64,000 nt of DNA from Gluconobacter japonicus (GTDB taxonomy: Bacteria; Pseudomonadota; Alphaproteobacteria; Acetobacterales; Acetobacteraceae): contig NZ_BEWO01000005.1 of assembly GCF_002723975.1 (NCBI RefSeq), forward strand, positions 1-64,000, read 5' to 3'. This document shows positions 1 to 64,000 of this stretch, in pieces (the stretch's first letter is position 1; each line of letters starts with the position of its first letter). Made by a program: the position numbers and the translations under genes. Under the pieces are notes generated by a model. It searched no databases and was not told where the DNA came from. It saw only the letters and a list, made by a program, of their open reading frames with translations.

Positions 1-239
1 GTTCACGACATGGGACGAAATTTGACGGAAAGGCCGCTGGCTTCACGTTTGTGACCAACGCAGGGGGCTTCCAATAGTATGGTTATTTACGCTTCACCTG
101 AAAAAAGAATAACGATAGCACGATAACTTTACAATCATTTCTGGTTACTTGACAAAAATTTGCCGGAAATAAGCCCATTATACCCCTGAATGTAGCAGAA
201 AAGATTGCTCTACACGTCGCTTCCTGTCATGGAGGCCCA
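1..239. other. intergenic leader, no gene seen
   Basis: No convincing coding frame. A TTGACA hexamer lies at 149-154, but the nearest TATA-like hexamer (TTATAC, 178-183) is too far away for a standard sigma-70 promoter, so no promoter is called. The region presumably holds the start signals of the RNA methyltransferase gene at 240. Confidence 0.4.
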
Positions 240-1355
240 ATGACGAAAAACAGGCACTTTGAAATTTTTCTCGCAACGTCCCCCGGTCTTGAAGACATGC
301 TCTGCGCCGAGGTGAAACTGAAAGGGTTCCGCCAGCCCAAAGTTGTTCCCGGGGGAGTGACAATGCGAGGAGGATGGCCTGAAGTCTGGCGCGCAAACCT
401 TTGGGTCCGGGGTGCCAGCCGGGTTCTGGCACGCGTTGCGCAATTCCGTGCTGAATATCTGAATCAACTTGAACTCCGCTCCAAGGAAATCCCCTGGAGT
501 GAATTGCTCAAACCTGACGTGCCGTTCCAAGTTGAAGTTTCGTGCTCATCTTCGCGAATTTATCATAGCGGAGCTGCAGCTGAACGCATTTCCAAAGCCA
601 TCACGGAGACGCTTGGAGCACCAAATTCCGAAACTGCACCTGTTATTGTTCGCGCACGGATCGAGAATAATTTCTGTACGCTCAGTCTGGATACATCCGG
701 TGATCTTCTGCACCGAAGGGGCCATAAGGAAGCCGTTAATCGCGCGCCCATGCGTGAAACAATGGCCTCACTGTTTCTGCGCAAATGTGGATACACCGGT
801 CAGGAACCCGTTCTTGACCCTATGTGCGGATCAGGAACATTCGTTATCGAGGCGGCTGAAATCGCAGCGCGCCTTAATCCGGGCCGCTCGCGGCAGTTTG
901 CATTTGAACGGTTTGCCACATTCGACTCAGCTGCGTGGGAGCAGATGCGCGAAGTGAAAAGCCAGCGCACCCCGGAATTTCACTTCTACGGAAGCGATCG
1001 AGACGCCGGAGCAATTGCGATGAGCAAAGCCAACGCTGAGCGTGCTGATGTTACAGCATATACAACCTTCAGTCAGGCTACTGTGAGCGATATAACGCCT
1101 CCTGCTGGCCCGCCAGGTTTGGTAATTCTGAATGCTCCATATGGCACTCGCCTTGGCGACAAAAAGAAACTGTCAGCTTTGTATAGAGCGCTCGGTACGC
1201 GATTGCTTGAGCATTTCAAAGGCTGGCGGGTAGGAATTATCACAACGGAAAAATCACTGGCTCACGCAAGCGGATTGCCGTTCCTACCAACGAGTGCTCC
1301 AATCCCTCATGGTGGATTGAAGGTCTTTCTATTCCAGACAGACGTACTGAAGTAG
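240..1355 (+). CDS. THUMP-domain class I SAM-dependent RNA methyltransferase (RlmL/COG0116 type)
   Basis: Probable base methyltransferase acting on ribosomal or transfer RNA in the cytoplasm. The 371-residue protein has an N-terminal THUMP-like RNA-binding region (roughly residues 45-155). A Rossmann methyltransferase domain follows, with the SAM-binding motif DPMCGSGTF near residue 192 and a catalytic-loop motif NAPYG near residue 297. Family members normally carry NPPY at the second site, so the alanine is a small oddity. The length fits the single-domain bacterial family (COG0116), not the much longer E. coli RlmKL fusion. The gene stands alone; the next gene is convergent, 4 bases after its stop. 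The family call is firm, but the target nucleotide cannot be read from sequence. Confidence 0.85.
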   Translation: MTKNRHFEIFLATSPGLEDMLCAEVKLKGFRQPKVVPGGVTMRGGWPEVWRANLWVRGASRVLARVAQFRAEYLNQLELRSKEIPWSELLKPDVPFQVEVSCSSSRIYHSGAAAERISKAITETLGAPNSETAPVIVRARIENNFCTLSLDTSGDLLHRRGHKEAVNRAPMRETMASLFLRKCGYTGQEPVLDPMCGSGTFVIEAAEIAARLNPGRSRQFAFERFATFDSAAWEQMREVKSQRTPEFHFYGSDRDAGAIAMSKANAERADVTAYTTFSQATVSDITPPAGPPGLVILNAPYGTRLGDKKKLSALYRALGTRLLEHFKGWRVGIITTEKSLAHASGLPFLPTSAPIPHGGLKVFLFQTDVLK

Positions 1356-1359
1356 TATT

Positions 1360-2271
1360 TTAGACAAAATGGGCCGAACTATATTCTTGAAGAAAGTACT
1401 CAACTCTTTCAATAAAAAGAGACGTGAAGGGGTTTGAAACTTTCGAACGAGCAACAATCGAAACCGTCTGAGGATGAATGCCGTTTTCTCGTAATGTGAG
1501 AAACTTGAGTTTTCCCTCGGATTGTTCCTGAATAATATCGAGCGGCGTCAGAAACGTAATATTTCCCGGCACAAGAGCCATTTGTCGCATGAGTTCAATA
1601 GAGTTGGTTTCAAGAGAAGGCGTAAAGGTCAATCCCTTCGCCGTATATAGATCCTCCAGGTGAGGACGGATCGCCATACTCTCATCTGCTACTACCAGTG
1701 GCCAAGCATTACAGTCTTCAAGACTGATGGATTCCTGATGAGCAAGAGGATGCTGCGCACTCATAACCACACCGAGGGGCACACTTCTAGACGCCTGTAC
1801 GACCAGTCCATTTTCTGATGGAATATCAAAACCTATTCCGATATCGGCCTGACCATTCTTGACTACTTCGACCAGATCATGCGTGCCATAGGTACTGACA
1901 TGAGTTCGTACATTTTGATGCGTATTATGAAAGTCTGTTAAAGCCAGCGGAAGAAAGGTAGAAACCGGCCCCACCATTGTGGCAATCGAGAACTCGCCAC
2001 GTTTCAATCCTTTCAGATCTTCCAGAATTTGGCGCGTGTGATTCATGTTCTTCAAAGTTTCACGAACATGCGCCAGCAAGATTTCCCCAGAGGCTGTCAG
2101 TACAAGCTTTCTAGGAAGGCGCTGAAAAATTGGGGCACCAAGATCCTGCTCTAACGCCAAAATTTGCCGATTGATCGCCGTGGAAGCGACGTTCAAGTGT
2201 TCTCCAGCTTTTCTTATGGAGCCGCAACGGGCGACTGTATCCAGATAGACCAGAAGTCGGCTGTGCAGCAT
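1360..2271 (-). CDS. LysR family transcriptional regulator
   Basis: DNA-binding regulator of about 303 residues. An N-terminal winged helix-turn-helix (about residues 1-60 from the chosen start, including GSIRKAGEHLNVASTAINRQ) is followed by a periplasmic-binding-protein-like effector domain (about 90-290). The reading frame is open 36 codons further upstream to 2379, but the LysR N-terminus always begins just before the helix-turn-helix, so ATG at 2271 is chosen. It is divergent from the TonB-dependent receptor gene at 2723, the usual arrangement of a LysR regulator and its target. It probably controls that receptor in response to an unknown ligand. Confidence 0.88.
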   Translation of the reverse strand: MLHSRLLVYLDTVARCGSIRKAGEHLNVASTAINRQILALEQDLGAPIFQRLPRKLVLTASGEILLAHVRETLKNMNHTRQILEDLKGLKRGEFSIATMVGPVSTFLPLALTDFHNTHQNVRTHVSTYGTHDLVEVVKNGQADIGIGFDIPSENGLVVQASRSVPLGVVMSAQHPLAHQESISLEDCNAWPLVVADESMAIRPHLEDLYTAKGLTFTPSLETNSIELMRQMALVPGNITFLTPLDIIQEQSEGKLKFLTLRENGIHPQTVSIVARSKVSNPFTSLFIERVEYFLQEYSSAHFV

Positions 2272-2461
2272 GGTAAAACTTTCACCCAAAAGATAAACAA
2301 TAGGAATATTTAAAATTTTTTCAAGATTTTGTACCGCTTTCGCACTGAGACGCCTAAAAGGGGGTAAAGCAGCTTTCAAAATAGTAGTGGCACAAAAAAC
2401 ACATTAGCCATTTCTGTTGGAGAGGATGTCAGAAAAATGCACTTACCCCAAGCACAACCCT

Positions 2462-2481
2462 TTGAGGTAACCCAACCTAAG
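2462..2481. promoter_or_regulatory. candidate LysR operator in divergent intergenic region
   Basis: The 450-base space between the LysR gene (start 2271) and the receptor gene (start 2723) contains an imperfect inverted repeat with arms TTGAGGT and ACCTAAG around AACCCA, the T-N11-A-like dyad expected of LysR boxes. Nothing else in this AT-rich spacer looks coding. The assignment rests only on symmetry and position. Confidence 0.3.
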
Positions 2482-2722
2482 TATATGTTATTCAATAGTT
2501 TTTTATTTGTCTGAAACTTTAAAATCTACCAAATGACTGTATTGCAAAACATTTCCGGCATTGTGTAAAAAGATCCACAAGTGTGGCATATCTCGTAAGT
2601 GATCTCTTTTTGATATCACTGCGAGGCAATTATTCGCCTTTTGAGGCAGTGCTCGATTATGTTACGAGTCCGTTATGGGAAGGGTCTTCTGATCGGAGAC
2701 CAGGTCCTGTGGAGAACGTTAA

Positions 2723-5155
2723 GTGTCTTGCAGCAGGGGAAGCCAGCAGGTTATGTGTCCGTATCGATCTGAAAAACAGTCTTATAAGAAGGCCCTCCTT
2801 CTTGTAACGTGTCTGGCGGGTTTTGGTTCAGTATCCGTTGCTGAACCAGTTCGGGCTGCAACCAGCCACGTCAAACACAAAACAGCTCACGCTCATGGCG
2901 CCGCAGTCCAGAGCCAGCGTGCCTCTCGTGATGCCGCTGTGACTGCTACCCCTGAACACCCCAAGATGCGTCGTCCGTCGTCGATTAACTCTACAGGGGA
3001 CGAACACGTAACTGTTTCTACGTCCCGTCTAGCACGTAGTCGCGGCGGCGGAATGATGCGGGTGGAAACAGCCCCTTACGCTATCCAGACCATTACCAAA
3101 GCCTTCATCGAGGCCAAGAGCCCAACCAGTACGGCACTTGATCTCATCAAAAACCTGCCAAGTGTTAACGTTTCCACACCCGATACATCAGGCATGCAGG
3201 GCGGTCGCATTCAGAGTCGAAGCCTGACCGATGCCGACATGGCCCTCATGGTTGATGGGGCACCCGCAGCCAGCGCATCCTACATGGCGGAAGATATTGA
3301 CTCTGAAAACCTTGATAGCGTCAGCATGATGCCAGGGTCTTCTCCAATCGACCTGCCTGCGACATCTGCTGCTGCCGGCGTAATGAATGAAACATCTCAT
3401 GATCCCGCCCACCAGTTTGGGGGGCTGATTGATTTTTCATACGGTACCAACAATTTGTCGCGCGAATTTCTTCGTGTTGAGTCCGGTGATATTGCGAAGA
3501 CGGGCCTGCGCAGCTATCTTTCATTCTCCAATACTCATGCAAGATCCTGGATGGGGGCCGGCATCAATCAGCGCCGTCACCTCGACTTTGGCATTCGTAA
3601 GGATTGGGAAAACGGTTCTTATGCGAAGCTGTTCATGTCTTGGAATTACGAAGACTTCGTAATTGACCGTTATCCAACAGCCGCTCAGTTCCATCAGTAT
3701 AAGGACACGGGCGTCGGATACGGACGTAAGGCTGAATTTGATCCGACCGGAAATGATTACTGGAAAAATAATATCGATCACTGGAACCAGCTGTTCCTGA
3801 GTGCACCAATTCACGTCGTTCTTACAGACAAGCTTCAGTTCGATCTACGCCCGTACTATAACTGGGGGCAGGGCTGGGATGGTTCTTCTGGTGGCTTTGC
3901 AAAAGGCACCACGAATTATAAGTCAGGTGAGACAATTGCCTCAGGTACGCCTCTGACCAGCTACTTCCAGGAAAATGGTGCACTTGATGTAGGTGCGACA
4001 GCCAAGCTTGGCTACGATATCGACAAACATAACCATCTTGATTTTGGTTATTGGTACGAAAATCAGGATTATACCCAGCACTTCCCAACCAGCGTAACAA
4101 AGGCAGACGGTTCAAATCCAAGCCCGAATGATGCCGCATATCAGGTTTACTCTGGAAGCAACCGCTCTTACCCCGGTAATACAACCGGATATGAAATTCA
4201 TTCGCTATTTCTTCAGGAAACAGCGAAGTATTTTCATGACCATCTCCTGGTCAACGCTGGGTTCAAGTATGTTATGTCCAATGTCTGGTACAGAACATAT
4301 CCTGGTAACAAGCAGATGGGTCAGAACCTAACTGCGCCATTGCCCCATCTCTCGATCAGCTATCACTTCAACGATCATCATCAGGTGTATGTGAACGCTG
4401 AAGGCGACTTCCGACAGCCTTCAGCTTCTGCACTCGGCAACACGACTTATACCGGAACGCTTCCAAAGAACCAGTATTCTATCAAGGAAGAACTAGGTTA
4501 CCGATATAATGACAAGTATGTCATCGTTGATCTGGATCTGTTTAATTACAATATTACAAACAGACTTCTCAGCACTTATCTGGGTAATAATCAGAGTGGC
4601 GTCGTCAATGCTGGTAATCAGACCGCACGCGGCTTTGACGCAATGCTTTCCACGCAGCCGATCTACGGGTTTAGCCCCTATGTATCGTTTGAGTACCTGA
4701 ATGCCCGGATGGATACCAATATTGCAGCATCCGATGCTTCGGGAAATCTGACTGCGTTTCGGACAAAAGGAACACAGGCTCCTCTCTCGCCTCACGTCAT
4801 GGCAAATTTTGGCCTGACATATGCTCATGAAGGCTTCTTTGCCAACGCCACCCTTCATTATACCGGCCCGCAATCTGTCTCTATCGCCGGAGATCAGCGC
4901 ATTCCGGGTTATGTGACCAATACATTGTCTCTAGGGTATCACTTCAAGCCAGTGTGGTATGCTAAATCTCCCACCATCCGCTTGAACTTTACTAACCTGA
5001 CAGGCTCCATTGTTCGTACTGGTGTAGTCGGCGTAGCCACAAATACACAGGCAGTCCGCTTGATGAATGGCAATCTTTCCAAAACGGGTTCAGGCGCCCA
5101 GTTTTATGTTGAGCCGCGCTTCAGCATGACTGGAACAATTTCCACAGCGTTCTGA
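2723..5155 (+). CDS. TonB-dependent outer-membrane receptor
   Basis: Outer-membrane gated beta-barrel for an unknown high-affinity substrate. The 810-residue protein starts with a signal peptide ending near AEPVRA. A linker of about 70 residues follows, then a plug domain (about 110-225, with IQTITKAFIEAKSPTS and LMVDGAPAA) and a long barrel that ends in aromatic phenylalanine (ISTAF), as outer-membrane proteins do. GTG at 2723 is preceded by GGAGA at 2711-2715; an ATG at 2753 gives a shorter leader and is also possible. The protein clearly resembles the receptor at the right end of the window (shared EELGYRY, NAG-QT-RG and PYVS-EYL blocks). Probably regulated by the divergent LysR protein. 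Confidence 0.9.
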   Translation: MSCSRGSQQVMCPYRSEKQSYKKALLLVTCLAGFGSVSVAEPVRAATSHVKHKTAHAHGAAVQSQRASRDAAVTATPEHPKMRRPSSINSTGDEHVTVSTSRLARSRGGGMMRVETAPYAIQTITKAFIEAKSPTSTALDLIKNLPSVNVSTPDTSGMQGGRIQSRSLTDADMALMVDGAPAASASYMAEDIDSENLDSVSMMPGSSPIDLPATSAAAGVMNETSHDPAHQFGGLIDFSYGTNNLSREFLRVESGDIAKTGLRSYLSFSNTHARSWMGAGINQRRHLDFGIRKDWENGSYAKLFMSWNYEDFVIDRYPTAAQFHQYKDTGVGYGRKAEFDPTGNDYWKNNIDHWNQLFLSAPIHVVLTDKLQFDLRPYYNWGQGWDGSSGGFAKGTTNYKSGETIASGTPLTSYFQENGALDVGATAKLGYDIDKHNHLDFGYWYENQDYTQHFPTSVTKADGSNPSPNDAAYQVYSGSNRSYPGNTTGYEIHSLFLQETAKYFHDHLLVNAGFKYVMSNVWYRTYPGNKQMGQNLTAPLPHLSISYHFNDHHQVYVNAEGDFRQPSASALGNTTYTGTLPKNQYSIKEELGYRYNDKYVIVDLDLFNYNITNRLLSTYLGNNQSGVVNAGNQTARGFDAMLSTQPIYGFSPYVSFEYLNARMDTNIAASDASGNLTAFRTKGTQAPLSPHVMANFGLTYAHEGFFANATLHYTGPQSVSIAGDQRIPGYVTNTLSLGYHFKPVWYAKSPTIRLNFTNLTGSIVRTGVVGVATNTQAVRLMNGNLSKTGSGAQFYVEPRFSMTGTISTAF

Positions 5156-5169
5156 TAAATATTTTTACC

Positions 5170-5207
5170 AAACAAATATCCCCTGAAAATTCAGGGGGTA
5201 TTTGTTT
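5170..5207 (+). terminator. hairpin terminator after TonB-dependent receptor
   Basis: A long, nearly perfect stem (arms CCCCTGAA and TTCAGGGG, extended by AAACAAATA / TATTTGTTT) lies 14 bases after the receptor stop codon. The outer A/T arms supply U tracts on both strands, so it may work in both directions. Confidence 0.8.
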
Positions 5208-5344
5208 ATAAACCCATTACAATTTAATAATAAAAATGCAAAACAATCGCTGCTTATCTAACGTGGCGAGCAGGTGACGCGGCTTAGGTTGTATTTTCCA
5301 AAGAGCCATGACAAGACCCGAGTAGATGATCGTCAGATGCTAAG

Positions 5345-5919
5345 CTAAATATTTTCATCAATCGCAATGGGCTTTGTTGGCGGAACTCAGTGGTATCACA
5401 AGGGCATTCTTCCCGTGGATGATGGAAGGTATGGTTGCTCACGAGCTCTTCGATCGCAAGACGATGATCGACGCGACCTATCTGAAGGCGCATCGTACGG
5501 CTTCCAATCTGCAGGTAAAAAAGATACGGGTCGTCTGATCGGCCCGAAAGGCGGAATGAACACCAAGTTTAATTCCATTAGCCCATTAACGGTGCGAACA
5601 ATCACCCTTTGAGCTTCTTCATGACTGCAAGGGCAGACCATTAATTATATCAATGCCGCCGCTTTGTTCGATAAGTGCTGAAGGTTCAACGACTGCTCGT
5701 CGACCAGACTATAATGCCGACAGGTCCAAGGGTTCCTTGCAGGAAAAAGTATCAAGCCCTGTATTTAGAGGTAAACATCCTGGAACAGCGCCCTCAAATA
5801 CGGCAAGCGCCGCTACAAACGTATACAGATCATGTTCGAACGTCTTCAAGGACTGGCACCGCGTTACAACCTTCTTCTACACGGTTATACTCGCTACCCC
5901 AGTAATTTTCGGAATCTAA
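5345..5919 (+). pseudogene. decayed IS5-family transposase relic
   Basis: Broken remains of a transposase, spread over several frames. Blocks align by eye with the IS5-type transposase at 55.2-55.9 kb: FINRNGLCWRN, then ATYLKAHRTASNLQ, then GRLIGPKGGMNTK, and a C-terminal tail ending in ATPVIFGI against AATVIFWL. Internal deletions, frameshifts and stop codons make it non-functional. Divergence between the two copies is high, so this is an old insertion. No clear terminal repeats remain. It fills most of the 900-base gap between the receptor and the isochorismatase-like gene; 5920-6054 holds only a weak 8-bp hairpin at 6008-6027. Confidence 0.8.
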
Positions 5920-6054
5920 TCCATGAAGACGACAGCAAAGATGCAGGGTTATCACGTAACTAAAAGTAAAAAATTTTAGGAAGCCTCAGGATAGTGGAAC
6001 ACGTTACGGTATATGCTCACATATGCCCTTTCGACTTCCTGCGTATTTGAAATA

Positions 6055-6834
6055 TTATGCTTCAGTTATAAGTTTGGATTTCAAGTTTTTCACAAGATCA
6101 GATCCGGATGCGACAAACCCATAACATTGCCGGACATTGTAGAGTGTAGCCTGCTCACAAAACTCCGGAGAGGTTGTCGCTGAGCAATCATTGAGAAGAA
6201 TACAATCATACCCCAGACACCCTGCATCCGTGAGCGTACTTAGAACGCATTGATCGCTGTTGACGCCGGCAAAAAGCAGGGTCTCCACACGCAGGTTTCT
6301 CAGGATCCCTTCAAGAGGAGTATCCCAAAAGCCACTCATCCTGTATTTTGCAACATGAATATCCTCTGCCTCGACGTGTAGTTCGTCGATAATGGCAGCA
6401 TTCCAGCTCCCATCTTCAAGCACTTTCCTGTCTGCTGCGCCCAATGCAGATCCGATGCCCTTATTTTCCCCGGCCGGATCGTAAACATGCAGCACTGAGG
6501 GAGGCAGGTTGAGTTTATCCGGACGATTGCCCCAGTTCAGCCAGATGACCGGAACATCATGCTCTCGCAGGACAGGAAGGAGCGTCTGTAAAGGCTTGAT
6601 GGGGCGACGCGCGGCAGAAATATCGACACCAATAGAGGCGAGCCAGCCTTCAGAATGACAGAAATCGTTCTGCATATCGATGACGATGATCGCAGTTTTT
6701 GCCAGATCAAGAGTCAGACTTTGTGGAACGGATGGAAGACTGACAGTTCTGGATTTACGGTCTGGTCGTAGCAGACTGATAGAAGCCTCTGTGGCACCCC
6801 AACTGTTAGCATATGTGCTACCCAGACGTCTCAT
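6055..6834 (-). CDS. isochorismatase-family cysteine hydrolase (amidase)
   Basis: Cytoplasmic hydrolase of 259 residues with the isochorismatase-like fold. The catalytic triad is visible: Asp53 in VIDMQNDFC, Lys163 in VAKYRMSGFW and Cys196 in GVNSDQCVLST. Family members hydrolyse C-N bonds, for example ureidoacrylate in pyrimidine breakdown (RutB), biuret, N-carbamoylsarcosine or nicotinamide. The N-terminus is about 40 residues longer than in nicotinamidases, closer to RutB/biuret-hydrolase-like proteins. It is the last gene of a seven-gene minus-strand operon and overlaps the cupin stop codon by four bases. With a cytosine-deaminase-like gene in the same operon, a ring-opened ureide or amide is a likely substrate, but this is inference. 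Confidence 0.85.
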   Translation of the reverse strand: MRRLGSTYANSWGATEASISLLRPDRKSRTVSLPSVPQSLTLDLAKTAIIVIDMQNDFCHSEGWLASIGVDISAARRPIKPLQTLLPVLREHDVPVIWLNWGNRPDKLNLPPSVLHVYDPAGENKGIGSALGAADRKVLEDGSWNAAIIDELHVEAEDIHVAKYRMSGFWDTPLEGILRNLRVETLLFAGVNSDQCVLSTLTDAGCLGYDCILLNDCSATTSPEFCEQATLYNVRQCYGFVASGSDLVKNLKSKLITEA

Positions 6835-7256
6835 TGACTCCCTCCGCAGAGTACAGCCAGGTCTTGAGCGTCCAGCTTAACGGGAATACCGCTACGAATT
6901 AAGTCGCCAAAAGCTTCATCCGGTGTCATGACAGTCAGCGTATAAAGCTTACTGGTGCCAGTGTTCTCCAGAACATGTTCCGAGCCAGGTTTAACCAGAA
7001 GAGCGTCTCCGGCTTTCAGCTCACAGCTTTTGCCGTCACACCAGGCGCGACCCGTACCCGAAAGAACGAAAAACATTTCGTCAGCGTCTGTATGTGTATT
7101 CGGAGGCGTGGCTCCTCCGGGTTCAAAGATTTCCACGACTGCGATGGAAGAATAATCACCAGCTTTCCTATCAAACAGGATGGCAAAGTAATTGGTTGAG
7201 TCCGGCGCAATCCGGAAGGCTTCAACACTATCGGGGCTGCATTTTGCAAAAGACAT
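6831..7256 (-). CDS. cupin-domain protein
   Basis: Small single-domain cupin of about 141 residues. The second cupin motif (GDALLVKPGSEHVLEN) is intact. The first motif reads THTDADEMFFVLSG, with H-x-D in place of H-x-H but the following glutamate kept, so metal binding may be altered. ATG at 7256 is preferred because it opens just after the preceding stop codon; the frame stays open to 7313. Cupins in catabolic operons act as small dioxygenases, isomerases or metabolite-binding proteins, and sequence alone cannot decide between these. It sits between the CocE-type hydrolase and the isochorismatase-like amidase. Confidence 0.75.
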   Translation of the reverse strand: MSFAKCSPDSVEAFRIAPDSTNYFAILFDRKAGDYSSIAVVEIFEPGGATPPNTHTDADEMFFVLSGTGRAWCDGKSCELKAGDALLVKPGSEHVLENTGTSKLYTLTVMTPDEAFGDLIRSGIPVKLDAQDLAVLCGGSQ

Positions 7257-7261
7257 GAGAG

Positions 7262-8890
7262 TTAGCTTTCCTGTTTGAGCCAAGGAAGAAGAAGATAGGT
7301 GCCGGAACCGCATTTCAGATGAACTGTTGTGACCCGCTGCTGATCCAGCGTCGCCGCGATGGGGCTGCCGCCTGTACCGGGATTGATCGGAAAGACCGGA
7401 AAGCAGGCGAGGGAGAGGGACAGCCTGAGCCGTTCACCCTTTTTGAGGGTCAAGCATGTGCCACGCATCGGAAGGAGAGTCTGACCGGGCTTAGCCAAGG
7501 CATAGCCTTCGGCAAGCGGGTGAACCTTTCCGTGACTGTCCACACGAGACAGAGTGGCGTGGATATCGAAGCTCTCGTATTCGCTTTCGAACTCGAAACA
7601 GCCTGTGACAGTCCCTGCCAGAAGTCTGTCCGTCTCCTGCAGGGGTGTCGTAAAGGTCAGCACGTCTGACCGAGCGTCTGTTCGCGCCCGATCTATGGGG
7701 CCGCCGGGAAAGCCAAAGCTGCCGCCACACGGCGCTGCCGGACGCCACGGATCAAGAGTGAGGCTTTCCGACAAAGCCAACACATCATCAGGCACCGCAT
7801 GAGCCAAGGCGCCATCTCGGGTATCAATGGCGGCGCGCCCACTCCCATATGGAAATGCCTGTGTGTTTCCTTCTGGAAGGTCTTGCAGATCCTGCCACTG
7901 GCACGCCCCCATGTCGAAAAGGCGGACAGGAGCAACCTGCTGTTCAGGTTCTGATTTCAGCCATTGATCGAAGAACCTGATCTGTTGCTGATCAATGTCT
8001 GTAATCGCATCGTCACCAACGTCCACATCCCCGATATGGCGGTCCCAGGGGAAATGCGCCCATGGTCCGACAATGAGCCGGGTCGGCGTGTGGGGAGAAA
8101 GCGCGCGATAAGCTTCGAGCGTTCCAGGGAGATGACTGTCATACCACCCGCCGATCAGCAGGACCCCTGGTGCTAATTCTGCAATATCGCTTAAGCGACT
8201 AGCGGGAGAGATTTTGTCCCAGTACGCATCACCGGGAGGCGTGTCTCGCCAGCAGGTGTAATGACTATACTTGGCCAGTAAGGCGTCATGCGCCGGAACG
8301 GTAGGCTGACGTCCATTGAAGGACGTCCCGCGGCTGGCAGCAAACAGGATCTGCTGAGCCTCGTAGTCTCCCTTGAGACGGGCCGTTTCCGCCGCGAGCT
8401 GTGTGGCCCATCCGATGTTCGCACGCATCGCGAAAGCGCCATTCTCGTACGCCCAGTCACGATCCAATTGCCAGCCAATCATGGCAGGTGCAATCGCCTT
8501 CAGCGCCTCAGGCTTTTCGCCGGCTGCCAGTAGCTGATTGCTCCCTTGGAAGGAAAAGCCAAACATGCCGACACGGCCATTGCTTCGAGGAAGCGAAGCG
8601 GCCCAGGCAATCGTATCGGCGCCATCTTCTGCTTCATGCTCGAAAAGAATGAACTCACCACCTGAGTCTCCACGACCACGGACGTCCTGCATGACGACAA
8701 TATAATCGTGACGGGCATACCATTCGGGCGGCGCATAGCAGAGAGACGTACCAATCTTCCGACCATACGCCTGACGCATGAGAAGAACGGGGAAAGGACC
8801 ATCTCCTTCCGGCTCCCAGATATCCGCCACAAGACGAATACCATCCCGTGTCAGCATGGCTTCCGTACGACGCGGCTTGAGAGCAACCAT
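7262..8890 (-). CDS. CocE/NonD-type serine hydrolase (X-Pro dipeptidyl-peptidase family)
   Basis: Alpha/beta hydrolase of about 542 residues. The N-terminal catalytic domain carries the nucleophile motif GFSFQG and the strand MQDVRGRGDSGGEF typical of cocaine esterase and glutaryl-7-ACA acylase relatives. The acid/base region includes LIGGWYDSHLPG and VGPWAHFPWD (likely Asp and His of the triad). A C-terminal jelly-roll (PepX_C) occupies about the last 220 residues. ATG 8890 overlaps the upstream stop codon (ATGA) and is chosen over the longer open frame to 8989. No signal peptide is seen, so it probably acts in the cytoplasm on an ester or amide. It is part of the importer operon, so its substrate should be what the ABC system brings in or a derivative. 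Confidence 0.85.
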   Translation of the reverse strand: MVALKPRRTEAMLTRDGIRLVADIWEPEGDGPFPVLLMRQAYGRKIGTSLCYAPPEWYARHDYIVVMQDVRGRGDSGGEFILFEHEAEDGADTIAWAASLPRSNGRVGMFGFSFQGSNQLLAAGEKPEALKAIAPAMIGWQLDRDWAYENGAFAMRANIGWATQLAAETARLKGDYEAQQILFAASRGTSFNGRQPTVPAHDALLAKYSHYTCWRDTPPGDAYWDKISPASRLSDIAELAPGVLLIGGWYDSHLPGTLEAYRALSPHTPTRLIVGPWAHFPWDRHIGDVDVGDDAITDIDQQQIRFFDQWLKSEPEQQVAPVRLFDMGACQWQDLQDLPEGNTQAFPYGSGRAAIDTRDGALAHAVPDDVLALSESLTLDPWRPAAPCGGSFGFPGGPIDRARTDARSDVLTFTTPLQETDRLLAGTVTGCFEFESEYESFDIHATLSRVDSHGKVHPLAEGYALAKPGQTLLPMRGTCLTLKKGERLRLSLSLACFPVFPINPGTGGSPIAATLDQQRVTTVHLKCGSGTYLLLPWLKQES

Positions 8891-10173
8891 CAGAGATCTC
8901 CTCCGAGAGTTTCGTAGGCTGGAGGGACGGCGTCGATGATGCGCCCGGCTCTCAGAACCGTGCGGCCTGTCTGATTGCGGCTCATCCACTCGTTCATGTT
9001 GCGGGTCGGAAAAACGATAAGATCGGCCACGGCACCTTTCTCAAGACGATGGTTGCGTCCCATCCAGTCTCCCGGCCGGGTGTTAACGGACTGCACCCAG
9101 GGTCGGCTGGTATGGTCGAGATGCCCAATGCGTGTGCCGCCCTGAAGGATTTCATGCATGTCGAAATCCCCATAGGCGTAGAAGGGGTCACGCACATTGT
9201 CGCTCGCCAGCATGACCGGCACGCCTGCGGCATCCAGTTCCTGCAACAGTGTCACACCCCGCCAGCGGGGGGTTCGACCGGGAGTCCGATCCTGAAGATA
9301 CATGTTACAGAGGGGGAGGCTAACTATACCAATCCCGGCTTCGGCCAGAAGAGAGATGATGCGTATTTGAGCGACGTCATCCTGTACGGTCAGGCTGCAA
9401 CAATGCCCGCACAGGATCTTATGGCGAAAGCGATGCCTGAGTGCTGCCTGAGCAACCAGTTCGAGCGCGGTACCACCTGTTTCGCTGTTTTCATCGACAT
9501 GCAGGTCCAGTTCCAGCCCATACTCCGTCGCCAGACCGAACAGCACGTCCAACGCGTCTTCCGTCGTGTTGTGCTTCATCAGAACGGCACCGAGTACGCC
9601 GCCTTCTGTCTCCGCAACACTGCGTACAATACCGTCCCGGTCTTCGCCCATATAGCGTTCCGGCATCGTGAGGGAGACGCCCTGAAGCGCGATCTTTCCA
9701 GCCCATTTCTTTTGTAGTCTGCGGAGAAGGGGCCAGACCCGGGCTCCATGAACACCGAACGTATCCAGGTGGGTCCGGATCGTGCTTGTGCCATGGGCAT
9801 AAGCACAGTGCAGGCTGAACTCCATGCGGCGTTCTACATCCGCTTCTGTCCAGTAAGCCTCCCGGTCTTGTGTCGTCGCCTGAAGCGCACCCATGAATGT
9901 TCCATCGGGATTGGGCGTCCGATCCCAGATGAAGGCCTTGTCCAGATGGGTGTGACTATCGGCAAAGCAGGGCCAGACCATTTGCCCCTTCAAGTCGACG
10001 TTTCCCGAGGTATGGGGAAGTTGGCCTGCCGGGACGATCTCCGCGATGTGTCCGTTCTCGAGTGCGATATCGCAGAGCTTGCTGCCTGCGAGTGCTGAAG
10101 GAAGCAGATCTTTCGGAATGCTCGCATTCAAAAGGCCAGAGAGAGACTGGCCAGCGGGAAAAGAAAAAGTCAT
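8890..10173 (-). CDS. cytosine-deaminase-like amidohydrolase
   Basis: Metal-dependent amidohydrolase of 427 residues in the CodA-like branch. Visible metal ligands are HTH in ADSHTHLDKAF, His in DLHVDEN, His in LCGHCC and Asp in ASDNVRDPFYAYGD; the last motif is characteristic of cytosine deaminases. Family members deaminate cytosine, isocytosine, creatinine-like or triazine rings. It overlaps the permease stop by four bases and the CocE gene start by one, so it is translationally coupled in the operon. Cytosine itself is possible, but the presence of a dedicated ABC importer and several downstream hydrolases argues for a less common heterocycle. Confidence 0.85.
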   Translation of the reverse strand: MTFSFPAGQSLSGLLNASIPKDLLPSALAGSKLCDIALENGHIAEIVPAGQLPHTSGNVDLKGQMVWPCFADSHTHLDKAFIWDRTPNPDGTFMGALQATTQDREAYWTEADVERRMEFSLHCAYAHGTSTIRTHLDTFGVHGARVWPLLRRLQKKWAGKIALQGVSLTMPERYMGEDRDGIVRSVAETEGGVLGAVLMKHNTTEDALDVLFGLATEYGLELDLHVDENSETGGTALELVAQAALRHRFRHKILCGHCCSLTVQDDVAQIRIISLLAEAGIGIVSLPLCNMYLQDRTPGRTPRWRGVTLLQELDAAGVPVMLASDNVRDPFYAYGDFDMHEILQGGTRIGHLDHTSRPWVQSVNTRPGDWMGRNHRLEKGAVADLIVFPTRNMNEWMSRNQTGRTVLRAGRIIDAVPPAYETLGGDL

Positions 10174-10934
10174 GGGCGGTGTCTCAGAGCGAAGCGTTGC
10201 AGGCTGGCGGCGGCGGCGTAAAGAACGAGGCCAGCGACGGTAATGAGGAAAAGCGCCGCGAACATGCGCGGAATATCCATCTGAAAGCCCGACTGAAGGA
10301 TCTGATAAGCCAGACCGGCTGAGTTACCGCCTGTTCCCGCAACAAATTCGGCAACAATCGCGCCGACCAGGGAGAGGCCGGTGGCAATCCGCAGACCCGC
10401 CATGAACATGGGAAGCGCGCTGGGGATGCGAAGCCGGATCAGCGTCTGAAGACGCGAGGCCTTGTGCATCTGGAAGTAAGCAGCCAGATCAGGATCAACG
10501 CTCCGTAGCCCCTGGAGTGTGTTGGAAATGACCGGGAAGATCGCGACCAGAGCCGCACAGGCCGTCAAAGCAAGCGGCGTGTTGTGGATGAGGATGATGA
10601 TCAAAGGCGCAATCGCCACAATCGGCGTGACCTGCATGATGACGACGTAGGGCATCAGGCAACGCTCGATAAGAGGACTTTGCACCAGCAGGAATGCGAC
10701 GAGCACGCCCCCCACAACAGCAGCGATCAAGGCAGCGAACGTGATTTCCAGCGTGATGAGCAGGGCATGGAGCAGCGCCACGCCATCGAGCATCAGGGCG
10801 CGCCATATGGCCGATGGCGATGGCATCAGATAGGGCGGGATATGCCAGAAACGGCAGATCCCCTCCCAGATCCCAAGAATAATGATACCGAGCGTGACGG
10901 GAGCCAGTAGCGAGAACGTGCGAGAGGACATCAT
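10170..10934 (-). CDS. ABC transporter permease (NMT1/SsuC-TauC type)
   Basis: Inner-membrane permease of 254 residues with about six hydrophobic segments. The cytoplasmic EAA-like loop is near the middle (YFQMHKASRLQTLIRLRIP), where the ATPase docks. It belongs to the BPD-transporter family used for nitrate, sulfonate, taurine and pyrimidine precursors (SsuC, TauC, ThiX, RibX). It overlaps the ATPase gene upstream and the amidohydrolase gene downstream by four bases each. It forms an importer with the binding protein at 11725-12726 and the ATPase at 10931-11728, and may also serve the orphan binding protein at 23.8 kb. Confidence 0.9.
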   Translation of the reverse strand: MMSSRTFSLLAPVTLGIIILGIWEGICRFWHIPPYLMPSPSAIWRALMLDGVALLHALLITLEITFAALIAAVVGGVLVAFLLVQSPLIERCLMPYVVIMQVTPIVAIAPLIIILIHNTPLALTACAALVAIFPVISNTLQGLRSVDPDLAAYFQMHKASRLQTLIRLRIPSALPMFMAGLRIATGLSLVGAIVAEFVAGTGGNSAGLAYQILQSGFQMDIPRMFAALFLITVAGLVLYAAAASLQRFALRHRP

Positions 10935-11728
10935 GCGCGCATCTCCTGCTGGATCATGCTTTCGCGACTGGCGTCTTCCAGAAGAATGGCCAGTTCCCGA
11001 CTGATCCCCGCAAACTGATCCGACAGGCGAAACTCTTCATTGCGCAGGATGGACTGATCGATCTCGTACTCGGCATGAATACGACCCGGACGGGCTGCCA
11101 TCACCATGACGCGGCTGGAAAGAAAAGCCGCTTCATGCAGGGCATGGGTTACGAACAGCGTTGTGAGGCCGTCTTCATAGCAAAGCCGCGCCATTTCTTC
11201 GTCCAGACGATTGCGCGTGAATTCATCCAGAGCACCGAATGGCTCGTCCATCAGGAGAAGGTCAGGTTCCGTGACAAGCGCCCGAGCGATGGACACACGC
11301 ATTTTCATGCCGCCGGAAAGCTGGGCCGGGTAATGTTCCGTGACGTGCCCCAGGCCTACGCGTTCCAGAGCCGCCAAAGCACGCTTGTCCGCCGTGGAGC
11401 GGTCTACTTTTTCCAGATCGAGAGGCAGACGCACATTTTTCGCGATCGTCGCCCAGGGCATCAACGTGGCATCCTGGAACACAAACGCCATGCGGCGCCC
11501 CTTGCGGCCGACGTCGCCAAAATTTCCACCCCACCAGTTCATTTTGCCACCGGATGGTGTGTGCAGATTGGCGATCAGCTTGAGAAGGGTGCTTTTTCCA
11601 CAACCCGATGGGCCAATGAGCGTGACAAAGTCTCCTTTTTCAACCGTGAGATCGACGGGAGACAGTCCGCGGACGCCATTAGGGAAAACTTTTTCAATGC
11701 TCGCGAGGGAAAGGACGGGACTGCTCAT
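10931..11728 (-). CDS. ABC transporter ATP-binding protein (NMT1/SsuB-TauB type)
   Basis: ATPase subunit of about 265 residues. Walker A is GPSGCGKST, the Q-loop region is [13 protein letters not shown], the signature is LSGGM and Walker B is [12 protein letters not shown], followed by the H-loop [14 protein letters not shown] 11728 overlaps the stop of the binding-protein gene as ATGA, so this start is preferred to the longer open frame reaching 11761. The 'PFGALD' form is typical of the nitrate/sulfonate/pyrimidine importer class. It powers the permease encoded next to it. Confidence 0.92.
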
Positions 11729-12726
11729 GCCGGAACCGTCGCCAGACCACCGCGGACACATTCAAGCGTGTAGGCACTTTTCCATTGCGGGTTTTCTGGA
11801 ACAAGCTGAGCGGCGAGCTGGATATCGTAAATGCGCTTCCAGCGTTCATCATTCATCGTCATGATAGGGGCTCCAGGCATTCCAAGAGCCTTGATTTCTT
11901 TCAGCTTCTGACGAGACCAGACGAGCTGATCAGCGCTCATATCCGGATTAGCCTTGCGAATGGCGGCATCGCCCTTACTGGCATCTCCGAAGATGTAGCG
12001 CTTCCAGCCCTCGCTGCTGGCAGCAATGAATTTCCGTAATTCCAGACCACGCTCTTCAAGTGTCTTACGAGACACCATCAGAACGTTTCCGTAAGCCGCG
12101 TATCCAAGATCATCCAGAAGGAAGAAATTGAAAGGAATGCCCGCCTTTTTCGCACCGTAAGGCTCGGATGAGACGAAAGCCTGCATGGCCATCTGCGGAT
12201 TGAAGGCGAAAGGTTGAAGATTGTAGGTGTAGGGGTGAACCTGATCTTCGGTGAAGCCGTACCGTTTTTTGAGCCATATCCAGAAACTGGCGCGGCCTTC
12301 CGAACTGATCAGAATGGGATGGCCCTTGAGTTCGGCAATGTCGTGGATATCCGGGTGGGTCATCAGGCCACCGACACCCTTTTGAAAGGTCGTGCCGATC
12401 GCGACGGCCGGGATACCCTGAATGGCGCAGCGGATCGCTTCTTCGCCCTGCATGATGGCGATGTCACACTGACCGGCCATCAGAAGCTGTGTCATGTTCA
12501 TCTGAGGGCCGCCCATCTGAATGGAGACATCCAGATCTTGCTGGGCGTAAAGGCCATCTTCTGACGCCTGATAGTAGCCACCATGCTCTGCCTGTGCATA
12601 CCAGTTGGTCAGAAGACTGAGCGGCTTCGTCGCGGCGTTTGCTCTTGCGGTGGGCAGGGAAGACAGAGCTCCCGCAGCCATGATGCCCTGAAGCATACTG
12701 CGGCGGTTGAGCCTTGGTAATGTCAT
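11725..12726 (-). CDS. NMT1/ThiY-type ABC substrate-binding protein (first copy)
   Basis: Exported periplasmic solute-binding protein of 333 residues. A twin-arginine leader (NRRSMLQGIM, cleavage near ARANA) precedes the NMT1/THI5-like domain, marked by LTNWYAQAEHGGYYQA. This motif is shared with proteins binding thiamine-pyrimidine precursors, riboflavin and other heterocycles. It opens the minus-strand operon that continues with ATPase, permease and catabolic enzymes. The paralogue at 23839-24846 is clearly related (TSWYAQAEFGGFYQA). The ligand is probably a flat nitrogen heterocycle; no closer statement can be supported. Confidence 0.9.
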   Translation of the reverse strand: MTLPRLNRRSMLQGIMAAGALSSLPTARANAATKPLSLLTNWYAQAEHGGYYQASEDGLYAQQDLDVSIQMGGPQMNMTQLLMAGQCDIAIMQGEEAIRCAIQGIPAVAIGTTFQKGVGGLMTHPDIHDIAELKGHPILISSEGRASFWIWLKKRYGFTEDQVHPYTYNLQPFAFNPQMAMQAFVSSEPYGAKKAGIPFNFFLLDDLGYAAYGNVLMVSRKTLEERGLELRKFIAASSEGWKRYIFGDASKGDAAIRKANPDMSADQLVWSRQKLKEIKALGMPGAPIMTMNDERWKRIYDIQLAAQLVPENPQWKSAYTLECVRGGLATVPA

Positions 12727-12850
12727 GCGCTGCCTCCCGACTTGATTTTTATAATCAGACCGTAACGGCTTTTTCGTTCCGCTGTGAAGACTTATTCTGC
12801 TGCCGGACCGATACCTTTTTCACCTCTTTGTGCACGCAAAAAGGATGCAC

Positions 12851-13375
12851 TCAGTCTCCCTGCTGCGTGAAGACACACACACCTAGCATTGTCATGAAGA
12901 AACGGAACGCCGCTTCCTGCCCATTCCAGACATGGGACTGCCACATCGCAAACCATTCACCACCGACAACAGAAAAACCGAAGAACCAGATCATGAAACC
13001 CAATGCGGTCGCGACAGGAACCAGCGCACGGGCAGAGCGAAACTCTTCAGCCGGCGCTTTGACCGCCTGTGCCATTTGCAACGCAGCGAAGGAAAAGATG
13101 GCACCAGTCAGGAATTCCGCTGCGATGATCAGAACATAAAAGATATGCCAGAGTACGGGGGATGAAACGGCCCTCCATCTCAGCGCATTGCCCGGAAATG
13201 TTGTATCCATAGACAGGACATGACGGACAAACTCATAGTTTGAGCCGTAATCCATCATATTGTTCACAGCCACCAATAGCCCAAACACTCCAAGAGACGC
13301 GACCATGACGGTTTTAGACGCTCGACTCAGGAATATGGCGCGAGTGGGATTCATGGGCGAAGAAAAGAGTGACAT
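12851..13375 (-). CDS. DUF2165 family integral membrane protein
   Basis: Membrane protein of 174 residues with four hydrophobic segments and the DUF2165 signature NNMMDYGSNYEFVRHVLSMD. Function unknown in the family. A second ATG at 13354 is an alternative start. It lies upstream of the importer operon on the same strand, separated by 124 bases, so it may be co-transcribed. It is divergent from the creatininase-family gene. Nothing in the sequence ties it directly to the catabolic pathway. Confidence 0.75.
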   Translation of the reverse strand: MSLFSSPMNPTRAIFLSRASKTVMVASLGVFGLLVAVNNMMDYGSNYEFVRHVLSMDTTFPGNALRWRAVSSPVLWHIFYVLIIAAEFLTGAIFSFAALQMAQAVKAPAEEFRSARALVPVATALGFMIWFFGFSVVGGEWFAMWQSHVWNGQEAAFRFFMTMLGVCVFTQQGD

Positions 13376-13506
13376 GCCAGACCTTCCAAGGGATTTTCAG
13401 GAACGCTAGCGGAATGTCCGAGCAGTTTGTGCGCTTTTTTTTGCACTCATATGATCGAAAATAGATGCTTTAAAAGTTGCAAAGTTCCTGTTTCTCATAT
13501 CTTTTC

Positions 13507-13532
13507 GTTCCGGGATAATATCATATCGGAAC
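13507..13532. promoter_or_regulatory. 26-bp dyad, candidate operator for divergent catabolic operons
   Basis: Arms GTTCCG and CGGAAC enclose a partly symmetric AT-rich core; 20 of 26 positions obey the dyad. It lies in the 225-base divergent space between the DUF2165/importer side (minus strand) and the creatininase/oxidase operon (plus strand, start 13601). It is a good candidate for a local regulator's site. The half sites differ from the CGAACA repeats next to the IclR gene, so a different regulator may be involved. Confidence 0.45.
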
Positions 13533-13600
13533 AGGAAATTTGTCGGCCCGGCTTGACCGGGATGCGTCATTCCACACGACGAACAACGGAAGCCAAGCCC

Positions 13601-14437
13601 ATGACAAGCAGCCCCGAGACGGTTTTCTGGCCCAAGAAATATTGGTGTGACATGATTTCCCGCCAGTTCCGCCATCTTCCGCCAGAAACAGTGGCGATTT
13701 TGCCGGTGGCTGCTGTTGAACAGCATGGCCCGCATCTGCCAGTCTATGTGGATGCCTGCATCAACGAGATGCTGCTCGACAAGGCTCTCGAAGCTCTTCC
13801 TTCAACAGTTCCAGCGACCGCGCTTCCGATCCAGGCTGTCGGAAAAAGCGAGGAGCATGTGGCGTATCCTGGTACGTTGACGCTGAGTGCTCAGACCCTG
13901 ACACAGGTTCTGATCGAAATTGGCGAGAGTGTTGCGCGTTCGGGTGTAAAGCGTCTGGTTCTTCTGAATTCCCATGGTGGACAGCCACAGATCCTTGATA
14001 TTGTTGCAAGAACGCTTCGTCGAACGCATGGAATGTTTGTTGTTTGTGTGGGCTGGTCCCGGTTTGGTGTGCCGGATGGCATGTTCACAGCCGAAGAGCG
14101 CCAGTACGGCATTCATGGCGGCGACATCGAAACCTCTCTGATGCTGCATCTTCGGCCCGACCTCGTCGATATGAGCCGCGCAGACAATTTCGAGCCCTGG
14201 CCACAGAAACTGGCCGAGACCGCGAAGTGGCTGGAAGCAGAAGGCCGTGTCGGTTTTGGCTGGCTGACCCATGACATTCATCCGTCCGGGGCCGCTGGCA
14301 ATGCGGGCATTGCGACGGCGGAAAAGGGCGAGGCCGTTGCCAACCAATGGATCAAGGGTTTCCTTGAGCTTCTTGCAGAAATTGCAGAATACCCACTCGA
14401 CCGCATTCGCCCCATCACTGAGGATCTTGGCCGATGA
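13601..14437 (+). CDS. creatininase-family amidohydrolase
   Basis: Metal-dependent hydrolase of about 278 residues. Metal ligands are visible in VEQHGPHLPVYVDACI (Glu, His, Asp), in LNSHGG and in HGGDIETS (His, Glu). The family includes creatinine amidohydrolase, the formamide hydrolase ArfB that acts on a ring-opened pyrimidine intermediate, and mycofactocin MftE. ATG 13601 has a GGAAG ribosome-binding site and starts at the family's usual N-terminus; the frame stays open to 13427 without family similarity. It overlaps the FAD-oxidase gene by four bases (ATGA), so the two enzymes are made together. A cyclic amide or formamide linked to the oxidase product is a reasonable guess. Confidence 0.85.
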   Translation: MTSSPETVFWPKKYWCDMISRQFRHLPPETVAILPVAAVEQHGPHLPVYVDACINEMLLDKALEALPSTVPATALPIQAVGKSEEHVAYPGTLTLSAQTLTQVLIEIGESVARSGVKRLVLLNSHGGQPQILDIVARTLRRTHGMFVVCVGWSRFGVPDGMFTAEERQYGIHGGDIETSLMLHLRPDLVDMSRADNFEPWPQKLAETAKWLEAEGRVGFGWLTHDIHPSGAAGNAGIATAEKGEAVANQWIKGFLELLAEIAEYPLDRIRPITEDLGR

Positions 14438-15792
14438 GCAGTATTGAAACCTTCCTCTCGTTGCTCGGTGACATTCCTGTTCAGACGGTTCCGGCTCTCG
14501 TAAAGCGCAAAAGTCGTGATTTCTACTGGTACAGCCCGATTCTGAAGCGACAGCTCGACAGCTGTTTTGCGGATTGTATCGTGATGCCGCGTAATGAAGA
14601 GGATCTTCTCAAGATTGCCTCTGCGGCACGCGAAACAAAGACACGGCTGACCCCACGTGGAGGGGGCACCGGTAATTATGGTCAGGCCGTTCCGATGGAG
14701 GGCGGGGCTGTCATTGAAATGACAGAACTGAACAAGCTGCTCTGGGTCAAGGATGGCGTTGCACGCGTGCAGGCTGGCATGAATATGCTGGATCTGGATC
14801 GAGCCTTACAGGAGCAGGGCTGGGAAGTCCGCATGTATCCCTCCACCAAGCGGACAGCCACGATTGGCGGCTTTATTGCGGGTGGTTCAGGTGGCATTGG
14901 GTCAGTTCGCTGGGGTGGCCTATCATCTCCGGGAAATGTTCTGGCCCTGCGTCTGATGACACTTGGTAAAGAGCCCGAAGTTGTAGAGCTACGGGGCGAG
15001 GATGCTCGCAGTGTTCTGCATACCTATGGAACGACCGGCCTGATTACTGAACTAGAAATTGGAGTGGAACCTGTCGTGAACTGGCAGGATATGGCCGTTT
15101 CGTTCGCTTCCTTCGAGGAGGCTGCTGTTTTCGCAAGAGACATTGCCTTGCAGAGCGGGATTCAGAAGAAACTTGTCTCTGTTGTGGATGGCGACCTACC
15201 GCCGTTTTTTGCCTCTTTGCGCGAGCACGTCCCAGAGGGATATTCCCTTGTCATTCTCATGATTGCTCCGGCAGGGATCGAGACCGTCAAGCTTCTGGCA
15301 ACAAAGGCTGGTGGTAAGCTCTGTTACGAAGCCAACACGCGGGACATGGAAAACACGTCCGGCGCAACGCCGTTGTATGAACTGACGTGGAATCACACGA
15401 CACTTCAGGTGTTGAAGAAGGACCGTGGATATACCTATCTCCAGTGCGGGTATCCGGCAGATGGCACACTCGACAAGGTTGCGGAAATCCGGGCACTTTT
15501 CCCTGATGAACTGATGATGCATCTGGAATTTTTCCCGATGGGTGGTCATGTCAGTTGTGCAGCTCTTCCGGTCATTCGCTTTACGGATGAAGACCGCCTC
15601 AATCACATCATCGCGGAACATGAAAAGCGTGGCGTGAACATTGCCAATCCTCATGTAGTGACGATCGAGGAGGGCGGCATGCATCGTGTGGCCTCGCCGG
15701 ATCTGGCCGCTATCAAGACGCGTTATGATCCGATGCTTCTGCTTAATCCGGGCAAAATGTTCAGCGCCAGAACGCTGGAGCCTCAGGATTAA
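14434..15792 (+). CDS. FAD-binding oxidase (VAO/GlcD type)
   Basis: Flavoprotein of 452 residues in the vanillyl-alcohol-oxidase fold. The FAD-binding region spans about residues 45-220, including TPRGGGTGNYGQAVP, MYPSTKRTATIGGFIAGG and GTTGLITELEI. The C-terminal substrate domain ends in YDPMLLLNPGKMFSA, the usual end motif. Relatives oxidise 2-hydroxy acids, alcohols or methoxyphenols and can release formaldehyde when they attack methylated substrates. It is translationally coupled to the creatininase-family gene and followed at once by a strong terminator. The exact substrate is unknown. Confidence 0.85.
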   Translation: MSSIETFLSLLGDIPVQTVPALVKRKSRDFYWYSPILKRQLDSCFADCIVMPRNEEDLLKIASAARETKTRLTPRGGGTGNYGQAVPMEGGAVIEMTELNKLLWVKDGVARVQAGMNMLDLDRALQEQGWEVRMYPSTKRTATIGGFIAGGSGGIGSVRWGGLSSPGNVLALRLMTLGKEPEVVELRGEDARSVLHTYGTTGLITELEIGVEPVVNWQDMAVSFASFEEAAVFARDIALQSGIQKKLVSVVDGDLPPFFASLREHVPEGYSLVILMIAPAGIETVKLLATKAGGKLCYEANTRDMENTSGATPLYELTWNHTTLQVLKKDRGYTYLQCGYPADGTLDKVAEIRALFPDELMMHLEFFPMGGHVSCAALPVIRFTDEDRLNHIIAEHEKRGVNIANPHVVTIEEGGMHRVASPDLAAIKTRYDPMLLLNPGKMFSARTLEPQD

Positions 15793-15800
15793 GGCAGAGG

Positions 15801-15829
15801 GCCGGGAAGATCATCTTCCCGGCTTTTTT
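15801..15829 (+). terminator. rho-independent terminator after FAD oxidase
   Basis: GC-rich stem with arms GCCGGGAAGA and TCTTCCCGGC around TCA, followed by TTTTTT. It ends the creatininase/oxidase operon and overlaps the stop codon of the convergent FolD paralogue at 15828. Confidence 0.9.
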
Positions 15830-16706
15830 ATCCCTGACGAGGCAAGTTCGGGAAGGTAAAGCTCACCCCCATACGATCAAAAGCGCTTTTGGCTGTATTA
15901 GCCAGAAGGGTGCACGTTGTGAGCGGTCCGACGCCGTCTGGAACTGCTGTAACGGCCGATGCGATGTGATCGACGGACTCAAGATCTACGTCTCCCACAA
16001 CGCGCCCCTCTGCCGGGCAATAACTGATCCCGATGTCAATCAGGATAGCCCCCGGCTTGATCCACGCTTTGTTTACAAGTCTGGCCTTGCCAACAGCCGA
16101 GAACAGGATGTCTGCATGACGGCAGTGAAATTGAATATCCCGCGTATCAATATGAACCACGGAAACTGTCGCCCCTCGATCCAGCAAACACATCGTCAAG
16201 GGGCGTCCGACGACTGCTGAACTTCCGATAATGACGCAGTTTTTTCCGCGAAGGTCGCCTGCAAGATATTCCGCCGCCATCAGTGCTCCAGTGGCAGTGC
16301 AAGGTTGAAATCCAGGAGTTCCAGCCGTCACTTTCCCCAGATTAAGCGGGTGGAGACAATCCACGTCCTTATCAGCAGAGATGGCAGCAAGAACGGCATC
16401 GCGCGAAATCCCATCTGGGAGAGGAAAGAGCACCAAAATGCCATCTATTCGCGGATTTACACCCAGTTCCCGAACCGTTTTGCAGAAGGCACTCTCATCC
16501 TGTCCTGTAACATCGACAGCTTTTATGGTGATGCCGCCGTGCTCTCCCAGCGCCGCAATGCGCCGGATATAGGCCTGCGGGCCGGCCTCTGAAGAACCCG
16601 TAATCACCGCAAGTGTAGGTTTCGTGCCCGGATGAATACTGATCTGGGCTTTGAGCATTCCCAGATAGTGTTCAGCCAGGTCAGACGTATGCAAAATGGT
16701 TGTCAT
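15828..16706 (-). CDS. FolD paralogue lacking two catalytic residues
   Basis: 292-residue protein with the two-domain fold of methylenetetrahydrofolate dehydrogenase/cyclohydrolase. The second Asp of KDVDCLHP (Asp116) and the NAD(P)-binding region (GKNCVIIGSSAVVGRP) are present. The catalytic Lys of the Y-x-x-x-K motif is replaced by Ile50 (AYIRRI), and the Gln of the VQLPLP motif by Leu93 (VLFPLP). These correspond to Lys56 and Gln100 of the human enzyme and are intact in the second copy at 18227. Cyclohydrolase activity is therefore unlikely; a dehydrogenase-only or different role is inferred. ATG 16706 sits 8 bases after the IclR stop; the frame remains open to 16745. It is co-directional with the IclR gene. 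Confidence 0.85.
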   Translation of the reverse strand: MTTILHTSDLAEHYLGMLKAQISIHPGTKPTLAVITGSSEAGPQAYIRRIAALGEHGGITIKAVDVTGQDESAFCKTVRELGVNPRIDGILVLFPLPDGISRDAVLAAISADKDVDCLHPLNLGKVTAGTPGFQPCTATGALMAAEYLAGDLRGKNCVIIGSSAVVGRPLTMCLLDRGATVSVVHIDTRDIQFHCRHADILFSAVGKARLVNKAWIKPGAILIDIGISYCPAEGRVVGDVDLESVDHIASAVTAVPDGVGPLTTCTLLANTAKSAFDRMGVSFTFPNLPRQG

Positions 16707-16714
16707 ATGCGGTC

Positions 16715-17470
16715 TCACAGGGCGCTGACGAGATACGTCGCGCATCGCTGAAGGTGAGGGACAAGAGAATGCCGGATCTGTACAGCGTCGTAGCGGGTTG
16801 CCGGGAAGACAATGCTGAGAGCGCCAGCAACCTCTTTATCGAGGTTGAAGGCGGGCACGCCAAGAGCCCGTAGATCGCCCTGCGGCGAAATATCCTTAAG
16901 AGCAAAGCCCTGCGCTGCAATTTCCGTCAGGTGACGCGTCAGTTCATCATGCTCTGTTTTGGAAAGTTTGGCGGCCAGGAGAACCTGCTCCTGCGTTGCT
17001 GAAGGCAGAAAAGCACATATGGCCTGACCCGTGGCCGTCGTTGCCAAAGACATGCTGCTGCCAATGGTATGGCCCGCCATTTCTGCAGCTTTGTCTGCAG
17101 GATTATGAAACACATAAATCGCCTCCATCGCATCAAGAAGTGCGAGAGAGATCGATTCACCCAGCGCCAGAGATTCTGCCCGCAGGACAGGACCGACGAG
17201 GTGCCCGATTGAACGGCTTTGCAGAAATCCGAGACCAAGCTTCAAAGCTCGCGCCGTCAAACGATACCGCTGCTCTACTCCTTTGACATAACCGAGAGAT
17301 TCGAGAGTGCGAACCAGACGCCTCGTTGCGGCCCGTGTGTGTCCTACTTTCCGGGCAACATCTGCAACAGTCATGTCCGTCTGACCGCCATCAAATGCCC
17401 TTAGAACTTCAAGGCCTTTAGCGAAAGTCAGGGAAATTTCCGTTTCAGGGACGGGTAGGGGCTGATCCAT
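16715..17470 (-). CDS. IclR family transcriptional regulator
   Basis: 251-residue regulator with an N-terminal winged helix-turn-helix (about 15-75, including VADVARKVGHTRAATRRLV) and a C-terminal IclR effector-binding domain (about 85-245, ending in VPHLQRCATYLVSAL). It resembles the PcaR/PobR-like branch that controls aromatic and other catabolic pathways. It is transcribed with the degenerate FolD gene and is divergent from the reductase-FolD-MTHFR operon. Two CGAAC-centred dyads lie in the divergent space, so it very likely controls that promoter pair. Confidence 0.9.
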   Translation of the reverse strand: MDQPLPVPETEISLTFAKGLEVLRAFDGGQTDMTVADVARKVGHTRAATRRLVRTLESLGYVKGVEQRYRLTARALKLGLGFLQSRSIGHLVGPVLRAESLALGESISLALLDAMEAIYVFHNPADKAAEMAGHTIGSSMSLATTATGQAICAFLPSATQEQVLLAAKLSKTEHDELTRHLTEIAAQGFALKDISPQGDLRALGVPAFNLDKEVAGALSIVFPATRYDAVQIRHSLVPHLQRCATYLVSAL

Positions 17471-17556
17471 GGGAAGACGGTCCTTGGCAGAAAACCATGC
17501 ATGATGTTGCGAATGTCATTGCAGGCTGAAAACGATTATGCCTAAAATAAATAAAT

Positions 17557-17590
17557 CGAACAAGTGTTCGTATATCGAACATATTGTTTC
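17557..17590. promoter_or_regulatory. tandem dyads, probable IclR-regulator operator
   Basis: A perfect-arm palindrome CGAAC-AAGT-GTTCG (17557-17570, so the 14-mer CGAACAAGTGTTCG) is followed six bases later by a related imperfect dyad CGAACATATTGTTTC (17576-17590). The pair lies between the IclR gene (start 17470) and the reductase gene (start 17619), where an IclR protein would bind. A CGAACATATT copy also occurs at 23603-23612 in front of the oxygenase and second binding-protein genes. Confidence 0.65.
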
Positions 17591-17618
17591 TAAAAAACAT
17601 CCAATCAGGAAGCGCCTT

Positions 17619-18200
17619 GTGAAAGTCCACGTCATTTTTGCCCATCCCTTGGAAGACAGCTTCAATGCTGCCTTATTCAGACTGGTGACCCAGACACTGG
17701 AAGCGGAAGGGCACGAAGTGGACAGTCTGGATCTGTACCGGGATAATTTTGACCCTGTGCTCAGCCCGCAGGATCGCATCGAATACCATGACGTGACGAT
17801 CAATCAGCACCGTGTGGCCGATTATGTGAAGCGCCTGCAAAGCACGGATGTTCTTGTTCTATGCCACCCGGTCTGGAACTTCGGCTGGCCCGCGATCATG
17901 AAGGGCTATTTTGATCGCGTTTTTCTACCGGATGTATCCTTCAAGCTGCTCGACGGTAAGCTCTCACCTGGCTTTACGAACATCAAGAAAGTCATGACGG
18001 TCACGACATATGGATGCCCCCGCCACAGAGCCTTTGTTCTGGGAGACCCGCCACGGAAGAACGGAACCCGTTTCCTGCGCGCCGTGATGAACCGTCGTGT
18101 CAGCGTGGATTATCTGGGGCTTTACAACATGAACAACACGACGCTGGATGCCCGCCGGACTTTCATGAAAAAAGTAATCCGTAAGCTGAAAGCCATCTGA
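17619..18200 (+). CDS. flavodoxin-fold NAD(P)H dehydrogenase (quinone) family protein
   Basis: Cytoplasmic reductase of 193 residues in the NQO1/KefF/YwrO family. The FMN-phosphate loop region is near the N-terminus (VIFAHPLEDSFNAAL), and the second FMN contact region is HPVWNFGWPAIMKGYFDRVF. GTG 17619 with an upstream AGGA gives the typical N-terminus (M-KVHVIFAHP). An ATG at 17538 is open but would put the operator palindromes inside the coding region and add an unconserved leader. It opens a five-gene operon and probably passes electrons from NAD(P)H to a quinone-like or other organic acceptor. Confidence 0.82.
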   Translation: MKVHVIFAHPLEDSFNAALFRLVTQTLEAEGHEVDSLDLYRDNFDPVLSPQDRIEYHDVTINQHRVADYVKRLQSTDVLVLCHPVWNFGWPAIMKGYFDRVFLPDVSFKLLDGKLSPGFTNIKKVMTVTTYGCPRHRAFVLGDPPRKNGTRFLRAVMNRRVSVDYLGLYNMNNTTLDARRTFMKKVIRKLKAI

Positions 18201-18226
18201 ACCGGCTCTTTGCAGGAGGACATGCT

Positions 18227-19081
18227 GTGACTGCTCGTTTCTTTGATCTGGAGGCTATGGGGCTACGGCTTCTGGAAGAGAGCCGTAGCAGAGCAGTGAC
18301 GCTCCAGAGACAGGGTATCGTCCCTTGTCTTGCTCTTGTTGAAGTGGGAGACGATCCCCAGAGTGCAACCTATGTGACTCGCAAGATCGAAGACTGTAAG
18401 AAGGTTGGGATTGACGTCCGAAAGGTGGTTCTTCCACAGTCGGTCACGCAATCCGCGCTTCTGGCGCAGGTCCAGATGCTGGATGCAGATAATGCTGTCA
18501 GTGGTATTCTGGTACAACTCCCTCTGCCATCTCATCTGGATGAAGGCGCGGTCATTCAGGCCATCAGCCCTCATAAGGACGTTGACGGGCTCCATCCCGT
18601 CAATCTGTTGTCCCTGACCACTTCTGAGCCATCCGTTATTCCCTGCACCGTAAGAGGCATTGACGCTCTCCTCTCAGAAACTGGCTTCATCCGTGATGGG
18701 GCGCGTGTTGCCATCCTTGGAAGGGGAAAGCTTGTTGGGCTGCCTGCCAGCCTCTTGCTCTCTGGACAATCGCGCAATACAACCATTACGATATTGCATC
18801 GTAAAAGTAAAAATCTGAGAGATATCCTGAAAAATTCTGATATCATTATAGCAGCAGCTGGCTCCGCTCATCTGGTTACACCGGATATGGTCGGAGCAGG
18901 GGCTGTTGTGATTGATGTCGGCATGAGATGGCCGGAGGGCACCCTCCGTGGGGATGTTCATCCAGATGTCGCCGAAGTCGCAGGATGGATGACACCCCCT
19001 GACCGAAGCTTTGGCGTCATGACGCGCATGATGCTTCTGAAAACCGTTCTGGATCTTGTTGAAAAGAAGGGGGCCGCATGA
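18227..19081 (+). CDS. folD: methylenetetrahydrofolate dehydrogenase/cyclohydrolase
   Basis: 284-residue FolD that interconverts methylene-, methenyl- and formyl-tetrahydrofolate. Catalytic residues are intact: Tyr49 and Lys53 (TYVTRK), Gln97 (LVQLPLP) and Asp120 (KDVDGLHP). The NAD(P)-binding motif is AILGRGKLVGLP. The GTG start at 18227 follows GGAGGA. The MTHFR-like gene overlaps its stop by four bases. Its position in a catabolic operon beside MTHFR suggests it handles one-carbon units released by the pathway, over and above housekeeping folate metabolism. Confidence 0.9.
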   Translation: MTARFFDLEAMGLRLLEESRSRAVTLQRQGIVPCLALVEVGDDPQSATYVTRKIEDCKKVGIDVRKVVLPQSVTQSALLAQVQMLDADNAVSGILVQLPLPSHLDEGAVIQAISPHKDVDGLHPVNLLSLTTSEPSVIPCTVRGIDALLSETGFIRDGARVAILGRGKLVGLPASLLLSGQSRNTTITILHRKSKNLRDILKNSDIIIAAAGSAHLVTPDMVGAGAVVIDVGMRWPEGTLRGDVHPDVAEVAGWMTPPDRSFGVMTRMMLLKTVLDLVEKKGAA

Positions 19082-19950
19082 TCAGATCACTTGATCAGGT
19101 TCGTGCAGATCTGATGAGAGAAAGCTCAATCGAGCTTTTGCCGTCCCGTATTCTTGAACTCTCAGGAGTTTTGCCAGACCTTGATCGCGGCTCGCGAGTT
19201 TTTGTGACATGGCTGCCCGGCGTACCGTTCGTCGATGTTCTCGCCGCCTGTGACCTGTTAAAACTCTGCGGGTATCTCCCGGTCCCACATGTTGCCGCTC
19301 GTTCGATAAGAGACACTGAGCATCTCCGGGACATCTGCGCCGCACTGATCGAACGCGACATTCCACGCATGCTTCTAATCGCAGGCGGGGCAGACAAACC
19401 TGCCGGGATTTTCACAGACACCGTTCAGGTTCTGGAAACGGAAATTCCTGCCCAGGCCGGGATCAGAACGGTCTATGTGGCAGGCCACCCGGAGGGGCAC
19501 CCACAGGCTTCGGAGAAGCAACTGGAGCAGTATCTGCTCCGGAAACAGGAGCTGGCCCGGGCGCAGGGTCTGAACATGCAGATTATCACGCAGTTCTGCT
19601 TCGATGCAGCGCCAGTTCTGGATTGGGAAAAGCGCCTTAGGGCCGCAGGGATAAAATTGCCAATCAATCTTGGCGTGTATGGCCTGACGACACCCAAGAC
19701 GCTGGTTCGTTACGGTTTGGCCTGCGGTGTCGGACAATCCCTGCGCTTCATGCAGAAACAGCGCTGGAAACTGCATCGCTGGTTCACTCCCTGTAATCCG
19801 AAGGGTATGGTGGATGCGATCGCTGGATCCATTGCTGAAACCCCGGATACACTCTTCCACGGATTACACTTTTATCCGTTTGGAGCCATCGCCCGTACGC
19901 TCGAATGGCGCCGTAACCTGTCCTGTTCAGGCACTGGAGAACCGTCATGA
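19078..19950 (+). CDS. methylenetetrahydrofolate reductase-like protein
   Basis: 290-residue protein with the MTHFR TIM-barrel fold. The N-terminal glutamate region (SSIELLPSR, against the family EFFPP motif) and the GG-x-D loop (LIAGGADKPAG) are present, and the length matches bacterial MetF (about 296). It differs enough from MetF to suggest a catabolic subtype, such as those used with tetrahydrofolate-dependent demethylases. The ATGA overlaps with both folD and the lipoprotein gene show tight coupling. In this direction it would oxidise methyl-tetrahydrofolate to methylene-tetrahydrofolate for FolD; no methyltransferase gene is seen nearby. Confidence 0.8.
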   Translation: MIRSLDQVRADLMRESSIELLPSRILELSGVLPDLDRGSRVFVTWLPGVPFVDVLAACDLLKLCGYLPVPHVAARSIRDTEHLRDICAALIERDIPRMLLIAGGADKPAGIFTDTVQVLETEIPAQAGIRTVYVAGHPEGHPQASEKQLEQYLLRKQELARAQGLNMQIITQFCFDAAPVLDWEKRLRAAGIKLPINLGVYGLTTPKTLVRYGLACGVGQSLRFMQKQRWKLHRWFTPCNPKGMVDAIAGSIAETPDTLFHGLHFYPFGAIARTLEWRRNLSCSGTGEPS

Positions 19951-21257
19951 CGCATAAGCCCTTCGTTCTCACATCCATGGCAGCACTCCTTATACTGGGA
20001 GGATGTGCGGAGACGGGAGACAAGGCTCCTGTGTCTCATGACGAACACCTTAGCAGTGATCTCTACGGAGACGGCGGCGTCAGCGCGTTTTATCGTCCCC
20101 AGACAGCCATTCCGTCGATGCCGGGCCAGTTGATCCAACAGGAAGATATGGATCCGACAAAACTCCCAAAAGGCACTAGCCGTGGAATCAGGATCCTCTA
20201 CTCCTCGACGAACGGTCTGGGAAAGGGTGACCCGGTTGCAGTTTCCGGACAAATTCTGCTGCCACAAGGCAAGATGCCAGAAAACGGTTGGCCGGTTGTT
20301 GCCTGGGAGCATGGAACCACAGGCATTGCGGACGTCTGCGCTCCATCTTGGCGGGGATATTCCAGCCGTGACAAGGCCTATCTGTCTCGCTGGCTCTCTG
20401 AAGGCTTTGCTGTGGTCGCCAGCGACTATCAGGGGCTGGGCACACCGGGGCCACATCCTTATCTTCTGTACCGACCGGAGGGGTACAGCGTTCTGGATGG
20501 TCTGCGCGCATCTCTAAGCGGACTTCCGGGACAGATCAGGAACTGGATTGTTCTGGTCGGCCAGTCTCAGGGCTCTGGGGCTGCATTGGGCACAGCCTGG
20601 CTGGCTCCTTCTTACGCCCCAGACCTGAAAATCCACGGCGTCGTCGCAACTGGCCTTGTCACGGGCTTTGCGTCTTCGCCGACGGCCAAACACTCCCCCA
20701 TCCCGGAAGTCTACACAGACGCAACGAAAATGGACTCTGCTTTCGCCATGCTTCGGGTGGAGGGATCGGATCAATCTTTACATCCGGAGACGGACAGCCA
20801 AGCCGTTATGACCGATGCCGGTCACAAGATGTCTGAAATTGCGCGCCATGCCTGCCTACACAATCTTTTCGACAAGGCTGACGAGATGAAGGTGCAAAGC
20901 GATGCCTTGTTCAATGACAAGCTACCCACTTTTGAGACCGGGCATGACAGCGCGTTCACCATTCCTAACGCCCGGCTCAACTTTCCTGTCTTCGCTGGCA
21001 CCGGATTGGCGGACGGTGAGGCGGGTGTGAATGGTCAGTACAATGCCGTGGCAGCAATGTGCGACGCCGGGACGCATGTTCTGTGGCAGCGTTATCCGGG
21101 CGTCACGCATAATGGCGCGGTCAATGTCTCGCTGAAGGACTCTGTTCCCTATGTGAAGAGCCTTCTGGCTGGGCGAACGCCTCCACAGAACTGCTCTGCC
21201 ATCACTGTCCCTGGACCTGTCGAAAAGCCACTTCCAAACATTCCATGGAACAACTGA
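19947..21257 (+). CDS. secretory-lipase-like alpha/beta hydrolase lipoprotein
   Basis: 436-residue protein with a lipoprotein signal peptide (lipobox LILGGC, Cys20), so it is likely anchored in the periplasm or outer membrane. It resembles the fungal/bacterial secretory lipase (LIP) family. The nucleophile is Ser207 in VGQSQGSG; probable acid and base are Asp in GTGLADGEAG and His in GVTHNGAV. It overlaps the MTHFR-like gene as ATGA. An esterase in the envelope could release the imported substrate from a conjugate before uptake. Specificity is not visible. Confidence 0.8.
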   Translation: MTHKPFVLTSMAALLILGGCAETGDKAPVSHDEHLSSDLYGDGGVSAFYRPQTAIPSMPGQLIQQEDMDPTKLPKGTSRGIRILYSSTNGLGKGDPVAVSGQILLPQGKMPENGWPVVAWEHGTTGIADVCAPSWRGYSSRDKAYLSRWLSEGFAVVASDYQGLGTPGPHPYLLYRPEGYSVLDGLRASLSGLPGQIRNWIVLVGQSQGSGAALGTAWLAPSYAPDLKIHGVVATGLVTGFASSPTAKHSPIPEVYTDATKMDSAFAMLRVEGSDQSLHPETDSQAVMTDAGHKMSEIARHACLHNLFDKADEMKVQSDALFNDKLPTFETGHDSAFTIPNARLNFPVFAGTGLADGEAGVNGQYNAVAAMCDAGTHVLWQRYPGVTHNGAVNVSLKDSVPYVKSLLAGRTPPQNCSAITVPGPVEKPLPNIPWNN

Positions 21258-21315
21258 GAGCCTGAAAACGCCCCGTAGCCAAGCCGGTGGCCGGCTCTTT
21301 CTAGGATATGAGACC

Positions 21316-22497
21316 ATGCAGACCACGGATGACAGATCAGGCTATCACCTCTTTCTCGTTCTGATAATTTACGTCTATTCGGCCGTATCCATGGCCGTCG
21401 TGGGGTTGGTGGTTCCGTTTATCAGCGCCATTGCGGAAGCAAGGCACGTCTCGCCGGGACCGGTCGGAACGAGCCTGTCGTTCTTCTCCGTTCCAGCAGC
21501 GTTCACGTCGTTTCTTTTCGGCATGATCGTTGATCGCATCGGGGTGAAAAAAGCTTTTCCGATTTCCATTGGACTGACACTGATCGGCGATACGCTTTTG
21601 CTGTCCACCTCCACGCTTTGGAGTCTACGGATTGGCCTGATGCTTTGCGGATGCGGTTTTGCTTTCGCGACCGCGGGCTCTCCTGTTCTGTTTATGCGGT
21701 ATCTGCCGGAGAAAAGCCGATCCCGTGCCCTGGCATTCTGGTCCACCTTCGCTCCTGCGGGATATTCTGCGGGATTACTCCTCGCTATTCCGTTCCTTGC
21801 AGGCGGACGATGGCAGGCAGCCTGCCTGTCCCATATAGTGCTAATGCTGGTCATTCTGGCGGTCGGCATTCTGACTTTGGCCAGACTGAAAGAGCCATTA
21901 ACGGCGGAAATTTTTTCCGGCCCCGTTAAAAAACTCTCCCCCTGGCTGGTGACCGCACTCGGCCTCTCGGTCACGCTCCCGAATGGTATCGCGTATGGGA
22001 CAAGCCTGATTGCGCCATCCTATCTGGCACGTGTGCATCATGTCAGTCTGGCGGCGTCTGCGGCCGAAGTGGCAATCGTAAAGATCGTCGTGATGATGGC
22101 TGGAGGTCTGATCGTCAGTCTTTGTGTGGGGACGGAACGTCGATCCCGCATCATGTTCTGTGTCATGGCGGCGATCGGCATGGCCGCACAGTGGATGCTG
22201 CTTTTCCCCGGCAGCACGATGGTGATCGCCTCTCTCGGACTGTTCATTTGGACTTTCGCCTATAGCGGCCTGAGCGGAGCAGGAATGTCCCTGCTACCCG
22301 TCGTTGCCACAGACCGGAAGACGCGTGGCGCAGTCGCAGGCACAGTCGGGCAGTTCATTTCTGTTTCAGCCGTCCTGATGCCTTATCTTTATTTTTCCAC
22401 CACACTCTGGACCAGCTATGCCCTGTTTGCATTCTGCGCCCTGAGCGTGGGCTGTCTGACCATTTTTCAGGTCAGGCAGCATCGCGTCGCAGCCTAA
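21316..22497 (+). CDS. MFS transporter
   Basis: Inner-membrane carrier of 393 residues with about 12 hydrophobic helices and an MFS motif-A-like loop (GMIVDRIGVKKAF) between helices 2 and 3. It is the last gene of the plus-strand operon that starts at 17619, 58 bases after the lipoprotein gene, with AGGA before the ATG. It probably imports or exports a pathway substrate or product. The gene ends 14 bases before the stop of the convergent oxygenase gene; an inverted repeat (CGCCGCGTT / AACGCGGCG, 22504-22541) in that overlap could help termination. Confidence 0.85.
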   Translation: MQTTDDRSGYHLFLVLIIYVYSAVSMAVVGLVVPFISAIAEARHVSPGPVGTSLSFFSVPAAFTSFLFGMIVDRIGVKKAFPISIGLTLIGDTLLLSTSTLWSLRIGLMLCGCGFAFATAGSPVLFMRYLPEKSRSRALAFWSTFAPAGYSAGLLLAIPFLAGGRWQAACLSHIVLMLVILAVGILTLARLKEPLTAEIFSGPVKKLSPWLVTALGLSVTLPNGIAYGTSLIAPSYLARVHHVSLAASAAEVAIVKIVVMMAGGLIVSLCVGTERRSRIMFCVMAAIGMAAQWMLLFPGSTMVIASLGLFIWTFAYSGLSGAGMSLLPVVATDRKTRGAVAGTVGQFISVSAVLMPYLYFSTTLWTSYALFAFCALSVGCLTIFQVRQHRVAA

Positions 22498-22510
22498 AGG
22501 TCCCGCCGCG

Positions 22511-23521
22511 TTATGAAGGCCTGGTTTTTTGCAACGCGGCGAAATTGGCCTGAAGGCGCTCAAGAAGATAATTCTGGGCCGAGATAGGCGCGTATTTCTT
22601 ATCCGGCCCCTGAATGATCGCATCGCGGTTAGCCTGACAGAAAAACGGAATGGACAACCGTTCTCCAAGATACTCACCGGGTTTCGGCATCCGCACACGG
22701 TGCAGGGTGGAGAGGAGTTTGTCATCACTCCAACGCATGAGCATGTCACCAATATTGCAGGTCACGTAACCGGTGGCTGGCTCAACGTCCGTCCACGCCC
22801 CACTATCAACATCCTTCCCCGGGCAGACCTGTAATCCGCCTTCACCCGCTCGTTGATGCAGCAGGGTCAGGCAGTCAAAATCTGAATGTGCTCCGGCGCG
22901 CCAGTTTTCGAAGTCTGCAGGCTTGGCATTTGCCATGTTCATGTAGTGGATAAGGCGCAGGGTACACTGATAATCTGGCGAAGAAGGTTCATGCCGCGAT
23001 GTGAAAAAATCCTCATCGAAGCCGAGCTTCATCGCAAAACACGACAGGATTTTCATTCCCAGCACCCAGTTCTGATGTTCGAACTGCGTGAGAAATCCTT
23101 GAAAACCGGCAATATCCGCATCGTGCGGCCACAGCCCCGCCATGCGCGGAAGCGTAATCTGGAAGGACTCTTTATGATCAGGCGTACCCGTTGAGGGCCG
23201 GACCTGTTCCCGAAACTCCCAACCGGCATTGGTGCCGGGTTTCAAGGGGAATGCCGCTTTTGTCTGTGTCGGAAGAGCAAAAAACTGCTCGGCCAGCGAA
23301 AACGCCCGATTAATATCGTCCTGCGAAATGCCGTGATTATAGACCTGGAAAAAGCCGATTTCCGTCGCAGCAGCCCACAGAGCATCAGCTATTTCCTGCT
23401 TGCGCTCTTCGAATGACGACAGGTCAATTCTGGGAATATCTCTGACGATACTGGTTCCAACTCCGCCAATGCGGCGCTCGGTCTCAATTTCACTCATGAG
23501 TGTCTTGGCTGAGGTGCTCAT
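22511..23521 (-). CDS. 2-oxoglutarate/Fe(II)-dependent oxygenase (isopenicillin N synthase-like)
   Basis: 336-residue oxygenase. The N-terminal DIOX_N region begins at PRIDLSSF. The iron ligands are His212 and Asp214 (AHSDFD) and His274 (STLHRV), and the 2-oxoglutarate-binding R-x-S is Arg288/Ser290 (ERLSIPFF). Relatives hydroxylate or demethylate small molecules; an N- or O-demethylation would release formaldehyde, which would link it to the folate genes of the island. It is convergent with the MFS gene and divergent from the second binding-protein gene. Confidence 0.87.
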   Translation of the reverse strand: MSTSAKTLMSEIETERRIGGVGTSIVRDIPRIDLSSFEERKQEIADALWAAATEIGFFQVYNHGISQDDINRAFSLAEQFFALPTQTKAAFPLKPGTNAGWEFREQVRPSTGTPDHKESFQITLPRMAGLWPHDADIAGFQGFLTQFEHQNWVLGMKILSCFAMKLGFDEDFFTSRHEPSSPDYQCTLRLIHYMNMANAKPADFENWRAGAHSDFDCLTLLHQRAGEGGLQVCPGKDVDSGAWTDVEPATGYVTCNIGDMLMRWSDDKLLSTLHRVRMPKPGEYLGERLSIPFFCQANRDAIIQGPDKKYAPISAQNYLLERLQANFAALQKTRPS

Positions 23522-23838
23522 CTGCTCAGTCTCTCCTTATGCCTGACGAAAGACAGCAGGGACCACGCGTAAAATGAATGGGGGACAAACGGGGGATGAC
23601 TCCGAACATATTCCTCCATCCAAGCCTGTTGCGCAGACCTGCTGGAGCAATGCCCAAAATCTTCTTGAAGATCCCGACCGCTTATACTCGTTCAAAATTC
23701 AAAACATATCAAAGACCGCGCTGTCAATTCCAAAGCGTCGTCATCAAAACAGCATCAGATCAAACGCAAATAGAGACTTCCGGAAAAATCATTTCGGTTC
23801 ATAAACTGTGTGCATAGCGAATGGGAGAATGTCCCCTT
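23522..23838. promoter_or_regulatory. divergent control region of oxygenase and second binding protein
   Basis: About 317 bases without a gene. It holds CGAACATATT (23603-23612), identical to the left part of the second dyad beside the IclR gene. No matching right half site is seen (CCTCC follows instead of GTTTC). Possible shared control by the IclR protein is a weak inference. Confidence 0.3.
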
Positions 23839-24846
23839 ATGTCCAGAATCATGCTTGGTCGCCGCCAGTCTCTCCTCGGTTTGACCGCCGGTCTTGGCGC
23901 GCTTTCCATGCCGTTCGTTCAGACAGCACGTGCTGCTGGCACGCCCGTAAAGCTCGTCACATCATGGTATGCACAGGCAGAATTCGGCGGTTTTTATCAG
24001 GCGCTTGCCAAAGGATATTATGCACGGGAAGGGCTGGACGTCACAATTGAGGCAGCCAGCCCGCAGATGAATGTTCCGCAACTTCTTGCAGCCGGACGAG
24101 CCGACTTCATTACCGGATATGACTTCCAGCTTCTCTCTGCTGTCGCGTCTGGTATTCCCCTCGTTGCCGTGGCGAGTACGTTCCAACATGATCAGCAGGG
24201 GCTGATGACGCACGCCGGAGTTACTGATCTTCAGCAGCTTAAGGATCATCCCATCCTGATTGCCTCGTCGTCCCATGCGACCTTCTGGCCATGGCTCAGG
24301 AAACGCTTTGGCTATGCGGAAGAGCAGGCGAGGCCTTACTCTTTCAACCTTCAGCCTTTCTTTTTTGATAAAACCATGGCCGTGCAGGCTTACGCGTCAT
24401 CCGAGTTGTGGGATGCGAAATTGAAGTACGTGCCAGTCGAGTTCTTTCTGTTCAAGGATCTGGGATATCCGCCATATGGCGCCCCAATGGTCACCACCCA
24501 GCAGATGGTGAAGACAGACAAAAACAAGGTGAACAGCTTCGTAAAAGCATCGCTACTTGGCTGGAGCGACTATTTTCAGGATCCCACTCCGGGGAATGCT
24601 TTGATTCTGAAAGCCAATCCAAACATGACGCCTGAGCACCTGACATTCGGTTACGAAGGGCTGAAGAAAGCGAACGTCCTTCTCTCTGACGATGTCCGGA
24701 CAAAAGGGCTGGGCGCAATGACGACTGCCCGATGGCAGGCGACACGGGATTTCATGGTCAATCAAAACCTTCTCCCAGCTGATGCAGACTGGAAAAGCGC
24801 CTTCACAACAGAATTTGTAGATAACCTCCGGATCATGCCCACATGA
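23839..24846 (+). CDS. NMT1/ThiY-type ABC substrate-binding protein (second copy)
   Basis: Exported binding protein of about 335 residues with a twin-arginine-like leader (GRRQSLLGLTAG, cleavage near ARAAG) and the family motif TSWYAQAEFGGFYQA. ATG 23839 is chosen because GGAGAA lies eight bases upstream; the ATG at 23821 has no ribosome-binding site. It is a diverged paralogue of the binding protein at 11725-12726 but has no permease or ATPase of its own, so it probably docks on the transporter at 10.2-11.7 kb. It overlaps the deaminase gene as ATGA, which suggests that its ligand is the deaminase substrate or a relative. Confidence 0.88.
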   Translation: MSRIMLGRRQSLLGLTAGLGALSMPFVQTARAAGTPVKLVTSWYAQAEFGGFYQALAKGYYAREGLDVTIEAASPQMNVPQLLAAGRADFITGYDFQLLSAVASGIPLVAVASTFQHDQQGLMTHAGVTDLQQLKDHPILIASSSHATFWPWLRKRFGYAEEQARPYSFNLQPFFFDKTMAVQAYASSELWDAKLKYVPVEFFLFKDLGYPPYGAPMVTTQQMVKTDKNKVNSFVKASLLGWSDYFQDPTPGNALILKANPNMTPEHLTFGYEGLKKANVLLSDDVRTKGLGAMTTARWQATRDFMVNQNLLPADADWKSAFTTEFVDNLRIMPT

Positions 24847-26201
24847 CGCTCCTTATCCACAACACCTGCGGTATTCTCACCGGCCTGAAAGGTGACGCAG
24901 CCAGAAGAACGGGAAGTCTTCGCATCCGTGATGGAAAAATTGTCGAAATCGGTGACCTGTCTCCTCATGACGGAGAAACAGTGCTTGATGCGAAAGGCGG
25001 CGTTGTCTCACCCGGCCTGATCAGCACGCATCACCATCTGTTCCAGAGTGTTCTCAAGGCAGTCCCGACGGCCATCAATAAGCCGCTTGAGCCTTGGCTG
25101 CGTCTTGTTCCTAACACCTACTGGAGCCGTATCGATGAACGGGCCCTGAATGTTGCTGCGCGGATCGGGATGGTGGAGCTGCTCCTGTCAGGTTGTACGA
25201 CAGTCGCGGATCATCATTACCTGTTTGCAGACATGTACGCTTATGACCCCACTGCAGTTCTGTTCGATGCTGCCGAAGATCTGGGCCTTCGCTACGTTCT
25301 GGCGCGGGGAGGAACAACACGGACCAGAAAATTCGATACGGACGAGGTTATTCCTGCCCCGACGGAAACCTTGGATACCATGCTCAAGCGCGTCGATGCG
25401 CTTGTCAGCCGGTATCATCAGTCCGGGCCGAACGCGAAACGCCGGATTGCTCTGGCACCCAATACGCCCACGTGGGGCGTCACGCCTGATGAACTACGCC
25501 AGATGGCCGTGGCGGCACGAAGTATGGGCATTTCCCTGCATTCGCACCTGTCGGAGACGGAGAATTACGTCAGGTTCTGCCTGGAAACATACAATATGCG
25601 GCCTGTTCAGTTCGTGGCGGAGCATGGCTGGGTCGGAAATGATGTGTGGTTCGCACATCTGGTCCATCTGGATGAGAGCGAACTCAGGCTTCTTGCCCAG
25701 ACGGGCACCGGCATGGCGCATTGCCCACAAAGCAATTGTCGACTTGGTTCAGGAATTGCGCCCGCGCCCGCTCTGGATGCCTTGGGAGGGCGCGTCTCTC
25801 TGGCTGTTGATGGTGCAGCGTCCAATGAAGCGTGTGACATGAGTGCAGAAATGCATTGCGCGTGGATGGTCCATCGCGCGGTTCAGGGAGCAGGAGCAGT
25901 GACCGCTGAAGACGTCATGCGTTGGTCCACCTCTGAAGGAGCTGCCATTCTGGGGCTTTCGGATGTGGGTCGGATAGAAGTGGGAGCGACGGCAGATGTG
26001 GTCATTCATGGTCTGGATGCCCCTCGGTGCGCAGGGATGCATGATCCGCTGATAGCGCCGGTCGTCTCTGGGGCTACGACTGTTCGGCATGTCCTGATGG
26101 ATGGAAAACCCGTTGTGGTGGACGGAATGATTCCAGGGCTGGATCTGGAAGCACTCCTGGCAGAAGCGAAAAGCGTTGTAGGGTGCCTCGCAGTGTCGTG
26201 A
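24843..26201 (+). CDS. 8-oxoguanine/isoxanthopterin-deaminase-like amidohydrolase
   Basis: 452-residue metal-dependent deaminase of the AtzA/TrzN/8-oxoguanine deaminase branch. Metal and catalytic residues are visible: HHH at 63-65 (STHHHLFQS), His and Glu in LHSHLSETE, His in WFAHLVHLDE, and Asp in LAVDGAASNE. Known relatives remove amino groups from 8-oxoguanine, isoxanthopterin, pterin carboxylates, or s-triazines such as melamine. The coupled binding-protein gene upstream suggests that the ring is imported intact. Which heterocycle is used cannot be decided from sequence. Confidence 0.85.
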   Translation: MTLLIHNTCGILTGLKGDAARRTGSLRIRDGKIVEIGDLSPHDGETVLDAKGGVVSPGLISTHHHLFQSVLKAVPTAINKPLEPWLRLVPNTYWSRIDERALNVAARIGMVELLLSGCTTVADHHYLFADMYAYDPTAVLFDAAEDLGLRYVLARGGTTRTRKFDTDEVIPAPTETLDTMLKRVDALVSRYHQSGPNAKRRIALAPNTPTWGVTPDELRQMAVAARSMGISLHSHLSETENYVRFCLETYNMRPVQFVAEHGWVGNDVWFAHLVHLDESELRLLAQTGTGMAHCPQSNCRLGSGIAPAPALDALGGRVSLAVDGAASNEACDMSAEMHCAWMVHRAVQGAGAVTAEDVMRWSTSEGAAILGLSDVGRIEVGATADVVIHGLDAPRCAGMHDPLIAPVVSGATTVRHVLMDGKPVVVDGMIPGLDLEALLAEAKSVVGCLAVS

Positions 26202-26303
26202 CGGGAAGCAATACAAGGCATGACCTATGGCTTCAGGCCATCCTCTGATAGTCTTGCTGTTTTCATTCGAATTCCCATCTGTCTTCCCAGAAAAGGAAAT
26301 TCC

Positions 26304-27374
26304 ATGCTGACCTGCGTTGGTTATGCCGCTTCCAGTCCGACGTCTCCGCTGACGCCATTCGCATTTGAACGCCGGGACTGTGGTCCAATGGATGTTCAGA
26401 TTGACATCACCCATTGCGGTGTCTGCCATTCTGACATTCACACAGCCCGAAGCGAGTGGGGACCAGCGTCCTATCCGGTTGTACCCGGTCACGAGATCAT
26501 CGGGCGTGTCAGCGCCGTAGGGCGTGACGTCACCCGCTTCAAAGCTGGGGATCTGGTCGGTGTGGGCTGCATGGTTGATTCATGCCGCTCCTGTGCGTCC
26601 TGTGAAGCTGGGCTGGAGCAGTATTGCGATACCGGCCCAACCTGGACCTATAACAGCCCCGATACGGCGTTCCCCGTAGAAGGTGCCCACACATACGGCG
26701 GATATTCTCGTGCGGTTGTCGTGGATGAGGGATTTGTTCTTCGAATTCCCGAAAATCTGGATCCAGCCGCTGCGGCACCTCTTCTCTGTGCGGGTATTAC
26801 GACCTGGTCTCCACTGGCGCACTGGAAGATCGGTGCTGGCCATAAAGTCGGTGTTGTCGGGCTTGGCGGCCTTGGACATATGGCTGTCAAATTTGCCGTG
26901 GCACTAGGGGCCGAAGTGACACTGTTCACGACGTCTCCCGGCAAAATCGAAGACGGCAAGCGTCTCGGCGCACACCGGGTTGTCATCTCCCGTGATGCCG
27001 ATACCATGGCAGCAGAAGCGAACCGGTTTGACTTCATTCTGGATGCCGTCTCCGCCGACCACGACATCAATGCCTATCTCGCGCTCCTGAAACAGGACGG
27101 GCACATGGTTCTGGTCGGTCTTCCGGAAAAGCCGATGTCCATCGGGGCTTTCAGCCTCGTTGCAAAGCGCCGCAGTCTTGCAGGCTCGGCCATTGGTGGC
27201 ATCCAGGAGACGCAGGAAATGCTTGATTTCTGCGGGAAACATAACATCACCAGCGATATTGAAGTCATTCGGATGGAGGACATCAACAATGCCTATGAAC
27301 GCGTACTGCGTTCCGATGTGAAGTACCGGTTTGTGATCGATATGGCGTCCATGCCAGCAACACTCGAAGGCTGA
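26304..27374 (+). CDS. zinc-dependent NAD(P) alcohol dehydrogenase (YahK/CAD type)
   Basis: Medium-chain dehydrogenase of 356 residues. Catalytic zinc ligands are in HCGVCHSD and PGHE, and the structural zinc Cys cluster is SCRSCASC plus QYC. The nucleotide-binding motif is GLGGLGHMAVK. It reduces or oxidises aldehydes and alcohols with NAD(P)H. ATG 26304 has AGGAAA upstream; the frame is open to 26220 without family similarity. It follows the deaminase gene by about 100 bases, and its stop overlaps the nrtR start by one base (TGATG). Confidence 0.9.
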   Translation: MLTCVGYAASSPTSPLTPFAFERRDCGPMDVQIDITHCGVCHSDIHTARSEWGPASYPVVPGHEIIGRVSAVGRDVTRFKAGDLVGVGCMVDSCRSCASCEAGLEQYCDTGPTWTYNSPDTAFPVEGAHTYGGYSRAVVVDEGFVLRIPENLDPAAAAPLLCAGITTWSPLAHWKIGAGHKVGVVGLGGLGHMAVKFAVALGAEVTLFTTSPGKIEDGKRLGAHRVVISRDADTMAAEANRFDFILDAVSADHDINAYLALLKQDGHMVLVGLPEKPMSIGAFSLVAKRRSLAGSAIGGIQETQEMLDFCGKHNITSDIEVIRMEDINNAYERVLRSDVKYRFVIDMASMPATLEG

Positions 27375-28357
27375 TGTCGTTGTGCGAAACAGATGATTTC
27401 CAGTCTGTTTCGCAAACATTGAACGTTATGAGCGTGAAAACTGATCCTGTGGTGAAAAGGCACGATCTCGGCATGGATCACCACGTAGCAACCTGCCGCG
27501 CCGAACTGGTTGCCGTTCTGACAACATTGCGGAACGGCATGCCAGAAGTACTGACCCTTCAGGATGGCCATTGCCTGCCAGCCGGGCCTTTGGAAACCGA
27601 GCATACTTCTCTTCAGCGCGGTTTGAGGCACTGGGTCGAGCAACAGACAGGCTTTCGACTGGGGCATGTGGAGCAGCTATATACGTTCGGGGATGCGGCA
27701 CAGGCCCAGCAAGACAGGCTGGTTCGTATTTCCTACATGGCCCTGACCCGCGGCGGACAAACACAGAGTGGCTGGCAAAGCTGGTACACTTATTTCCCAT
27801 GGGAAGATCGCCGTACCAATGCCTGCCACACAAGCCTTAAGACCATCCAAGATCACCTGAAAAGCTGGGCTGGCGATCAGACCGACAGGCTTGAACGCTG
27901 CAATCAGGTGTTTGGGCTGAATGGTGAGAACTGGAATGACGATACCGTTCTGGAACGCTATGAACTGCTCTGGGAAGCGGGGCTGGTTCCGGAAGCCGGG
28001 CCGAACAGCGTACCGCAGATTAATGGCCAATCCATGCTTTGGGACCATCGCCGCATTCTCGCGACAGCACTTTCACGGCTGCGCGCAAAAATTCGCTATA
28101 CGCCAGCCGTTTTCGAACTGGTTCCCGAAGAGTTTACTCTCCTGCATCTTCAGCAAGCCATGGAAGCTCTGTCGGGTCGTCTCATGCACAAGCAGAATTT
28201 CCGACGCCTTGTGCAAAATCAACAGCTTGTAGAAGAAACGGACCGCTACGAAAGCGGTGTGCAGGGACGTCCTGCACGGCTCTACAGGTTCCGCCGGGAG
28301 AATTCTGAAAACTGTTATCTTTCGGGTGCCGAGCTCCCTTTGGACTACATCTCCTGA
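27374..28357 (+). CDS. nrtR: NrtR-type Nudix-related transcriptional regulator of NAD synthesis
   Basis: 327-residue protein with an N-terminal Nudix-like domain whose catalytic box is degenerate (LETEHTSLQRGLRHWVEQQTG), as expected of NrtR, and a C-terminal winged-helix domain (about 230-320; ALSRLRAKIRYTPAVFELVPEEFTL is typical). NrtR represses NAD biosynthesis genes and is released by ADP-ribose. It lies just upstream of nadABC, with a palindrome before nadA. ATG 27374 overlaps the dehydrogenase stop; an internal ATG at 27428 is an alternative start that would remove an unconserved leader. Confidence 0.87.
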   Translation: MSLCETDDFQSVSQTLNVMSVKTDPVVKRHDLGMDHHVATCRAELVAVLTTLRNGMPEVLTLQDGHCLPAGPLETEHTSLQRGLRHWVEQQTGFRLGHVEQLYTFGDAAQAQQDRLVRISYMALTRGGQTQSGWQSWYTYFPWEDRRTNACHTSLKTIQDHLKSWAGDQTDRLERCNQVFGLNGENWNDDTVLERYELLWEAGLVPEAGPNSVPQINGQSMLWDHRRILATALSRLRAKIRYTPAVFELVPEEFTLLHLQQAMEALSGRLMHKQNFRRLVQNQQLVEETDRYESGVQGRPARLYRFRRENSENCYLSGAELPLDYIS

Positions 28358-28398
28358 AAATGTGTTGCGTGAAAGCATTGCTGATGGAGTAAGATACT

Positions 28399-28421
28399 AT
28401 ATGCTCAATTAGAGCATAATA
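28399..28421. promoter_or_regulatory. NrtR operator before nadABC
   Basis: Perfect palindrome ATGCTC-AATTA-GAGCAT (28401-28417), with partly symmetric AT flanks, 9-21 bases before the possible nadA start codons. Its place between nrtR and its expected target operon makes it the likely NrtR-binding site. Confidence 0.75.
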
Positions 28422-28437
28422 GATCATGGAGTCCATC

Positions 28438-29421
28438 ATGGGCGGTCCAAATGCCTTGCAAAGCCGAGACAGGCTGTACGAACCCGTCTCCCGCCTGATG
28501 GCCTGGGAGGACTGGGAGAGGCTTTATGCGGATGATATCGAAGCCATTCTGCGTTTGAAGCAGGAGCGGAATGCCGTCATTCTCGCTCACAATTATCAGA
28601 CCCCCGAAATCTTTCATTGCGTGGCCGATATCCGTGGAGACAGCCTCGCCCTTGCGCGGGATGCTCAAAATTTGGATGCGGATGTGATCGTCATGGCAGG
28701 CGTTCACTTCATGGCAGAAACCGCCAAGCTCATGAATCCCGACAAAACCGTTCTGATCCCCGACGAGCGGGCGGGTTGCTCGTTAGCGGAGAGCATCACG
28801 GCTGAAGACGTTCGGAAAATGAAAGAGCGTTATCCAGGCGTTCCGGTCGTGACTTACGTCAACAGTACCGCGGACGTGAAAGCCGAAACAGACGTCTGCT
28901 GCACGTCTGGAAACGCGAAACGCGTTGTCGAGAGCCTGAACGTGCCGCGTGTCATCATGATCCCGGATGAGTTTCTGGCACAGAACATCCAGAACGAAAC
29001 CGGCATTGAAATGCTGACCTGGCCGGGCCACTGTGAAGTCCATGAGCGCTTTACGCCACAGGAAATCCGCCAGTATCGGCGCATGCATCCGGACGTGACG
29101 GTCATAGCCCACCCGGAATGTCCGCCTGAGGTGGTGGCTGAAGCTGATTATTCAGGCTCGACAGCCAACATGATTGACTATGTGGCCACACAGAAGCCGG
29201 AAAAGGTGCTGCTCGTGACCGAATGCTCGATGAGCGACAATCTGGCGACACTCAATCCAGAGACGGAGTTTGTGCGCCCATGCAACCTGTGCCCGCACAT
29301 GAAGCGCATTACGCTGGCTGGCATTCGTCGCGCTCTGGAAAATATGGAAACACCTGTCACCATTCCTTCCGCCCTTGAAGCACCTGCCCGAGCGGCCGTA
29401 GAACGGATGCTGGCAATCTAG
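28438..29421 (+). CDS. nadA: quinolinate synthase A
   Basis: Iron-sulfur enzyme (about 327 residues) that condenses iminoaspartate and dihydroxyacetone phosphate to quinolinate. Cluster cysteines are visible in DVCCTSGNA and RPCNLCPHMK, and family motifs NYQTPEIFH and EFLAQNIQNETG are present. ATG 28438 has GGAG six bases upstream; ATG 28426, four codons earlier, lacks one. It is first in a nadA-nadB-nadC operon under the NrtR palindrome. Only two bases separate it from nadB. Confidence 0.95.
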   Translation: MGGPNALQSRDRLYEPVSRLMAWEDWERLYADDIEAILRLKQERNAVILAHNYQTPEIFHCVADIRGDSLALARDAQNLDADVIVMAGVHFMAETAKLMNPDKTVLIPDERAGCSLAESITAEDVRKMKERYPGVPVVTYVNSTADVKAETDVCCTSGNAKRVVESLNVPRVIMIPDEFLAQNIQNETGIEMLTWPGHCEVHERFTPQEIRQYRRMHPDVTVIAHPECPPEVVAEADYSGSTANMIDYVATQKPEKVLLVTECSMSDNLATLNPETEFVRPCNLCPHMKRITLAGIRRALENMETPVTIPSALEAPARAAVERMLAI

Positions 29422-29423
29422 CC

Positions 29424-30905
29424 ATGAGCAAGGCTCTTCTGAGCGCTCTAGCCGGCCAGCCCGTGATTGTTGGGGCAGGATTGGCCGGCCTGTCCGCTGC
29501 ACTCCATCTGCGCCAACCCTGCGTCATCCTCACACCGTCACCATTAGGACTGGAGGCCACCAGCTCTCTGGCGCAAGGAGGGATCGCGGCAGCCATCGGT
29601 TCGAATGATTCACCGGAGTTGCATGCAGCGGATACGCTGGCTGCTGGCGCGGGTCTGAGTGTGCCTGAGGTTGTGAGACGCGTAACAACCGCAGCGCCTC
29701 AGGTTATCCAGACTCTGCTGGACTGGGACGTTCCATTCGCGCGGAAAGACGGAGTTCTCGACCTGCATCTGGAAGCTGCACATTCCCGCAAGCGTATTCT
29801 GCACATCGGAGGCGATGGGAGCGGGGCGGCCATTATGCAGACGCTCATCAGACGCGTGCAAGCCCGCAAGAACATTACAGTGCTGGAAGGCACCAGTCTG
29901 AAGGCGCTGATGGTTCAGGATGGCCGCCTGCGAGGTGTCCATACATCCGCAGGTTTCCTGCCCACATCTGCGTGTCTCGTAGCCTCAGGAGGAATAGGGG
30001 CGCTCTACAACGAGGCGACCAGTCCATCCACAATAAACGGATCAGGTCTTGCTCACGCTGCTCGAGCGGGCGCACGGGTGGCTGATATGGAGTTCACCCA
30101 GTTCCATCCTACAGCGCTGAAAACTGGTTCGATGACGGGACGGCGCCCACTTGTCAGTGAGGCCGTTCGAGGTGCTGGGGCCATTCTTGTAGATGAGAGA
30201 AACGAACGTTTTACGGACGAGCTACAATCCCGGGATGTCGTGGCCAGAGCCATTTTTGCTCATATCTGGGAAGGGCATGACGTTTTTCTGGATGGGCGCC
30301 GTCTGCGGGGGACAGTGTTCAGTCAGCAGTTTCCGGCCATTACCGCAGCCTGCCATGCCATTGGTGTCGATCCAGAGAAAAGTCCCATCCCGGTAAGTCC
30401 AGCGATGCACTATCACATGGGCGGCCTGGATGTGGACGCGCGTGGACGCACCTCTGTTTCCGGCCTCTGGGCGGCAAGTGAAGCAGCCTGCACCGGTCTT
30501 CATGGTGCAAACCGTCTGGCCAGCAATTCCCTGCTGGAAGCCTTCCTGACGGGGCAATGGGCAGCGGAAGATATCGACCATTTCGGCTATCAGCACATAC
30601 CCCTTCGCTCTGTACCGACCCGTCAGGCTCACTCGCAGTTTTCAGGCCAGATACCGAAACTCATGAGCGAGTATGCTGGAATTCTCAGAGACGAAACCGG
30701 CCTTCAGACGCTCCTTCATGCAGCCCTACCGGACGTCGAAACAAGCGATGAAGCCCTTGTGGCGGCCCTTGTGGCTCAGTCCGCGCTCAAACGACGCGAG
30801 AGCCGAGGAAGTCACTACCGGACAGATTATCCTGAAATAACAGATCCTTACAGAACAAGTCTCACTTTATCAGATCTCCCTGTTCCTGAAAGATTACTCT
30901 CATGA
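29424..30905 (+). CDS. nadB: L-aspartate oxidase
   Basis: FAD enzyme of 493 residues that oxidises L-aspartate to iminoaspartate for NadA. The dinucleotide-binding motif is GAGLAGLSAAL; substrate and FAD motifs include TSSLAQGGIAAAIG, FTQFHPTAL, AMHYHMGG and GANRLASNSLLEAF. It sits two bases after nadA and overlaps nadC by four bases. Oxygen or fumarate can act as electron acceptor in this family. Confidence 0.95.
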   Translation: MSKALLSALAGQPVIVGAGLAGLSAALHLRQPCVILTPSPLGLEATSSLAQGGIAAAIGSNDSPELHAADTLAAGAGLSVPEVVRRVTTAAPQVIQTLLDWDVPFARKDGVLDLHLEAAHSRKRILHIGGDGSGAAIMQTLIRRVQARKNITVLEGTSLKALMVQDGRLRGVHTSAGFLPTSACLVASGGIGALYNEATSPSTINGSGLAHAARAGARVADMEFTQFHPTALKTGSMTGRRPLVSEAVRGAGAILVDERNERFTDELQSRDVVARAIFAHIWEGHDVFLDGRRLRGTVFSQQFPAITAACHAIGVDPEKSPIPVSPAMHYHMGGLDVDARGRTSVSGLWAASEAACTGLHGANRLASNSLLEAFLTGQWAAEDIDHFGYQHIPLRSVPTRQAHSQFSGQIPKLMSEYAGILRDETGLQTLLHAALPDVETSDEALVAALVAQSALKRRESRGSHYRTDYPEITDPYRTSLTLSDLPVPERLLS

Positions 30906-31759
30906 CATTCCAGACTTTTCTGCCAGATCTTCTCTGGGAGCCTCTGGTCCGTACAGGGCTCCTGGAAGACCTTGGAACGGGCGGCGATGTCACGACGCAG
31001 GCGCTACTAGACCCGGACCGACCATTGCAGGCCATCTTCCGTGCCCGAAAAACGGGTGTGCTTGCGGGCCTGAAAGGGGCTGAACTTTCTTTCACGCTCC
31101 TTGATAAAAGCGTTCGGTTCCTGCCTCAGAAAAACGATGGGGAACAAATCGTTGCCGGTGATGTTCTGGCAGTTGTCGAAGGAGTGGCTGGAACCATTCT
31201 CGCTGGCGAGCGAACCGCCTTGAACCTTCTGTCTCATCTCAGTGGCATCGCAACAGCCACGCGCGAAATTGTGGATGCAGTTCGTGGGACCGGCGTACGC
31301 ATCTGCTGTACGCGCAAGACGCTACCCGGAATGAAGACCGTTCAGAAATATGCTGTTCGGGCCGGTGGAGGATCCAGCCACCGCTACAGACTGGATGATG
31401 CTATCCTGATCAAGGACAACCATCTGGCACTCTGTGGCGGCGTGTCTGCTGCTCTTGCCAAGGCCCGGAGCCGCGCGGGTCATCTCATGAAAATCGAGCT
31501 TGAGGTTGATACACTGGAGCAGCTTGAAGAGGCTTTGTCCGCAGGGGGAGCAGACGCGTATCTTCTCGACAATATGAGCCCGGACCAGTTGCGTCAGGCT
31601 GTCAGGTTAATTGATGGACGAGGGGTCGCGGAAGCATCAGGCGGCATCACCCCTGAAACAGTTCGTCCGATTGCGGAAACCTGCGTCGATATTATTTCCC
31701 TCGGCTGGCTGACTCACACCGTCAGGGCTCTCGATATCGGACTGGATATTGAGGGCTAA
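30902..31759 (+). CDS. nadC: nicotinate-nucleotide pyrophosphorylase (quinolinate phosphoribosyltransferase)
   Basis: 285-residue enzyme that makes nicotinate mononucleotide from quinolinate and PRPP. Characteristic motifs are TRKTLPGMKTVQKYAV, GGGSSHRYRLDDAILIKDNH, EVDTLEQLEEAL, DNMSP and EASGGI. The start overlaps the nadB stop as ATGA, completing the de novo NAD operon. A strong terminator follows. Confidence 0.95.
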   Translation: MTFQTFLPDLLWEPLVRTGLLEDLGTGGDVTTQALLDPDRPLQAIFRARKTGVLAGLKGAELSFTLLDKSVRFLPQKNDGEQIVAGDVLAVVEGVAGTILAGERTALNLLSHLSGIATATREIVDAVRGTGVRICCTRKTLPGMKTVQKYAVRAGGGSSHRYRLDDAILIKDNHLALCGGVSAALAKARSRAGHLMKIELEVDTLEQLEEALSAGGADAYLLDNMSPDQLRQAVRLIDGRGVAEASGGITPETVRPIAETCVDIISLGWLTHTVRALDIGLDIEG

Positions 31760-31765
31760 GAACGG

Positions 31766-31805
31766 CCTCTTGAGGACTACCCGGAAGTAGTCCTCAAGAG
31801 GTTTA
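31766..31805 (+). terminator. bidirectional terminator between nadC and phospholipase C gene
   Basis: Perfect 15-bp stem with arms CCTCTTGAGGACTAC and GTAGTCCTCAAGAGG around CCGGAA, then TTTA. It lies between the convergent nadC and phospholipase genes, close to both stop codons. Confidence 0.9.
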
Positions 31806-31808
31806 TGC

Positions 31809-33902
31809 TCAGCCGTTGGTTTGCTGAGCCATGACCGCACCCATGACAGGGTCTGTAATACTGGCACGGCCGGTTTCCACATGACCTGCGAAGCGTTGAT
31901 GATTATCGGTTTCTCCATCAACCAACACGCTCACATCATACCATTGATGGCTTGAAGTCAGATCGAGAGGCACAGCCAGTGCCTGACCAGCTGCTATGGA
32001 AAGCGACCTGTCTTCCGCACCGTAAGCGTTATCCTTGAACAGGATATTCTTACTGACCGTACCAGTATTCCTCAGGTCAAGAACAAGCTGTCCTGTTTCT
32101 TTCTGGTGGTGAGCCCGTAGCACTAGCGTTGATGGGACAGCACGCTTGAAATATCGCGCGAAGCCATTCGGGCCGAGCACCGTGAAGTCATGCTGGCCTT
32201 CATGCGAAATATCCCAACGATCCTTGACGGATTTACCGGGCTCCACCGTATGACGGCGCGGCGTTTCGGTTGTTCCGTCCCGATAGACATAGAAGCTGGC
32301 ACCGACCGTTCCCGTATTCCGAATCTCAAACGCCACCGCGTCAGGGGTGTCTTCAACCAGATCCACAGCCAGATTGTATGGCAACGGACGGGCAGGGCGC
32401 GCGCCACGCTCCTGATCTCCGATATCGTCAACTGTGCTCTGATGAGGAATGACCGGGTTGGGCAGCTTGCAGGAAGCGTCCGCGATTTTCTTGTATGCAG
32501 CTGTATCGGGGAGCGGGACTTTCACGTGACTCTTGCGAGAGAAGTCAAACGCGCTTGTCAGATCGCCGCAAACCGCACGACGCCAGGGCGTAATGTTGGT
32601 TTCCTTGACGCCAAACCGACTCTCAATGAAGCGAATGACCGAGGTGTGGTCAAAGACTTCCGAGCAGACAAAGCCACCAGTGCTCCACGGGGAAATGGCA
32701 AAGGCAGGAACGCGCGGACCAAGGCCATACGGCAGATTGTCAGGCTTGTAGCGCTGTGTTTCAAAGTTCTGGAGATGCCTGTGGATCTCACCTTCAGTGG
32801 ACACAGTACTCAGGCCGGGCAGAACCGGGGTAGGAGGCTGTGGCGGCGGCATGTGATCGAAATAGCCGTCATTCTCGTCATACATGACCAGAAAGACTGT
32901 CTTGGCCCAGACGTCAGGATTTGCCGTCAGGGCATCAAGAGCATGGGCAATAAATGTTGCCCCGTATCCCGGTGTCCAGCGCGGATGTTCGGAGTAAGCT
33001 GCTGGAGGCAGTATCCACGAAACCTGCGGAAGCTTGTCGGCCAGTACATCCTGTTTGAGATGATCCAGTGTCCGGGCCGTCATGGCGCGATCATGTAGCG
33101 CGGAGCCTAGCTGTGCCTCAGCAAAATTCTTGAAACACATCAGCACGTTGGTACCGAAATTTCCGTTTTCGATATCCGCGCCAGAAAGACCCTGCTGATA
33201 CACCTGCCAGGAAACACCGGCATCCTGCAGACGCTCCGGATAGGTTGTCCAGGTAAACGGATCTGGCACCTTGGGGTAAAACTCCCGGTCTACCCAGTCC
33301 ACGTTGTCGAGAATTGGGCCGCCACCCGTGGCATTCGGATCGACCATCCCGGACATCAGATAGAAGCGGTTTGGATGCGTCTGGGTTGGTGTGGAGCAGA
33401 AGTAATGGTCGCAGACCGTGAAGGCATCCGCCAATGCATAATGGAAGGGAATATCTTCGCGCGTGTAGTACCCCATCGTCATATCTTTTTTGTGACGAGG
33501 CCACTGATTGTTCCAACCCTTGTTGATCGCCGCGTGCGTGGGCGACCAGCTATGGTCAAGGTCGATAACGCATTCCGCGCTGGACGTCTGGGTTGGGAGG
33601 TGAAACGGCGTAATCCAGCCGTTTTCGGCCTTTTGTCGTTGCTGCCACCAGATGGGTTCACCGCCGGGGCCGCGAACAACATGCCGATCTCCGTAACCAC
33701 GAACGCCTGAAAGATGGCCAAGATAATGGTCGAATGAACGGTTTTCCTGCATCAGCACGACAATATGCTGCACATCCTCAAGCGTTCCGCTCTCACGGTG
33801 CGCAGGAATGGCGCGAGCACGCTGGATCGAGGGCAAAAGAGCGCTCAGGGAAAAGCCGGCACCAAGGCCCAGAAGGCCGCGACGGTCGAGTTTTACGGTC
33901 AC
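31809..33902 (-). CDS. phosphocholine-specific phospholipase C (Tat-exported)
   Basis: 697-residue phosphoesterase of the PlcN/PlcH family, which cleaves phosphatidylcholine or sphingomyelin to phosphocholine. The leader is a Tat signal (DRRGLLGLGAGF). The phosphoesterase domain begins at QHIVVLMQENRSFDHYLG and contains NRFYLMSGMVD and VMYDENDGYFDH. Two C-terminal DUF756 repeats (about 490-690) are present, the first near LAVDLVEDTPDAVAF, the second near RAHHQKETGQLVLD. It stands alone. In acetic acid bacteria it could supply choline or phosphate, which is inference. Confidence 0.92.
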   Translation of the reverse strand: MTVKLDRRGLLGLGAGFSLSALLPSIQRARAIPAHRESGTLEDVQHIVVLMQENRSFDHYLGHLSGVRGYGDRHVVRGPGGEPIWWQQRQKAENGWITPFHLPTQTSSAECVIDLDHSWSPTHAAINKGWNNQWPRHKKDMTMGYYTREDIPFHYALADAFTVCDHYFCSTPTQTHPNRFYLMSGMVDPNATGGGPILDNVDWVDREFYPKVPDPFTWTTYPERLQDAGVSWQVYQQGLSGADIENGNFGTNVLMCFKNFAEAQLGSALHDRAMTARTLDHLKQDVLADKLPQVSWILPPAAYSEHPRWTPGYGATFIAHALDALTANPDVWAKTVFLVMYDENDGYFDHMPPPQPPTPVLPGLSTVSTEGEIHRHLQNFETQRYKPDNLPYGLGPRVPAFAISPWSTGGFVCSEVFDHTSVIRFIESRFGVKETNITPWRRAVCGDLTSAFDFSRKSHVKVPLPDTAAYKKIADASCKLPNPVIPHQSTVDDIGDQERGARPARPLPYNLAVDLVEDTPDAVAFEIRNTGTVGASFYVYRDGTTETPRRHTVEPGKSVKDRWDISHEGQHDFTVLGPNGFARYFKRAVPSTLVLRAHHQKETGQLVLDLRNTGTVSKNILFKDNAYGAEDRSLSIAAGQALAVPLDLTSSHQWYDVSVLVDGETDNHQRFAGHVETGRASITDPVMGAVMAQQTNG

Positions 33903-34011
33903 CGGATCATCTCTTTCGAATAGTCAGAACTGGACGCATCGTTACCATGCCTGATGTTTGAAAATCACGAGGCAAGAGCACGATATTTTATGTTTGTTTT
34001 GTGAATGGGCT

Positions 34012-34578
34012 TTAGAGAACAGACAACGCAAGATACACAGCCTGTGGACTAGCCTCGCAACTGACGCGCACCCTGTCCCCACTCCAGGAAGGAACGAACG
34101 CAAGATCAAAAGGAGATAGGCTACTGGTCGGATCGTAGCCATTGAACGTGCCCGACTTCCAATGGAGTTGCCCGGATCCATAGCAGCAAAACGCTCGCAG
34201 CTTGGCTTTCCCGAACGGCTGCTCTGGCTGTTGTTCTGATGTCAGCCGCAAGACCATCCGATCTGAGACAGCAAATGCGGCTGCCAGAGCTGCTGTCTGC
34301 TCGACATCTTCAATCATGAAGGCCGGATAGCGCTCACGGATGGCGGACCTCTTCAACTGACTCAGAATATCATTGAGTGTTCCATCCAGAAAAAGATCTT
34401 CTGCAGGAAGCTGATGACCCTGCAATCTCTGCTGCCAGTCGTTCGGCACTTTCCGGGTCCAGACAATCATATCCAAATCCGTCCTGGCGAGATCTACGAG
34501 AATTTCCGGTCGACTTGAGGCTCGAACACGCGGAGCATCGGCGAGGACAGGATCAGGCCAGCTTTCAATGACAAACAT
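34012..34578 (-). CDS. DUF1826-like protein, diverged second copy
   Basis: 188-residue protein of unknown function. Its middle part parallels the upstream DUF1826 gene: AAAFAVSDRMVLRLTSE against ASRYQEVSGHKTLRVRLE, and LRAFCCYGSGQLHW against LRLLRTYVGPGVEW, so it looks like a tandem diverged duplicate. The conserved FHVD of the first copy is missing. The long frame begins at a TTG (34593); ATG 34578, four bases after the upstream stop, is preferred. Its position in the zinc-linked cluster suggests a role in zinc limitation. Confidence 0.6.
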   Translation of the reverse strand: MFVIESWPDPVLADAPRVRASSRPEILVDLARTDLDMIVWTRKVPNDWQQRLQGHQLPAEDLFLDGTLNDILSQLKRSAIRERYPAFMIEDVEQTAALAAAFAVSDRMVLRLTSEQQPEQPFGKAKLRAFCCYGSGQLHWKSGTFNGYDPTSSLSPFDLAFVPSWSGDRVRVSCEASPQAVYLALSVL

Positions 34579-34582
34579 GATA

Positions 34583-35197
34583 TTAGGCCGCAATCATTAC
34601 AGGAGCGTCCATGGACGCTCCACACGCACCAGCTTCGTCAATTGTCAGAAGAAGCCTCTGGCGTTTCTCAATCGGAAGAGCCGATAAACGTGGCGAGCGA
34701 TGGCGGACACTGGTTGCTTCAGACCATCCCGGAAAATGCTTTCCTTTGAGAAAAACAACGGCTCCATCCGGAGCCTGATGAATGGTCAAACCTCCATCTG
34801 CCGTCCATTCAACACCAGGGCCGACATAAGTGCGGAGCAATCGCAGCCCCACACAGTCAACATGGAATTTTCGGCAACTGTCCGTTGTCACTTTTTCAAG
34901 CCGAACGCGTAACGTTTTATGCCCGGAAACCTCCTGATATCGACTTGCAAGATCAATCATATCCGCCAGCAAAGGGAGGGTTTCATCCGGGAAAGCTTGC
35001 GTAAGACCACTACAGATTGTCTCCAGCGTCCCTTGAGCCATGGCCAGACGCGCACCATTCCGGAGATGACTCTCAAAGGCTCTTCTGATGGCTTCAGTAA
35101 GTCTTTGAGAATGAACGGCAATCGTGCGTTCCGGGGAGAGTATTTCCCTGAAAGACGATTGGCTGACCAGTTGGTGACGCGTCGGGCATGATGACAT
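34583..35197 (-). CDS. DUF1826 family protein (zinc-limitation associated)
   Basis: 204-residue protein with the DUF1826 core: TTDSCRKFHVDCVGLRLLRT, YVGPGVEW, AVVFLKGKHFPG and HRSP near the C-terminus. DUF1826 genes are often found next to COG0523 metallochaperone GTPases and Zur sites. Here the gene is divergent from such a GTPase across a Zur-like palindrome, which supports zinc regulation. Its biochemical activity is unknown. Confidence 0.75.
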   Translation of the reverse strand: MSSCPTRHQLVSQSSFREILSPERTIAVHSQRLTEAIRRAFESHLRNGARLAMAQGTLETICSGLTQAFPDETLPLLADMIDLASRYQEVSGHKTLRVRLEKVTTDSCRKFHVDCVGLRLLRTYVGPGVEWTADGGLTIHQAPDGAVVFLKGKHFPGWSEATSVRHRSPRLSALPIEKRQRLLLTIDEAGACGASMDAPVMIAA

Positions 35198-35221
35198 CGC
35201 AACAAAATCACTCTACACATT

Positions 35222-35244
35222 GATATGTTATATCATAACTATAT
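35222..35244. promoter_or_regulatory. Zur-box-like palindrome
   Basis: Dyad GTTAT-ATC-ATAAC (35227-35239) within a wider AT-symmetric block matches the known proteobacterial Zur pattern (ATGTTATA..TATAACA type). It lies between the DUF1826 and COG0523 genes, where it could repress both when zinc is plentiful. Confidence 0.7.
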
Positions 35245-35292
35245 AAGCCTTTCACGCAAGACCGTTCATTCCATCAAGGAGCTTTTGTCATC

Positions 35293-36492
35293 ATGGATGA
35301 CCGATTGCCCGTTACCGTTCTCTCCGGCTTTCTTGGAGCCGGAAAAACAACACTTCTCAATCATATCCTGAACAACCGCGAAGGGCGGAAAGTCGCCGTC
35401 ATCGTCAATGATATGAGCGAAGTGAACATTGACGCGGATCTGGTGCGACAGGGAGGGAGTGATCTCTCCCGTACGGATGAGAAACTCGTCGAAATGAGTA
35501 ATGGATGCATCTGCTGCACCTTGCGGGATGATCTTCTGAAGGAAGTCGATCGACTGGCTCGTGAAAAGCGGTTCGACTATCTGCTGATCGAATCAACAGG
35601 CATCGCAGAACCACTGCCTGTCGCCGCAACCTTCGAGTTTCGGGACGAGGACGGCCGTAGTCTCAGCGATATTGCGCGCCTCGATACCATGGTGACAGTT
35701 GTGGATGCGGTGAATTTGCTCCGCGATTATGGTTCAACAGACTTCCTGAAAGATCGGGGAGAGGTCGCAGGTGAAGACGACGAACGGGCACTTGTTGACC
35801 TTCTTGTGGAGCAGATCGAGTTCGCCGATGTGGTGCTTCTGAACAAGGTTGATACTGCAACACCTGAACAGAGGGACGCAGCTCGACTCATCATCAGATC
35901 TCTCAATGCAGATGCCGAAGTCCTCGAAACCAGTCAGAGCACTGTTTCTTTGGACAAAGTCCTGAACACTGGACGTTTCGACTTTGATCGGGCTCACCAG
36001 CATCCGACGTGGTTCAAGGAACTCTATGGTCATGCCGACCATGTGCCAGAAACGCAGGAATACGGAATTTCGAGTTTTGTTTACAGAGCCCGTCGTCCGT
36101 TCTCCCCACAAGCCTTTGCACAATTTATCGAACAGTCATGGTCAGGCGTTGTGCGCGTCAAAGGCTATTTCTGGCTTGCAACACGACCGGACTGGGTTGG
36201 TGAACTGAGCATTGCCGGTGCGCTGGCCCGCAATCAGGCTGCAGGGCGATGGTGGAGCAGCGTGCCGCAGGATTCCTGGCCTGATGATGACGCCTGGCGC
36301 GCAACACTCGCAAAATACTGGGACGATACATATGGAGATCGGAGGCAGGAACTGGTCTTTATTGGCGCAAACATGGATGAAGCAGATATTCGGGCCGCAT
36401 TGGATAACTGCCTGATGCCAGAAAATGCGGATGGCATTTTCATGCCCTGGCACTATGACACTCTCCCGGATCCATTTCCTGTCTGGGAATAA
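35293..36492 (+). CDS. COG0523-family GTP-binding zinc metallochaperone
   Basis: 399-residue G3E GTPase of the ZigA/ZagA/YjiA type. Walker A is GFLGAGKTT, the metal-binding CxCC is SNGCICC, the Walker B-like region is [11 protein letters not shown], and the guanine motif is LLNKVD. A C-terminal CobW_C domain begins near residue 255. Such proteins pass zinc to essential enzymes under starvation. The Zur-like palindrome upstream and the divergent DUF1826 genes support this subtype over cobalt or nitrile-hydratase chaperones. AAGGAG lies at 35276-35281. Confidence 0.9.
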
Positions 36493-36585
36493 TGACAATC
36501 ATACGAAAACAATAAACCGCTTTGAGATTGACACCTCCCATGGTGCACTCCGATGATTGGGGCCGGTCCATTTCGAGCGGAACCC

Positions 36586-37242
36586 ATGACACAAGACGAT
36601 GCCTCCCTGACTTCTGACACCCCCCACTCCAAACCAGAGCAGGGACCTCGACGCAGGGATGTGCTGGCTACCGTGACTGTTGGCATGGGATGCGCTGGCG
36701 CATGTGCCCTGGCTTATCCCTTTCTGGACAGCCTGAACGGAACGCGCAGTAACCGTGTTGGCGAGAGCGACATTCTGGACGTGGATCTCTCTCTACTAAA
36801 ACCGGGCCAGCAGAGTGTTGTCACATGGCGGGGCTGGCCCGTTTTTGTGCAGAAAAGAACGCCGGAAATGCTGAAAAAACTTCAGGATCCGGCGCTGCTT
36901 CAAAAATTGCGTGACCCTGAGTCCCGTATCCCGCAACAACCCAAAGATGCAGCAAACTGGCATCGGTCCATTACCCCCGACATCGGCGTCATGATCGGGA
37001 TCTGCACGCATCTGGGCTGCGTTCCAACATTTGATGCTCCAACACAGGCCGAACCCTCCGGGAAATACCTTTGCCCCTGTCATGGATCGCAGTTTGACAG
37101 CGCTGGTCGAGCTTTTAAGGACGCGCCTGCGCCGTACAATCTCCCGGTTCCGCCTGTGACGATGATCTCTGACAAACATCTGCGTATCGGCGAGAGTAAA
37201 GGCGATCCTGACTTTGATATCGCCAATATCCGACAAATCTGA
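36586..37242 (+). CDS. petA: ubiquinol-cytochrome c reductase Rieske iron-sulfur subunit
   Basis: 218-residue membrane-anchored subunit of the cytochrome bc1 complex. A twin-arginine-like N-terminal segment (PRRRDVLATVTVGMG) leads into one membrane helix. The 2Fe-2S cluster is bound by CTHLGC and CPCHG (two Cys and two His). ATG 36586 is preceded by GCGGAA; an ATG at 36553 is in frame and possible. It heads the petABC operon, nine bases before cytochrome b. Confidence 0.93.
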   Translation: MTQDDASLTSDTPHSKPEQGPRRRDVLATVTVGMGCAGACALAYPFLDSLNGTRSNRVGESDILDVDLSLLKPGQQSVVTWRGWPVFVQKRTPEMLKKLQDPALLQKLRDPESRIPQQPKDAANWHRSITPDIGVMIGICTHLGCVPTFDAPTQAEPSGKYLCPCHGSQFDSAGRAFKDAPAPYNLPVPPVTMISDKHLRIGESKGDPDFDIANIRQI

Positions 37243-37251
37243 GCGCACCCC

Positions 37252-38436
37252 ATGACTGAACGTCCGCAATCCGTATCGACATGGTTGAATACCAGACTTC
37301 CAATCTTATCTGCTTTTCGGCGTGAGTATGTTGAATTCTCCATGCCGCGGAATCTCAATTATCTCTGGAATTTCGGGGCTTTCGCTGTCGTTTCGCTGAC
37401 GCTTCTGATCCTCAGCGGTATCTTCCTCGCTCTCAATTACACACCGACGCTTGCCGACGCCTTTTCAAGTGTTGAAACCATCGACCGGCAGGTCGCATCA
37501 GGCTGGCTCATCCGATCTGTTCACATGGGCGGCGTATCCATGCTGTTCGCAGCCCTGTATGTGCATATTGCACGCAGCCTGTATTACGGCTCCTACAAGG
37601 CGCCGCGTGAACTGGTCTGGCTGACAGGGTTGGGACTACTGCTTCTGGTTATGATTACGGCGTTTGCCGGTTACGTTCTTCCCTGGGGACAGATGTCTTA
37701 CTGGGGTGCGACCGTCGTGGTGAATGCCGTCAATACAGTTCCACTTGTTGGAAAACCTTTGGCATCCTGGCTTCTGGGCGGGGAAGGACTGGGCAATGTT
37801 GCGCTGCACCGTCTCTTTGTCCTGCACTTTGTCACGGCATTTTCGATCATCGGCGTCATTGTCCTGCATGTCGCAACTCTACACGTTACAGGGTCCAATA
37901 ACCCGACCGGCAAGGATTTGACGGAGCCTGACCAGACCGTGCCGTTCCACCCCTATTACACGACGAAAGACGGTCTGGGTCTTTGCCTTTTTCTGTTGGT
38001 GTATGCGGCGCTGATTTTCTTCGCGCCTGACTTTCTGACGCTGAGCGACAATTATGTTCAGGCCAACCCGCTCATAACACCTTCGGATATTACACCTGAG
38101 TGGTATTTTGCCCCGTTCTACGCCATCCTTCGGGCCGTCCCCTCAAAACTCGGTGGTCTTATTCTTGCAACAGGCAGCATCGTCATTCTGTTCGCGCTAC
38201 CTTGGCTTGACTCTTCGACGATCAGATCAGCCCGTTTCCGACCTTGGCTCCGAGTGGCTCTGCCTCTTTTATTTCTTGCTTTTTTGGCTCTTGGTCTGGC
38301 GGGGATGAGCCCTCCAAGTCCTTTCTGGCTCTGGATCAGCCGTGCCGCTGTCGCGTACTGGTATGTCTATTTTCTGGGCCTGCTTCCTATGATTGCACGT
38401 CGAGAACAGGCCAGCCGCCGAAAAGAGCATTTTTAA
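37252..38436 (+). CDS. petB: cytochrome b of the bc1 complex
   Basis: 394-residue integral membrane subunit with eight hydrophobic helices. Heme-ligand histidines lie in helices 2 and 4 (SVHMGG, YVHIARSLYYGSY, ALHRLFVLHF, IVLHVATLHVTG). The quinol-oxidation motif is the PEWY of SDITPEWYFAPFYAIL, and MSYWGATVV is the Qo-site helix. The last base of its stop codon is the first base of the cytochrome c1 start (TAATG). Confidence 0.95.
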   Translation: MTERPQSVSTWLNTRLPILSAFRREYVEFSMPRNLNYLWNFGAFAVVSLTLLILSGIFLALNYTPTLADAFSSVETIDRQVASGWLIRSVHMGGVSMLFAALYVHIARSLYYGSYKAPRELVWLTGLGLLLLVMITAFAGYVLPWGQMSYWGATVVVNAVNTVPLVGKPLASWLLGGEGLGNVALHRLFVLHFVTAFSIIGVIVLHVATLHVTGSNNPTGKDLTEPDQTVPFHPYYTTKDGLGLCLFLLVYAALIFFAPDFLTLSDNYVQANPLITPSDITPEWYFAPFYAILRAVPSKLGGLILATGSIVILFALPWLDSSTIRSARFRPWLRVALPLLFLAFLALGLAGMSPPSPFWLWISRAAVAYWYVYFLGLLPMIARREQASRRKEHF

Positions 38437-39134
38437 TGAGACGTCTCTTTATAGCCAGTATGCTGGCGTTTCCGGCTTTTGCAGCTCATGCCTCTACACC
38501 TGAACAGCGAGGCCTCGAGGTTTTTCGGCAGGTTTGCAGCTCATGCCACAGTCTCAATCATGTTACGTATGCCGATCTGGGAGAACTGGGCCTGTCTGTC
38601 TCGGATATCAAAGCCTATGCTGCCCAGCATGAAATCCCCGATGGCCTGGATGATGATGGCGATCCAAAGACACGCCCCGCTCACCCTTCAGATGTTATCG
38701 GTTCTCCCTACCTTACAGCCGGTATGGCACGCATGGCCAATCACGGCGGTCTTCCACCAGATTTTTCACGTCTGGCTATGACACAGAAAGGTGGGATCAG
38801 GAGAATTATTGATATTCTTGTCTCTTATACATCCCCGCCAGAAGGGAAAAAACTTCCCCCCGGTTCGTATTACAATACCGCGATGCCTCATCTTCACATC
38901 GCCATGCCTCCGCCACTCCATGACGGACAAATCAAATATACTGATGGGACAAACCCTACCGTTCCGCAGATGGCGCACGACGTTGGAGCATTTCTCTCAT
39001 GGGCAGGGCATCCACACCTTCATACCAGACATAGGACGGGACTGTTCGTCCTGTCCTATCTGGCTATCCTGAGCGGCTTTTTATTTGTTCTCAAACGACG
39101 GGTCTGGGCAAAACAAACAAAGAAACTGCCTTGA
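38436..39134 (+). CDS. petC: cytochrome c1
   Basis: 232-residue subunit with signal peptide (cleaved near AAHA), one heme c site (CSSCH), an axial-Met region (YLTAGMARMANHGG) and a C-terminal membrane anchor (LFVLSYLAILSGFLFVL). It passes electrons from the Rieske centre to soluble cytochrome c. The frame is open upstream to 38244, but ATG 38436 overlaps the cytochrome b stop and gives the proper leader. It ends one base before the stop of a convergent cytochrome c gene. Confidence 0.93.
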   Translation: MRRLFIASMLAFPAFAAHASTPEQRGLEVFRQVCSSCHSLNHVTYADLGELGLSVSDIKAYAAQHEIPDGLDDDGDPKTRPAHPSDVIGSPYLTAGMARMANHGGLPPDFSRLAMTQKGGIRRIIDILVSYTSPPEGKKLPPGSYYNTAMPHLHIAMPPPLHDGQIKYTDGTNPTVPQMAHDVGAFLSWAGHPHLHTRHRTGLFVLSYLAILSGFLFVLKRRVWAKQTKKLP

Positions 39135-39593
39135 TCAGGGCAGGGGATGCAGAGCATCCAGCGCTTCACGCTCTGCCAGAATATCCTTGGCTTTTTTGGG
39201 AGTGTCGCGCTGCGACTTGAAATCGTCTGCAGAAAAAACCGGTGGCGTACCAGGCGTATTTAACGAAGAAACATAGGTTAAAACTGCCGCCAGATCCTCG
39301 TCACTCAGGGATTTGAAGGATGGCATATAGCCCATGTAGCTCACATCTGAAGCTTCAAGCGGTCCATGAAGACCGTTCAACAGAACATGAATCAGATAGG
39401 CTTTGCCCTCAGGGGAGCCCGCGATCTTACCAATCCGACCACTAAGGGGAGGAAACTGGCTAGGAGAACCAATCCCCGCAGCTTGATGGCAAACGCTGCA
39501 CCGACTGTTGTAAATTGCCAGACCATCTTCTGCATGAGCCACGGAGAGTGCCGCCAAAGCAGCTGTCAGAAAAAAGGTGGTACACTTGAGCAT
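39135..39593 (-). CDS. periplasmic c-type cytochrome
   Basis: 152-residue exported protein with signal peptide (cleaved near SVAHA), one heme site (CSVCH) and a probable Met ligand (SYMGYMPSF). The C-terminal tail after about residue 110 (TPPVFSADDFKSQRDT onwards) is charged and longer than in simple class I cytochromes. ATG 39593 starts the leader. It is downstream of the di-heme peroxidase on the same strand and tail-to-tail with cytochrome c1, so it is a likely electron carrier between the bc1 complex and the peroxidase. Confidence 0.87.
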   Translation of the reverse strand: MLKCTTFFLTAALAALSVAHAEDGLAIYNSRCSVCHQAAGIGSPSQFPPLSGRIGKIAGSPEGKAYLIHVLLNGLHGPLEASDVSYMGYMPSFKSLSDEDLAAVLTYVSSLNTPGTPPVFSADDFKSQRDTPKKAKDILAEREALDALHPLP

Positions 39594-39642
39594 AGACGTC
39601 ACCCTGAATGTCCTATCAGCAGATCATGGACGCAATGATCCT

Positions 39643-40536
39643 TCATTGTGCAATCCTGACAGGGCATTGTTCGGCAGGCAAGGCGAAGTCCTGACGTGAG
39701 AGAAATGTCTGATCCGTTAAAAGAGACAGAAAAGCCGTAATGCTGGCTATTTCTGTGTCAGATAAAGCATCTGTATTCGGATGAGCCTGAATGGCAGCCG
39801 CCAAAGTAGCCGCGGACCCATCATGCAGATACGGGGCTGTGACTTCCACATTACGAAGAGACGGCGTTCTGATGGGGCCATCCTTGCGCTTTCCCAGAAC
39901 GTGAAAATGGTGATCCATGAACAATGGTGGATTATGACAAACCGAGCATTTTCCTTGCCCGAAAAATAACATCTCCCCACGCTTCTGCTCGCTTGTCTCC
40001 TCATGATCCGGCTGATCCCAAACAGCGTGGTTTGACACCAGGGTGCGCTCAAAAGCCGCAAGCGCTGTAGAGAAGTGCTTCATGTCCATAGCACTCTCTG
40101 GAAATGCGATTGAGAAAAGAGCCCGATAGCAGGAATTTGCCGAAAGTCGCTGATTGAGCTCGGCCATATCGGTCATGCCCATCTCAACAGGATGGTTCCC
40201 GCTTAGGGGAATAAAGATCTGTCTTTCCAGAGAAGTGACGTGTTGATCTGTCCATGTCAGGCTATGGAATAATCCTACATTGGCGAGGGAGGGAACATTA
40301 CGGATACCCTGTTCGTCCGTCACGCCGGGATGTGTGGGATTTCCATCAGAAAAAGCATGTCTTTGCTCATGGCAGGTAGCACAGGACATACTCCCATCCA
40401 GAGACAGGTCTGCATCGTAGAAAAGACGATGCCCCAACTCTGTCTTAGCCCTCTCGGGAGACAGAGAGGCTGCACAAGCCATTGCTGGCAGGCAGCTCAC
40501 TGTCACCATGAGAAAAAACAGACCAGAAAACGTCAC
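39643..40536 (-). CDS. di-heme cytochrome c peroxidase (CcpA/MauG superfamily)
   Basis: 297-residue exported enzyme with two heme c sites, CATCH (N-terminal) and CSVCH (C-terminal), and the family motif LGHRLFYDADLSLDGS. Such enzymes reduce hydrogen peroxide with electrons from cytochrome c, or oxidise protein residues in the MauG/MbnH branch. It overlaps the exported-protein gene by four bases and is 49 bases upstream of the cytochrome c gene. The gene order fits a periplasmic peroxide-reducing branch fed by bc1. Confidence 0.88.
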   Translation of the reverse strand: MTFSGLFFLMVTVSCLPAMACAASLSPERAKTELGHRLFYDADLSLDGSMSCATCHEQRHAFSDGNPTHPGVTDEQGIRNVPSLANVGLFHSLTWTDQHVTSLERQIFIPLSGNHPVEMGMTDMAELNQRLSANSCYRALFSIAFPESAMDMKHFSTALAAFERTLVSNHAVWDQPDHEETSEQKRGEMLFFGQGKCSVCHNPPLFMDHHFHVLGKRKDGPIRTPSLRNVEVTAPYLHDGSAATLAAAIQAHPNTDALSDTEIASITAFLSLLTDQTFLSRQDFALPAEQCPVRIAQ

Positions 40537-41051
40537 GGAACAGAGGAAACCATAACGGGAATATCTTGCTGCCCACTTCCGGCAAGCTGTAGCGTGTAAG
40601 TGCCAGACTTAAGTGGAAAATCGACCATCTTGCGAATACCGGAACAATCTGGTCCGTGCTGATGGTGAGTCGAACTGGCTGGAACAGTCCCTTGCAGGAC
40701 ATCAATCCATGTCTTGTTTGGGAGCATAACCCTGTATGTCCCATCTTTAGGCGCCTCAAAAACCACCATGCCACTGAAACTGACACTTCCGCCTGGCTCT
40801 GCCGGACGCTCTACAAAATGCACATCCGGAGTGTGAGCGAGCCGGATTGTAGCGGCATGTCCCAATGTCAGCCTGCTCACAGAGAGAGCACCAGCCTGAG
40901 TTGCGGCGTTTAAAGGGGAGGGATTGCTCCATCCTTCATAGCCAGCAGGCAGGGGATGCGGACCGCTCTTGCAGCTTGCGTCGTCAGCCAGTGCAGAACC
41001 TGCATGACAGGCAAACAGAGCCATGGAAAGGGGAAGCAAAATGCGCTTCAT
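40533..41051 (-). CDS. exported protein of unknown function coupled to di-heme peroxidase
   Basis: 172-residue protein with a clear signal peptide (KRILLPLSMALFACHAGSALA). The mature part is predicted mainly beta and carries a His-rich, Cys-containing segment STHHQHGPDCSGIRKMVDF followed by GTYTLQLAGSG. The histidines and cysteine could bind a metal or heme. No family is recognised. ATG 41051 is chosen for the leader; the frame is open to 41084. It overlaps the peroxidase gene by four bases, which suggests it is a partner of that enzyme. Confidence 0.7.
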   Translation of the reverse strand: MKRILLPLSMALFACHAGSALADDASCKSGPHPLPAGYEGWSNPSPLNAATQAGALSVSRLTLGHAATIRLAHTPDVHFVERPAEPGGSVSFSGMVVFEAPKDGTYRVMLPNKTWIDVLQGTVPASSTHHQHGPDCSGIRKMVDFPLKSGTYTLQLAGSGQQDIPVMVSSVP

Positions 41052-41181
41052 GATGAATATCCTGATCAACGGCAATTCAAGCATGAAGCATCATATTTTC
41101 GCACTTTTCCAGACTCATGACGGCATCGAAAGATGTCATCTCATTCTGTGGCGTGCCAGTCTCAGGTACACTCGGACGATA

Positions 41182-42039
41182 TCAAAGGCTCGGCGCGCTG
41201 AACGTGTCACAGCGATTGATGTCACCACTGCTCAGACCGCGTTTGAACCAACTGACGCGCTGGGCTGAAGTGCCGTGTGTAAAGCTGTCAGGAACGACAT
41301 ATCCTCTCGCCTGACGCTCCAGCCGATCATCACCAACAGCAGCAGCCGCATTCATGCCTTCCTCGATATCCCCTGTTTCGAGAAGATGTTTGGCGTCATT
41401 CGCCCGCTTGGCCCAGACACCAGCAAAGCAGTCGGCCTGAAGCTCCACACGTACAGAAAGCCCGTTGGCCCCTTTTTGAGACGCATCGCCCTGTCGGCTG
41501 ACCTGTTGCATGATGCCAAGCTCATTCTGAACATGATGCCCGATCTCATGGGCAACAACATACGCTCTTGCAAAATCGCCGCCCGCTCCAAGCCGGTTCT
41601 GCAACTCCTGAAAGAACTGGAGATCCAGATACACCTTGTGATCCGCCGGACAATAAAATGGCCCAACCGATGTCTGTGCATAGCCACAGGCGGATTGTAC
41701 GCCACCACTGAAAAGCGTCAGCCGGGGCTCATGATATGTGCGTCCCATCTGCTGGAAGTATGCTGTCCAGACGTCTTCCGTTGATCCGAGAACACGGGCA
41801 ATAAACTGCTTGCCAGCATCATTGGCTGGACGCTGAACCTGCGCAACTGTCGAACTGTCGGATGACGGGCCAGTCTGCAAAAGGTTCAGGACGATGCGGG
41901 GGTCTACACCAAAATAGAGCGCACCAATCACGAGAATGACGCCACCAATACCGCCAATCCGCAAGGGCGTGCGACTACCCCCACCGGAACCTCTCACGTC
42001 GTCAATGTTGGTGCTTTCCCGCTGATCGTCCAGACGCAT
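41182..42039 (-). CDS. YpfJ-type neutral zinc metallopeptidase
   Basis: 285-residue membrane-anchored protein. A cytoplasmic N-terminal segment and one helix (IGGIGGVILVIGALYFGV) precede a periplasmic domain with the zinc motif HEIGHH and the downstream glutamate region VELQADCFAG. The family (YpfJ/KPN_02809) has no well-defined substrate. It stands between the exported-protein gene and a divergent methyltransferase-like gene. Confidence 0.9.
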   Translation of the reverse strand: MRLDDQRESTNIDDVRGSGGGSRTPLRIGGIGGVILVIGALYFGVDPRIVLNLLQTGPSSDSSTVAQVQRPANDAGKQFIARVLGSTEDVWTAYFQQMGRTYHEPRLTLFSGGVQSACGYAQTSVGPFYCPADHKVYLDLQFFQELQNRLGAGGDFARAYVVAHEIGHHVQNELGIMQQVSRQGDASQKGANGLSVRVELQADCFAGVWAKRANDAKHLLETGDIEEGMNAAAAVGDDRLERQARGYVVPDSFTHGTSAQRVSWFKRGLSSGDINRCDTFSAPSL

Positions 42040-42220
42040 GGGTATCCAGTCCTGTTTTTACTGCCGGTAGAGAGCGTTGCCAGAAAGTGCCTGCCAACGG
42101 TTGAAAGAAACATATCCGAAAGCGGAACAACGCCTCTGCTCTCAGAAATTTTCCCAGATGAGTAAAGACTTTTTTCAGTTTTGAAGCCACAGTTGTGAGA
42201 TTCACGACTGGAGCACTTTC

Positions 42221-43003
42221 ATGCTGTCGAAATATGCCTTCCTGTGTCTGTTTCCTCTCCTGACCGTTACGTCCGCGCTTGCCGGGCCAACCCTGGATCA
42301 GGCTGTACACTCTCCGAAAAGAACGCCCGCTTTTGTAGCGCGTGATGCGGTCCGCCATCCCATTGAAGAATTGACTTTTTTCGGGTTGAAGCCAGACGCT
42401 CATGTTCTGGAAATCTGGCCATCAGGAGGGTACTGGACGCAAATTCTGGCGCCTTATTTGTATGATCATGGCACATACACCGTCGCGTTAGGCCCTGCTG
42501 ACCTGAAAAAACAGGCTATCAGCAAACTTCAGTCCGAACGTCCAGACATTTACGGACGGATCAGAACCACGCAATTTGACGGGCAGCATCTGGATTTTGC
42601 GCCTGCAAACAGCGTTGATCTCGTCCTGACATTCCGCAACATGCACAACTGGATGGAAGCCGGAAACGCGCCGGAAATGCTTGCCGCCATTCACAGGGTC
42701 CTCAAACCGGGTGGCATACTGGGCATTGAGGATCATCGTGGGAATACCACGGCACCTCAGGATCCGATGGCAAAAGACGGATATGTTCGGCAGTCTTACG
42801 CAATCGACCTGATCCAGAAGGCCGGGTTCAAACTGGTTGGCAGTTCTGAAATCAATGCCAACCCGAAAGATACAGCCAACTGGCCCAAAGGGATCTGGAC
42901 GCTGCCTCCCACTTACGCACTGGGAGCAACGGACCATGCAAAATATGAAGCCATTGGGGAGGGCGACAATTTTGTTCTGAAGTTCCAGAAGGTTAAAGAC
43001 TGA
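42221..43003 (+). CDS. exported SAM-methyltransferase-like protein (COG4798 type)
   Basis: 260-residue protein with a clear signal peptide (LFPLLTVTSALAG) followed by a class I methyltransferase-like domain: VLEIWPSGGYWTQILAPYL (motif I region), VDLVLTFRNMHNW and HRVLKPGGILGIEDHRG. Presence outside the cytoplasm is odd, because SAM is not expected there, yet the family (COG4798) generally has leaders. Substrate and activity are unknown. ATG 42221 gives the leader. Confidence 0.82.
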   Translation: MLSKYAFLCLFPLLTVTSALAGPTLDQAVHSPKRTPAFVARDAVRHPIEELTFFGLKPDAHVLEIWPSGGYWTQILAPYLYDHGTYTVALGPADLKKQAISKLQSERPDIYGRIRTTQFDGQHLDFAPANSVDLVLTFRNMHNWMEAGNAPEMLAAIHRVLKPGGILGIEDHRGNTTAPQDPMAKDGYVRQSYAIDLIQKAGFKLVGSSEINANPKDTANWPKGIWTLPPTYALGATDHAKYEAIGEGDNFVLKFQKVKD

Positions 43004-43034
43004 ACTTCAAATCCCGAGCATCCTGTAAGAAAGA

Positions 43035-43062
43035 GCCTGATACAGCCAGATCTGTATCAGGC
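43035..43062 (+). terminator. hairpin after methyltransferase-like gene
   Basis: Stem with arms GCCTGATACAG and CTGTATCAGGC around a six-base loop, 31 bases after the stop codon. No U tract follows, so termination is likely but not certain. Confidence 0.55.
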
Positions 43063-43144
43063 AGCGGGGTCAACATTTTCAATGCCATAACTACAAATGC
43101 CATTGCCGATACCGAAGAGTTCGTATAGACCCACCCCACAGTCC

Positions 43145-43229
<85 letters not shown>

Positions 43230-43248
43230 TCGCATAAAATTGTCAGTC

Positions 43249-46200
43249 CTAATCGACGACAATCGCGATCTGGCTTTTTCCACCTGATAAAGGCGTTACC
43301 TCGATTTTTACGGGGATGCGTTCCTTGAGTTCTTCTACATGGCTGATCACACCAACGCGGCGCCCCTGCGCCTGAAGGTGTTCAAGCACAGCAACCGCCT
43401 GTCCCAGGCTTACAGAGTCCAGCGCTCCGAACCCTTCATCTATAAACAGGCTTTCGATCCGAATGCCGCGCCCGGTAGACATTTCAGAAAGTCCCAAGGC
43501 CAGCGCAAGACTGACGAGAAAGCGTTCCCCACCGGAAAGATTCTGCAATCCTCTAACCAGCCCTCCCATATCATTATCAATGACTTCGATCAGCATTTCC
43601 CCTGCGGGCGCCCGTTGAAGGGTATAACGGGGTTTAAGATCTGCAAGGCGTTCGTTTGCAAAGTCGAGAAGATGATCAAGCGTCAGGCTTTGTGCGAAAT
43701 TACGGAACCTCTTTCCCTGAGCGTCACCCAGCATCTCTCCCAGCCGCTCCCAGACATGACCATCCGCACGCTTTGCTACGAGTTGCGCCCTAAGTTCAGC
43801 TGTGTGAAATCGTGTTTCGTCGTCCTGAATAATCCGCGCTTCCAATCGGGTCAGCCCGGTTTGAGCATCTACGACGGCTGCTTTCGCCTTTAGAAGCTGC
43901 TGCTCCAGATCAGCAATCTCAAAAACTGCCTGCCTGCTGGCGTCGTGCTGTGCGTAATCACTTTCACGGGGCCTCAGGGCCGCGCACGCATCACTATGGG
44001 CCTTGTTCAGTTCAAACAGCGCCCTCTCTTCAGACGTGGCATAGTCCACTCCAAGAGCCTCGGCCTCTCCAATATCTACACGGCTGAACCCCTCACGCTC
44101 CAGCCGAGCATCAAAGCTTTCGCCTAAATCAACCAGCTCTTTTCGAGTTTCTTCAAAAAGCTTTTCCGCCCCCTCACGACGCGCTCTTGCGCCCACCGCA
44201 AGCTCTGATGCAGCGTTCCTGGCATTCTGTGCCTTCTGAAATGCGTCTTCAGCGACTTTGACTGCTCCGGCAAGAGCCTCAACAACGTTGTCAACAGGTT
44301 GCCCCTCAAGCAAGCCCGAACGTCTTTGAAGCAGAACCTGATAGACATCGTTCCTTGCCTGCCAGTCTGCCTGGATCTCTGCCAGAGATGTTCTGGCTGC
44401 CTGGACTTCACCTTCAGCACGCAAATGTGCGGCATGCAGGCTTGGCCAATCACTTTCCAACTGGGAGAGCGCATCAGTCCTCTGACGCCACGCCGCAAGA
44501 GTACGAGACAGCCACATGGCTGGATCTTCTGACAGATCACGCCATGCAATGACGTCGGAAAGTCTGTCGTCCAGGCACTTTTCCAGACGCGTCTGCTCTG
44601 CGTCGACCTGAAGACGCAGTTGGCGCGCCTCTTTCATTCTGTCTTCTGCGACCCGACAATGAGTTTCAGCGTGCTCGTGAGACTGTCGGGCTGTATCGTG
44701 ATGCGTTCTTGCTGTGCGCTCTGCTGCTCGAACCTCATCAAGTGCCAGTATTTTTGCATGAAGTGCCGCCTGCTCCTGACCGAGAGCCGTCAGGCGTTTT
44801 TGCGTCTCGTCGGTTAAGGCGTGGCCGGACAGCTTGTTGTCCAGACCATAAGCCCGACACTCTCGCTCCAACTGCTCCACACCTGATATCCACGCTGCCT
44901 GACAGGCCTCTTTCGCCATATTCTGGTGACGCTGCTGGTCATATAGCTTGCGGAGTTGCTCGTGCACCGTCTCACTCAGGGTCGCCAGAACCGTTGCACG
45001 ATCACGCACGGTCTCAAGCGCGGTCGCAGCATCGTCTGTCCTTTTCCGCGCGGCGTCGACTGCGCCGCCAAGCATGGCATCCAATGCGTCAAGATGATGG
45101 GCCGTCGCCCCACAAACCAGGCAAGGCTCTCCCTCCACCAAGGCTGCTCGCATCATCATGGCTGCGTCACTGGTTGTATTTCTACAGTGTTCCTCCGAAC
45201 GTTTTGCCTCTTTTAGAATAGCTGAAAGAATTGGGATTTCCGTCTCTAGCTGAGTGAGTTCACTCTGATAGTCTGCCTGTTCAGCAGTCAGACGCTGAAT
45301 ATCATAAACTGTTTTTCCATAATTCGTTTCAGAGTTCTGTACGTCTTCATGAAGACGATTTACTTCCAGATTTTTTCTCTGAATGGCTTCCAGTGCACGA
45401 AGAGATAAGGTCAGATGCTCAAAGTGTTCCTGGCGAGGCAAATCTGCTTCAGCCTGCCATGTCGCTTCCTCGGAAGATTTCAGAGCCTGAGCGGCATTTT
45501 CGAGCGCTTCTTTGGCATTTCGGGTTTGTGTTACGGCTTCCAGATGCTGACAACCCGCCAGATGTTCTACTTCTTCAAGTCCTGAGCGTTGAGAAAGCAG
45601 GGTTGCGTGAGCCTTGAAATCAGAAATCAGGTCAGCTTCAAAAGGAGACAGTTTTGCAAGGTTGGAGTGCTCTCTCAACCAGGCCGTGAGTTCGTTTTTC
45701 CTGAGTTGAACATCAAGAACCGTCTGCGTGATTTTTCTTAAAGCCGTATCAGCACTCTGAAAAATATCAGTCTGCTTGCCGAGGCTTTTCGTCGCAAGGT
45801 CGAGCCCTTCCGTGACATGCTTTAACTCCATGTCCAGTTGTCGGGCTTCGTGAAGAGCAGCAGCAGCGTCCTGCTGCGCAGACTTGGCAGCATCGAGAGC
45901 CTGTGTCGCAGTTTCAAGCTCATTTTCAGCACACGTCATGGCATGACTGACACTTTGTTCAGTCTGTCGGGCTTGAAAAGCGGCGTCTTCTGCTTGACGG
46001 ACTCTGCCTTCGGTATCTTTCAGCCTTTCCCAAGCCGCCATATGGGTCAGAGCCTGCTTGTGGCGTTCCAGCGCAGTAAAGCGAGGGGCTGCATTGTCGC
46101 AGGCCTGCCGCGTCGCTTCGCAGGCCTGAAATGCGGCATCACGCTTGGCTTTAAGATCCGATAGTCTGTCATGCCAGTCCTGGGCGGTCTGAAATTGTTC

Positions 46201-46956
46201 ACAGATCGCCAGCTTTTCGTCATGAGCGACTTTTGCCGCCTGTCGTTCTTCTTCCAGTGACTGGCGCGCCTCTGTGTCGAGGCCGTTCATCGCCGCAATC
46301 TGCCTTTCCAGAGTGTCATATCCCGCTCTAACATCACGGGCTTTCTCAAAAGCGATCCTGCCAACACGACTGTAGATATCAGCGCCTGTCAGCTTTTCGA
46401 GCAATTGTGCCCGTTCATCGCCATCTGCCTTGATGAAGGCTTCAAACTCTCCCTGAGCCAGCACAACAGCCCGACCAAACTGTTGTGCATTCAAACCGAC
46501 GAGCCGCAGGATTTCCGCTTTGGTTTCTGTCTTTTTCCCGCCCAGCCGTTCCCCGGTATCAAGGCATTCCAGATCAAGCGTACTGGTTTGAAGTTTACCT
46601 TCCGCACGGTCCCGGGCGCGGCGGACGGCCCAACGACTGCGATAGCTTCGACCGTCTCGCCCGACAAAATCGAGCTCTGCGAAACCGTGGCTGGAGCCAT
46701 GCCGCAAAATCGCCCGAGGATCCTGCGGGCCAATCTCATCCTGCGTGATCTGACCTGTTTTGGGAGCACTTTCCAAACGGGGAATGGTGTCAAAAAGGGC
46801 GAGACTGATGGCATCCAGAAGCGTGGATTTCCCAGCCCCCGTCGGGCCTGTAATCGCGAAGATGCCGGCATCAGCCAGAACCCCCGTATTAAAGTTGACC
46901 TCGAATGATCCAGCCAGACTGGCAAGATTACTGCCACGGATTGCAAGGATCTGCAT
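43249..46956 (-). CDS. sbcC: exonuclease subunit SbcC
   Basis: 1235-residue SMC-like ATPase of the SbcCD nuclease, which cleaves hairpins and processes DNA ends. Walker A is TGPTGAGKSTLLD near the N-terminus. Long coiled coils flank the zinc hook CLVCG (about the middle). The ABC signature LSGGERFLVSLALALGLSE and Walker B LFIDEGFGALD are at the C-terminus. ATG 46956 overlaps the sbcD stop (TGATG); the frame is open to 47022. It forms an operon with sbcD. Confidence 0.95.
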   Translation of the reverse strand: MQILAIRGSNLASLAGSFEVNFNTGVLADAGIFAITGPTGAGKSTLLDAISLALFDTIPRLESAPKTGQITQDEIGPQDPRAILRHGSSHGFAELDFVGRDGRSYRSRWAVRRARDRAEGKLQTSTLDLECLDTGERLGGKKTETKAEILRLVGLNAQQFGRAVVLAQGEFEAFIKADGDERAQLLEKLTGADIYSRVGRIAFEKARDVRAGYDTLERQIAAMNGLDTEARQSLEEERQAAKVAHDEKLAICEQFQTAQDWHDRLSDLKAKRDAAFQACEATRQACDNAAPRFTALERHKQALTHMAAWERLKDTEGRVRQAEDAAFQARQTEQSVSHAMTCAENELETATQALDAAKSAQQDAAAALHEARQLDMELKHVTEGLDLATKSLGKQTDIFQSADTALRKITQTVLDVQLRKNELTAWLREHSNLAKLSPFEADLISDFKAHATLLSQRSGLEEVEHLAGCQHLEAVTQTRNAKEALENAAQALKSSEEATWQAEADLPRQEHFEHLTLSLRALEAIQRKNLEVNRLHEDVQNSETNYGKTVYDIQRLTAEQADYQSELTQLETEIPILSAILKEAKRSEEHCRNTTSDAAMMMRAALVEGEPCLVCGATAHHLDALDAMLGGAVDAARKRTDDAATALETVRDRATVLATLSETVHEQLRKLYDQQRHQNMAKEACQAAWISGVEQLERECRAYGLDNKLSGHALTDETQKRLTALGQEQAALHAKILALDEVRAAERTARTHHDTARQSHEHAETHCRVAEDRMKEARQLRLQVDAEQTRLEKCLDDRLSDVIAWRDLSEDPAMWLSRTLAAWRQRTDALSQLESDWPSLHAAHLRAEGEVQAARTSLAEIQADWQARNDVYQVLLQRRSGLLEGQPVDNVVEALAGAVKVAEDAFQKAQNARNAASELAVGARARREGAEKLFEETRKELVDLGESFDARLEREGFSRVDIGEAEALGVDYATSEERALFELNKAHSDACAALRPRESDYAQHDASRQAVFEIADLEQQLLKAKAAVVDAQTGLTRLEARIIQDDETRFHTAELRAQLVAKRADGHVWERLGEMLGDAQGKRFRNFAQSLTLDHLLDFANERLADLKPRYTLQRAPAGEMLIEVIDNDMGGLVRGLQNLSGGERFLVSLALALGLSEMSTGRGIRIESLFIDEGFGALDSVSLGQAVAVLEHLQAQGRRVGVISHVEELKERIPVKIEVTPLSGGKSQIAIVVD

Positions 46957-48182
46957 CAGTCTGCCTTCGAAAGAATAGGATCTGCGGTTTCTGCCAGAAG
47001 CAGAAGTTCGGCGAAGGCGCATTCCAGCGCTGCGTCCGGGCTCGTGGCGTATTTCCGCTCATGAAGTGCCCCGAAAACCTTTTCGGGCTGAAGGTCGGCC
47101 AGTTCCTGTCTTTGATCCGCCAGTGATCCCAAGTGCCCGCTTTGCTGAACAACACGGTTGATCCGCGTCAGCCTAACGGATTTCCCCTCCAGCGCATTCA
47201 GTATCCGGGCTTGCAGATGAGGCTCAGCAGTCTCCATGAGAACAGAAACTTCCAGAAACGGCTGCTGATCGCGCGGGAGTGTTTCCACAGGAAGAGCCTC
47301 AAGCTCTTTCATGACAGCATCAAGACAACGCGGAGCCCCATTGGGGATACGCAGGAAAGGAACAGCCCGGGGAATTAAAAGTTCTTGGACCACCCGCGTA
47401 CCCGGCGTCAGCGTTACCAAGGTTACAGAATGCTTATAGTTGCGTTCCGTCACGGAGAGCGGGAAGGGAGAACCTGCGTAGCGAACCAGTGACGGCCCAG
47501 CAATCTGCTGCGGTCGATGCAGATGCCCGAGAGCACCATAGGTGACATCTGTGCTGAACAGGGACGCGGCGTGCGCTTCTTCGCCCCCTATGACGATCCG
47601 ACGCTCTGACAGCTCTGACACATCCCCTCCGGCGACATGCAGATGCCCGGTGAGAACAACGGGAAGACCATTCGTCCGCGCCAAAAGCTGCCGGGTTGTT
47701 TCCGCGTAAAGCTCTTCGAGGCTTTCTTTTCCAAGATCGCCGGGGCGACAGAAAGGGATTGCTCCGAGCCAGGCGGCAACCCGACCCTCCGAATTCTCAA
47801 GCGGGATGCAGATCCGTTCGAAATCTGGCTGACGGTTCTTTTTCGGAAGACTGCCGACAAGATAAACCCTCTCATCAACGAGGGCGCCTGGAAGATCAAT
47901 CCGCAGGGCACTGTCATGGTTTCCCCCGATCATGATGATCTGGAGATGCCGCAACCGGTTTCTGGCGTTTGCTATGAAGGCATAGAGTCTCTGCTGTGCC
48001 GAGACGGGCGGGTTCGCCATGTCATACAGGTCCCCTGTGACAAGCAGAACGTCACAGGCCTGTTCTTCGAGTTCATCCAGAAGCCAGTCAAGAAAAGCAT
48101 CGTGTTCTGCCTCACGCGAGTGACCTGAAAGTTCGTGACCAAGATGCCAGTCGGATGTGTGAAGAATTTTGACGGGTTTCAA
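46956..48182 (-). CDS. sbcD: exonuclease subunit SbcD
   Basis: 408-residue Mre11-like nuclease subunit. Metallophosphoesterase motifs are HTSDWHLGH, VTGDLYD, GGNHDS and TGHLHVAGG. It acts with SbcC on palindromes and stalled forks. It is the first gene of the sbcDC operon, separated by 109 bases from purU upstream on the same strand. Confidence 0.95.
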   Translation of the reverse strand: MKPVKILHTSDWHLGHELSGHSREAEHDAFLDWLLDELEEQACDVLLVTGDLYDMANPPVSAQQRLYAFIANARNRLRHLQIIMIGGNHDSALRIDLPGALVDERVYLVGSLPKKNRQPDFERICIPLENSEGRVAAWLGAIPFCRPGDLGKESLEELYAETTRQLLARTNGLPVVLTGHLHVAGGDVSELSERRIVIGGEEAHAASLFSTDVTYGALGHLHRPQQIAGPSLVRYAGSPFPLSVTERNYKHSVTLVTLTPGTRVVQELLIPRAVPFLRIPNGAPRCLDAVMKELEALPVETLPRDQQPFLEVSVLMETAEPHLQARILNALEGKSVRLTRINRVVQQSGHLGSLADQRQELADLQPEKVFGALHERKYATSPDAALECAFAELLLLAETADPILSKAD

Positions 48183-48291
48183 AGACTGTTTCTACCAGAA
48201 CTGCTCAGGACATGACGCGCCATGCTGACACATCGGAAAAGGCATGTCCAAGCACTTCCGGTCTGTCAGACGGCACGGCCGTCGAACTGTT

Positions 48292-49170
48292 TCAGGGGGT
48301 GAAAACGATTGTCTTGTTTCCGTTCAGGATGGCCCGACGCTCCACATGATACCGGACGGCACGGGCCAGAACACGGCGTTCAATATCCCGGCCTTTGCGG
48401 ATCAGATCGTCCGGATCGTCTGCGTGAGAAATCCGTTCCACGTCCTGCTCGATGATCGGGCCTTCATCGAGATCGCTTGTCACATAATGGGCTGTGGCCC
48501 CGATCAGTTTGACCCCTCGGCTGAACGCCTGATGGTAGGGACGGGCCCCCTTGAAACCCGGCAGAAACGAGTGATGAATATTGATGCAACGCCCGGAAAG
48601 ACGCGTTGCCATCTCATTCGACAGGATCTGCATGTAGCGGGCAAGAACAGCCAGTTCCGCACCACTTTCCTGAAAGACGGTCCAGATCCGCTCCTCCTGC
48701 TCTGCCTTGGTCTCTTTCGTGATCGGCAGATGGTGGAAAGGAATGCCGTGGAAGTCCAGATCCGCGTAGGTTTCCCGGGGATGGTTGGAGATAATGCCTA
48801 CAGGATCGATCTGGAGTTCGCCAAGCCGCCACCTATACAGGAGATCCACGAGACAGTGATCAAAGCGGGAAACGAACAGAAGAACCTTGAGACGCTTTGA
48901 ACGGTCGCTGATGGACCAGTTCATCGAGAAGATGTTAGCCAGCCCGGCAAACTCCGTCTTTAGCGCCTCTTCTGAAAGACCATCCTTGGGAAGTTCAAAG
49001 ACGATCCGCATGAAAAACCGGGTACTAGCCATGTCATCGAACTGTTGTGCCTCAGTGATATTCGCACCCAACTCGAAAAGTCGCTGACTGACCGCAGCGA
49101 CGATACCCGGGCGGTTCGGGCAACTGAACGTGACGATATAGGTCGTGAGAGACGATGACTGACGTATCAT
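48292..49170 (-). CDS. purU: formyltetrahydrofolate deformylase
   Basis: 292-residue PurU that hydrolyses 10-formyl-tetrahydrofolate to formate and tetrahydrofolate. An N-terminal ACT domain (about 10-85, [16 protein letters not shown]) is followed by a formyltransferase domain with [16 protein letters not shown] (catalytic His) and [13 protein letters not shown] (catalytic Asp). It recycles the folate cofactor and could drain formyl groups made by FolD, but it is 20 kb from the island and is common in this group. Confidence 0.95.
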
Positions 49171-49276
49171 GAAGGGAAGTCCGCCTAAGGAAAGCCGCCG
49201 GGCATATTGGTTAATCTGGCTTTCCTATAGTCGGTGATCCACATCAGGTAAAACCCTGCCGCGTTAGAGTTGGCTT

Positions 49277-50671
49277 CTATTCAGGAGCCAGCCTTCCATG
49301 TTCGAGAGCGGCAACAAAGTTTTTCCAGTCGGTTTCGGTTTGTTGGGCATAGGCTTCCGAGAACTCGGTCATTGCGTCCGAAAATCCTGCACCTTTCCCA
49401 AGATAGCCGGAAATCATGCTGGCATTTCCAGAGCGGGCATGCGCACGTGCCAGAGTGCGGCCACACAAGCGCGCATAATCTTCCAGCCCTTCCTGAGCGA
49501 CATCGGTGCCGATCGCGGCGAGACGACTGTCCTTGACGCGACGCACGTAAAACTGCCGTCCGGCACCAGCCATATCCGGCGTATCGTCCCCAATGGACGC
49601 ATTACTGTGCGTCCACCCCAGAAACGTGTCTGAGACTGCCTGCATGATCCGTTGACCCGTAACGACGCGCTCGCCCTGATTTTTGAACGGTGAGGGAGGG
49701 GATCCTGCCTCAAGAACCGATGTCTGGGCCTCTTTGATCTGAAGAAGCATGGTCTCTCCATCAGCCGTCGCAAACAGGCCAATAGCGCAAAACGTGCCGA
49801 CACTTCCGATACCCACAACCTTGAAGATGACGTCGCGTAGATTGTAACGCTTCAGCAGAATGGCGCGCTCAGGAGGTTGCGTAGCGATGTAGCGCGCGAA
49901 AGCGAGGCGGATAGTCTCTTCCTGATCAGGCAAACGCATAACCAGAGGAGGTTTTTCTTTCAGGGACGGTCCGCTTTTATCGCTACTGACAAGACCAAAA
50001 TATCCTTTGGCGGCATCCAGGCGATCGGAAAGAAGCTTTTCCGCCTTTGCTTTGACCTTCGGGTCTTCAAAGTCAGAAATTGCAGCCATCAGGTCGATGC
50101 GGTCTACCCATACTTGCAAGGGCGTCATCCCCGCCAGTCGCGCCATTTGCTGCGTGTAAGCCAAGGACATGGTTTTCACGAGTTGTCTGGCAGCTTTTGG
50201 AGAAAGGCCGCTCTCCTGACCAGAGAGCACGAGGGACGTTCCGAGGCGTTTGATATCCCATTCGAAAGGAGCATCAAGAGTCTCGTCAAAATCGTTGATG
50301 TCAAAGACCGGGACCCCTTCGGGAGAGGCGTAACTCCCAAAATTTGCGAGGTGACAATCTCCACACGATTGAACGCGAATGCCAGAAACTGGCGCCTTGG
50401 CCAGATCCTGCGCCATAACAGCCGCAGCTCCCCGTAAAAACGTGAAGGGAGAGACCTTCATTCGATCATAACGGATAGAAAGAAGAGAAGAGATACGCGT
50501 AAGGCCCTGCTGCCTCAAGATCTCAATTGGATCTACGCGATTTTCCGGAAGTGTCCATTCAGCCTGCGCGGCACGAGGCATGGATTTCCGCAATTTTGCT
50601 CCCATACAACGGCTATCCTGCCGGGATAAGAGAGTATGGTTTGCGGGTATGAAGGCGTCTTTTCCAGACAT
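49277..50671 (-). CDS. DUF2252 family protein
   Basis: 464-residue protein of the DUF2252 family, distantly kinase-like. Landmarks are RYDRMKVSPFTFLRGAA, SCGDCHLANFGSYASPEG, FDINDFDETL and a late HARSGNASMISGYLGKG. Function unknown. ATG 50671 is preferred; the frame is open to 50728. The 255 bases upstream are AT-rich and hold no gene. Confidence 0.85.
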   Translation of the reverse strand: MSGKDAFIPANHTLLSRQDSRCMGAKLRKSMPRAAQAEWTLPENRVDPIEILRQQGLTRISSLLSIRYDRMKVSPFTFLRGAAAVMAQDLAKAPVSGIRVQSCGDCHLANFGSYASPEGVPVFDINDFDETLDAPFEWDIKRLGTSLVLSGQESGLSPKAARQLVKTMSLAYTQQMARLAGMTPLQVWVDRIDLMAAISDFEDPKVKAKAEKLLSDRLDAAKGYFGLVSSDKSGPSLKEKPPLVMRLPDQEETIRLAFARYIATQPPERAILLKRYNLRDVIFKVVGIGSVGTFCAIGLFATADGETMLLQIKEAQTSVLEAGSPPSPFKNQGERVVTGQRIMQAVSDTFLGWTHSNASIGDDTPDMAGAGRQFYVRRVKDSRLAAIGTDVAQEGLEDYARLCGRTLARAHARSGNASMISGYLGKGAGFSDAMTEFSEAYAQQTETDWKNFVAALEHGRLAPE

Positions 50672-50926
50672 TATTCTCGTGCCTCTTGAGAGTGCAGACG
50701 ACCTAATTATAGCCACAATAGAGAGCATTCAGGAAATCATGCAGCTGCTCATAAAGTTTTATAATTTAGTAAATTTTATAATAAATGCAAAAACAAAGAC
50801 TTACATGAAATATTTTTGAGTTTTGAGATTTTTCTGCTGATAATTTTCCTCAATCGCTTGCATAAGTGAGCTTTTGGGTTCAGTTTTCCCTCCTGACTTA
50901 GGGTAATAACGAAAGTAACAGGACAG

Positions 50927-51109
50927 ATGAACAAGAAGCGGCTTATATGGATCGTGTTGTCCGGGGCATTAATGACCGGCTTCTTTCTTATCGCCTGCAT
51001 GACCACTACCCTGGATGCAGCGGGCCATGTTCATGCCAACTGGTTCTGGATGTCAGGCTTCATAATTTTCTCAGCAGTTCATGTTTACTGCACCTGCATG
51101 TCCAAATAG
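50927..51109 (+). CDS. small membrane protein, unknown
   Basis: 60-residue open frame encoding two hydrophobic segments (LIWIVLSGALMTGFFLIAC and FWMSGFIIFSAVHVYC) and ending in CTCMSK. The start follows AGGA (50919-50922) with a short gap. No family recognised. It could be a real small protein or a chance frame; the hydrophobic pattern and spacing favour a real one. Confidence 0.45.
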   Translation: MNKKRLIWIVLSGALMTGFFLIACMTTTLDAAGHVHANWFWMSGFIIFSAVHVYCTCMSK

Positions 51110-51138
51110 CCGCTCCACGTCTGACCTTGAGCAGAAAA

Positions 51139-51975
51139 TCAGGCTTTATTCTGGAAAAGGTTTTCGCGAATGGCGCGCGCGTAACCCTGTTTCCCAAAAT
51201 ATGTCAGGACAGGCATAGAAATTCTCAATAATCCAGGCATCAACATACATAGACCGCCAAAAACCCCGTCAAGGGCAGGGAAAAAGCGTTCCAGTCTGGG
51301 CTTGTTGATCAGGGAGACAATCTCCCGCGCCACGGCGCACGGGGTAGCCGGGCAACTCACAAAGTTCAGAACAGAACCGCCTGACGCCATTTCCTGACGC
51401 AACATTTCAGTTAGAACGGCACCGGGAAAGATGGATGATACTGAAATACCGCGGTACGCCACCTCCTGAGAGAGGGAGAGTGCAAAATTACGCAGACCAG
51501 CCTTTGTGGCACCATAGATACTGCTTCCGGCCAGAGGCATTGTCGCAGCCATGGAGTTTACAAAAATAATCCGGCTTCCTCTTTCCATAGAAAGCAAAAG
51601 CTTGGAAGTCAGCACAATTGGCATCGTCAGGTTCACAGAAATCTGGCGCAGAACGTCGTCTGTCCCCATCGCCTCAACCTCGGCTGGCTGTATGATTGCG
51701 GCGCAGTGAATCAAAACAGACACAGAAACAAAGTTTTTGGCAATGTCTTCGCAGACTTGTTCCAATTTAGCTGTTTGTGAGGCATCAAACGGAACAAACG
51801 TGAATGCCTCATGGGCAATCTCTGGAGGTGTTCGCGACAGACCGACCACATGGTAGCCCTGATCCAGAAGGGATTGGGTCACAATAGCCCCAATTCCACC
51901 AGATGCCCCCGTCACAATAGCGGTTCTGGAGCCGTTTAGAGCAGTTTTTGACGCGCATTGAGAAGAGTGAAACAT
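51139..51975 (-). CDS. short-chain dehydrogenase/reductase
   Basis: 278-residue SDR. The NAD(P) motif is TGASGGIG, the downstream NNAG-like region reads IHCAAI, and the catalytic Ser and Tyr/Lys are in FVNSMAA and YGATK. The C-terminal part is longer than in minimal SDRs, with a hydrophobic segment near GVFGGLCMLMPGLLR, which suggests action on a lipid or membrane-associated substrate. It is downstream of the NDH-2 gene on the same strand. Confidence 0.87.
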   Translation of the reverse strand: MFHSSQCASKTALNGSRTAIVTGASGGIGAIVTQSLLDQGYHVVGLSRTPPEIAHEAFTFVPFDASQTAKLEQVCEDIAKNFVSVSVLIHCAAIIQPAEVEAMGTDDVLRQISVNLTMPIVLTSKLLLSMERGSRIIFVNSMAATMPLAGSSIYGATKAGLRNFALSLSQEVAYRGISVSSIFPGAVLTEMLRQEMASGGSVLNFVSCPATPCAVAREIVSLINKPRLERFFPALDGVFGGLCMLMPGLLRISMPVLTYFGKQGYARAIRENLFQNKA

Positions 51976-52080
51976 TTATGAAACAATCTGTGAGGACATA
52001 TCCGCGTTATATCCCCATGCAGACAAAAATAAAATGCCGCATCCGTTTGACTAGAATAAATTAAGATATTTTTAGAAAAT

Positions 52081-52116
52081 AGCTCTTTATTACCCAATCA
52101 AAGGAAATAAAGAGCT
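52081..52116 (-). terminator. hairpin downstream of NDH-2 gene
   Basis: 11-bp stem AGCTCTTTATT / AATAAAGAGCT with a 14-base loop, 34 bases past the NDH-2 stop. On the minus strand it is followed by ATTTTCTAAAAAT, so weak intrinsic termination is plausible. Confidence 0.55.
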
Positions 52117-52149
52117 GTGGTCTGTAAAAAACAGGTACGTTATAGAAGT

Positions 52150-53451
52150 TCAATCCAGCCTTACCGACGGTCGTACAAAAGTTTCAATCCAGTCTGAGTA
52201 AAGCGAAATCAGCCCTCTATAGAAACCGAATAGTTCGATCTGGTGTCTACGATAGAGGAAAAGATGCGCCATCCGAGCTGAAAACCCATGAAAAAAGCCA
52301 CCTCCCCAGACTGTTCCTCCGGGAAGTGTTGCCCACCCGTTGTATTTTCCCAAAGCGACAATGGCGCCTTTGTTTTTGAAAACGCACCCGGGGACCTTTA
52401 CTCCACGCTCAACAAACGCGGGCAGATGTCGTGCGAGATGAAGAGCCTGCTGCCGCGCGACCTGAGCCGTAGCGGGCAGGGGGTCATCCTTGATGAATGA
52501 GCAGTCGCCTACAGCAAAAATCCGGTCATCATCAATGGAGCAGAGATTTGAATGTGTCAGGATCTGGCCTGTGGGATTTAAAGAAAGATTCCCGTAGGTC
52601 TGCGTCACTTCCGGGGCTTTTACACCCGCAGCCCAGACACGAAGCTTGGCAGGAATATGTGTACCGTCTTTGAGAATAAAGCCAGTTGAATCTGCTGCTG
52701 CCACGCGAGCAGATGTTCTTACCGTGACGCCAAGTCGCTCAAGCTCCTGCTGGGCGGCAAGCGATACCGCTTCTGGAAAAGCGGGCAGAATACGCGGACC
52801 TGACTGAAGAAGGGTCACCCTCAGTTTTGGGGGTGTTTTTCCAAACGCATGCAAGCTGTATGGGTCAACGATATCAAGAGCTTTGTGAAGTTCGGCAGCC
52901 AGTTGGGTTCCCGTAGCGCCACCACCTACAATAGCAATGTCCAATTCCGAACCGTGTGCGAAAGCTCGCATCAATTCCATACGGAATTTTTCATTAAAAA
53001 CATTGGCTTCCACGAGATTGTCGATACAGAGACAATGCTGCTTGACCCCAGGCGTGCCGAAATCATTCGCACAACTTCCAATCGCGAGAATGATCGTATC
53101 ATAACGGATGGTCCGGCTTTCAAGGACTAGAGAACCATCCGAAGCATGAAAAGGACTGAGAACTACCTGACGGTTCTCACGGTCAATCGAGACAACTTCA
53201 CCCGGCCAGAATTCGAAGTGATGCTCACTGGCCTGGGTGATAAAGCTGATCCGGTCGTTTTCATTGGCAACCGTTCCTGCCGCAAAGCAGTGCAACATTG
53301 GTTTCCAGACATGGGAAAAGCTTTTGTCAATTAACGTGATGCGTGCCTTACGGCGCTTTCCCAAGGTTTTGCCCAGACTCGCCGCAAGCGAAAGACCTGC
53401 GACACCGCCTCCGACGATCAGAATTTCTGATTGTGGTTTCATGAATTTCAA
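52150..53451 (-). CDS. type II NADH:quinone oxidoreductase (NDH-2)
   Basis: 433-residue membrane-associated flavoprotein that passes electrons from NADH to ubiquinone without pumping protons. FAD and NADH motifs are GGGVAGLSLA and VGGGATGTQLA; the quinone-site region is VWAAGVKAPE and AVGDCSF. A C-terminal amphipathic stretch (IELFGFYRGLISLYSDW) should bind the membrane. Acetic acid bacteria rely on such enzymes to reoxidise NADH. The start region MKFMKPQSE holds a second possible ATG. Confidence 0.9.
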   Translation of the reverse strand: MKFMKPQSEILIVGGGVAGLSLAASLGKTLGKRRKARITLIDKSFSHVWKPMLHCFAAGTVANENDRISFITQASEHHFEFWPGEVVSIDRENRQVVLSPFHASDGSLVLESRTIRYDTIILAIGSCANDFGTPGVKQHCLCIDNLVEANVFNEKFRMELMRAFAHGSELDIAIVGGGATGTQLAAELHKALDIVDPYSLHAFGKTPPKLRVTLLQSGPRILPAFPEAVSLAAQQELERLGVTVRTSARVAAADSTGFILKDGTHIPAKLRVWAAGVKAPEVTQTYGNLSLNPTGQILTHSNLCSIDDDRIFAVGDCSFIKDDPLPATAQVARQQALHLARHLPAFVERGVKVPGCVFKNKGAIVALGKYNGWATLPGGTVWGGGFFHGFSARMAHLFLYRRHQIELFGFYRGLISLYSDWIETFVRPSVRLD

Positions 53452-53885
53452 AGCCTCCGCCCAAGCATCTGAAGCTTGAGCTGCTAAAGAACTTCGAAAA
53501 AAATACAGAATTCCACAGGAAATAATAATAATATTTTCATGAGCTTCGCTAGGTATCGGAAATTTGATTATATTTTTTTACTTTGTTTTATTTATTATTT
53601 TTCAAAAAAATTGAATATATAATATATTCTGTATTTAAGGTTCAGAAAAATATTTTCATACTTCCAGAGTGTCTCTCTGATAGAGCGAAGTACAATTTCG
53701 AAATAAGATCTTTTTGAATTTAGCAGAGTCAAATTACAAAAATTTTTCGGCTAAATTTTAGTCAGATTGAGATATTATCTTCCATTAATTATGGACTTCT
53801 AGAAACAAATAACATAACCACCCCGGTTACCGGCTCAAAATGAGCTATCCGTCTTTCTTTCCCCAAGAGCAGGGATCATTTTTCT
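53452..53885. other. AT-rich gene-free spacer
   Basis: About 430 bases much richer in A and T than the rest of the window (especially 53515-53830), with no open frame that looks coding. It separates the divergent NDH-2 and MHS-transporter genes and presumably holds both promoters. The composition could reflect foreign origin or a bound nucleoid protein. Confidence 0.5.
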
Positions 53886-55163
53886 ATGTTGCCTCGCCCG
53901 GACGCTGTGCCTTCTGCGCTCAGCCTCTCCCAGCTTCGTATCCTTGCGCTTGCATCTCTTGGAGGAGCACTGGAATTCTACGATTTTGTTATTTTTGCTT
54001 TTCTGGCCAAGCTGATTGCAGCTCATTTTTTTCCTGCAAGCCAGGCAGAATGGCTTCGGCAGGCAGAGGCATTCGGTCTCTTTGGGGCAGGGTATCTCGC
54101 ACGGCCACTAGGCGGCCTTGTTATGGCGCATTTTGGCGATGTTTCCGGACGAAAGAAAGTTTTCACGCTCAGCGTCCTTCTGATGGCGGTTCCAACCTTA
54201 CTCATGGGGCTGCTGCCAGGATATGAAACGCTGGGCGTCGTAGCTCCTTTAACCCTTTTGGTACTCCGGGTCATGCAAGGGGCTGCAATTGGTGGTGAAG
54301 CACCGGGCGGTTGGGTTTTTGTATCTGAACACGCTTCGGCAGGCCGAACAGGTCTGGCGACCGGCCTTCTGACGGGAGGGTTGACCGGCGGTATTTTGCT
54401 TGGCTCCATCATTATTCTACTCCTCCATGCCGCCCTTGCTCCCGACGTCGTATCCTCATGGGGTTGGCGTATTCCCTTCGTAATTGGAGGGATCTTCGGT
54501 TTTGGAGCCATGTTCCTGCGCCGGTGGCTGGAAGAAACCCCTGTTTTTCGGGAAATGCATGAGCGTGCGGAAACTGCAGAGACCCTCCCTGCGAAAATCC
54601 TCCTTCGTGATCATCGGCGGGGCATTCTCTGCTCCATGATGACAACGTGGACCCTGACTGCAGCCATTGTTGTTCTCGTTCTGATGATGCCTCCGCTTAT
54701 GCAGACACTTCATCATGTCTCCCCCGCTGAGACGATGATTGCCAGTCTGGCTGCCACGCTTTGCCTGACAGTCTCCGTTGTGGTGATGAGCAGTTTGACA
54801 GACATTTTCCCGCTAAAGGGTCTCGGGGTCATCAGCGGCGTTGCTCTTTCTGTTGGCGCCTTGGGCCTGTATGGTATCGCGCCATACTTCCCTCATATGC
54901 TGACACTATGGGCGGCATTCAGCGGTCTATGCTGCGGATTTGTAGGACTGGTTCCAATTGGGATGCTTCGCGCGTTTCCCGCTATGGTTCGCTTTTCAGG
55001 GCTCTCACTCTCTTATAATATTTCCTACGCAGTGTTCGGAGGGCTAACTCCGGCAATTATTTCGTCCCTGACGCCGCATACACCTTTGGCCCCCGCAATC
55101 TATGTTGTGTTTACAGCCCTAATTGGAAGTATCGCCTTGTGGCGCTCCCCGGAAAACGCATGA
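53886..55163 (+). CDS. MHS-type MFS transporter (metabolite:H+ symporter)
   Basis: 425-residue carrier with 12 hydrophobic helices. MHS/MFS motif A is GDVSGRKKVF, and the region LRVMQGAAIGGEAPGGWVFVSEH is typical of the metabolite:H+ symporters (proline/betaine, alpha-ketoglutarate, citrate). Probable role is uptake of an organic acid or amino acid derivative. The IS5-type element begins eight bases after its stop codon, so readthrough and any downstream gene were separated by the insertion. Confidence 0.85.
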   Translation: MLPRPDAVPSALSLSQLRILALASLGGALEFYDFVIFAFLAKLIAAHFFPASQAEWLRQAEAFGLFGAGYLARPLGGLVMAHFGDVSGRKKVFTLSVLLMAVPTLLMGLLPGYETLGVVAPLTLLVLRVMQGAAIGGEAPGGWVFVSEHASAGRTGLATGLLTGGLTGGILLGSIIILLLHAALAPDVVSSWGWRIPFVIGGIFGFGAMFLRRWLEETPVFREMHERAETAETLPAKILLRDHRRGILCSMMTTWTLTAAIVVLVLMMPPLMQTLHHVSPAETMIASLAATLCLTVSVVVMSSLTDIFPLKGLGVISGVALSVGALGLYGIAPYFPHMLTLWAAFSGLCCGFVGLVPIGMLRAFPAMVRFSGLSLSYNISYAVFGGLTPAIISSLTPHTPLAPAIYVVFTALIGSIALWRSPENA

Positions 55164-55166
55164 GGC

Positions 55167-55991
55167 CTAGGCTCAGGACTCATAGCCAGAAGATGACGGT
55201 TGCGGCGAGGCAGATGGTTGAGAAGAAGACGGTCGGGCATCTGTCATAGCGTGTTGCGACCCGCCGCCAGTCCTGAAGTCTCCCGAACATGGTCTCGATA
55301 CGGTTGCGTCGTTTATATTTCCACTTGTCGTATTTTATCGGTTTTTCCGTCCTGGAATGCAGGGCTTTATCCCTTTCTCTTCCAAGGCGTCCCTGAACCA
55401 ATCAGCATCATAACCCCGGTCCGCCAGCATCCACTGTGCCATAGAAAGGCTGTCCAGTAGAGCCGCGGCACCGGTATAATCGCTGATCTGTCCCGCAGTC
55501 ATGAAGAAGCTCAGCGGTCGTCCATGTTGATCGGTGACCGCATGGAGTTTGGTATTCATACCGCCTTTGGGGCGACCGATCAGGCGCCCTGGATCCCCTT
55601 TTTTAACCGCAGGCTTGAAGCCGTGCGGTGTGCCTTGAGATACGTCGCATCAATCATGATGGTCTGGGGCTCTGCCTTTCCGGCAGCCAGACCGTCCATC
55701 ATCCGGGCGAAGATCTCCATGGCGCCCCAGCGCTTCCAACGGTTGTAGAGCGTCTTATATGGACCGTACTCTCGGGGTGTATCACGCCAGCGCAGGCCGT
55801 TCCGATGCACAAAGATGATGCCGCTCAGCACGCGGCGGTCATCAACGCGGGGTCTGCCGTGGCTCTTTGGGAAAAAGGGCCGCAGACGCTCCATCTGTTC
55901 ATCCGTCAGCCAAAACAAGTCGCTCATCTCCAGTCTCCTCGCAGAGCCTGAATCAGATTTCCACAATCAAATCAATGGGGCCTGAGCCTAG
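55167..55991 (-). mobile_element. IS5-family insertion sequence with CTAG duplications
   Basis: Element of 817 bases (55171-55987), flanked on both sides by CTAG (55167-55170 and 55988-55991), the likely target duplication. The ends are imperfect inverted repeats: left GCTCAGGACTCA, right (complement) GCTCAGGCCCCA. It carries one transposase gene on the minus strand. It landed just downstream of the MHS transporter gene. Confidence 0.88.
55180..55927 (-). pseudogene. IS5-family transposase (two frames, damaged)
   Basis: DDE transposase of the IS5 family. The first frame (55927-55580, starting MSDLFWLTDEQMERLRPF) contains the first catalytic Asp in MIDATYLK. A run of six A followed by GGGG near 55600 would allow the usual -1 frameshift into the second frame (GRLIGRPKGGMNTK ... 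second Asp in LADRGYDADWF). That frame stops at PGRKNR (55335), whereas the C-terminal block with the catalytic Glu (KRRNRIE) is in yet another frame. A small deletion near 55350 probably causes this, so the enzyme is likely inactive. Confidence 0.85.
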
Positions 55992-56101
55992 ACAAACGCC
56001 CACTTCAGCGCAGGTTGATTTTCGCGCTATGATATTGTTCTAGAAAGATAATATCATTATTCCTTTCCAGCCTTATAAAAAGCTGAAGGATTTATCAAAC
56101 C

Positions 56102-56986
56102 ATGAACATCGGGCTTGGACAGCGTATCGTTTTGGGGGCGCTGTTTGAGTTGGCAATCCTTCATGCAGCGCAGGCCGCAAGCTGCCCCCAGTTTTTCGCG
56201 GGCAATACCCCGCCAGCTCTTCTGTCAGAGACCCAGAAAATCGGGACAGTCCTGCTGTGCAATGATGGCTATGCGGTTCTCATATCCGAACAGACCAAAA
56301 GTCCGCTCTGGTCCGCCGAAAACCTGACTGAAGAAAACGTCACTCTCGCCCGAAAAACACAGCGTAATGGCAGTTTCCAGCCAGATGATCGGCTTCCCCG
56401 GACCATGCAGGCGCTGCTCTCGGATTATCGCTCCTCTGGCTATGATCGAGGGCACATGACCCCGAGCGGAGACGAACCGGACACAACCTCCCAGAACCAG
56501 TCTTTTCTGCTGTCAAATATCGTTCCCCAGACAGCCGAATTAAACCGTGGAGCATGGGAAGGGGTCGAAAGTGCCGTAAGAGGATGGGCTGAGCAGGAAG
56601 GCGAAATCTTCGTCGTGACAGGCCCTGGATATGATCCAGACCATTTCCAGAAAACGATTGGAGCCAACCGTATTCCTGTTCCGGCCGTGACATGGAAAGC
56701 AGTCTACGATCCGGCCGGAAATGGAACAGGTGCCTATGTCTGTCTCAACACACCCCATCCGACTTGCAAGATCACCTCTGTGGCCATGCTGACCCAACTT
56801 GTGAATATTGATCCGTTCCCGTCCTTACCGGCCTCCCTCAAAGATCACGTCTCAGCGATGCCGCCTGTGCGGCAAAGCCCATATGCCCTTGCTCACCGTT
56901 CGAGCGGGAAGAAACTTCTGAAAGAGTGGGGTACCAAGGCGGCCCAGAAGGCGCTGCGCGCCCTTGTGCAGGCCCTCAGACCATAA
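56102..56986 (+). CDS. secreted DNA/RNA non-specific endonuclease
   Basis: 294-residue nuclease of the Serratia NucA-like family. The signal peptide is cleaved near AQAAS. The active-site motif is DRGHM (catalytic His), preceded by SGY and followed by a metal-binding Asn in QTAELNRGAWEG. Two to four Cys in the mature part may form disulfides. It degrades extracellular nucleic acid. It is convergent with the nucleoside-salvage operon, 10 bases from its last gene, so the two probably serve the same purpose. Confidence 0.9.
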   Translation: MNIGLGQRIVLGALFELAILHAAQAASCPQFFAGNTPPALLSETQKIGTVLLCNDGYAVLISEQTKSPLWSAENLTEENVTLARKTQRNGSFQPDDRLPRTMQALLSDYRSSGYDRGHMTPSGDEPDTTSQNQSFLLSNIVPQTAELNRGAWEGVESAVRGWAEQEGEIFVVTGPGYDPDHFQKTIGANRIPVPAVTWKAVYDPAGNGTGAYVCLNTPHPTCKITSVAMLTQLVNIDPFPSLPASLKDHVSAMPPVRQSPYALAHRSSGKKLLKEWGTKAAQKALRALVQALRP

Positions 56987-56996
56987 CAGCGGGCAC

Positions 56997-57650
56997 CTAG
57001 TCCTGTTCAACCCAGCCACCATCACATGGTTCAAAGAGTGGCGATGAAAAACAGCTCATGACAGGAAATGAAAACTTACCCTGCCAACGCTGGCTCTGCG
57101 TCATGACGCAGAGAGCCGCATACGGCGAGGCATCAGCCTTGCCCAGAACTTTGACGGCCGCCTCCAGAGAAAATCCCGTACTGACAACATCATCCACGAT
57201 GACAATCCGCTTTGCACACCGAAGCAAGGGAAGCAGGTTCGGATCCAGATAGAGTCGTTTGGTCTTATCCGGGCTGGTGATGGATGACAGCGGCGCTGAA
57301 AGGCTGTCATCATACCAAAATTTGCGGGATGTGCTTAACGGGACGTAGCGTTCAAGCCCACAGGCCTTTGCAACCGTTGCAGCCAGACCCAAACCGAGCG
57401 TTGGCATACCGACGACCAGATCAGGCATCAGGGAACGAGCGATTTCAGACAGATTGTCGGATAGCGCATCCATCACGGTAAAAGAAGCCTGATTCACCAG
57501 CAAAGAGGAAACAGCCTGCTGTCCATCTGGGAGAACCCGCAAAGGAAGATCCAGTCTGTGAGGTCCAATCCTTACCCTGAAACGGTCCGTATAAGGCGCT
57601 GAAAGATCTTCCTCAGGCGCAAAGTGCTGCCAGAAGGGCAGGGTACTCAT
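56997..57650 (-). CDS. phosphoribosyltransferase
   Basis: 217-residue type I PRTase. The PRPP-binding motif is VIVDDVVSTGFS, and the region PDLVVGMPTLGLGLAATVAKACG resembles adenine PRTases. It would turn a purine base and PRPP into a nucleotide. The start overlaps the M20 gene stop as ATGA. It is the last gene of the nucleoside operon; base specificity is not visible. Confidence 0.85.
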   Translation of the reverse strand: MSTLPFWQHFAPEEDLSAPYTDRFRVRIGPHRLDLPLRVLPDGQQAVSSLLVNQASFTVMDALSDNLSEIARSLMPDLVVGMPTLGLGLAATVAKACGLERYVPLSTSRKFWYDDSLSAPLSSITSPDKTKRLYLDPNLLPLLRCAKRIVIVDDVVSTGFSLEAAVKVLGKADASPYAALCVMTQSQRWQGKFSFPVMSCFSSPLFEPCDGGWVEQD

Positions 57651-58909
57651 GCAGACCTCTCAACGAAGGCAACCAGAAGGTTTACGGCCCTTTCAAGAAC
57701 GTTTTCGTCGAAATCAAACAAGCTTGCATGATGCGGGGCGGCAATATCAGCCCCGATCAGGCAATATCCTGCGTGGCCGCCCCGCTCCTGTACCCGTTGC
57801 ATCATGAAAGTGGCGTCATCACCACCGCCAATAGGCCAGTTCCGAACCGCTGTTCCAGCCCGTGTTTCGTGAACCGCCGCTTCAAGACGCCTCATGATTG
57901 CATCGTCCGACTGGGTACTGATGGCTGTTCCGTAAACGTCAATGTCAACATGGACGCCCTGACTGAGTGCAGCGCCTTCAAGCATTCGTCTTGCTCCTTC
58001 CGTCAGGCGCTGAAGCCCCTGTTGAGCGGAAGCGCGCAGTTCCAGTTCAAGATAGGCATGATCCGCGATGACGTTGCGGGTTCGCCCTGCCTGAAAAAGG
58101 CCGACATTGATCCGGGTATCAGACTGACCATCCCGCGGGAGGGCATAGAGGCCGGGCACGGCAAGAGACGCCGCGAGAAGAGCGTTACGCCCTTCTTCGG
58201 GGCACATGGCTGCGTGAGCTGCCACCCCGGTAAATGTGACATTCCATTTTTCAGCCCACAGAAAGCCATCCGCAGAAAGGGCGATCTGTCCACTCGGAAG
58301 CTGACATCCAAGATGCGCTGCCAGAAACACATCAACATCGTCCAGCAAGCCACTGGCAACAATGGGTTGCGCCCCACGACCACCTTCTTCCGCGGGCTGA
58401 AAAATAAAGCGTAACGTGCCGGTCCATTGGGATTTTACATGGACAAGGCGCTCTGCAACAGCCAGGCCAATGGCGGTATGACCATCATGCCCGCAGGCAT
58501 GCATCCGCCCTTCACATTGAGAGGCAAATCCCGCAACGGCTGGACGATGCTCTCCGACATCCGATTCATGAACGGGCAGGGCATCCATATCAAAGCGGAG
58601 TGCCAGAACCGGCCCCTCTCCACGTTGAAGCTCACCACAGACTGCTGTCTGTCCTGCCGGCATCTTATCCAGCCATTCCCGACTGACTCCGGCTTGGAGG
58701 GCCGCAGATTTCGCTGCCTCCACATCCTGAACTGAGGGAATACCGCGAACATTCTCCATGCACATGATGTCCGCGCCTACTTTTACGGCATAGCCCAGTT
58801 CGGCAAGACGCTCGGCGACGATTGAAGCTGTCCGATACTCCAGAAAGGCTGTCTCCGGAAAACGGTGCAACGCGCGGCGCATGGCAACGACATCATGAGG
58901 GAAATGCAT
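57647..58909 (-). CDS. M20-family amidohydrolase (N-acyl amino acid/hippurate type)
   Basis: 420-residue zinc peptidase-like amidohydrolase. Metal ligands are in HACGHDGHTAIGLA and PAEEGGRGA; the late motif is WPIGGGDDATFM and CLIGADIAAPHHASLFDFDE. Relatives hydrolyse N-acyl amino acids, hippurate, or allantoate-like ureides. Its place between adenine deaminase and a PRTase suggests a ureide or carbamoyl substrate from purine breakdown, but ordinary N-acyl amino acids remain possible. It overlaps adenine deaminase by one base. Confidence 0.85.
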   Translation of the reverse strand: MHFPHDVVAMRRALHRFPETAFLEYRTASIVAERLAELGYAVKVGADIMCMENVRGIPSVQDVEAAKSAALQAGVSREWLDKMPAGQTAVCGELQRGEGPVLALRFDMDALPVHESDVGEHRPAVAGFASQCEGRMHACGHDGHTAIGLAVAERLVHVKSQWTGTLRFIFQPAEEGGRGAQPIVASGLLDDVDVFLAAHLGCQLPSGQIALSADGFLWAEKWNVTFTGVAAHAAMCPEEGRNALLAASLAVPGLYALPRDGQSDTRINVGLFQAGRTRNVIADHAYLELELRASAQQGLQRLTEGARRMLEGAALSQGVHVDIDVYGTAISTQSDDAIMRRLEAAVHETRAGTAVRNWPIGGGDDATFMMQRVQERGGHAGYCLIGADIAAPHHASLFDFDENVLERAVNLLVAFVERSA

Positions 58910-60687
58910 CAGAAGGCCGTCTCAATAATCATGTTGGTAAAGATTTCTCCCGTACCGCCATCTGCAATACCAAGATCCGTGACATGAGGACCGGGATTAC
59001 AAGCAAGGGAAGCGCCGGTTACGAGCTTGATCATGGACGTTGGACCATCCCATGTCGTAGCAGCCGCCGCAGCCTCTCGCACGGCGGCAAACTGTTCTCC
59101 CACCACATCCGGGCTTTCAGGAGACAGAAGCCCGCAGACAGGTAAAGGAACATGCGCCACGATCTGCCCATTGCGAGCAACTGCCATTCCGCCACCACCA
59201 GCGATGAGCGTGTTTGCCACAAGGGCCATATCTTCCGGGTCGCGGCCGAAAACCGCAAGATTATGACTGTCGTGAAGAATGGTGGTACCGATCGTGGCAG
59301 ACCAGTCCCCCCATCCTTCAAGCACCCCAAGGCCGGGCGGACTATCTTCTCCATAACGGTTAAAGACCGCCATCAGCGCCGTATCGGCAGGAAGCACAAG
59401 ATACCCGTTCTCAACCTCCACCTCCCTCTGCCCCCATCGGGTTGTACGAGGCGTACGGACCGTACGAACGAGGACTTTCTGCATGTTCGGAACAGAAACT
59501 TTGAAATCGGCCGCTGTTACTGGCGAACGTCGGACGGTGTTCAAAGGAAGGCCAGGCAACTCGGAAGGGAGGTCTGCCAGAAGCACGCCGCGAGAAGCGG
59601 AATGCGCACCGGATGTAAAAACTTCCAGAGGGGTAAAATCGCTCAGATTGTCGAAAACCACCAGATCGGCCCGTCGGCCAGCTGCGACCAATCCGAGATC
59701 GCGCCGTTCCAGACGCATTGCTGCATTCAAGGTCGCACACCGCAGAACGTCCAACGGTTTCATACCCAGAGCAACCAGACATTTCAGATGGTGAACCATG
59801 CCGCCACGGCGCAACAGATCGTCTGGGAAAACATCATCCGTGCAAAGCGTCACGGTCTGGGGAACGCAGCCGAGGTCTTCAAAAGCAGCGACAGCTTCAG
59901 GCAGGATATTTTCATGCGAGACGCGAAGTTCAAGCGTCATACCTGAACGAAGCTTCTCAAGAATATCAGCTTTGCTGGTCAATTCATGGTCTGACTCAAT
60001 GCCCGCTGCCATGAAAGCCTGAAGATCCCTGCCTCCAAGATTGCGCGCATGACCGCAGACCAGCTTTCCACTTGCACAGCCTGCGTTGACGATCCCGCTC
60101 ATGCGCGAAGAGCCATTCACAACCCCGCGCATATCCATCACTTCAGCGACGCCAATCACTTCAGGCCAGGAGAGCATCTCTTCCATGGCAGAAATATCGA
60201 ACACCGCACCGGAGCGCTCCAGGCCAGGAGCGGACGGAACACAGGAAGGGGCTTCGACCAGAATGCGCAGAGGAAGACCCTTAGTCGCCTCGATCGCCCA
60301 GCGAACTCCCGCAAGACCACTGACATTTCCGATCTCATGCGGATCCCAGCAGACGGTCGTTGTGCCCTGAGGAACAACAGTCTGCGCGTAGACACGCGGA
60401 GTAATCATCGAGCTTTCGATATGCATGTGCGCGTCGATGAGGCCAGGAGCAACAATAGCTCCCTTGAGATCAAAAACTTTCAGGGCATCCTGACGCTGAC
60501 CCCGAGGATGCGTACTGGCGATCAGGGAGCCGACCAGACCTACATCAGCTTCCCGAAGCTCCCCGGTCGCAACATCCGCGACAAGGCCATTACAGAGCAG
60601 AACATCAAACTCCGTACGCCCCATAGCCGCATCAACCGCGCGCCTCCGCAGGTGAGGGTCTGCCAGCGAGCAGTTTACATCAACCAT
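58909..60687 (-). CDS. ade: adenine deaminase
   Basis: 592-residue enzyme that turns adenine into hypoxanthine and ammonia. Metal-binding motifs are DAHMHIESSM and VCWDPHEIGNV; CGHARNLGG, IESDHELTS and CTDDVFPDDLL follow. The C-terminal adenine-deaminase domain includes LHDSHNLAVFG and AGGGGMAV. It overlaps the nucleoside hydrolase gene by eight bases. Its length matches bacterial Ade (about 590). Confidence 0.93.
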   Translation of the reverse strand: MVDVNCSLADPHLRRRAVDAAMGRTEFDVLLCNGLVADVATGELREADVGLVGSLIASTHPRGQRQDALKVFDLKGAIVAPGLIDAHMHIESSMITPRVYAQTVVPQGTTTVCWDPHEIGNVSGLAGVRWAIEATKGLPLRILVEAPSCVPSAPGLERSGAVFDISAMEEMLSWPEVIGVAEVMDMRGVVNGSSRMSGIVNAGCASGKLVCGHARNLGGRDLQAFMAAGIESDHELTSKADILEKLRSGMTLELRVSHENILPEAVAAFEDLGCVPQTVTLCTDDVFPDDLLRRGGMVHHLKCLVALGMKPLDVLRCATLNAAMRLERRDLGLVAAGRRADLVVFDNLSDFTPLEVFTSGAHSASRGVLLADLPSELPGLPLNTVRRSPVTAADFKVSVPNMQKVLVRTVRTPRTTRWGQREVEVENGYLVLPADTALMAVFNRYGEDSPPGLGVLEGWGDWSATIGTTILHDSHNLAVFGRDPEDMALVANTLIAGGGGMAVARNGQIVAHVPLPVCGLLSPESPDVVGEQFAAVREAAAAATTWDGPTSMIKLVTGASLACNPGPHVTDLGIADGGTGEIFTNMIIETAF

Positions 60688-61756
60688 GCGTATTCATCCG
60701 GTTGGCCGCATCCACGAAAGTCTGGATGAAGCGTGACGTATCAACTGCGGTCACGATTTTCACAGGACGTTCGCCAATATGGGGACGTGTGCTTTCCGGC
60801 CAGACATGCGCATAGCCATAATTCGGACCGTGCGTGAGATCGACGTCCATATGAGCGGTAACAGTGCGTGTAATAAGCGTCGGATCTACGGCAATCGCGG
60901 CGGCAAGTTCATCCCACATAGGTTGAGGGTGGAAATACTGACGCAGATAGTCTGAAACCGCGCCAGGTGTCTGTGTGGCTCTGTCCCGAATGTCGGGAGT
61001 CATGCGGATCGGATTTGCGACCGCTCCGATGGAGATCACTTCTGGAAATGGCGCTTCAAGCGCGATGCTGGCGGCTTCCGGATCAAACATCAGATTGAAG
61101 TCTGTGTAGTAATCCGCACTTTCCGTCACCTGCGCGAGATTTCCATCCACGATTGCACCCATGAATACCAGACGGCGACAAAGCGATGCGAAATCTGGAT
61201 CCAGCTTGATCGCCAGAGCGACGTTCGTCAGTGGACCCGCGGCGAGGACCGTTACCTGATGCGGATGTGCATGGACCTCTCGGATCAGGAAAAGAGCTGC
61301 CGTTTCAGGGAGCGTCTTCCGTTCTGTCGAACCTTCCTTCAGAACCTTTACAGGCGGCTGAAAGTCAGGCGCATCTCCTCGCCATGCTCCTTTCCACGGC
61401 ATTTTTCCGTTTGATTTTTCCCATGCCAGAAGTCGTGCCCGCGAATTGACCAGAGGCTGCGTCGCCCCCGGAACCACAGGAATGACTGAGGGCGTTCCGG
61501 CGATATCCAGAAAACGGGACAGATGAGCCACGGCTTCATTTTCCCAGCCATCACCAACTACAACGGTAAACGCAAGAAGTGTTGCCTTGTCAGGCTGTCC
61601 AAGGAGCGGAATGACAGACTGGATATTGGTGCCGCCGGGCCCTGCAAAATCATTGTCAATGATAATGTAATTGGGATCGGAGGCCGCTTGCGCACGAAAG
61701 GGAAGCAGAGAGGCGAGCCCGAGCAGAAGGGCCGGCAGGCCTGATTTTAAAAACAT
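60680..61756 (-). CDS. exported nucleoside hydrolase (IU-NH family)
   Basis: 358-residue enzyme with a signal peptide (LLLGLASLLPFRAQAA), so it acts in the periplasm and splits nucleosides to base and ribose. The N-terminal motif is IIIDNDFAGPGG in place of the usual DTDPGHDD: two metal-binding aspartates appear as glycines. Other motifs are VLAAGPLTNVALAI and an AIAVDPTL segment near the C-terminus. Secreted relatives in fungi and plants share such variants, so activity may persist. ATG 61756 is chosen; the much longer open frame to 63016 runs through the permease gene and is spurious. Confidence 0.85.
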   Translation of the reverse strand: MFLKSGLPALLLGLASLLPFRAQAASDPNYIIIDNDFAGPGGTNIQSVIPLLGQPDKATLLAFTVVVGDGWENEAVAHLSRFLDIAGTPSVIPVVPGATQPLVNSRARLLAWEKSNGKMPWKGAWRGDAPDFQPPVKVLKEGSTERKTLPETAALFLIREVHAHPHQVTVLAAGPLTNVALAIKLDPDFASLCRRLVFMGAIVDGNLAQVTESADYYTDFNLMFDPEAASIALEAPFPEVISIGAVANPIRMTPDIRDRATQTPGAVSDYLRQYFHPQPMWDELAAAIAVDPTLITRTVTAHMDVDLTHGPNYGYAHVWPESTRPHIGERPVKIVTAVDTSRFIQTFVDAANRMNTHG

Positions 61757-61767
61757 GATGGGTCCTC

Positions 61768-63120
61768 TCAGGCGTGATGGCCGTGCATTCGGGCGGAAAC
61801 AACGAAGAACAGAATGAAGATGACGCAAAGCCCCCACACGACGGGCGGGATGGCACGTCCGCGTCCTGTGGCGAGAGCCATGGCCGTATAGGAGAAGGTT
61901 CCAATGGCCATGCCGTTGATAAGATTGCCCGTCAGAAGAGCGATAATGAATGTCAACGCGGCTGGTGCGCTCTCCCGAAGATCTGACAAATCCAGATGCC
62001 GAACGCCCTGAAACATCATCATTCCAACCATCAGGAGGGAGGGGGCGGTGGCCTGTGGCGGAATAATCATGAACAGTGGCCACAGAAACAGGGCTGCCAG
62101 AAACCCACCCGCGATCACCAGAGCGGTCAGGCCGGTTCGGCCCCCGGCATGCACCCCCGTGATGGACTCTGAATAGACCGTCACGATGGACGTCCCCAGT
62201 AATGGCGCCAGAATACTCCCTGCCGCGTCCGTAATGAACGCCTCCCGGGCACGGGGAATACGACCGCTTTTCGAAACCATCCCGGCAGCCGTTACGACGC
62301 CCAGCAGATTGGCCAGAGTGCCGAAAAGCTCCGTGCACAGGAAGAAAAACAGCATCGGAAGCACATAAAGAATGTGCTGCACGAGGTAGAACGGCTGTAG
62401 CTGGAAGGCAGTAGCGCGCGGCCACTGTGGCAGGGCAAAAACATGTTCCGGCCAGCGCGTGACGGTGCCGCCTTTTCCATCCGGCAGGAAAAGACCCACA
62501 ATCGTCAGAGCGATAATGGACAGGATCAGAGCGCCAGGCACACGCCGTGCAACCAGAACAGGTGTTAGAATGAACCCGGCCAGCGTCATCAGGACTTTTG
62601 GGCTGGTGATCGGCCCCATGGTTACAAAGGTCGAAGGGCTCGGAACGACAAAACCGGAATTTCGCATTCCAATGAACATGATGACCAGCCCAACCGCGAC
62701 CTGAATCCCGATCCGGAGTGTATCGGGGATATCGTGCGCAATCCTCTCGCGAAGGCGCGTCAGGCTCATGACCATGAAGATCACACCCGTCAGACACACC
62801 AGCGCCAGTGCAGATTGCCAGGGAACGCCCATCTGTTTGACGAGAATGATCGCAAAAACGACATTGGAGCCCATGGCGGGCGCAACACCGAGGGGGAGAT
62901 TGGCAAGCAGCCCCATCAACGTCGTACTGAAAATTGCGATGAAGCATGTCGCACTCAGCACACTGGCACGATCCATCCCGGCTTCTGCCATGATCATCGG
63001 ATTGACCGCCACGCAATAAACCATTGCGGCAAAGGTCGTCAGGCCCGCAACAACCTCACGGCCAGCAGTCGTCCCGCTAGCCGTGAGCCCGAAAAACCGA
63101 TCCAGATGCTGTCGCAACAT
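61768..63120 (-). CDS. NCS2-family purine permease (AzgA/PbuG type)
   Basis: 450-residue inner-membrane carrier with about 12-14 helices. Family motifs are EVVAGLTTFAAMVYCVAVNP, ATCFIAIFSTTLMGLLANLP, PLGVAPAMGSN and GRTGLTALV. AzgA-like proteins import adenine, guanine or hypoxanthine with protons. It is between the TonB receptor and the nucleoside hydrolase in the operon and would carry the base released in the periplasm to adenine deaminase. Confidence 0.9.
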   Translation of the reverse strand: MLRQHLDRFFGLTASGTTAGREVVAGLTTFAAMVYCVAVNPMIMAEAGMDRASVLSATCFIAIFSTTLMGLLANLPLGVAPAMGSNVVFAIILVKQMGVPWQSALALVCLTGVIFMVMSLTRLRERIAHDIPDTLRIGIQVAVGLVIMFIGMRNSGFVVPSPSTFVTMGPITSPKVLMTLAGFILTPVLVARRVPGALILSIIALTIVGLFLPDGKGGTVTRWPEHVFALPQWPRATAFQLQPFYLVQHILYVLPMLFFFLCTELFGTLANLLGVVTAAGMVSKSGRIPRAREAFITDAAGSILAPLLGTSIVTVYSESITGVHAGGRTGLTALVIAGGFLAALFLWPLFMIIPPQATAPSLLMVGMMMFQGVRHLDLSDLRESAPAALTFIIALLTGNLINGMAIGTFSYTAMALATGRGRAIPPVVWGLCVIFILFFVVSARMHGHHA

Positions 63121-63125
63121 ACTAA

Positions 63126-64000
63126 TCAGAGATCAATCTTGGCGGTTACAAGCGCCGCAAAGCTGCCAGCAACATAATAAGTCGGGGAGCCCTGAGCCGC
63201 GATGGTGCTACCATAGACGCCCTGCGATGCCCGTGAAGACGCAGCCACGCCCGCTACACCGGAAAGGTACTTGTTGTTACCAACATTCATGAGGTTCAGC
63301 CTGATTTCCGGATGCGTATGGAAGATCTTTGGCGCACGATACCCGAAATTCATGTCGGCGTTCACATACCCCGGCATGGCCTGATCGTTCATGAACGTCG
63401 AGAACTGGCGGCCGACATACTTGACGGCAAAACCCGCGAAATAGGTTCCGTCGTCATAATCCAGGCCAACGGAGGCCTGAACATTCGGGCTACGAACAGC
63501 AGTCTTGCCGGCAGTTCGCAGGTAATCTGAGCCGACCTGATAGTTATTATCTATCGTCGCATGCAGGTATTCAGCGGAGACGTAAGGACGCAAATGATGC
63601 CAGGGGCGAAGACCCAGCTCTACATCAACACCCCGAGACGTCTGACCACCTGCATTGATGTTCTGGGTAATCTGCGCGTTGTTGATCGTGACCTGCGTGG
63701 AGACCTGACGGTTCGTGAAGTTGTAATTGAAGAACGTGATGGAACCGTTCAGGACATCGCCCTGATAGCGATAACCCAACTCTTCGGAAATGGAATACTC
63801 CGTCTTCTGGGACGGATTGGCCAGCGTTGCTACTTTGCCCGTGGAAGCACTGTATGTGTTGTAAAGCGCATTCAGGGTCGGGGTTCGGAAATTGGTTGCC
63901 ACATCGGCGAAGACCTGATTGTGGCTGTCGATCCGATAACGTGCTCCCAGATTGGGGGTCGCAACGGCTGCATTCATGCTCGTGCGATACTGTGCGCCCG
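63126..64000 (-). CDS. TonB-dependent receptor (partial, C-terminal barrel)
   Basis: The C-terminal 291 or so residues of a receptor that continues beyond the window. Barrel strands are seen throughout and the last strand ends in ALVTAKIDL. It resembles the receptor at 2723 (EELGYRY, NAGGQTSRGVD, PYVSAEYLHA). The frame is open to base 64000, so the ATG at 63977 is internal. It heads or lies within the nucleoside operon, five bases before the purine permease gene, and probably imports nucleosides or oligonucleotides across the outer membrane. Confidence 0.9.
   Translation of the reverse strand, partial: GAQYRTSMNAAVATPNLGARYRIDSHNQVFADVATNFRTPTLNALYNTYSASTGKVATLANPSQKTEYSISEELGYRYQGDVLNGSITFFNYNFTNRQVSTQVTINNAQITQNINAGGQTSRGVDVELGLRPWHHLRPYVSAEYLHATIDNNYQVGSDYLRTAGKTAVRSPNVQASVGLDYDDGTYFAGFAVKYVGRQFSTFMNDQAMPGYVNADMNFGYRAPKIFHTHPEIRLNLMNVGNNKYLSGVAGVAASSRASQGVYGSTIAAQGSPTYYVAGSFAALVTAKIDL

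Follow-up and report, generated by a model that had tools for sequence, protein, structure and literature searches.

The window analyzed here is a 64,000-nt stretch of Gluconobacter japonicus DNA (contig NZ_BEWO01000005.1 of assembly GCF_002723975.1, positions 1 to 64,000, forward strand). Profile searches of the translated frames gave 21 likely genes between positions 6055 and 27374, where a preliminary description had counted about 19 genes in 21 kb; the families that it named, its coordinates, and the intact frames all held. The genes beyond that earlier list encode an ABC ATPase and permease, an S15 hydrolase, a cupin protein, a DUF2165 protein, a flavodoxin-like oxidoreductase, the binding protein NMT1b, and a zinc alcohol dehydrogenase. 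Purifying selection was evident for 15 of the 21 genes (dN/dS of 0.009 to 0.13 against L034 and L037). The features, including two genes just left of position 6055, are as follows.

1360..2379, minus strand: LysR regulator, probable system member (Pfam)
2723..5155, plus strand: TonB-dependent receptor, probable outer-membrane importer (Pfam)
6055..6834, minus strand: isochorismatase-family amidase (133 bits, far under the RutB cut-off of 378)
6831..7313, minus strand: cupin protein (profile match)
7262..8989, minus strand: CocE/NonD-type S15 hydrolase (profile match)
8890..10173, minus strand: CytDeam, cytosine-deaminase-like amidohydrolase, PRK07583 (538.5 bits, cut-off 403)
10170..10934, minus strand: ABC importer permease (profile match)
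10931..11761, minus strand: ABC importer ATPase (profile match)
11725..12726, minus strand: NMT1a, periplasmic binding protein (profile match)
12851..13375, minus strand: DUF2165 membrane protein (profile match), with counterparts in the G048, G381, G163, and Ruegeria clusters
13427..14437, plus strand: creatininase-family hydrolase (profile match)
14434..15792, plus strand: FADox, FAD-binding oxidase (profile match)
15828..16745, minus strand: FolD1, FolD paralogue without the catalytic lysine (profile and alignment)
16715..17470, minus strand: IclR regulator, distant PcaR/PobR type (149 of 285 bits)
17538..18200, plus strand: FlavR, flavodoxin-like NAD(P)H oxidoreductase (profile match)
18227..19081, plus strand: FolD2, with K/Q/D kept and the C-terminal motif changed (profile and alignment)
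19078..19950, plus strand: MTHFR-like protein, in a clade with LigM- and chloromethane-linked MTHFRs (structure match and tree)
19947..21257, plus strand: LIP, secretory-lipase-type esterase (profile match)
21316..22497, plus strand: MFS transporter (profile match)
22511..23521, minus strand: 2OG-Fe(II) oxygenase (best PDB match thymine dioxygenase, 102 bits)
23640..23694, minus strand: predicted xanthine riboswitch (NMT1 RNA, RF03054; covariance model)
23821..24846, plus strand: NMT1b, periplasmic binding protein (profile match)
24843..26201, plus strand: AmHyd, PRK12393 deaminase (NCBIfam; best PDB match 2PAJ, 422 bits)
26220..27374, plus strand: zinc alcohol dehydrogenase, membership uncertain (Pfam)

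The LysR regulator and the TonB-dependent receptor are probably also part of the system. The former is 38% identical to the LysR of a Rhizobium cluster, 32% to that of Klebsiella, and 42% to one lying beside NMT1b and AmHyd in genome G381; in G321 and G381, homologues of the latter (60 to 63%) have system genes and nucleoside hydrolases as neighbors. Nucleoside hydrolases are also encoded elsewhere in the G. japonicus genome, one of them on the same contig at 60.7 to 61.7 kb.

The xanthine riboswitch and the right block

The preliminary description did not include the riboswitch, which scored 39.6 bits against a gathering score of 36 (E value of 3.1e-5 over the 64 kb) and is predicted upstream of the 2OG oxygenase gene, next to the NMT1 and PRK12393 genes with which that gene forms the right block. 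It was the only copy found in a whole-genome search in which 150 of 413 first-look candidates were scored. Of the loci scanned, 10 combine AmHyd with the 2OG oxygenase (the one in the window and nine others; five Gluconobacter, counting the window), and the same element was found in all 10; none was found near AmHyd in G048 and G381 or beside the left block (the deaminase/creatininase/FAD-oxidase genes) in 16 regions scanned.

AmHyd exceeded the NCBIfam cut-off for PRK12393 (670.6 versus 543 bits), and its alignment with 2PAJ covered residues 3 to 447 of 452. We take 2PAJ to be an isoxanthopterin deaminase, an enzyme that AmHyd would thus resemble across nearly its whole length. With CytDeam, the region does contain two predicted ring deaminases of different branches, as first proposed.

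Operons of the same type, in which an RF03054 aptamer precedes a 2OG oxygenase gene and genes for NMT1-type binding proteins and a PRK12393 deaminase are present, are already described in PMC7373994, which gives xanthine and uric acid as the riboswitch ligands and says that the exact functions of the oxygenases are not established. The island differs from the operons presented there in that the predicted riboswitch operon is co-inherited with the left block and with a folate operon. The view that the island is undescribed is therefore correct only in part, this riboswitch operon type being known.

Three features, namely the PRK12393 deaminase, an oxygenase resembling thymine dioxygenase, and the riboswitch, favor a purine- or pterin-type ring over a plain pyrimidine. 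Pyrimidines, methylated purines, and pterins had all been thought to fit; the last two kinds of ring still do, and plain pyrimidines are disfavored. We rejected a Rut-type pyrimidine pathway on the score of the isochorismatase relative to the RutB cut-off. The island has an isochorismatase-type amidase in common with that pathway, and RidA occurs in some relatives (6 of 20 CytDeam regions), but there is no RutA-type oxygenase among the island profile matches.

Co-inheritance of the three blocks

FolD2, representing the folate operon, was found in the same 7 of 29 genomes, covering three genera, as CytDeam (at least 58% identity) and AmHyd (at least 65%). The seven carriers are not independent, since five belong to one genus. 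The other 22 genomes lack the set, the absence of the folate operon in 21 other Gluconobacter being judged from FolD2 alone; some of these 21 have LIP paralogues (55 to 57%). G321 was counted as lacking the set: it has no CytDeam and no close AmHyd, and its folate locus is decayed. Marker genes from all three blocks are thus inherited jointly, and on this distribution some acetic acid bacteria possess about 20 genes that are inherited as a set. Because the set is co-inherited in cultivable acetic acid bacteria, and species of the same genus lack it, the function of the oxygenases in xanthine riboswitch operons, an operon class known from PMC7373994, becomes a directly testable question.

The blocks lie at separate loci in two other genera; the genomes in which they are apart are G163, G048, and G381 (in G048, the left and right blocks adjoin). 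The preliminary description proposed a single pathway for a nitrogen heterocycle, an idea that random rearrangement of neighbors in relatives would speak against. The shared markers support one system that is inherited together and acts on such a ring; the dispersal of the blocks in some genomes speaks in part against it, yet even there the set is kept whole. An alternative that accommodates this dispersal, and which we regard as unlikely, is that the blocks are separate modules acting on different substrates and united by co-travel or by niche.

Outside the Acetobacteraceae, part of the left block recurs with FlavR relatives as a cluster in alphaproteobacteria. We examined 20 regions around CytDeam, representing 21 of 23 CytDeam places (the G. 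japonicus genome itself and one contig-end place were left out), and found NMT1 in 16, FADox in 12, FlavR (32 to 50%) in 12, and creatininase in 11; each was found in 0 of 10 controls (10 of 11 AmHyd regions; L114 was excluded because it is a genuine AmHyd-2OG locus). All 20 regions lacked AmHyd and folate genes, which fits the separate-modules alternative; the folate link is thus seen only in the Acetobacteraceae, although La6 has a FolD and a different MetF close to AmHyd. Against that alternative stand the joint absence from 22 genomes, the decayed state of the folate locus in G321, a genome that has neither of the other two blocks, and the presence of the FlavR family of the folate operon in 12 of the 20 left-block regions. 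The latter, together with the seven shared genomes, also led us to drop the idea that the folate operon and the left block have nothing to do with each other. On Klebsiella and Rahnella plasmids, relatives of the left and right blocks adjoin. Motif scans of the examined loci for the Variovorax pterin deaminase and Arad3529 gave no match, and a literature search joining four of the six left-block family terms found no paper.

The folate operon and its methyl donor

The MTHFR-like protein matched the Pfam MTHFR family weakly (30 bits, cut-off of 24) and the structure 7xg9, presumably the SYK-6 enzyme, strongly (158 bits). In a tree of 38 rows, which does not contain the SYK-6 sequence and from which two S6-like rows were dropped (L053, short; L045, long-branched), it clustered with LigM- and chloromethane-linked enzymes, apart from 15 housekeeping MetF proteins (100/100 split). 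Judged by this placement, it would be of the kind that oxidizes a methyl group already on folate. Five further genomes of the family have members of this clade without other folate-operon genes nearby.

Two known systems offer comparisons. The protein falls in the same broad clade as that of the S6MTHFR-LigM pathway of Sphingobium SYK-6 (PMC12585457), but here no LigM partner was found in the island or, by a GCV_T search, in the genome, and two nonstandard FolD paralogues are present instead. The MetF relative on plasmid pCMU01 of Methylorubrum extorquens CM4 (36% identity to the MTHFR-like protein) forms, with Lichenihabitans, the sister pair in the tree, with modest support (94/80); the CM4 cluster has methyltransferase and cobalamin families, whereas the island profile matches show neither.

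These relationships raise the question of whether the operon takes methyl groups from plant phenolics by O-demethylation of methoxy-aromatics (LigM type), with LIP hydrolyzing esters under the control of the IclR regulator. MTHFR relatives adjoin GCV_T/aminomethyltransferase-type proteins at five of nine distant genome loci and in four plasmid records, and the IclR protein is distantly PcaR/PobR-like. Yet our search of the genome for the GCV_T family returned three proteins that read as GcvT, YgfZ, and MnmE by score or translation, with no LigM-type match, so LigM-type demethylation was rejected as the source of methyl-tetrahydrofolate (THF). Moreover, no aromatic ring-cleavage family appears among the island profile matches, and the operon is co-inherited with ring deaminases. 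We therefore consider this explanation quite improbable. The island is also of interest for its putative reverse-type MTHFR, for which the GCV_T search gave no LigM partner. The earlier suggestion that folate receives carbon from the ring gained no support: the MTHFR-like protein would act on a folate-bound methyl, the GCV_T search found no methyl-transfer enzyme, and no known THF methyltransferase is among the island genes.

In FolD1, isoleucine replaces the lysine of the YxxxK motif in 7/7 orthologues, while lysine is present in 7/7 FolD2 proteins and 3/3 reference FolD proteins (the housekeeping FolD row, being partial, was counted for no N-terminal motif). We accordingly read FolD1 as lacking the cyclohydrolase lysine; a K54N FolD variant has no cyclohydrolase activity (PMC5688156). 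The gene has lost this residue yet is still under selection. FolD2 keeps the K, Q, and D residues in 7/7 proteins, and in all seven the PGGVGP of the PGGVGPxT motif is replaced by an SFG-type motif. We found no match in the literature combining ligM, folD, and purU.

Candidate pathways

We propose that the genes of the region probably make up a single system that imports and breaks down a purine- or pterin-like ring. The ring compound would enter through the TonB receptor, the two NMT1-type binding proteins, and the ABC transporter, lose its amino groups to the PRK12393- and PRK07583-type amidohydrolases, and be oxidized by the 2OG oxygenase and the FADox/FlavR pair; the creatininase-, isochorismatase-, and CocE-type enzymes may then hydrolyze the opened product. 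One branch would yield xanthine or a close analogue, which would turn the oxygenase off via the riboswitch. In some acetic acid bacteria, the second operon (IclR-FolD1 and FlavR-FolD2-MTHFR-LIP-MFS) may add one-carbon oxidation on THF: the MTHFR-like protein would convert 5-methyl-THF into methylene-THF and FolD2 would carry this on to methenyl- and formyl-THF. FolD1 would be a paralogue that acts only as a dehydrogenase or is altered in some other way, and PurU (gene at 48292 to 49170) may release formate. The methyl groups could come from imported reduced folates themselves or through an unrecognized methyltransferase.

A more specific and doubtful version is that the island makes xanthine from reduced folates and pterins taken from the environment. 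AmHyd would deaminate isoxanthopterin-type pterins, the 2OG oxygenase would hydroxylate the resulting lumazine, and some island enzyme would contract the ring to xanthine-8-carboxylate, with xanthine then shutting the operon. Such a contraction reportedly occurs in McNutt's Alcaligenes pathway as an old orphan step; xanthine-8-carboxylate as a pathway term was absent from the literature among the matches listed. The MTHFR-like protein, FolD1, and FolD2 would strip the one-carbon unit off imported 5-methyl-THF, making a demethylase unneeded. If true, this version would explain why xanthine riboswitch operons make xanthine, a point left open in PMC7373994.

A narrower form of our preferred single-system explanation, opposed to the pterin version, is possible, though we would not expect it: that the island imports guanine-type nucleosides bearing methyl groups or other modifications, from which AmHyd would form xanthine by taking off the amino or methylamino group. 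Oxidative demethylation yields formaldehyde and needs no MTHFR, which counts against it, as do the greater similarity of AmHyd to 2PAJ than to the 8-oxoguanine deaminase 7ww2 (262 bits) and the fact that no nucleoside genes were seen in the annotated part of the island. The ligands given for the riboswitch in PMC7373994 are in keeping with it. So is gene context in relatives: in G381, Pfam matches close to system genes comprise nucleoside hydrolases, an adenosine-deaminase family protein, a purine permease, and a purine nucleoside permease family protein, and an apparent adenine deaminase is also near; in G048 a nucleoside hydrolase lies near the folate operon, beside an apparent TonB receptor.

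Arrangement and joint inheritance of the island

The genome is 3.16 Mb in size and the window, 64 kb long, opens its contig C5. Between positions 6055 and 27374 we found 21 likely genes, arranged as four groups:

Left block, minus strand: DUF2165, NMT1a (periplasmic binding protein), ABC ATPase and permease, CytDeam (cytosine-deaminase-like amidohydrolase, PRK07583), S15/CocE hydrolase, cupin, isochorismatase
Plus strand: creatininase and FAD oxidase
Folate operon: IclR-FolD1 facing FlavR (flavodoxin-like NAD(P)H oxidoreductase)-FolD2-MTHFR-LIP (secretory-lipase-type esterase)-MFS
Right block: 2OG-Fe(II) oxygenase facing NMT1b (periplasmic binding protein)-AmHyd (PRK12393 deaminase)-alcohol dehydrogenase

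Our best reading is that the island's genes are inherited together and form a single system for the catabolism of a purine/pterin-like ring; the link to folate shows in joint inheritance, not in chemistry. CytDeam (threshold, at least 58%) and AmHyd (at least 65%) were each found in the same seven of the 29 genomes searched, namely, G000 (the window's own), the other Gluconobacter genomes G154, G155, G163, and G169, and G048 and G381, from two other genera. These seven carriers are not independent, because five belong to one genus. Weaker AmHyd matches (32 to 37%) occurred in carriers and in three noncarriers. FolD2 was present at at least 75% in 5 of 26 Gluconobacter genomes, with the whole folate operon seen in four named strains among these five, and the seven-gene operon also occurs in G048 and G381 (47 to 78% identity). 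The closest named relatives of the island are from Gluconobacter thailandicus, G. frateurii, G. cerinus, and Gluconobacter sp. Gdi.

The blocks are placed differently among carriers: G048 has the left and right blocks together on a contig other than that of the folate operon, G381 has the left block on the folate operon's contig and AmHyd on another, and in G163 (strain Gdi) the left block has been relocated away. Genome G321, without either deaminase at those levels, has an 18-kb stretch (L080) that keeps IclR, MTHFR, LIP, and an apparent FolD2 fragment; no FolD1 or FlavR match was found in this stretch, to which the FolD search was limited. L080 6253 to 9847 is thus a decayed copy of the folate locus, in which FolD2 looks truncated. 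Only two of 385 genomes sampled class-wide, G000 and G447, passed the PRK12393 cutoff, and both were among the 19 that passed the PRK07583 cutoff.

We then evaluated 20 CytDeam regions from this class-wide sample, with ten regions harboring more distant AmHyd relatives (37 to 41%) as controls. Near CytDeam we found an NMT1 protein (16 regions), FAD oxidase (12), FlavR (12), creatininase (11), RidA (6), S15 (5), isochorismatase (4), and cupin (3), and none of these neighbors in any control region. Neither folate genes nor AmHyd lay near CytDeam in any of the 20 regions. FlavR is found near CytDeam elsewhere and is a member of the folate operon here; it therefore bridges the left block and the folate operon. 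Annotated records from Rhizobium, Comamonadaceae, Ruegeria (with DUF2165), and Pantoea contain a similar cluster, which adjoins right-block relatives in Klebsiella and Rahnella.

Several minor features were seen around these genes. An NrtR-type regulator and nadA, nadB, and nadC lie directly 3' of the alcohol dehydrogenase (27374 to 31759). In Gdi, NMT1b is split into two open frames of 156 and 180 aa (L085, 7344 to 8378) and thus interrupted. In G048, the left block is followed by an additional FAD oxidase (38%) and another copy of CytDeam (44%) (L162, 15444 to 18161), and the atrazine plasmid pADP-1 encodes a 43% relative of the Klebsiella CytDeam-like amidohydrolase ∼7 kb from atzD (L148, 7947 to 9278).

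The xanthine riboswitch and the nature of the ring

The right block contains an RNA element that was absent from the preliminary description:

23694-23640, minus strand: xanthine riboswitch/NMT1 RNA (Rfam RF03054), ∼120 bases ahead of the oxygenase start
23526-23609, minus strand: open frame of 27 codons, preceded by or containing no other feature than a GGAGG-like site, between riboswitch and oxygenase, ending 4 bases before the oxygenase start
22511-23521, minus strand: 2OG-Fe(II) oxygenase

The small frame is possibly a leader through which the riboswitch acts. A whole-genome search, in which 150 of the 413 first-look candidates were scored, revealed no second RF03054 copy. According to PMC7373994, xanthine and uric acid are ligands of the NMT1 RNA class, which switches genes off, the genes under it include 2OG-type oxygenases, NMT1 proteins, PRK12393, and tadA, the precise functions of the linked oxygenases are not established, and isoxanthopterin was among the compounds purchased for ligand tests. 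The riboswitch was present in all nine other scanned loci where AmHyd and the oxygenase occur together (10/10 with the window, five being from one genus): L034, L035, L037, and L085 in Gluconobacter, L108 in Qingshengfaniella, L109 in Paracoccaceae La6, L111 in Klebsiella, L149 in Rahnella, and L114 in G447, in two copies. At gathering score, it was found neither in the AmHyd loci of G048 and G381 nor in 16 scanned left-block regions. Near those two AmHyd loci we also saw no relative of the island's oxygenase; a TauD-type one is near in G381.

A purine/pterin-type ring is favored by the riboswitch together with the likeness of AmHyd to 2PAJ (422 bits, versus 262 bits to 8-oxoguanine deaminase) and that of the oxygenase to thymine dioxygenase, its top PDB match. 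We take 2PAJ to be one of the Sargasso Sea deaminases. The substrates of the Sargasso Sea enzymes are isoxanthopterin and pterin-6-carboxylate (PMC5270733). A pterin substrate is further supported by PMC9513972, which places an endoribonuclease gene, possibly of the RidA kind found in CytDeam clusters, after a pterin deaminase gene. The genes around the system in G381 and G048 support a nucleoside substrate. PDB matches of NMT1b were to a transport binding protein and, weakly, to pyrimidine-binding ThiY/THI5-type proteins. The window also contains a nucleoside hydrolase family match (60725 to 61666, minus strand), one of several in the genome.

Proteins of the folate operon

In all seven FolD1 orthologues, the YxxxK lysine is replaced by isoleucine and a cysteine is present in DVDC; the LVQLPLP glutamine is replaced in six and kept in G048. 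FolD2 retains those Lys, Gln, and Asp residues and has lost PGGVGP (7/7). The roles of the three residues are given in PMC3338484, and PMC5688156 reports that E. coli FolD K54N has no detectable cyclohydrolase and ∼19% of its dehydrogenase activity. Since FolD1 is under purifying selection (dN/dS, 0.09 to 0.10), it is probably functional, in a changed role.

The best solved relative of the MTHFR-like protein is 7xg9, presumably the Sphingobium SYK-6 enzyme. That enzyme oxidizes 5-methyl-THF downstream of LigM (PMC12585457). In a 38-row tree, the split between the clade of the MTHFR-like protein and 15 housekeeping MetF proteins was fully supported, and clade members (at least 32% over most of the length) were present in 7 of 150 genomes of the family, five of them not in an island-type operon. 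The proteins of this operon keep the Glu and Gln at positions that we assume to be catalytic. A GCV_T-type gene lies beside the MTHFR relative in five of nine loci from distant genomes, an aminomethyltransferase-type gene does so in four plasmid records, and other relatives adjoin PurU or FolD; one is carried by the chloromethane plasmid of Methylorubrum. The GCV_T matches of the genome studied here read only as GcvT, YgfZ, and MnmE, and PurU is located as follows:

48292-49170: PurU

On the Paracoccaceae La6 plasmid, FolD, an apparent MetV-like protein, and a different MetF adjoin the AmHyd-2OG cluster as a second folate set (L109, 1122 to 3636), and on an Agrobacterium fabrum plasmid the aminomethyltransferase/MTHFR cluster is adjoined by CBASS defense genes (L106, 11486 to 15833).
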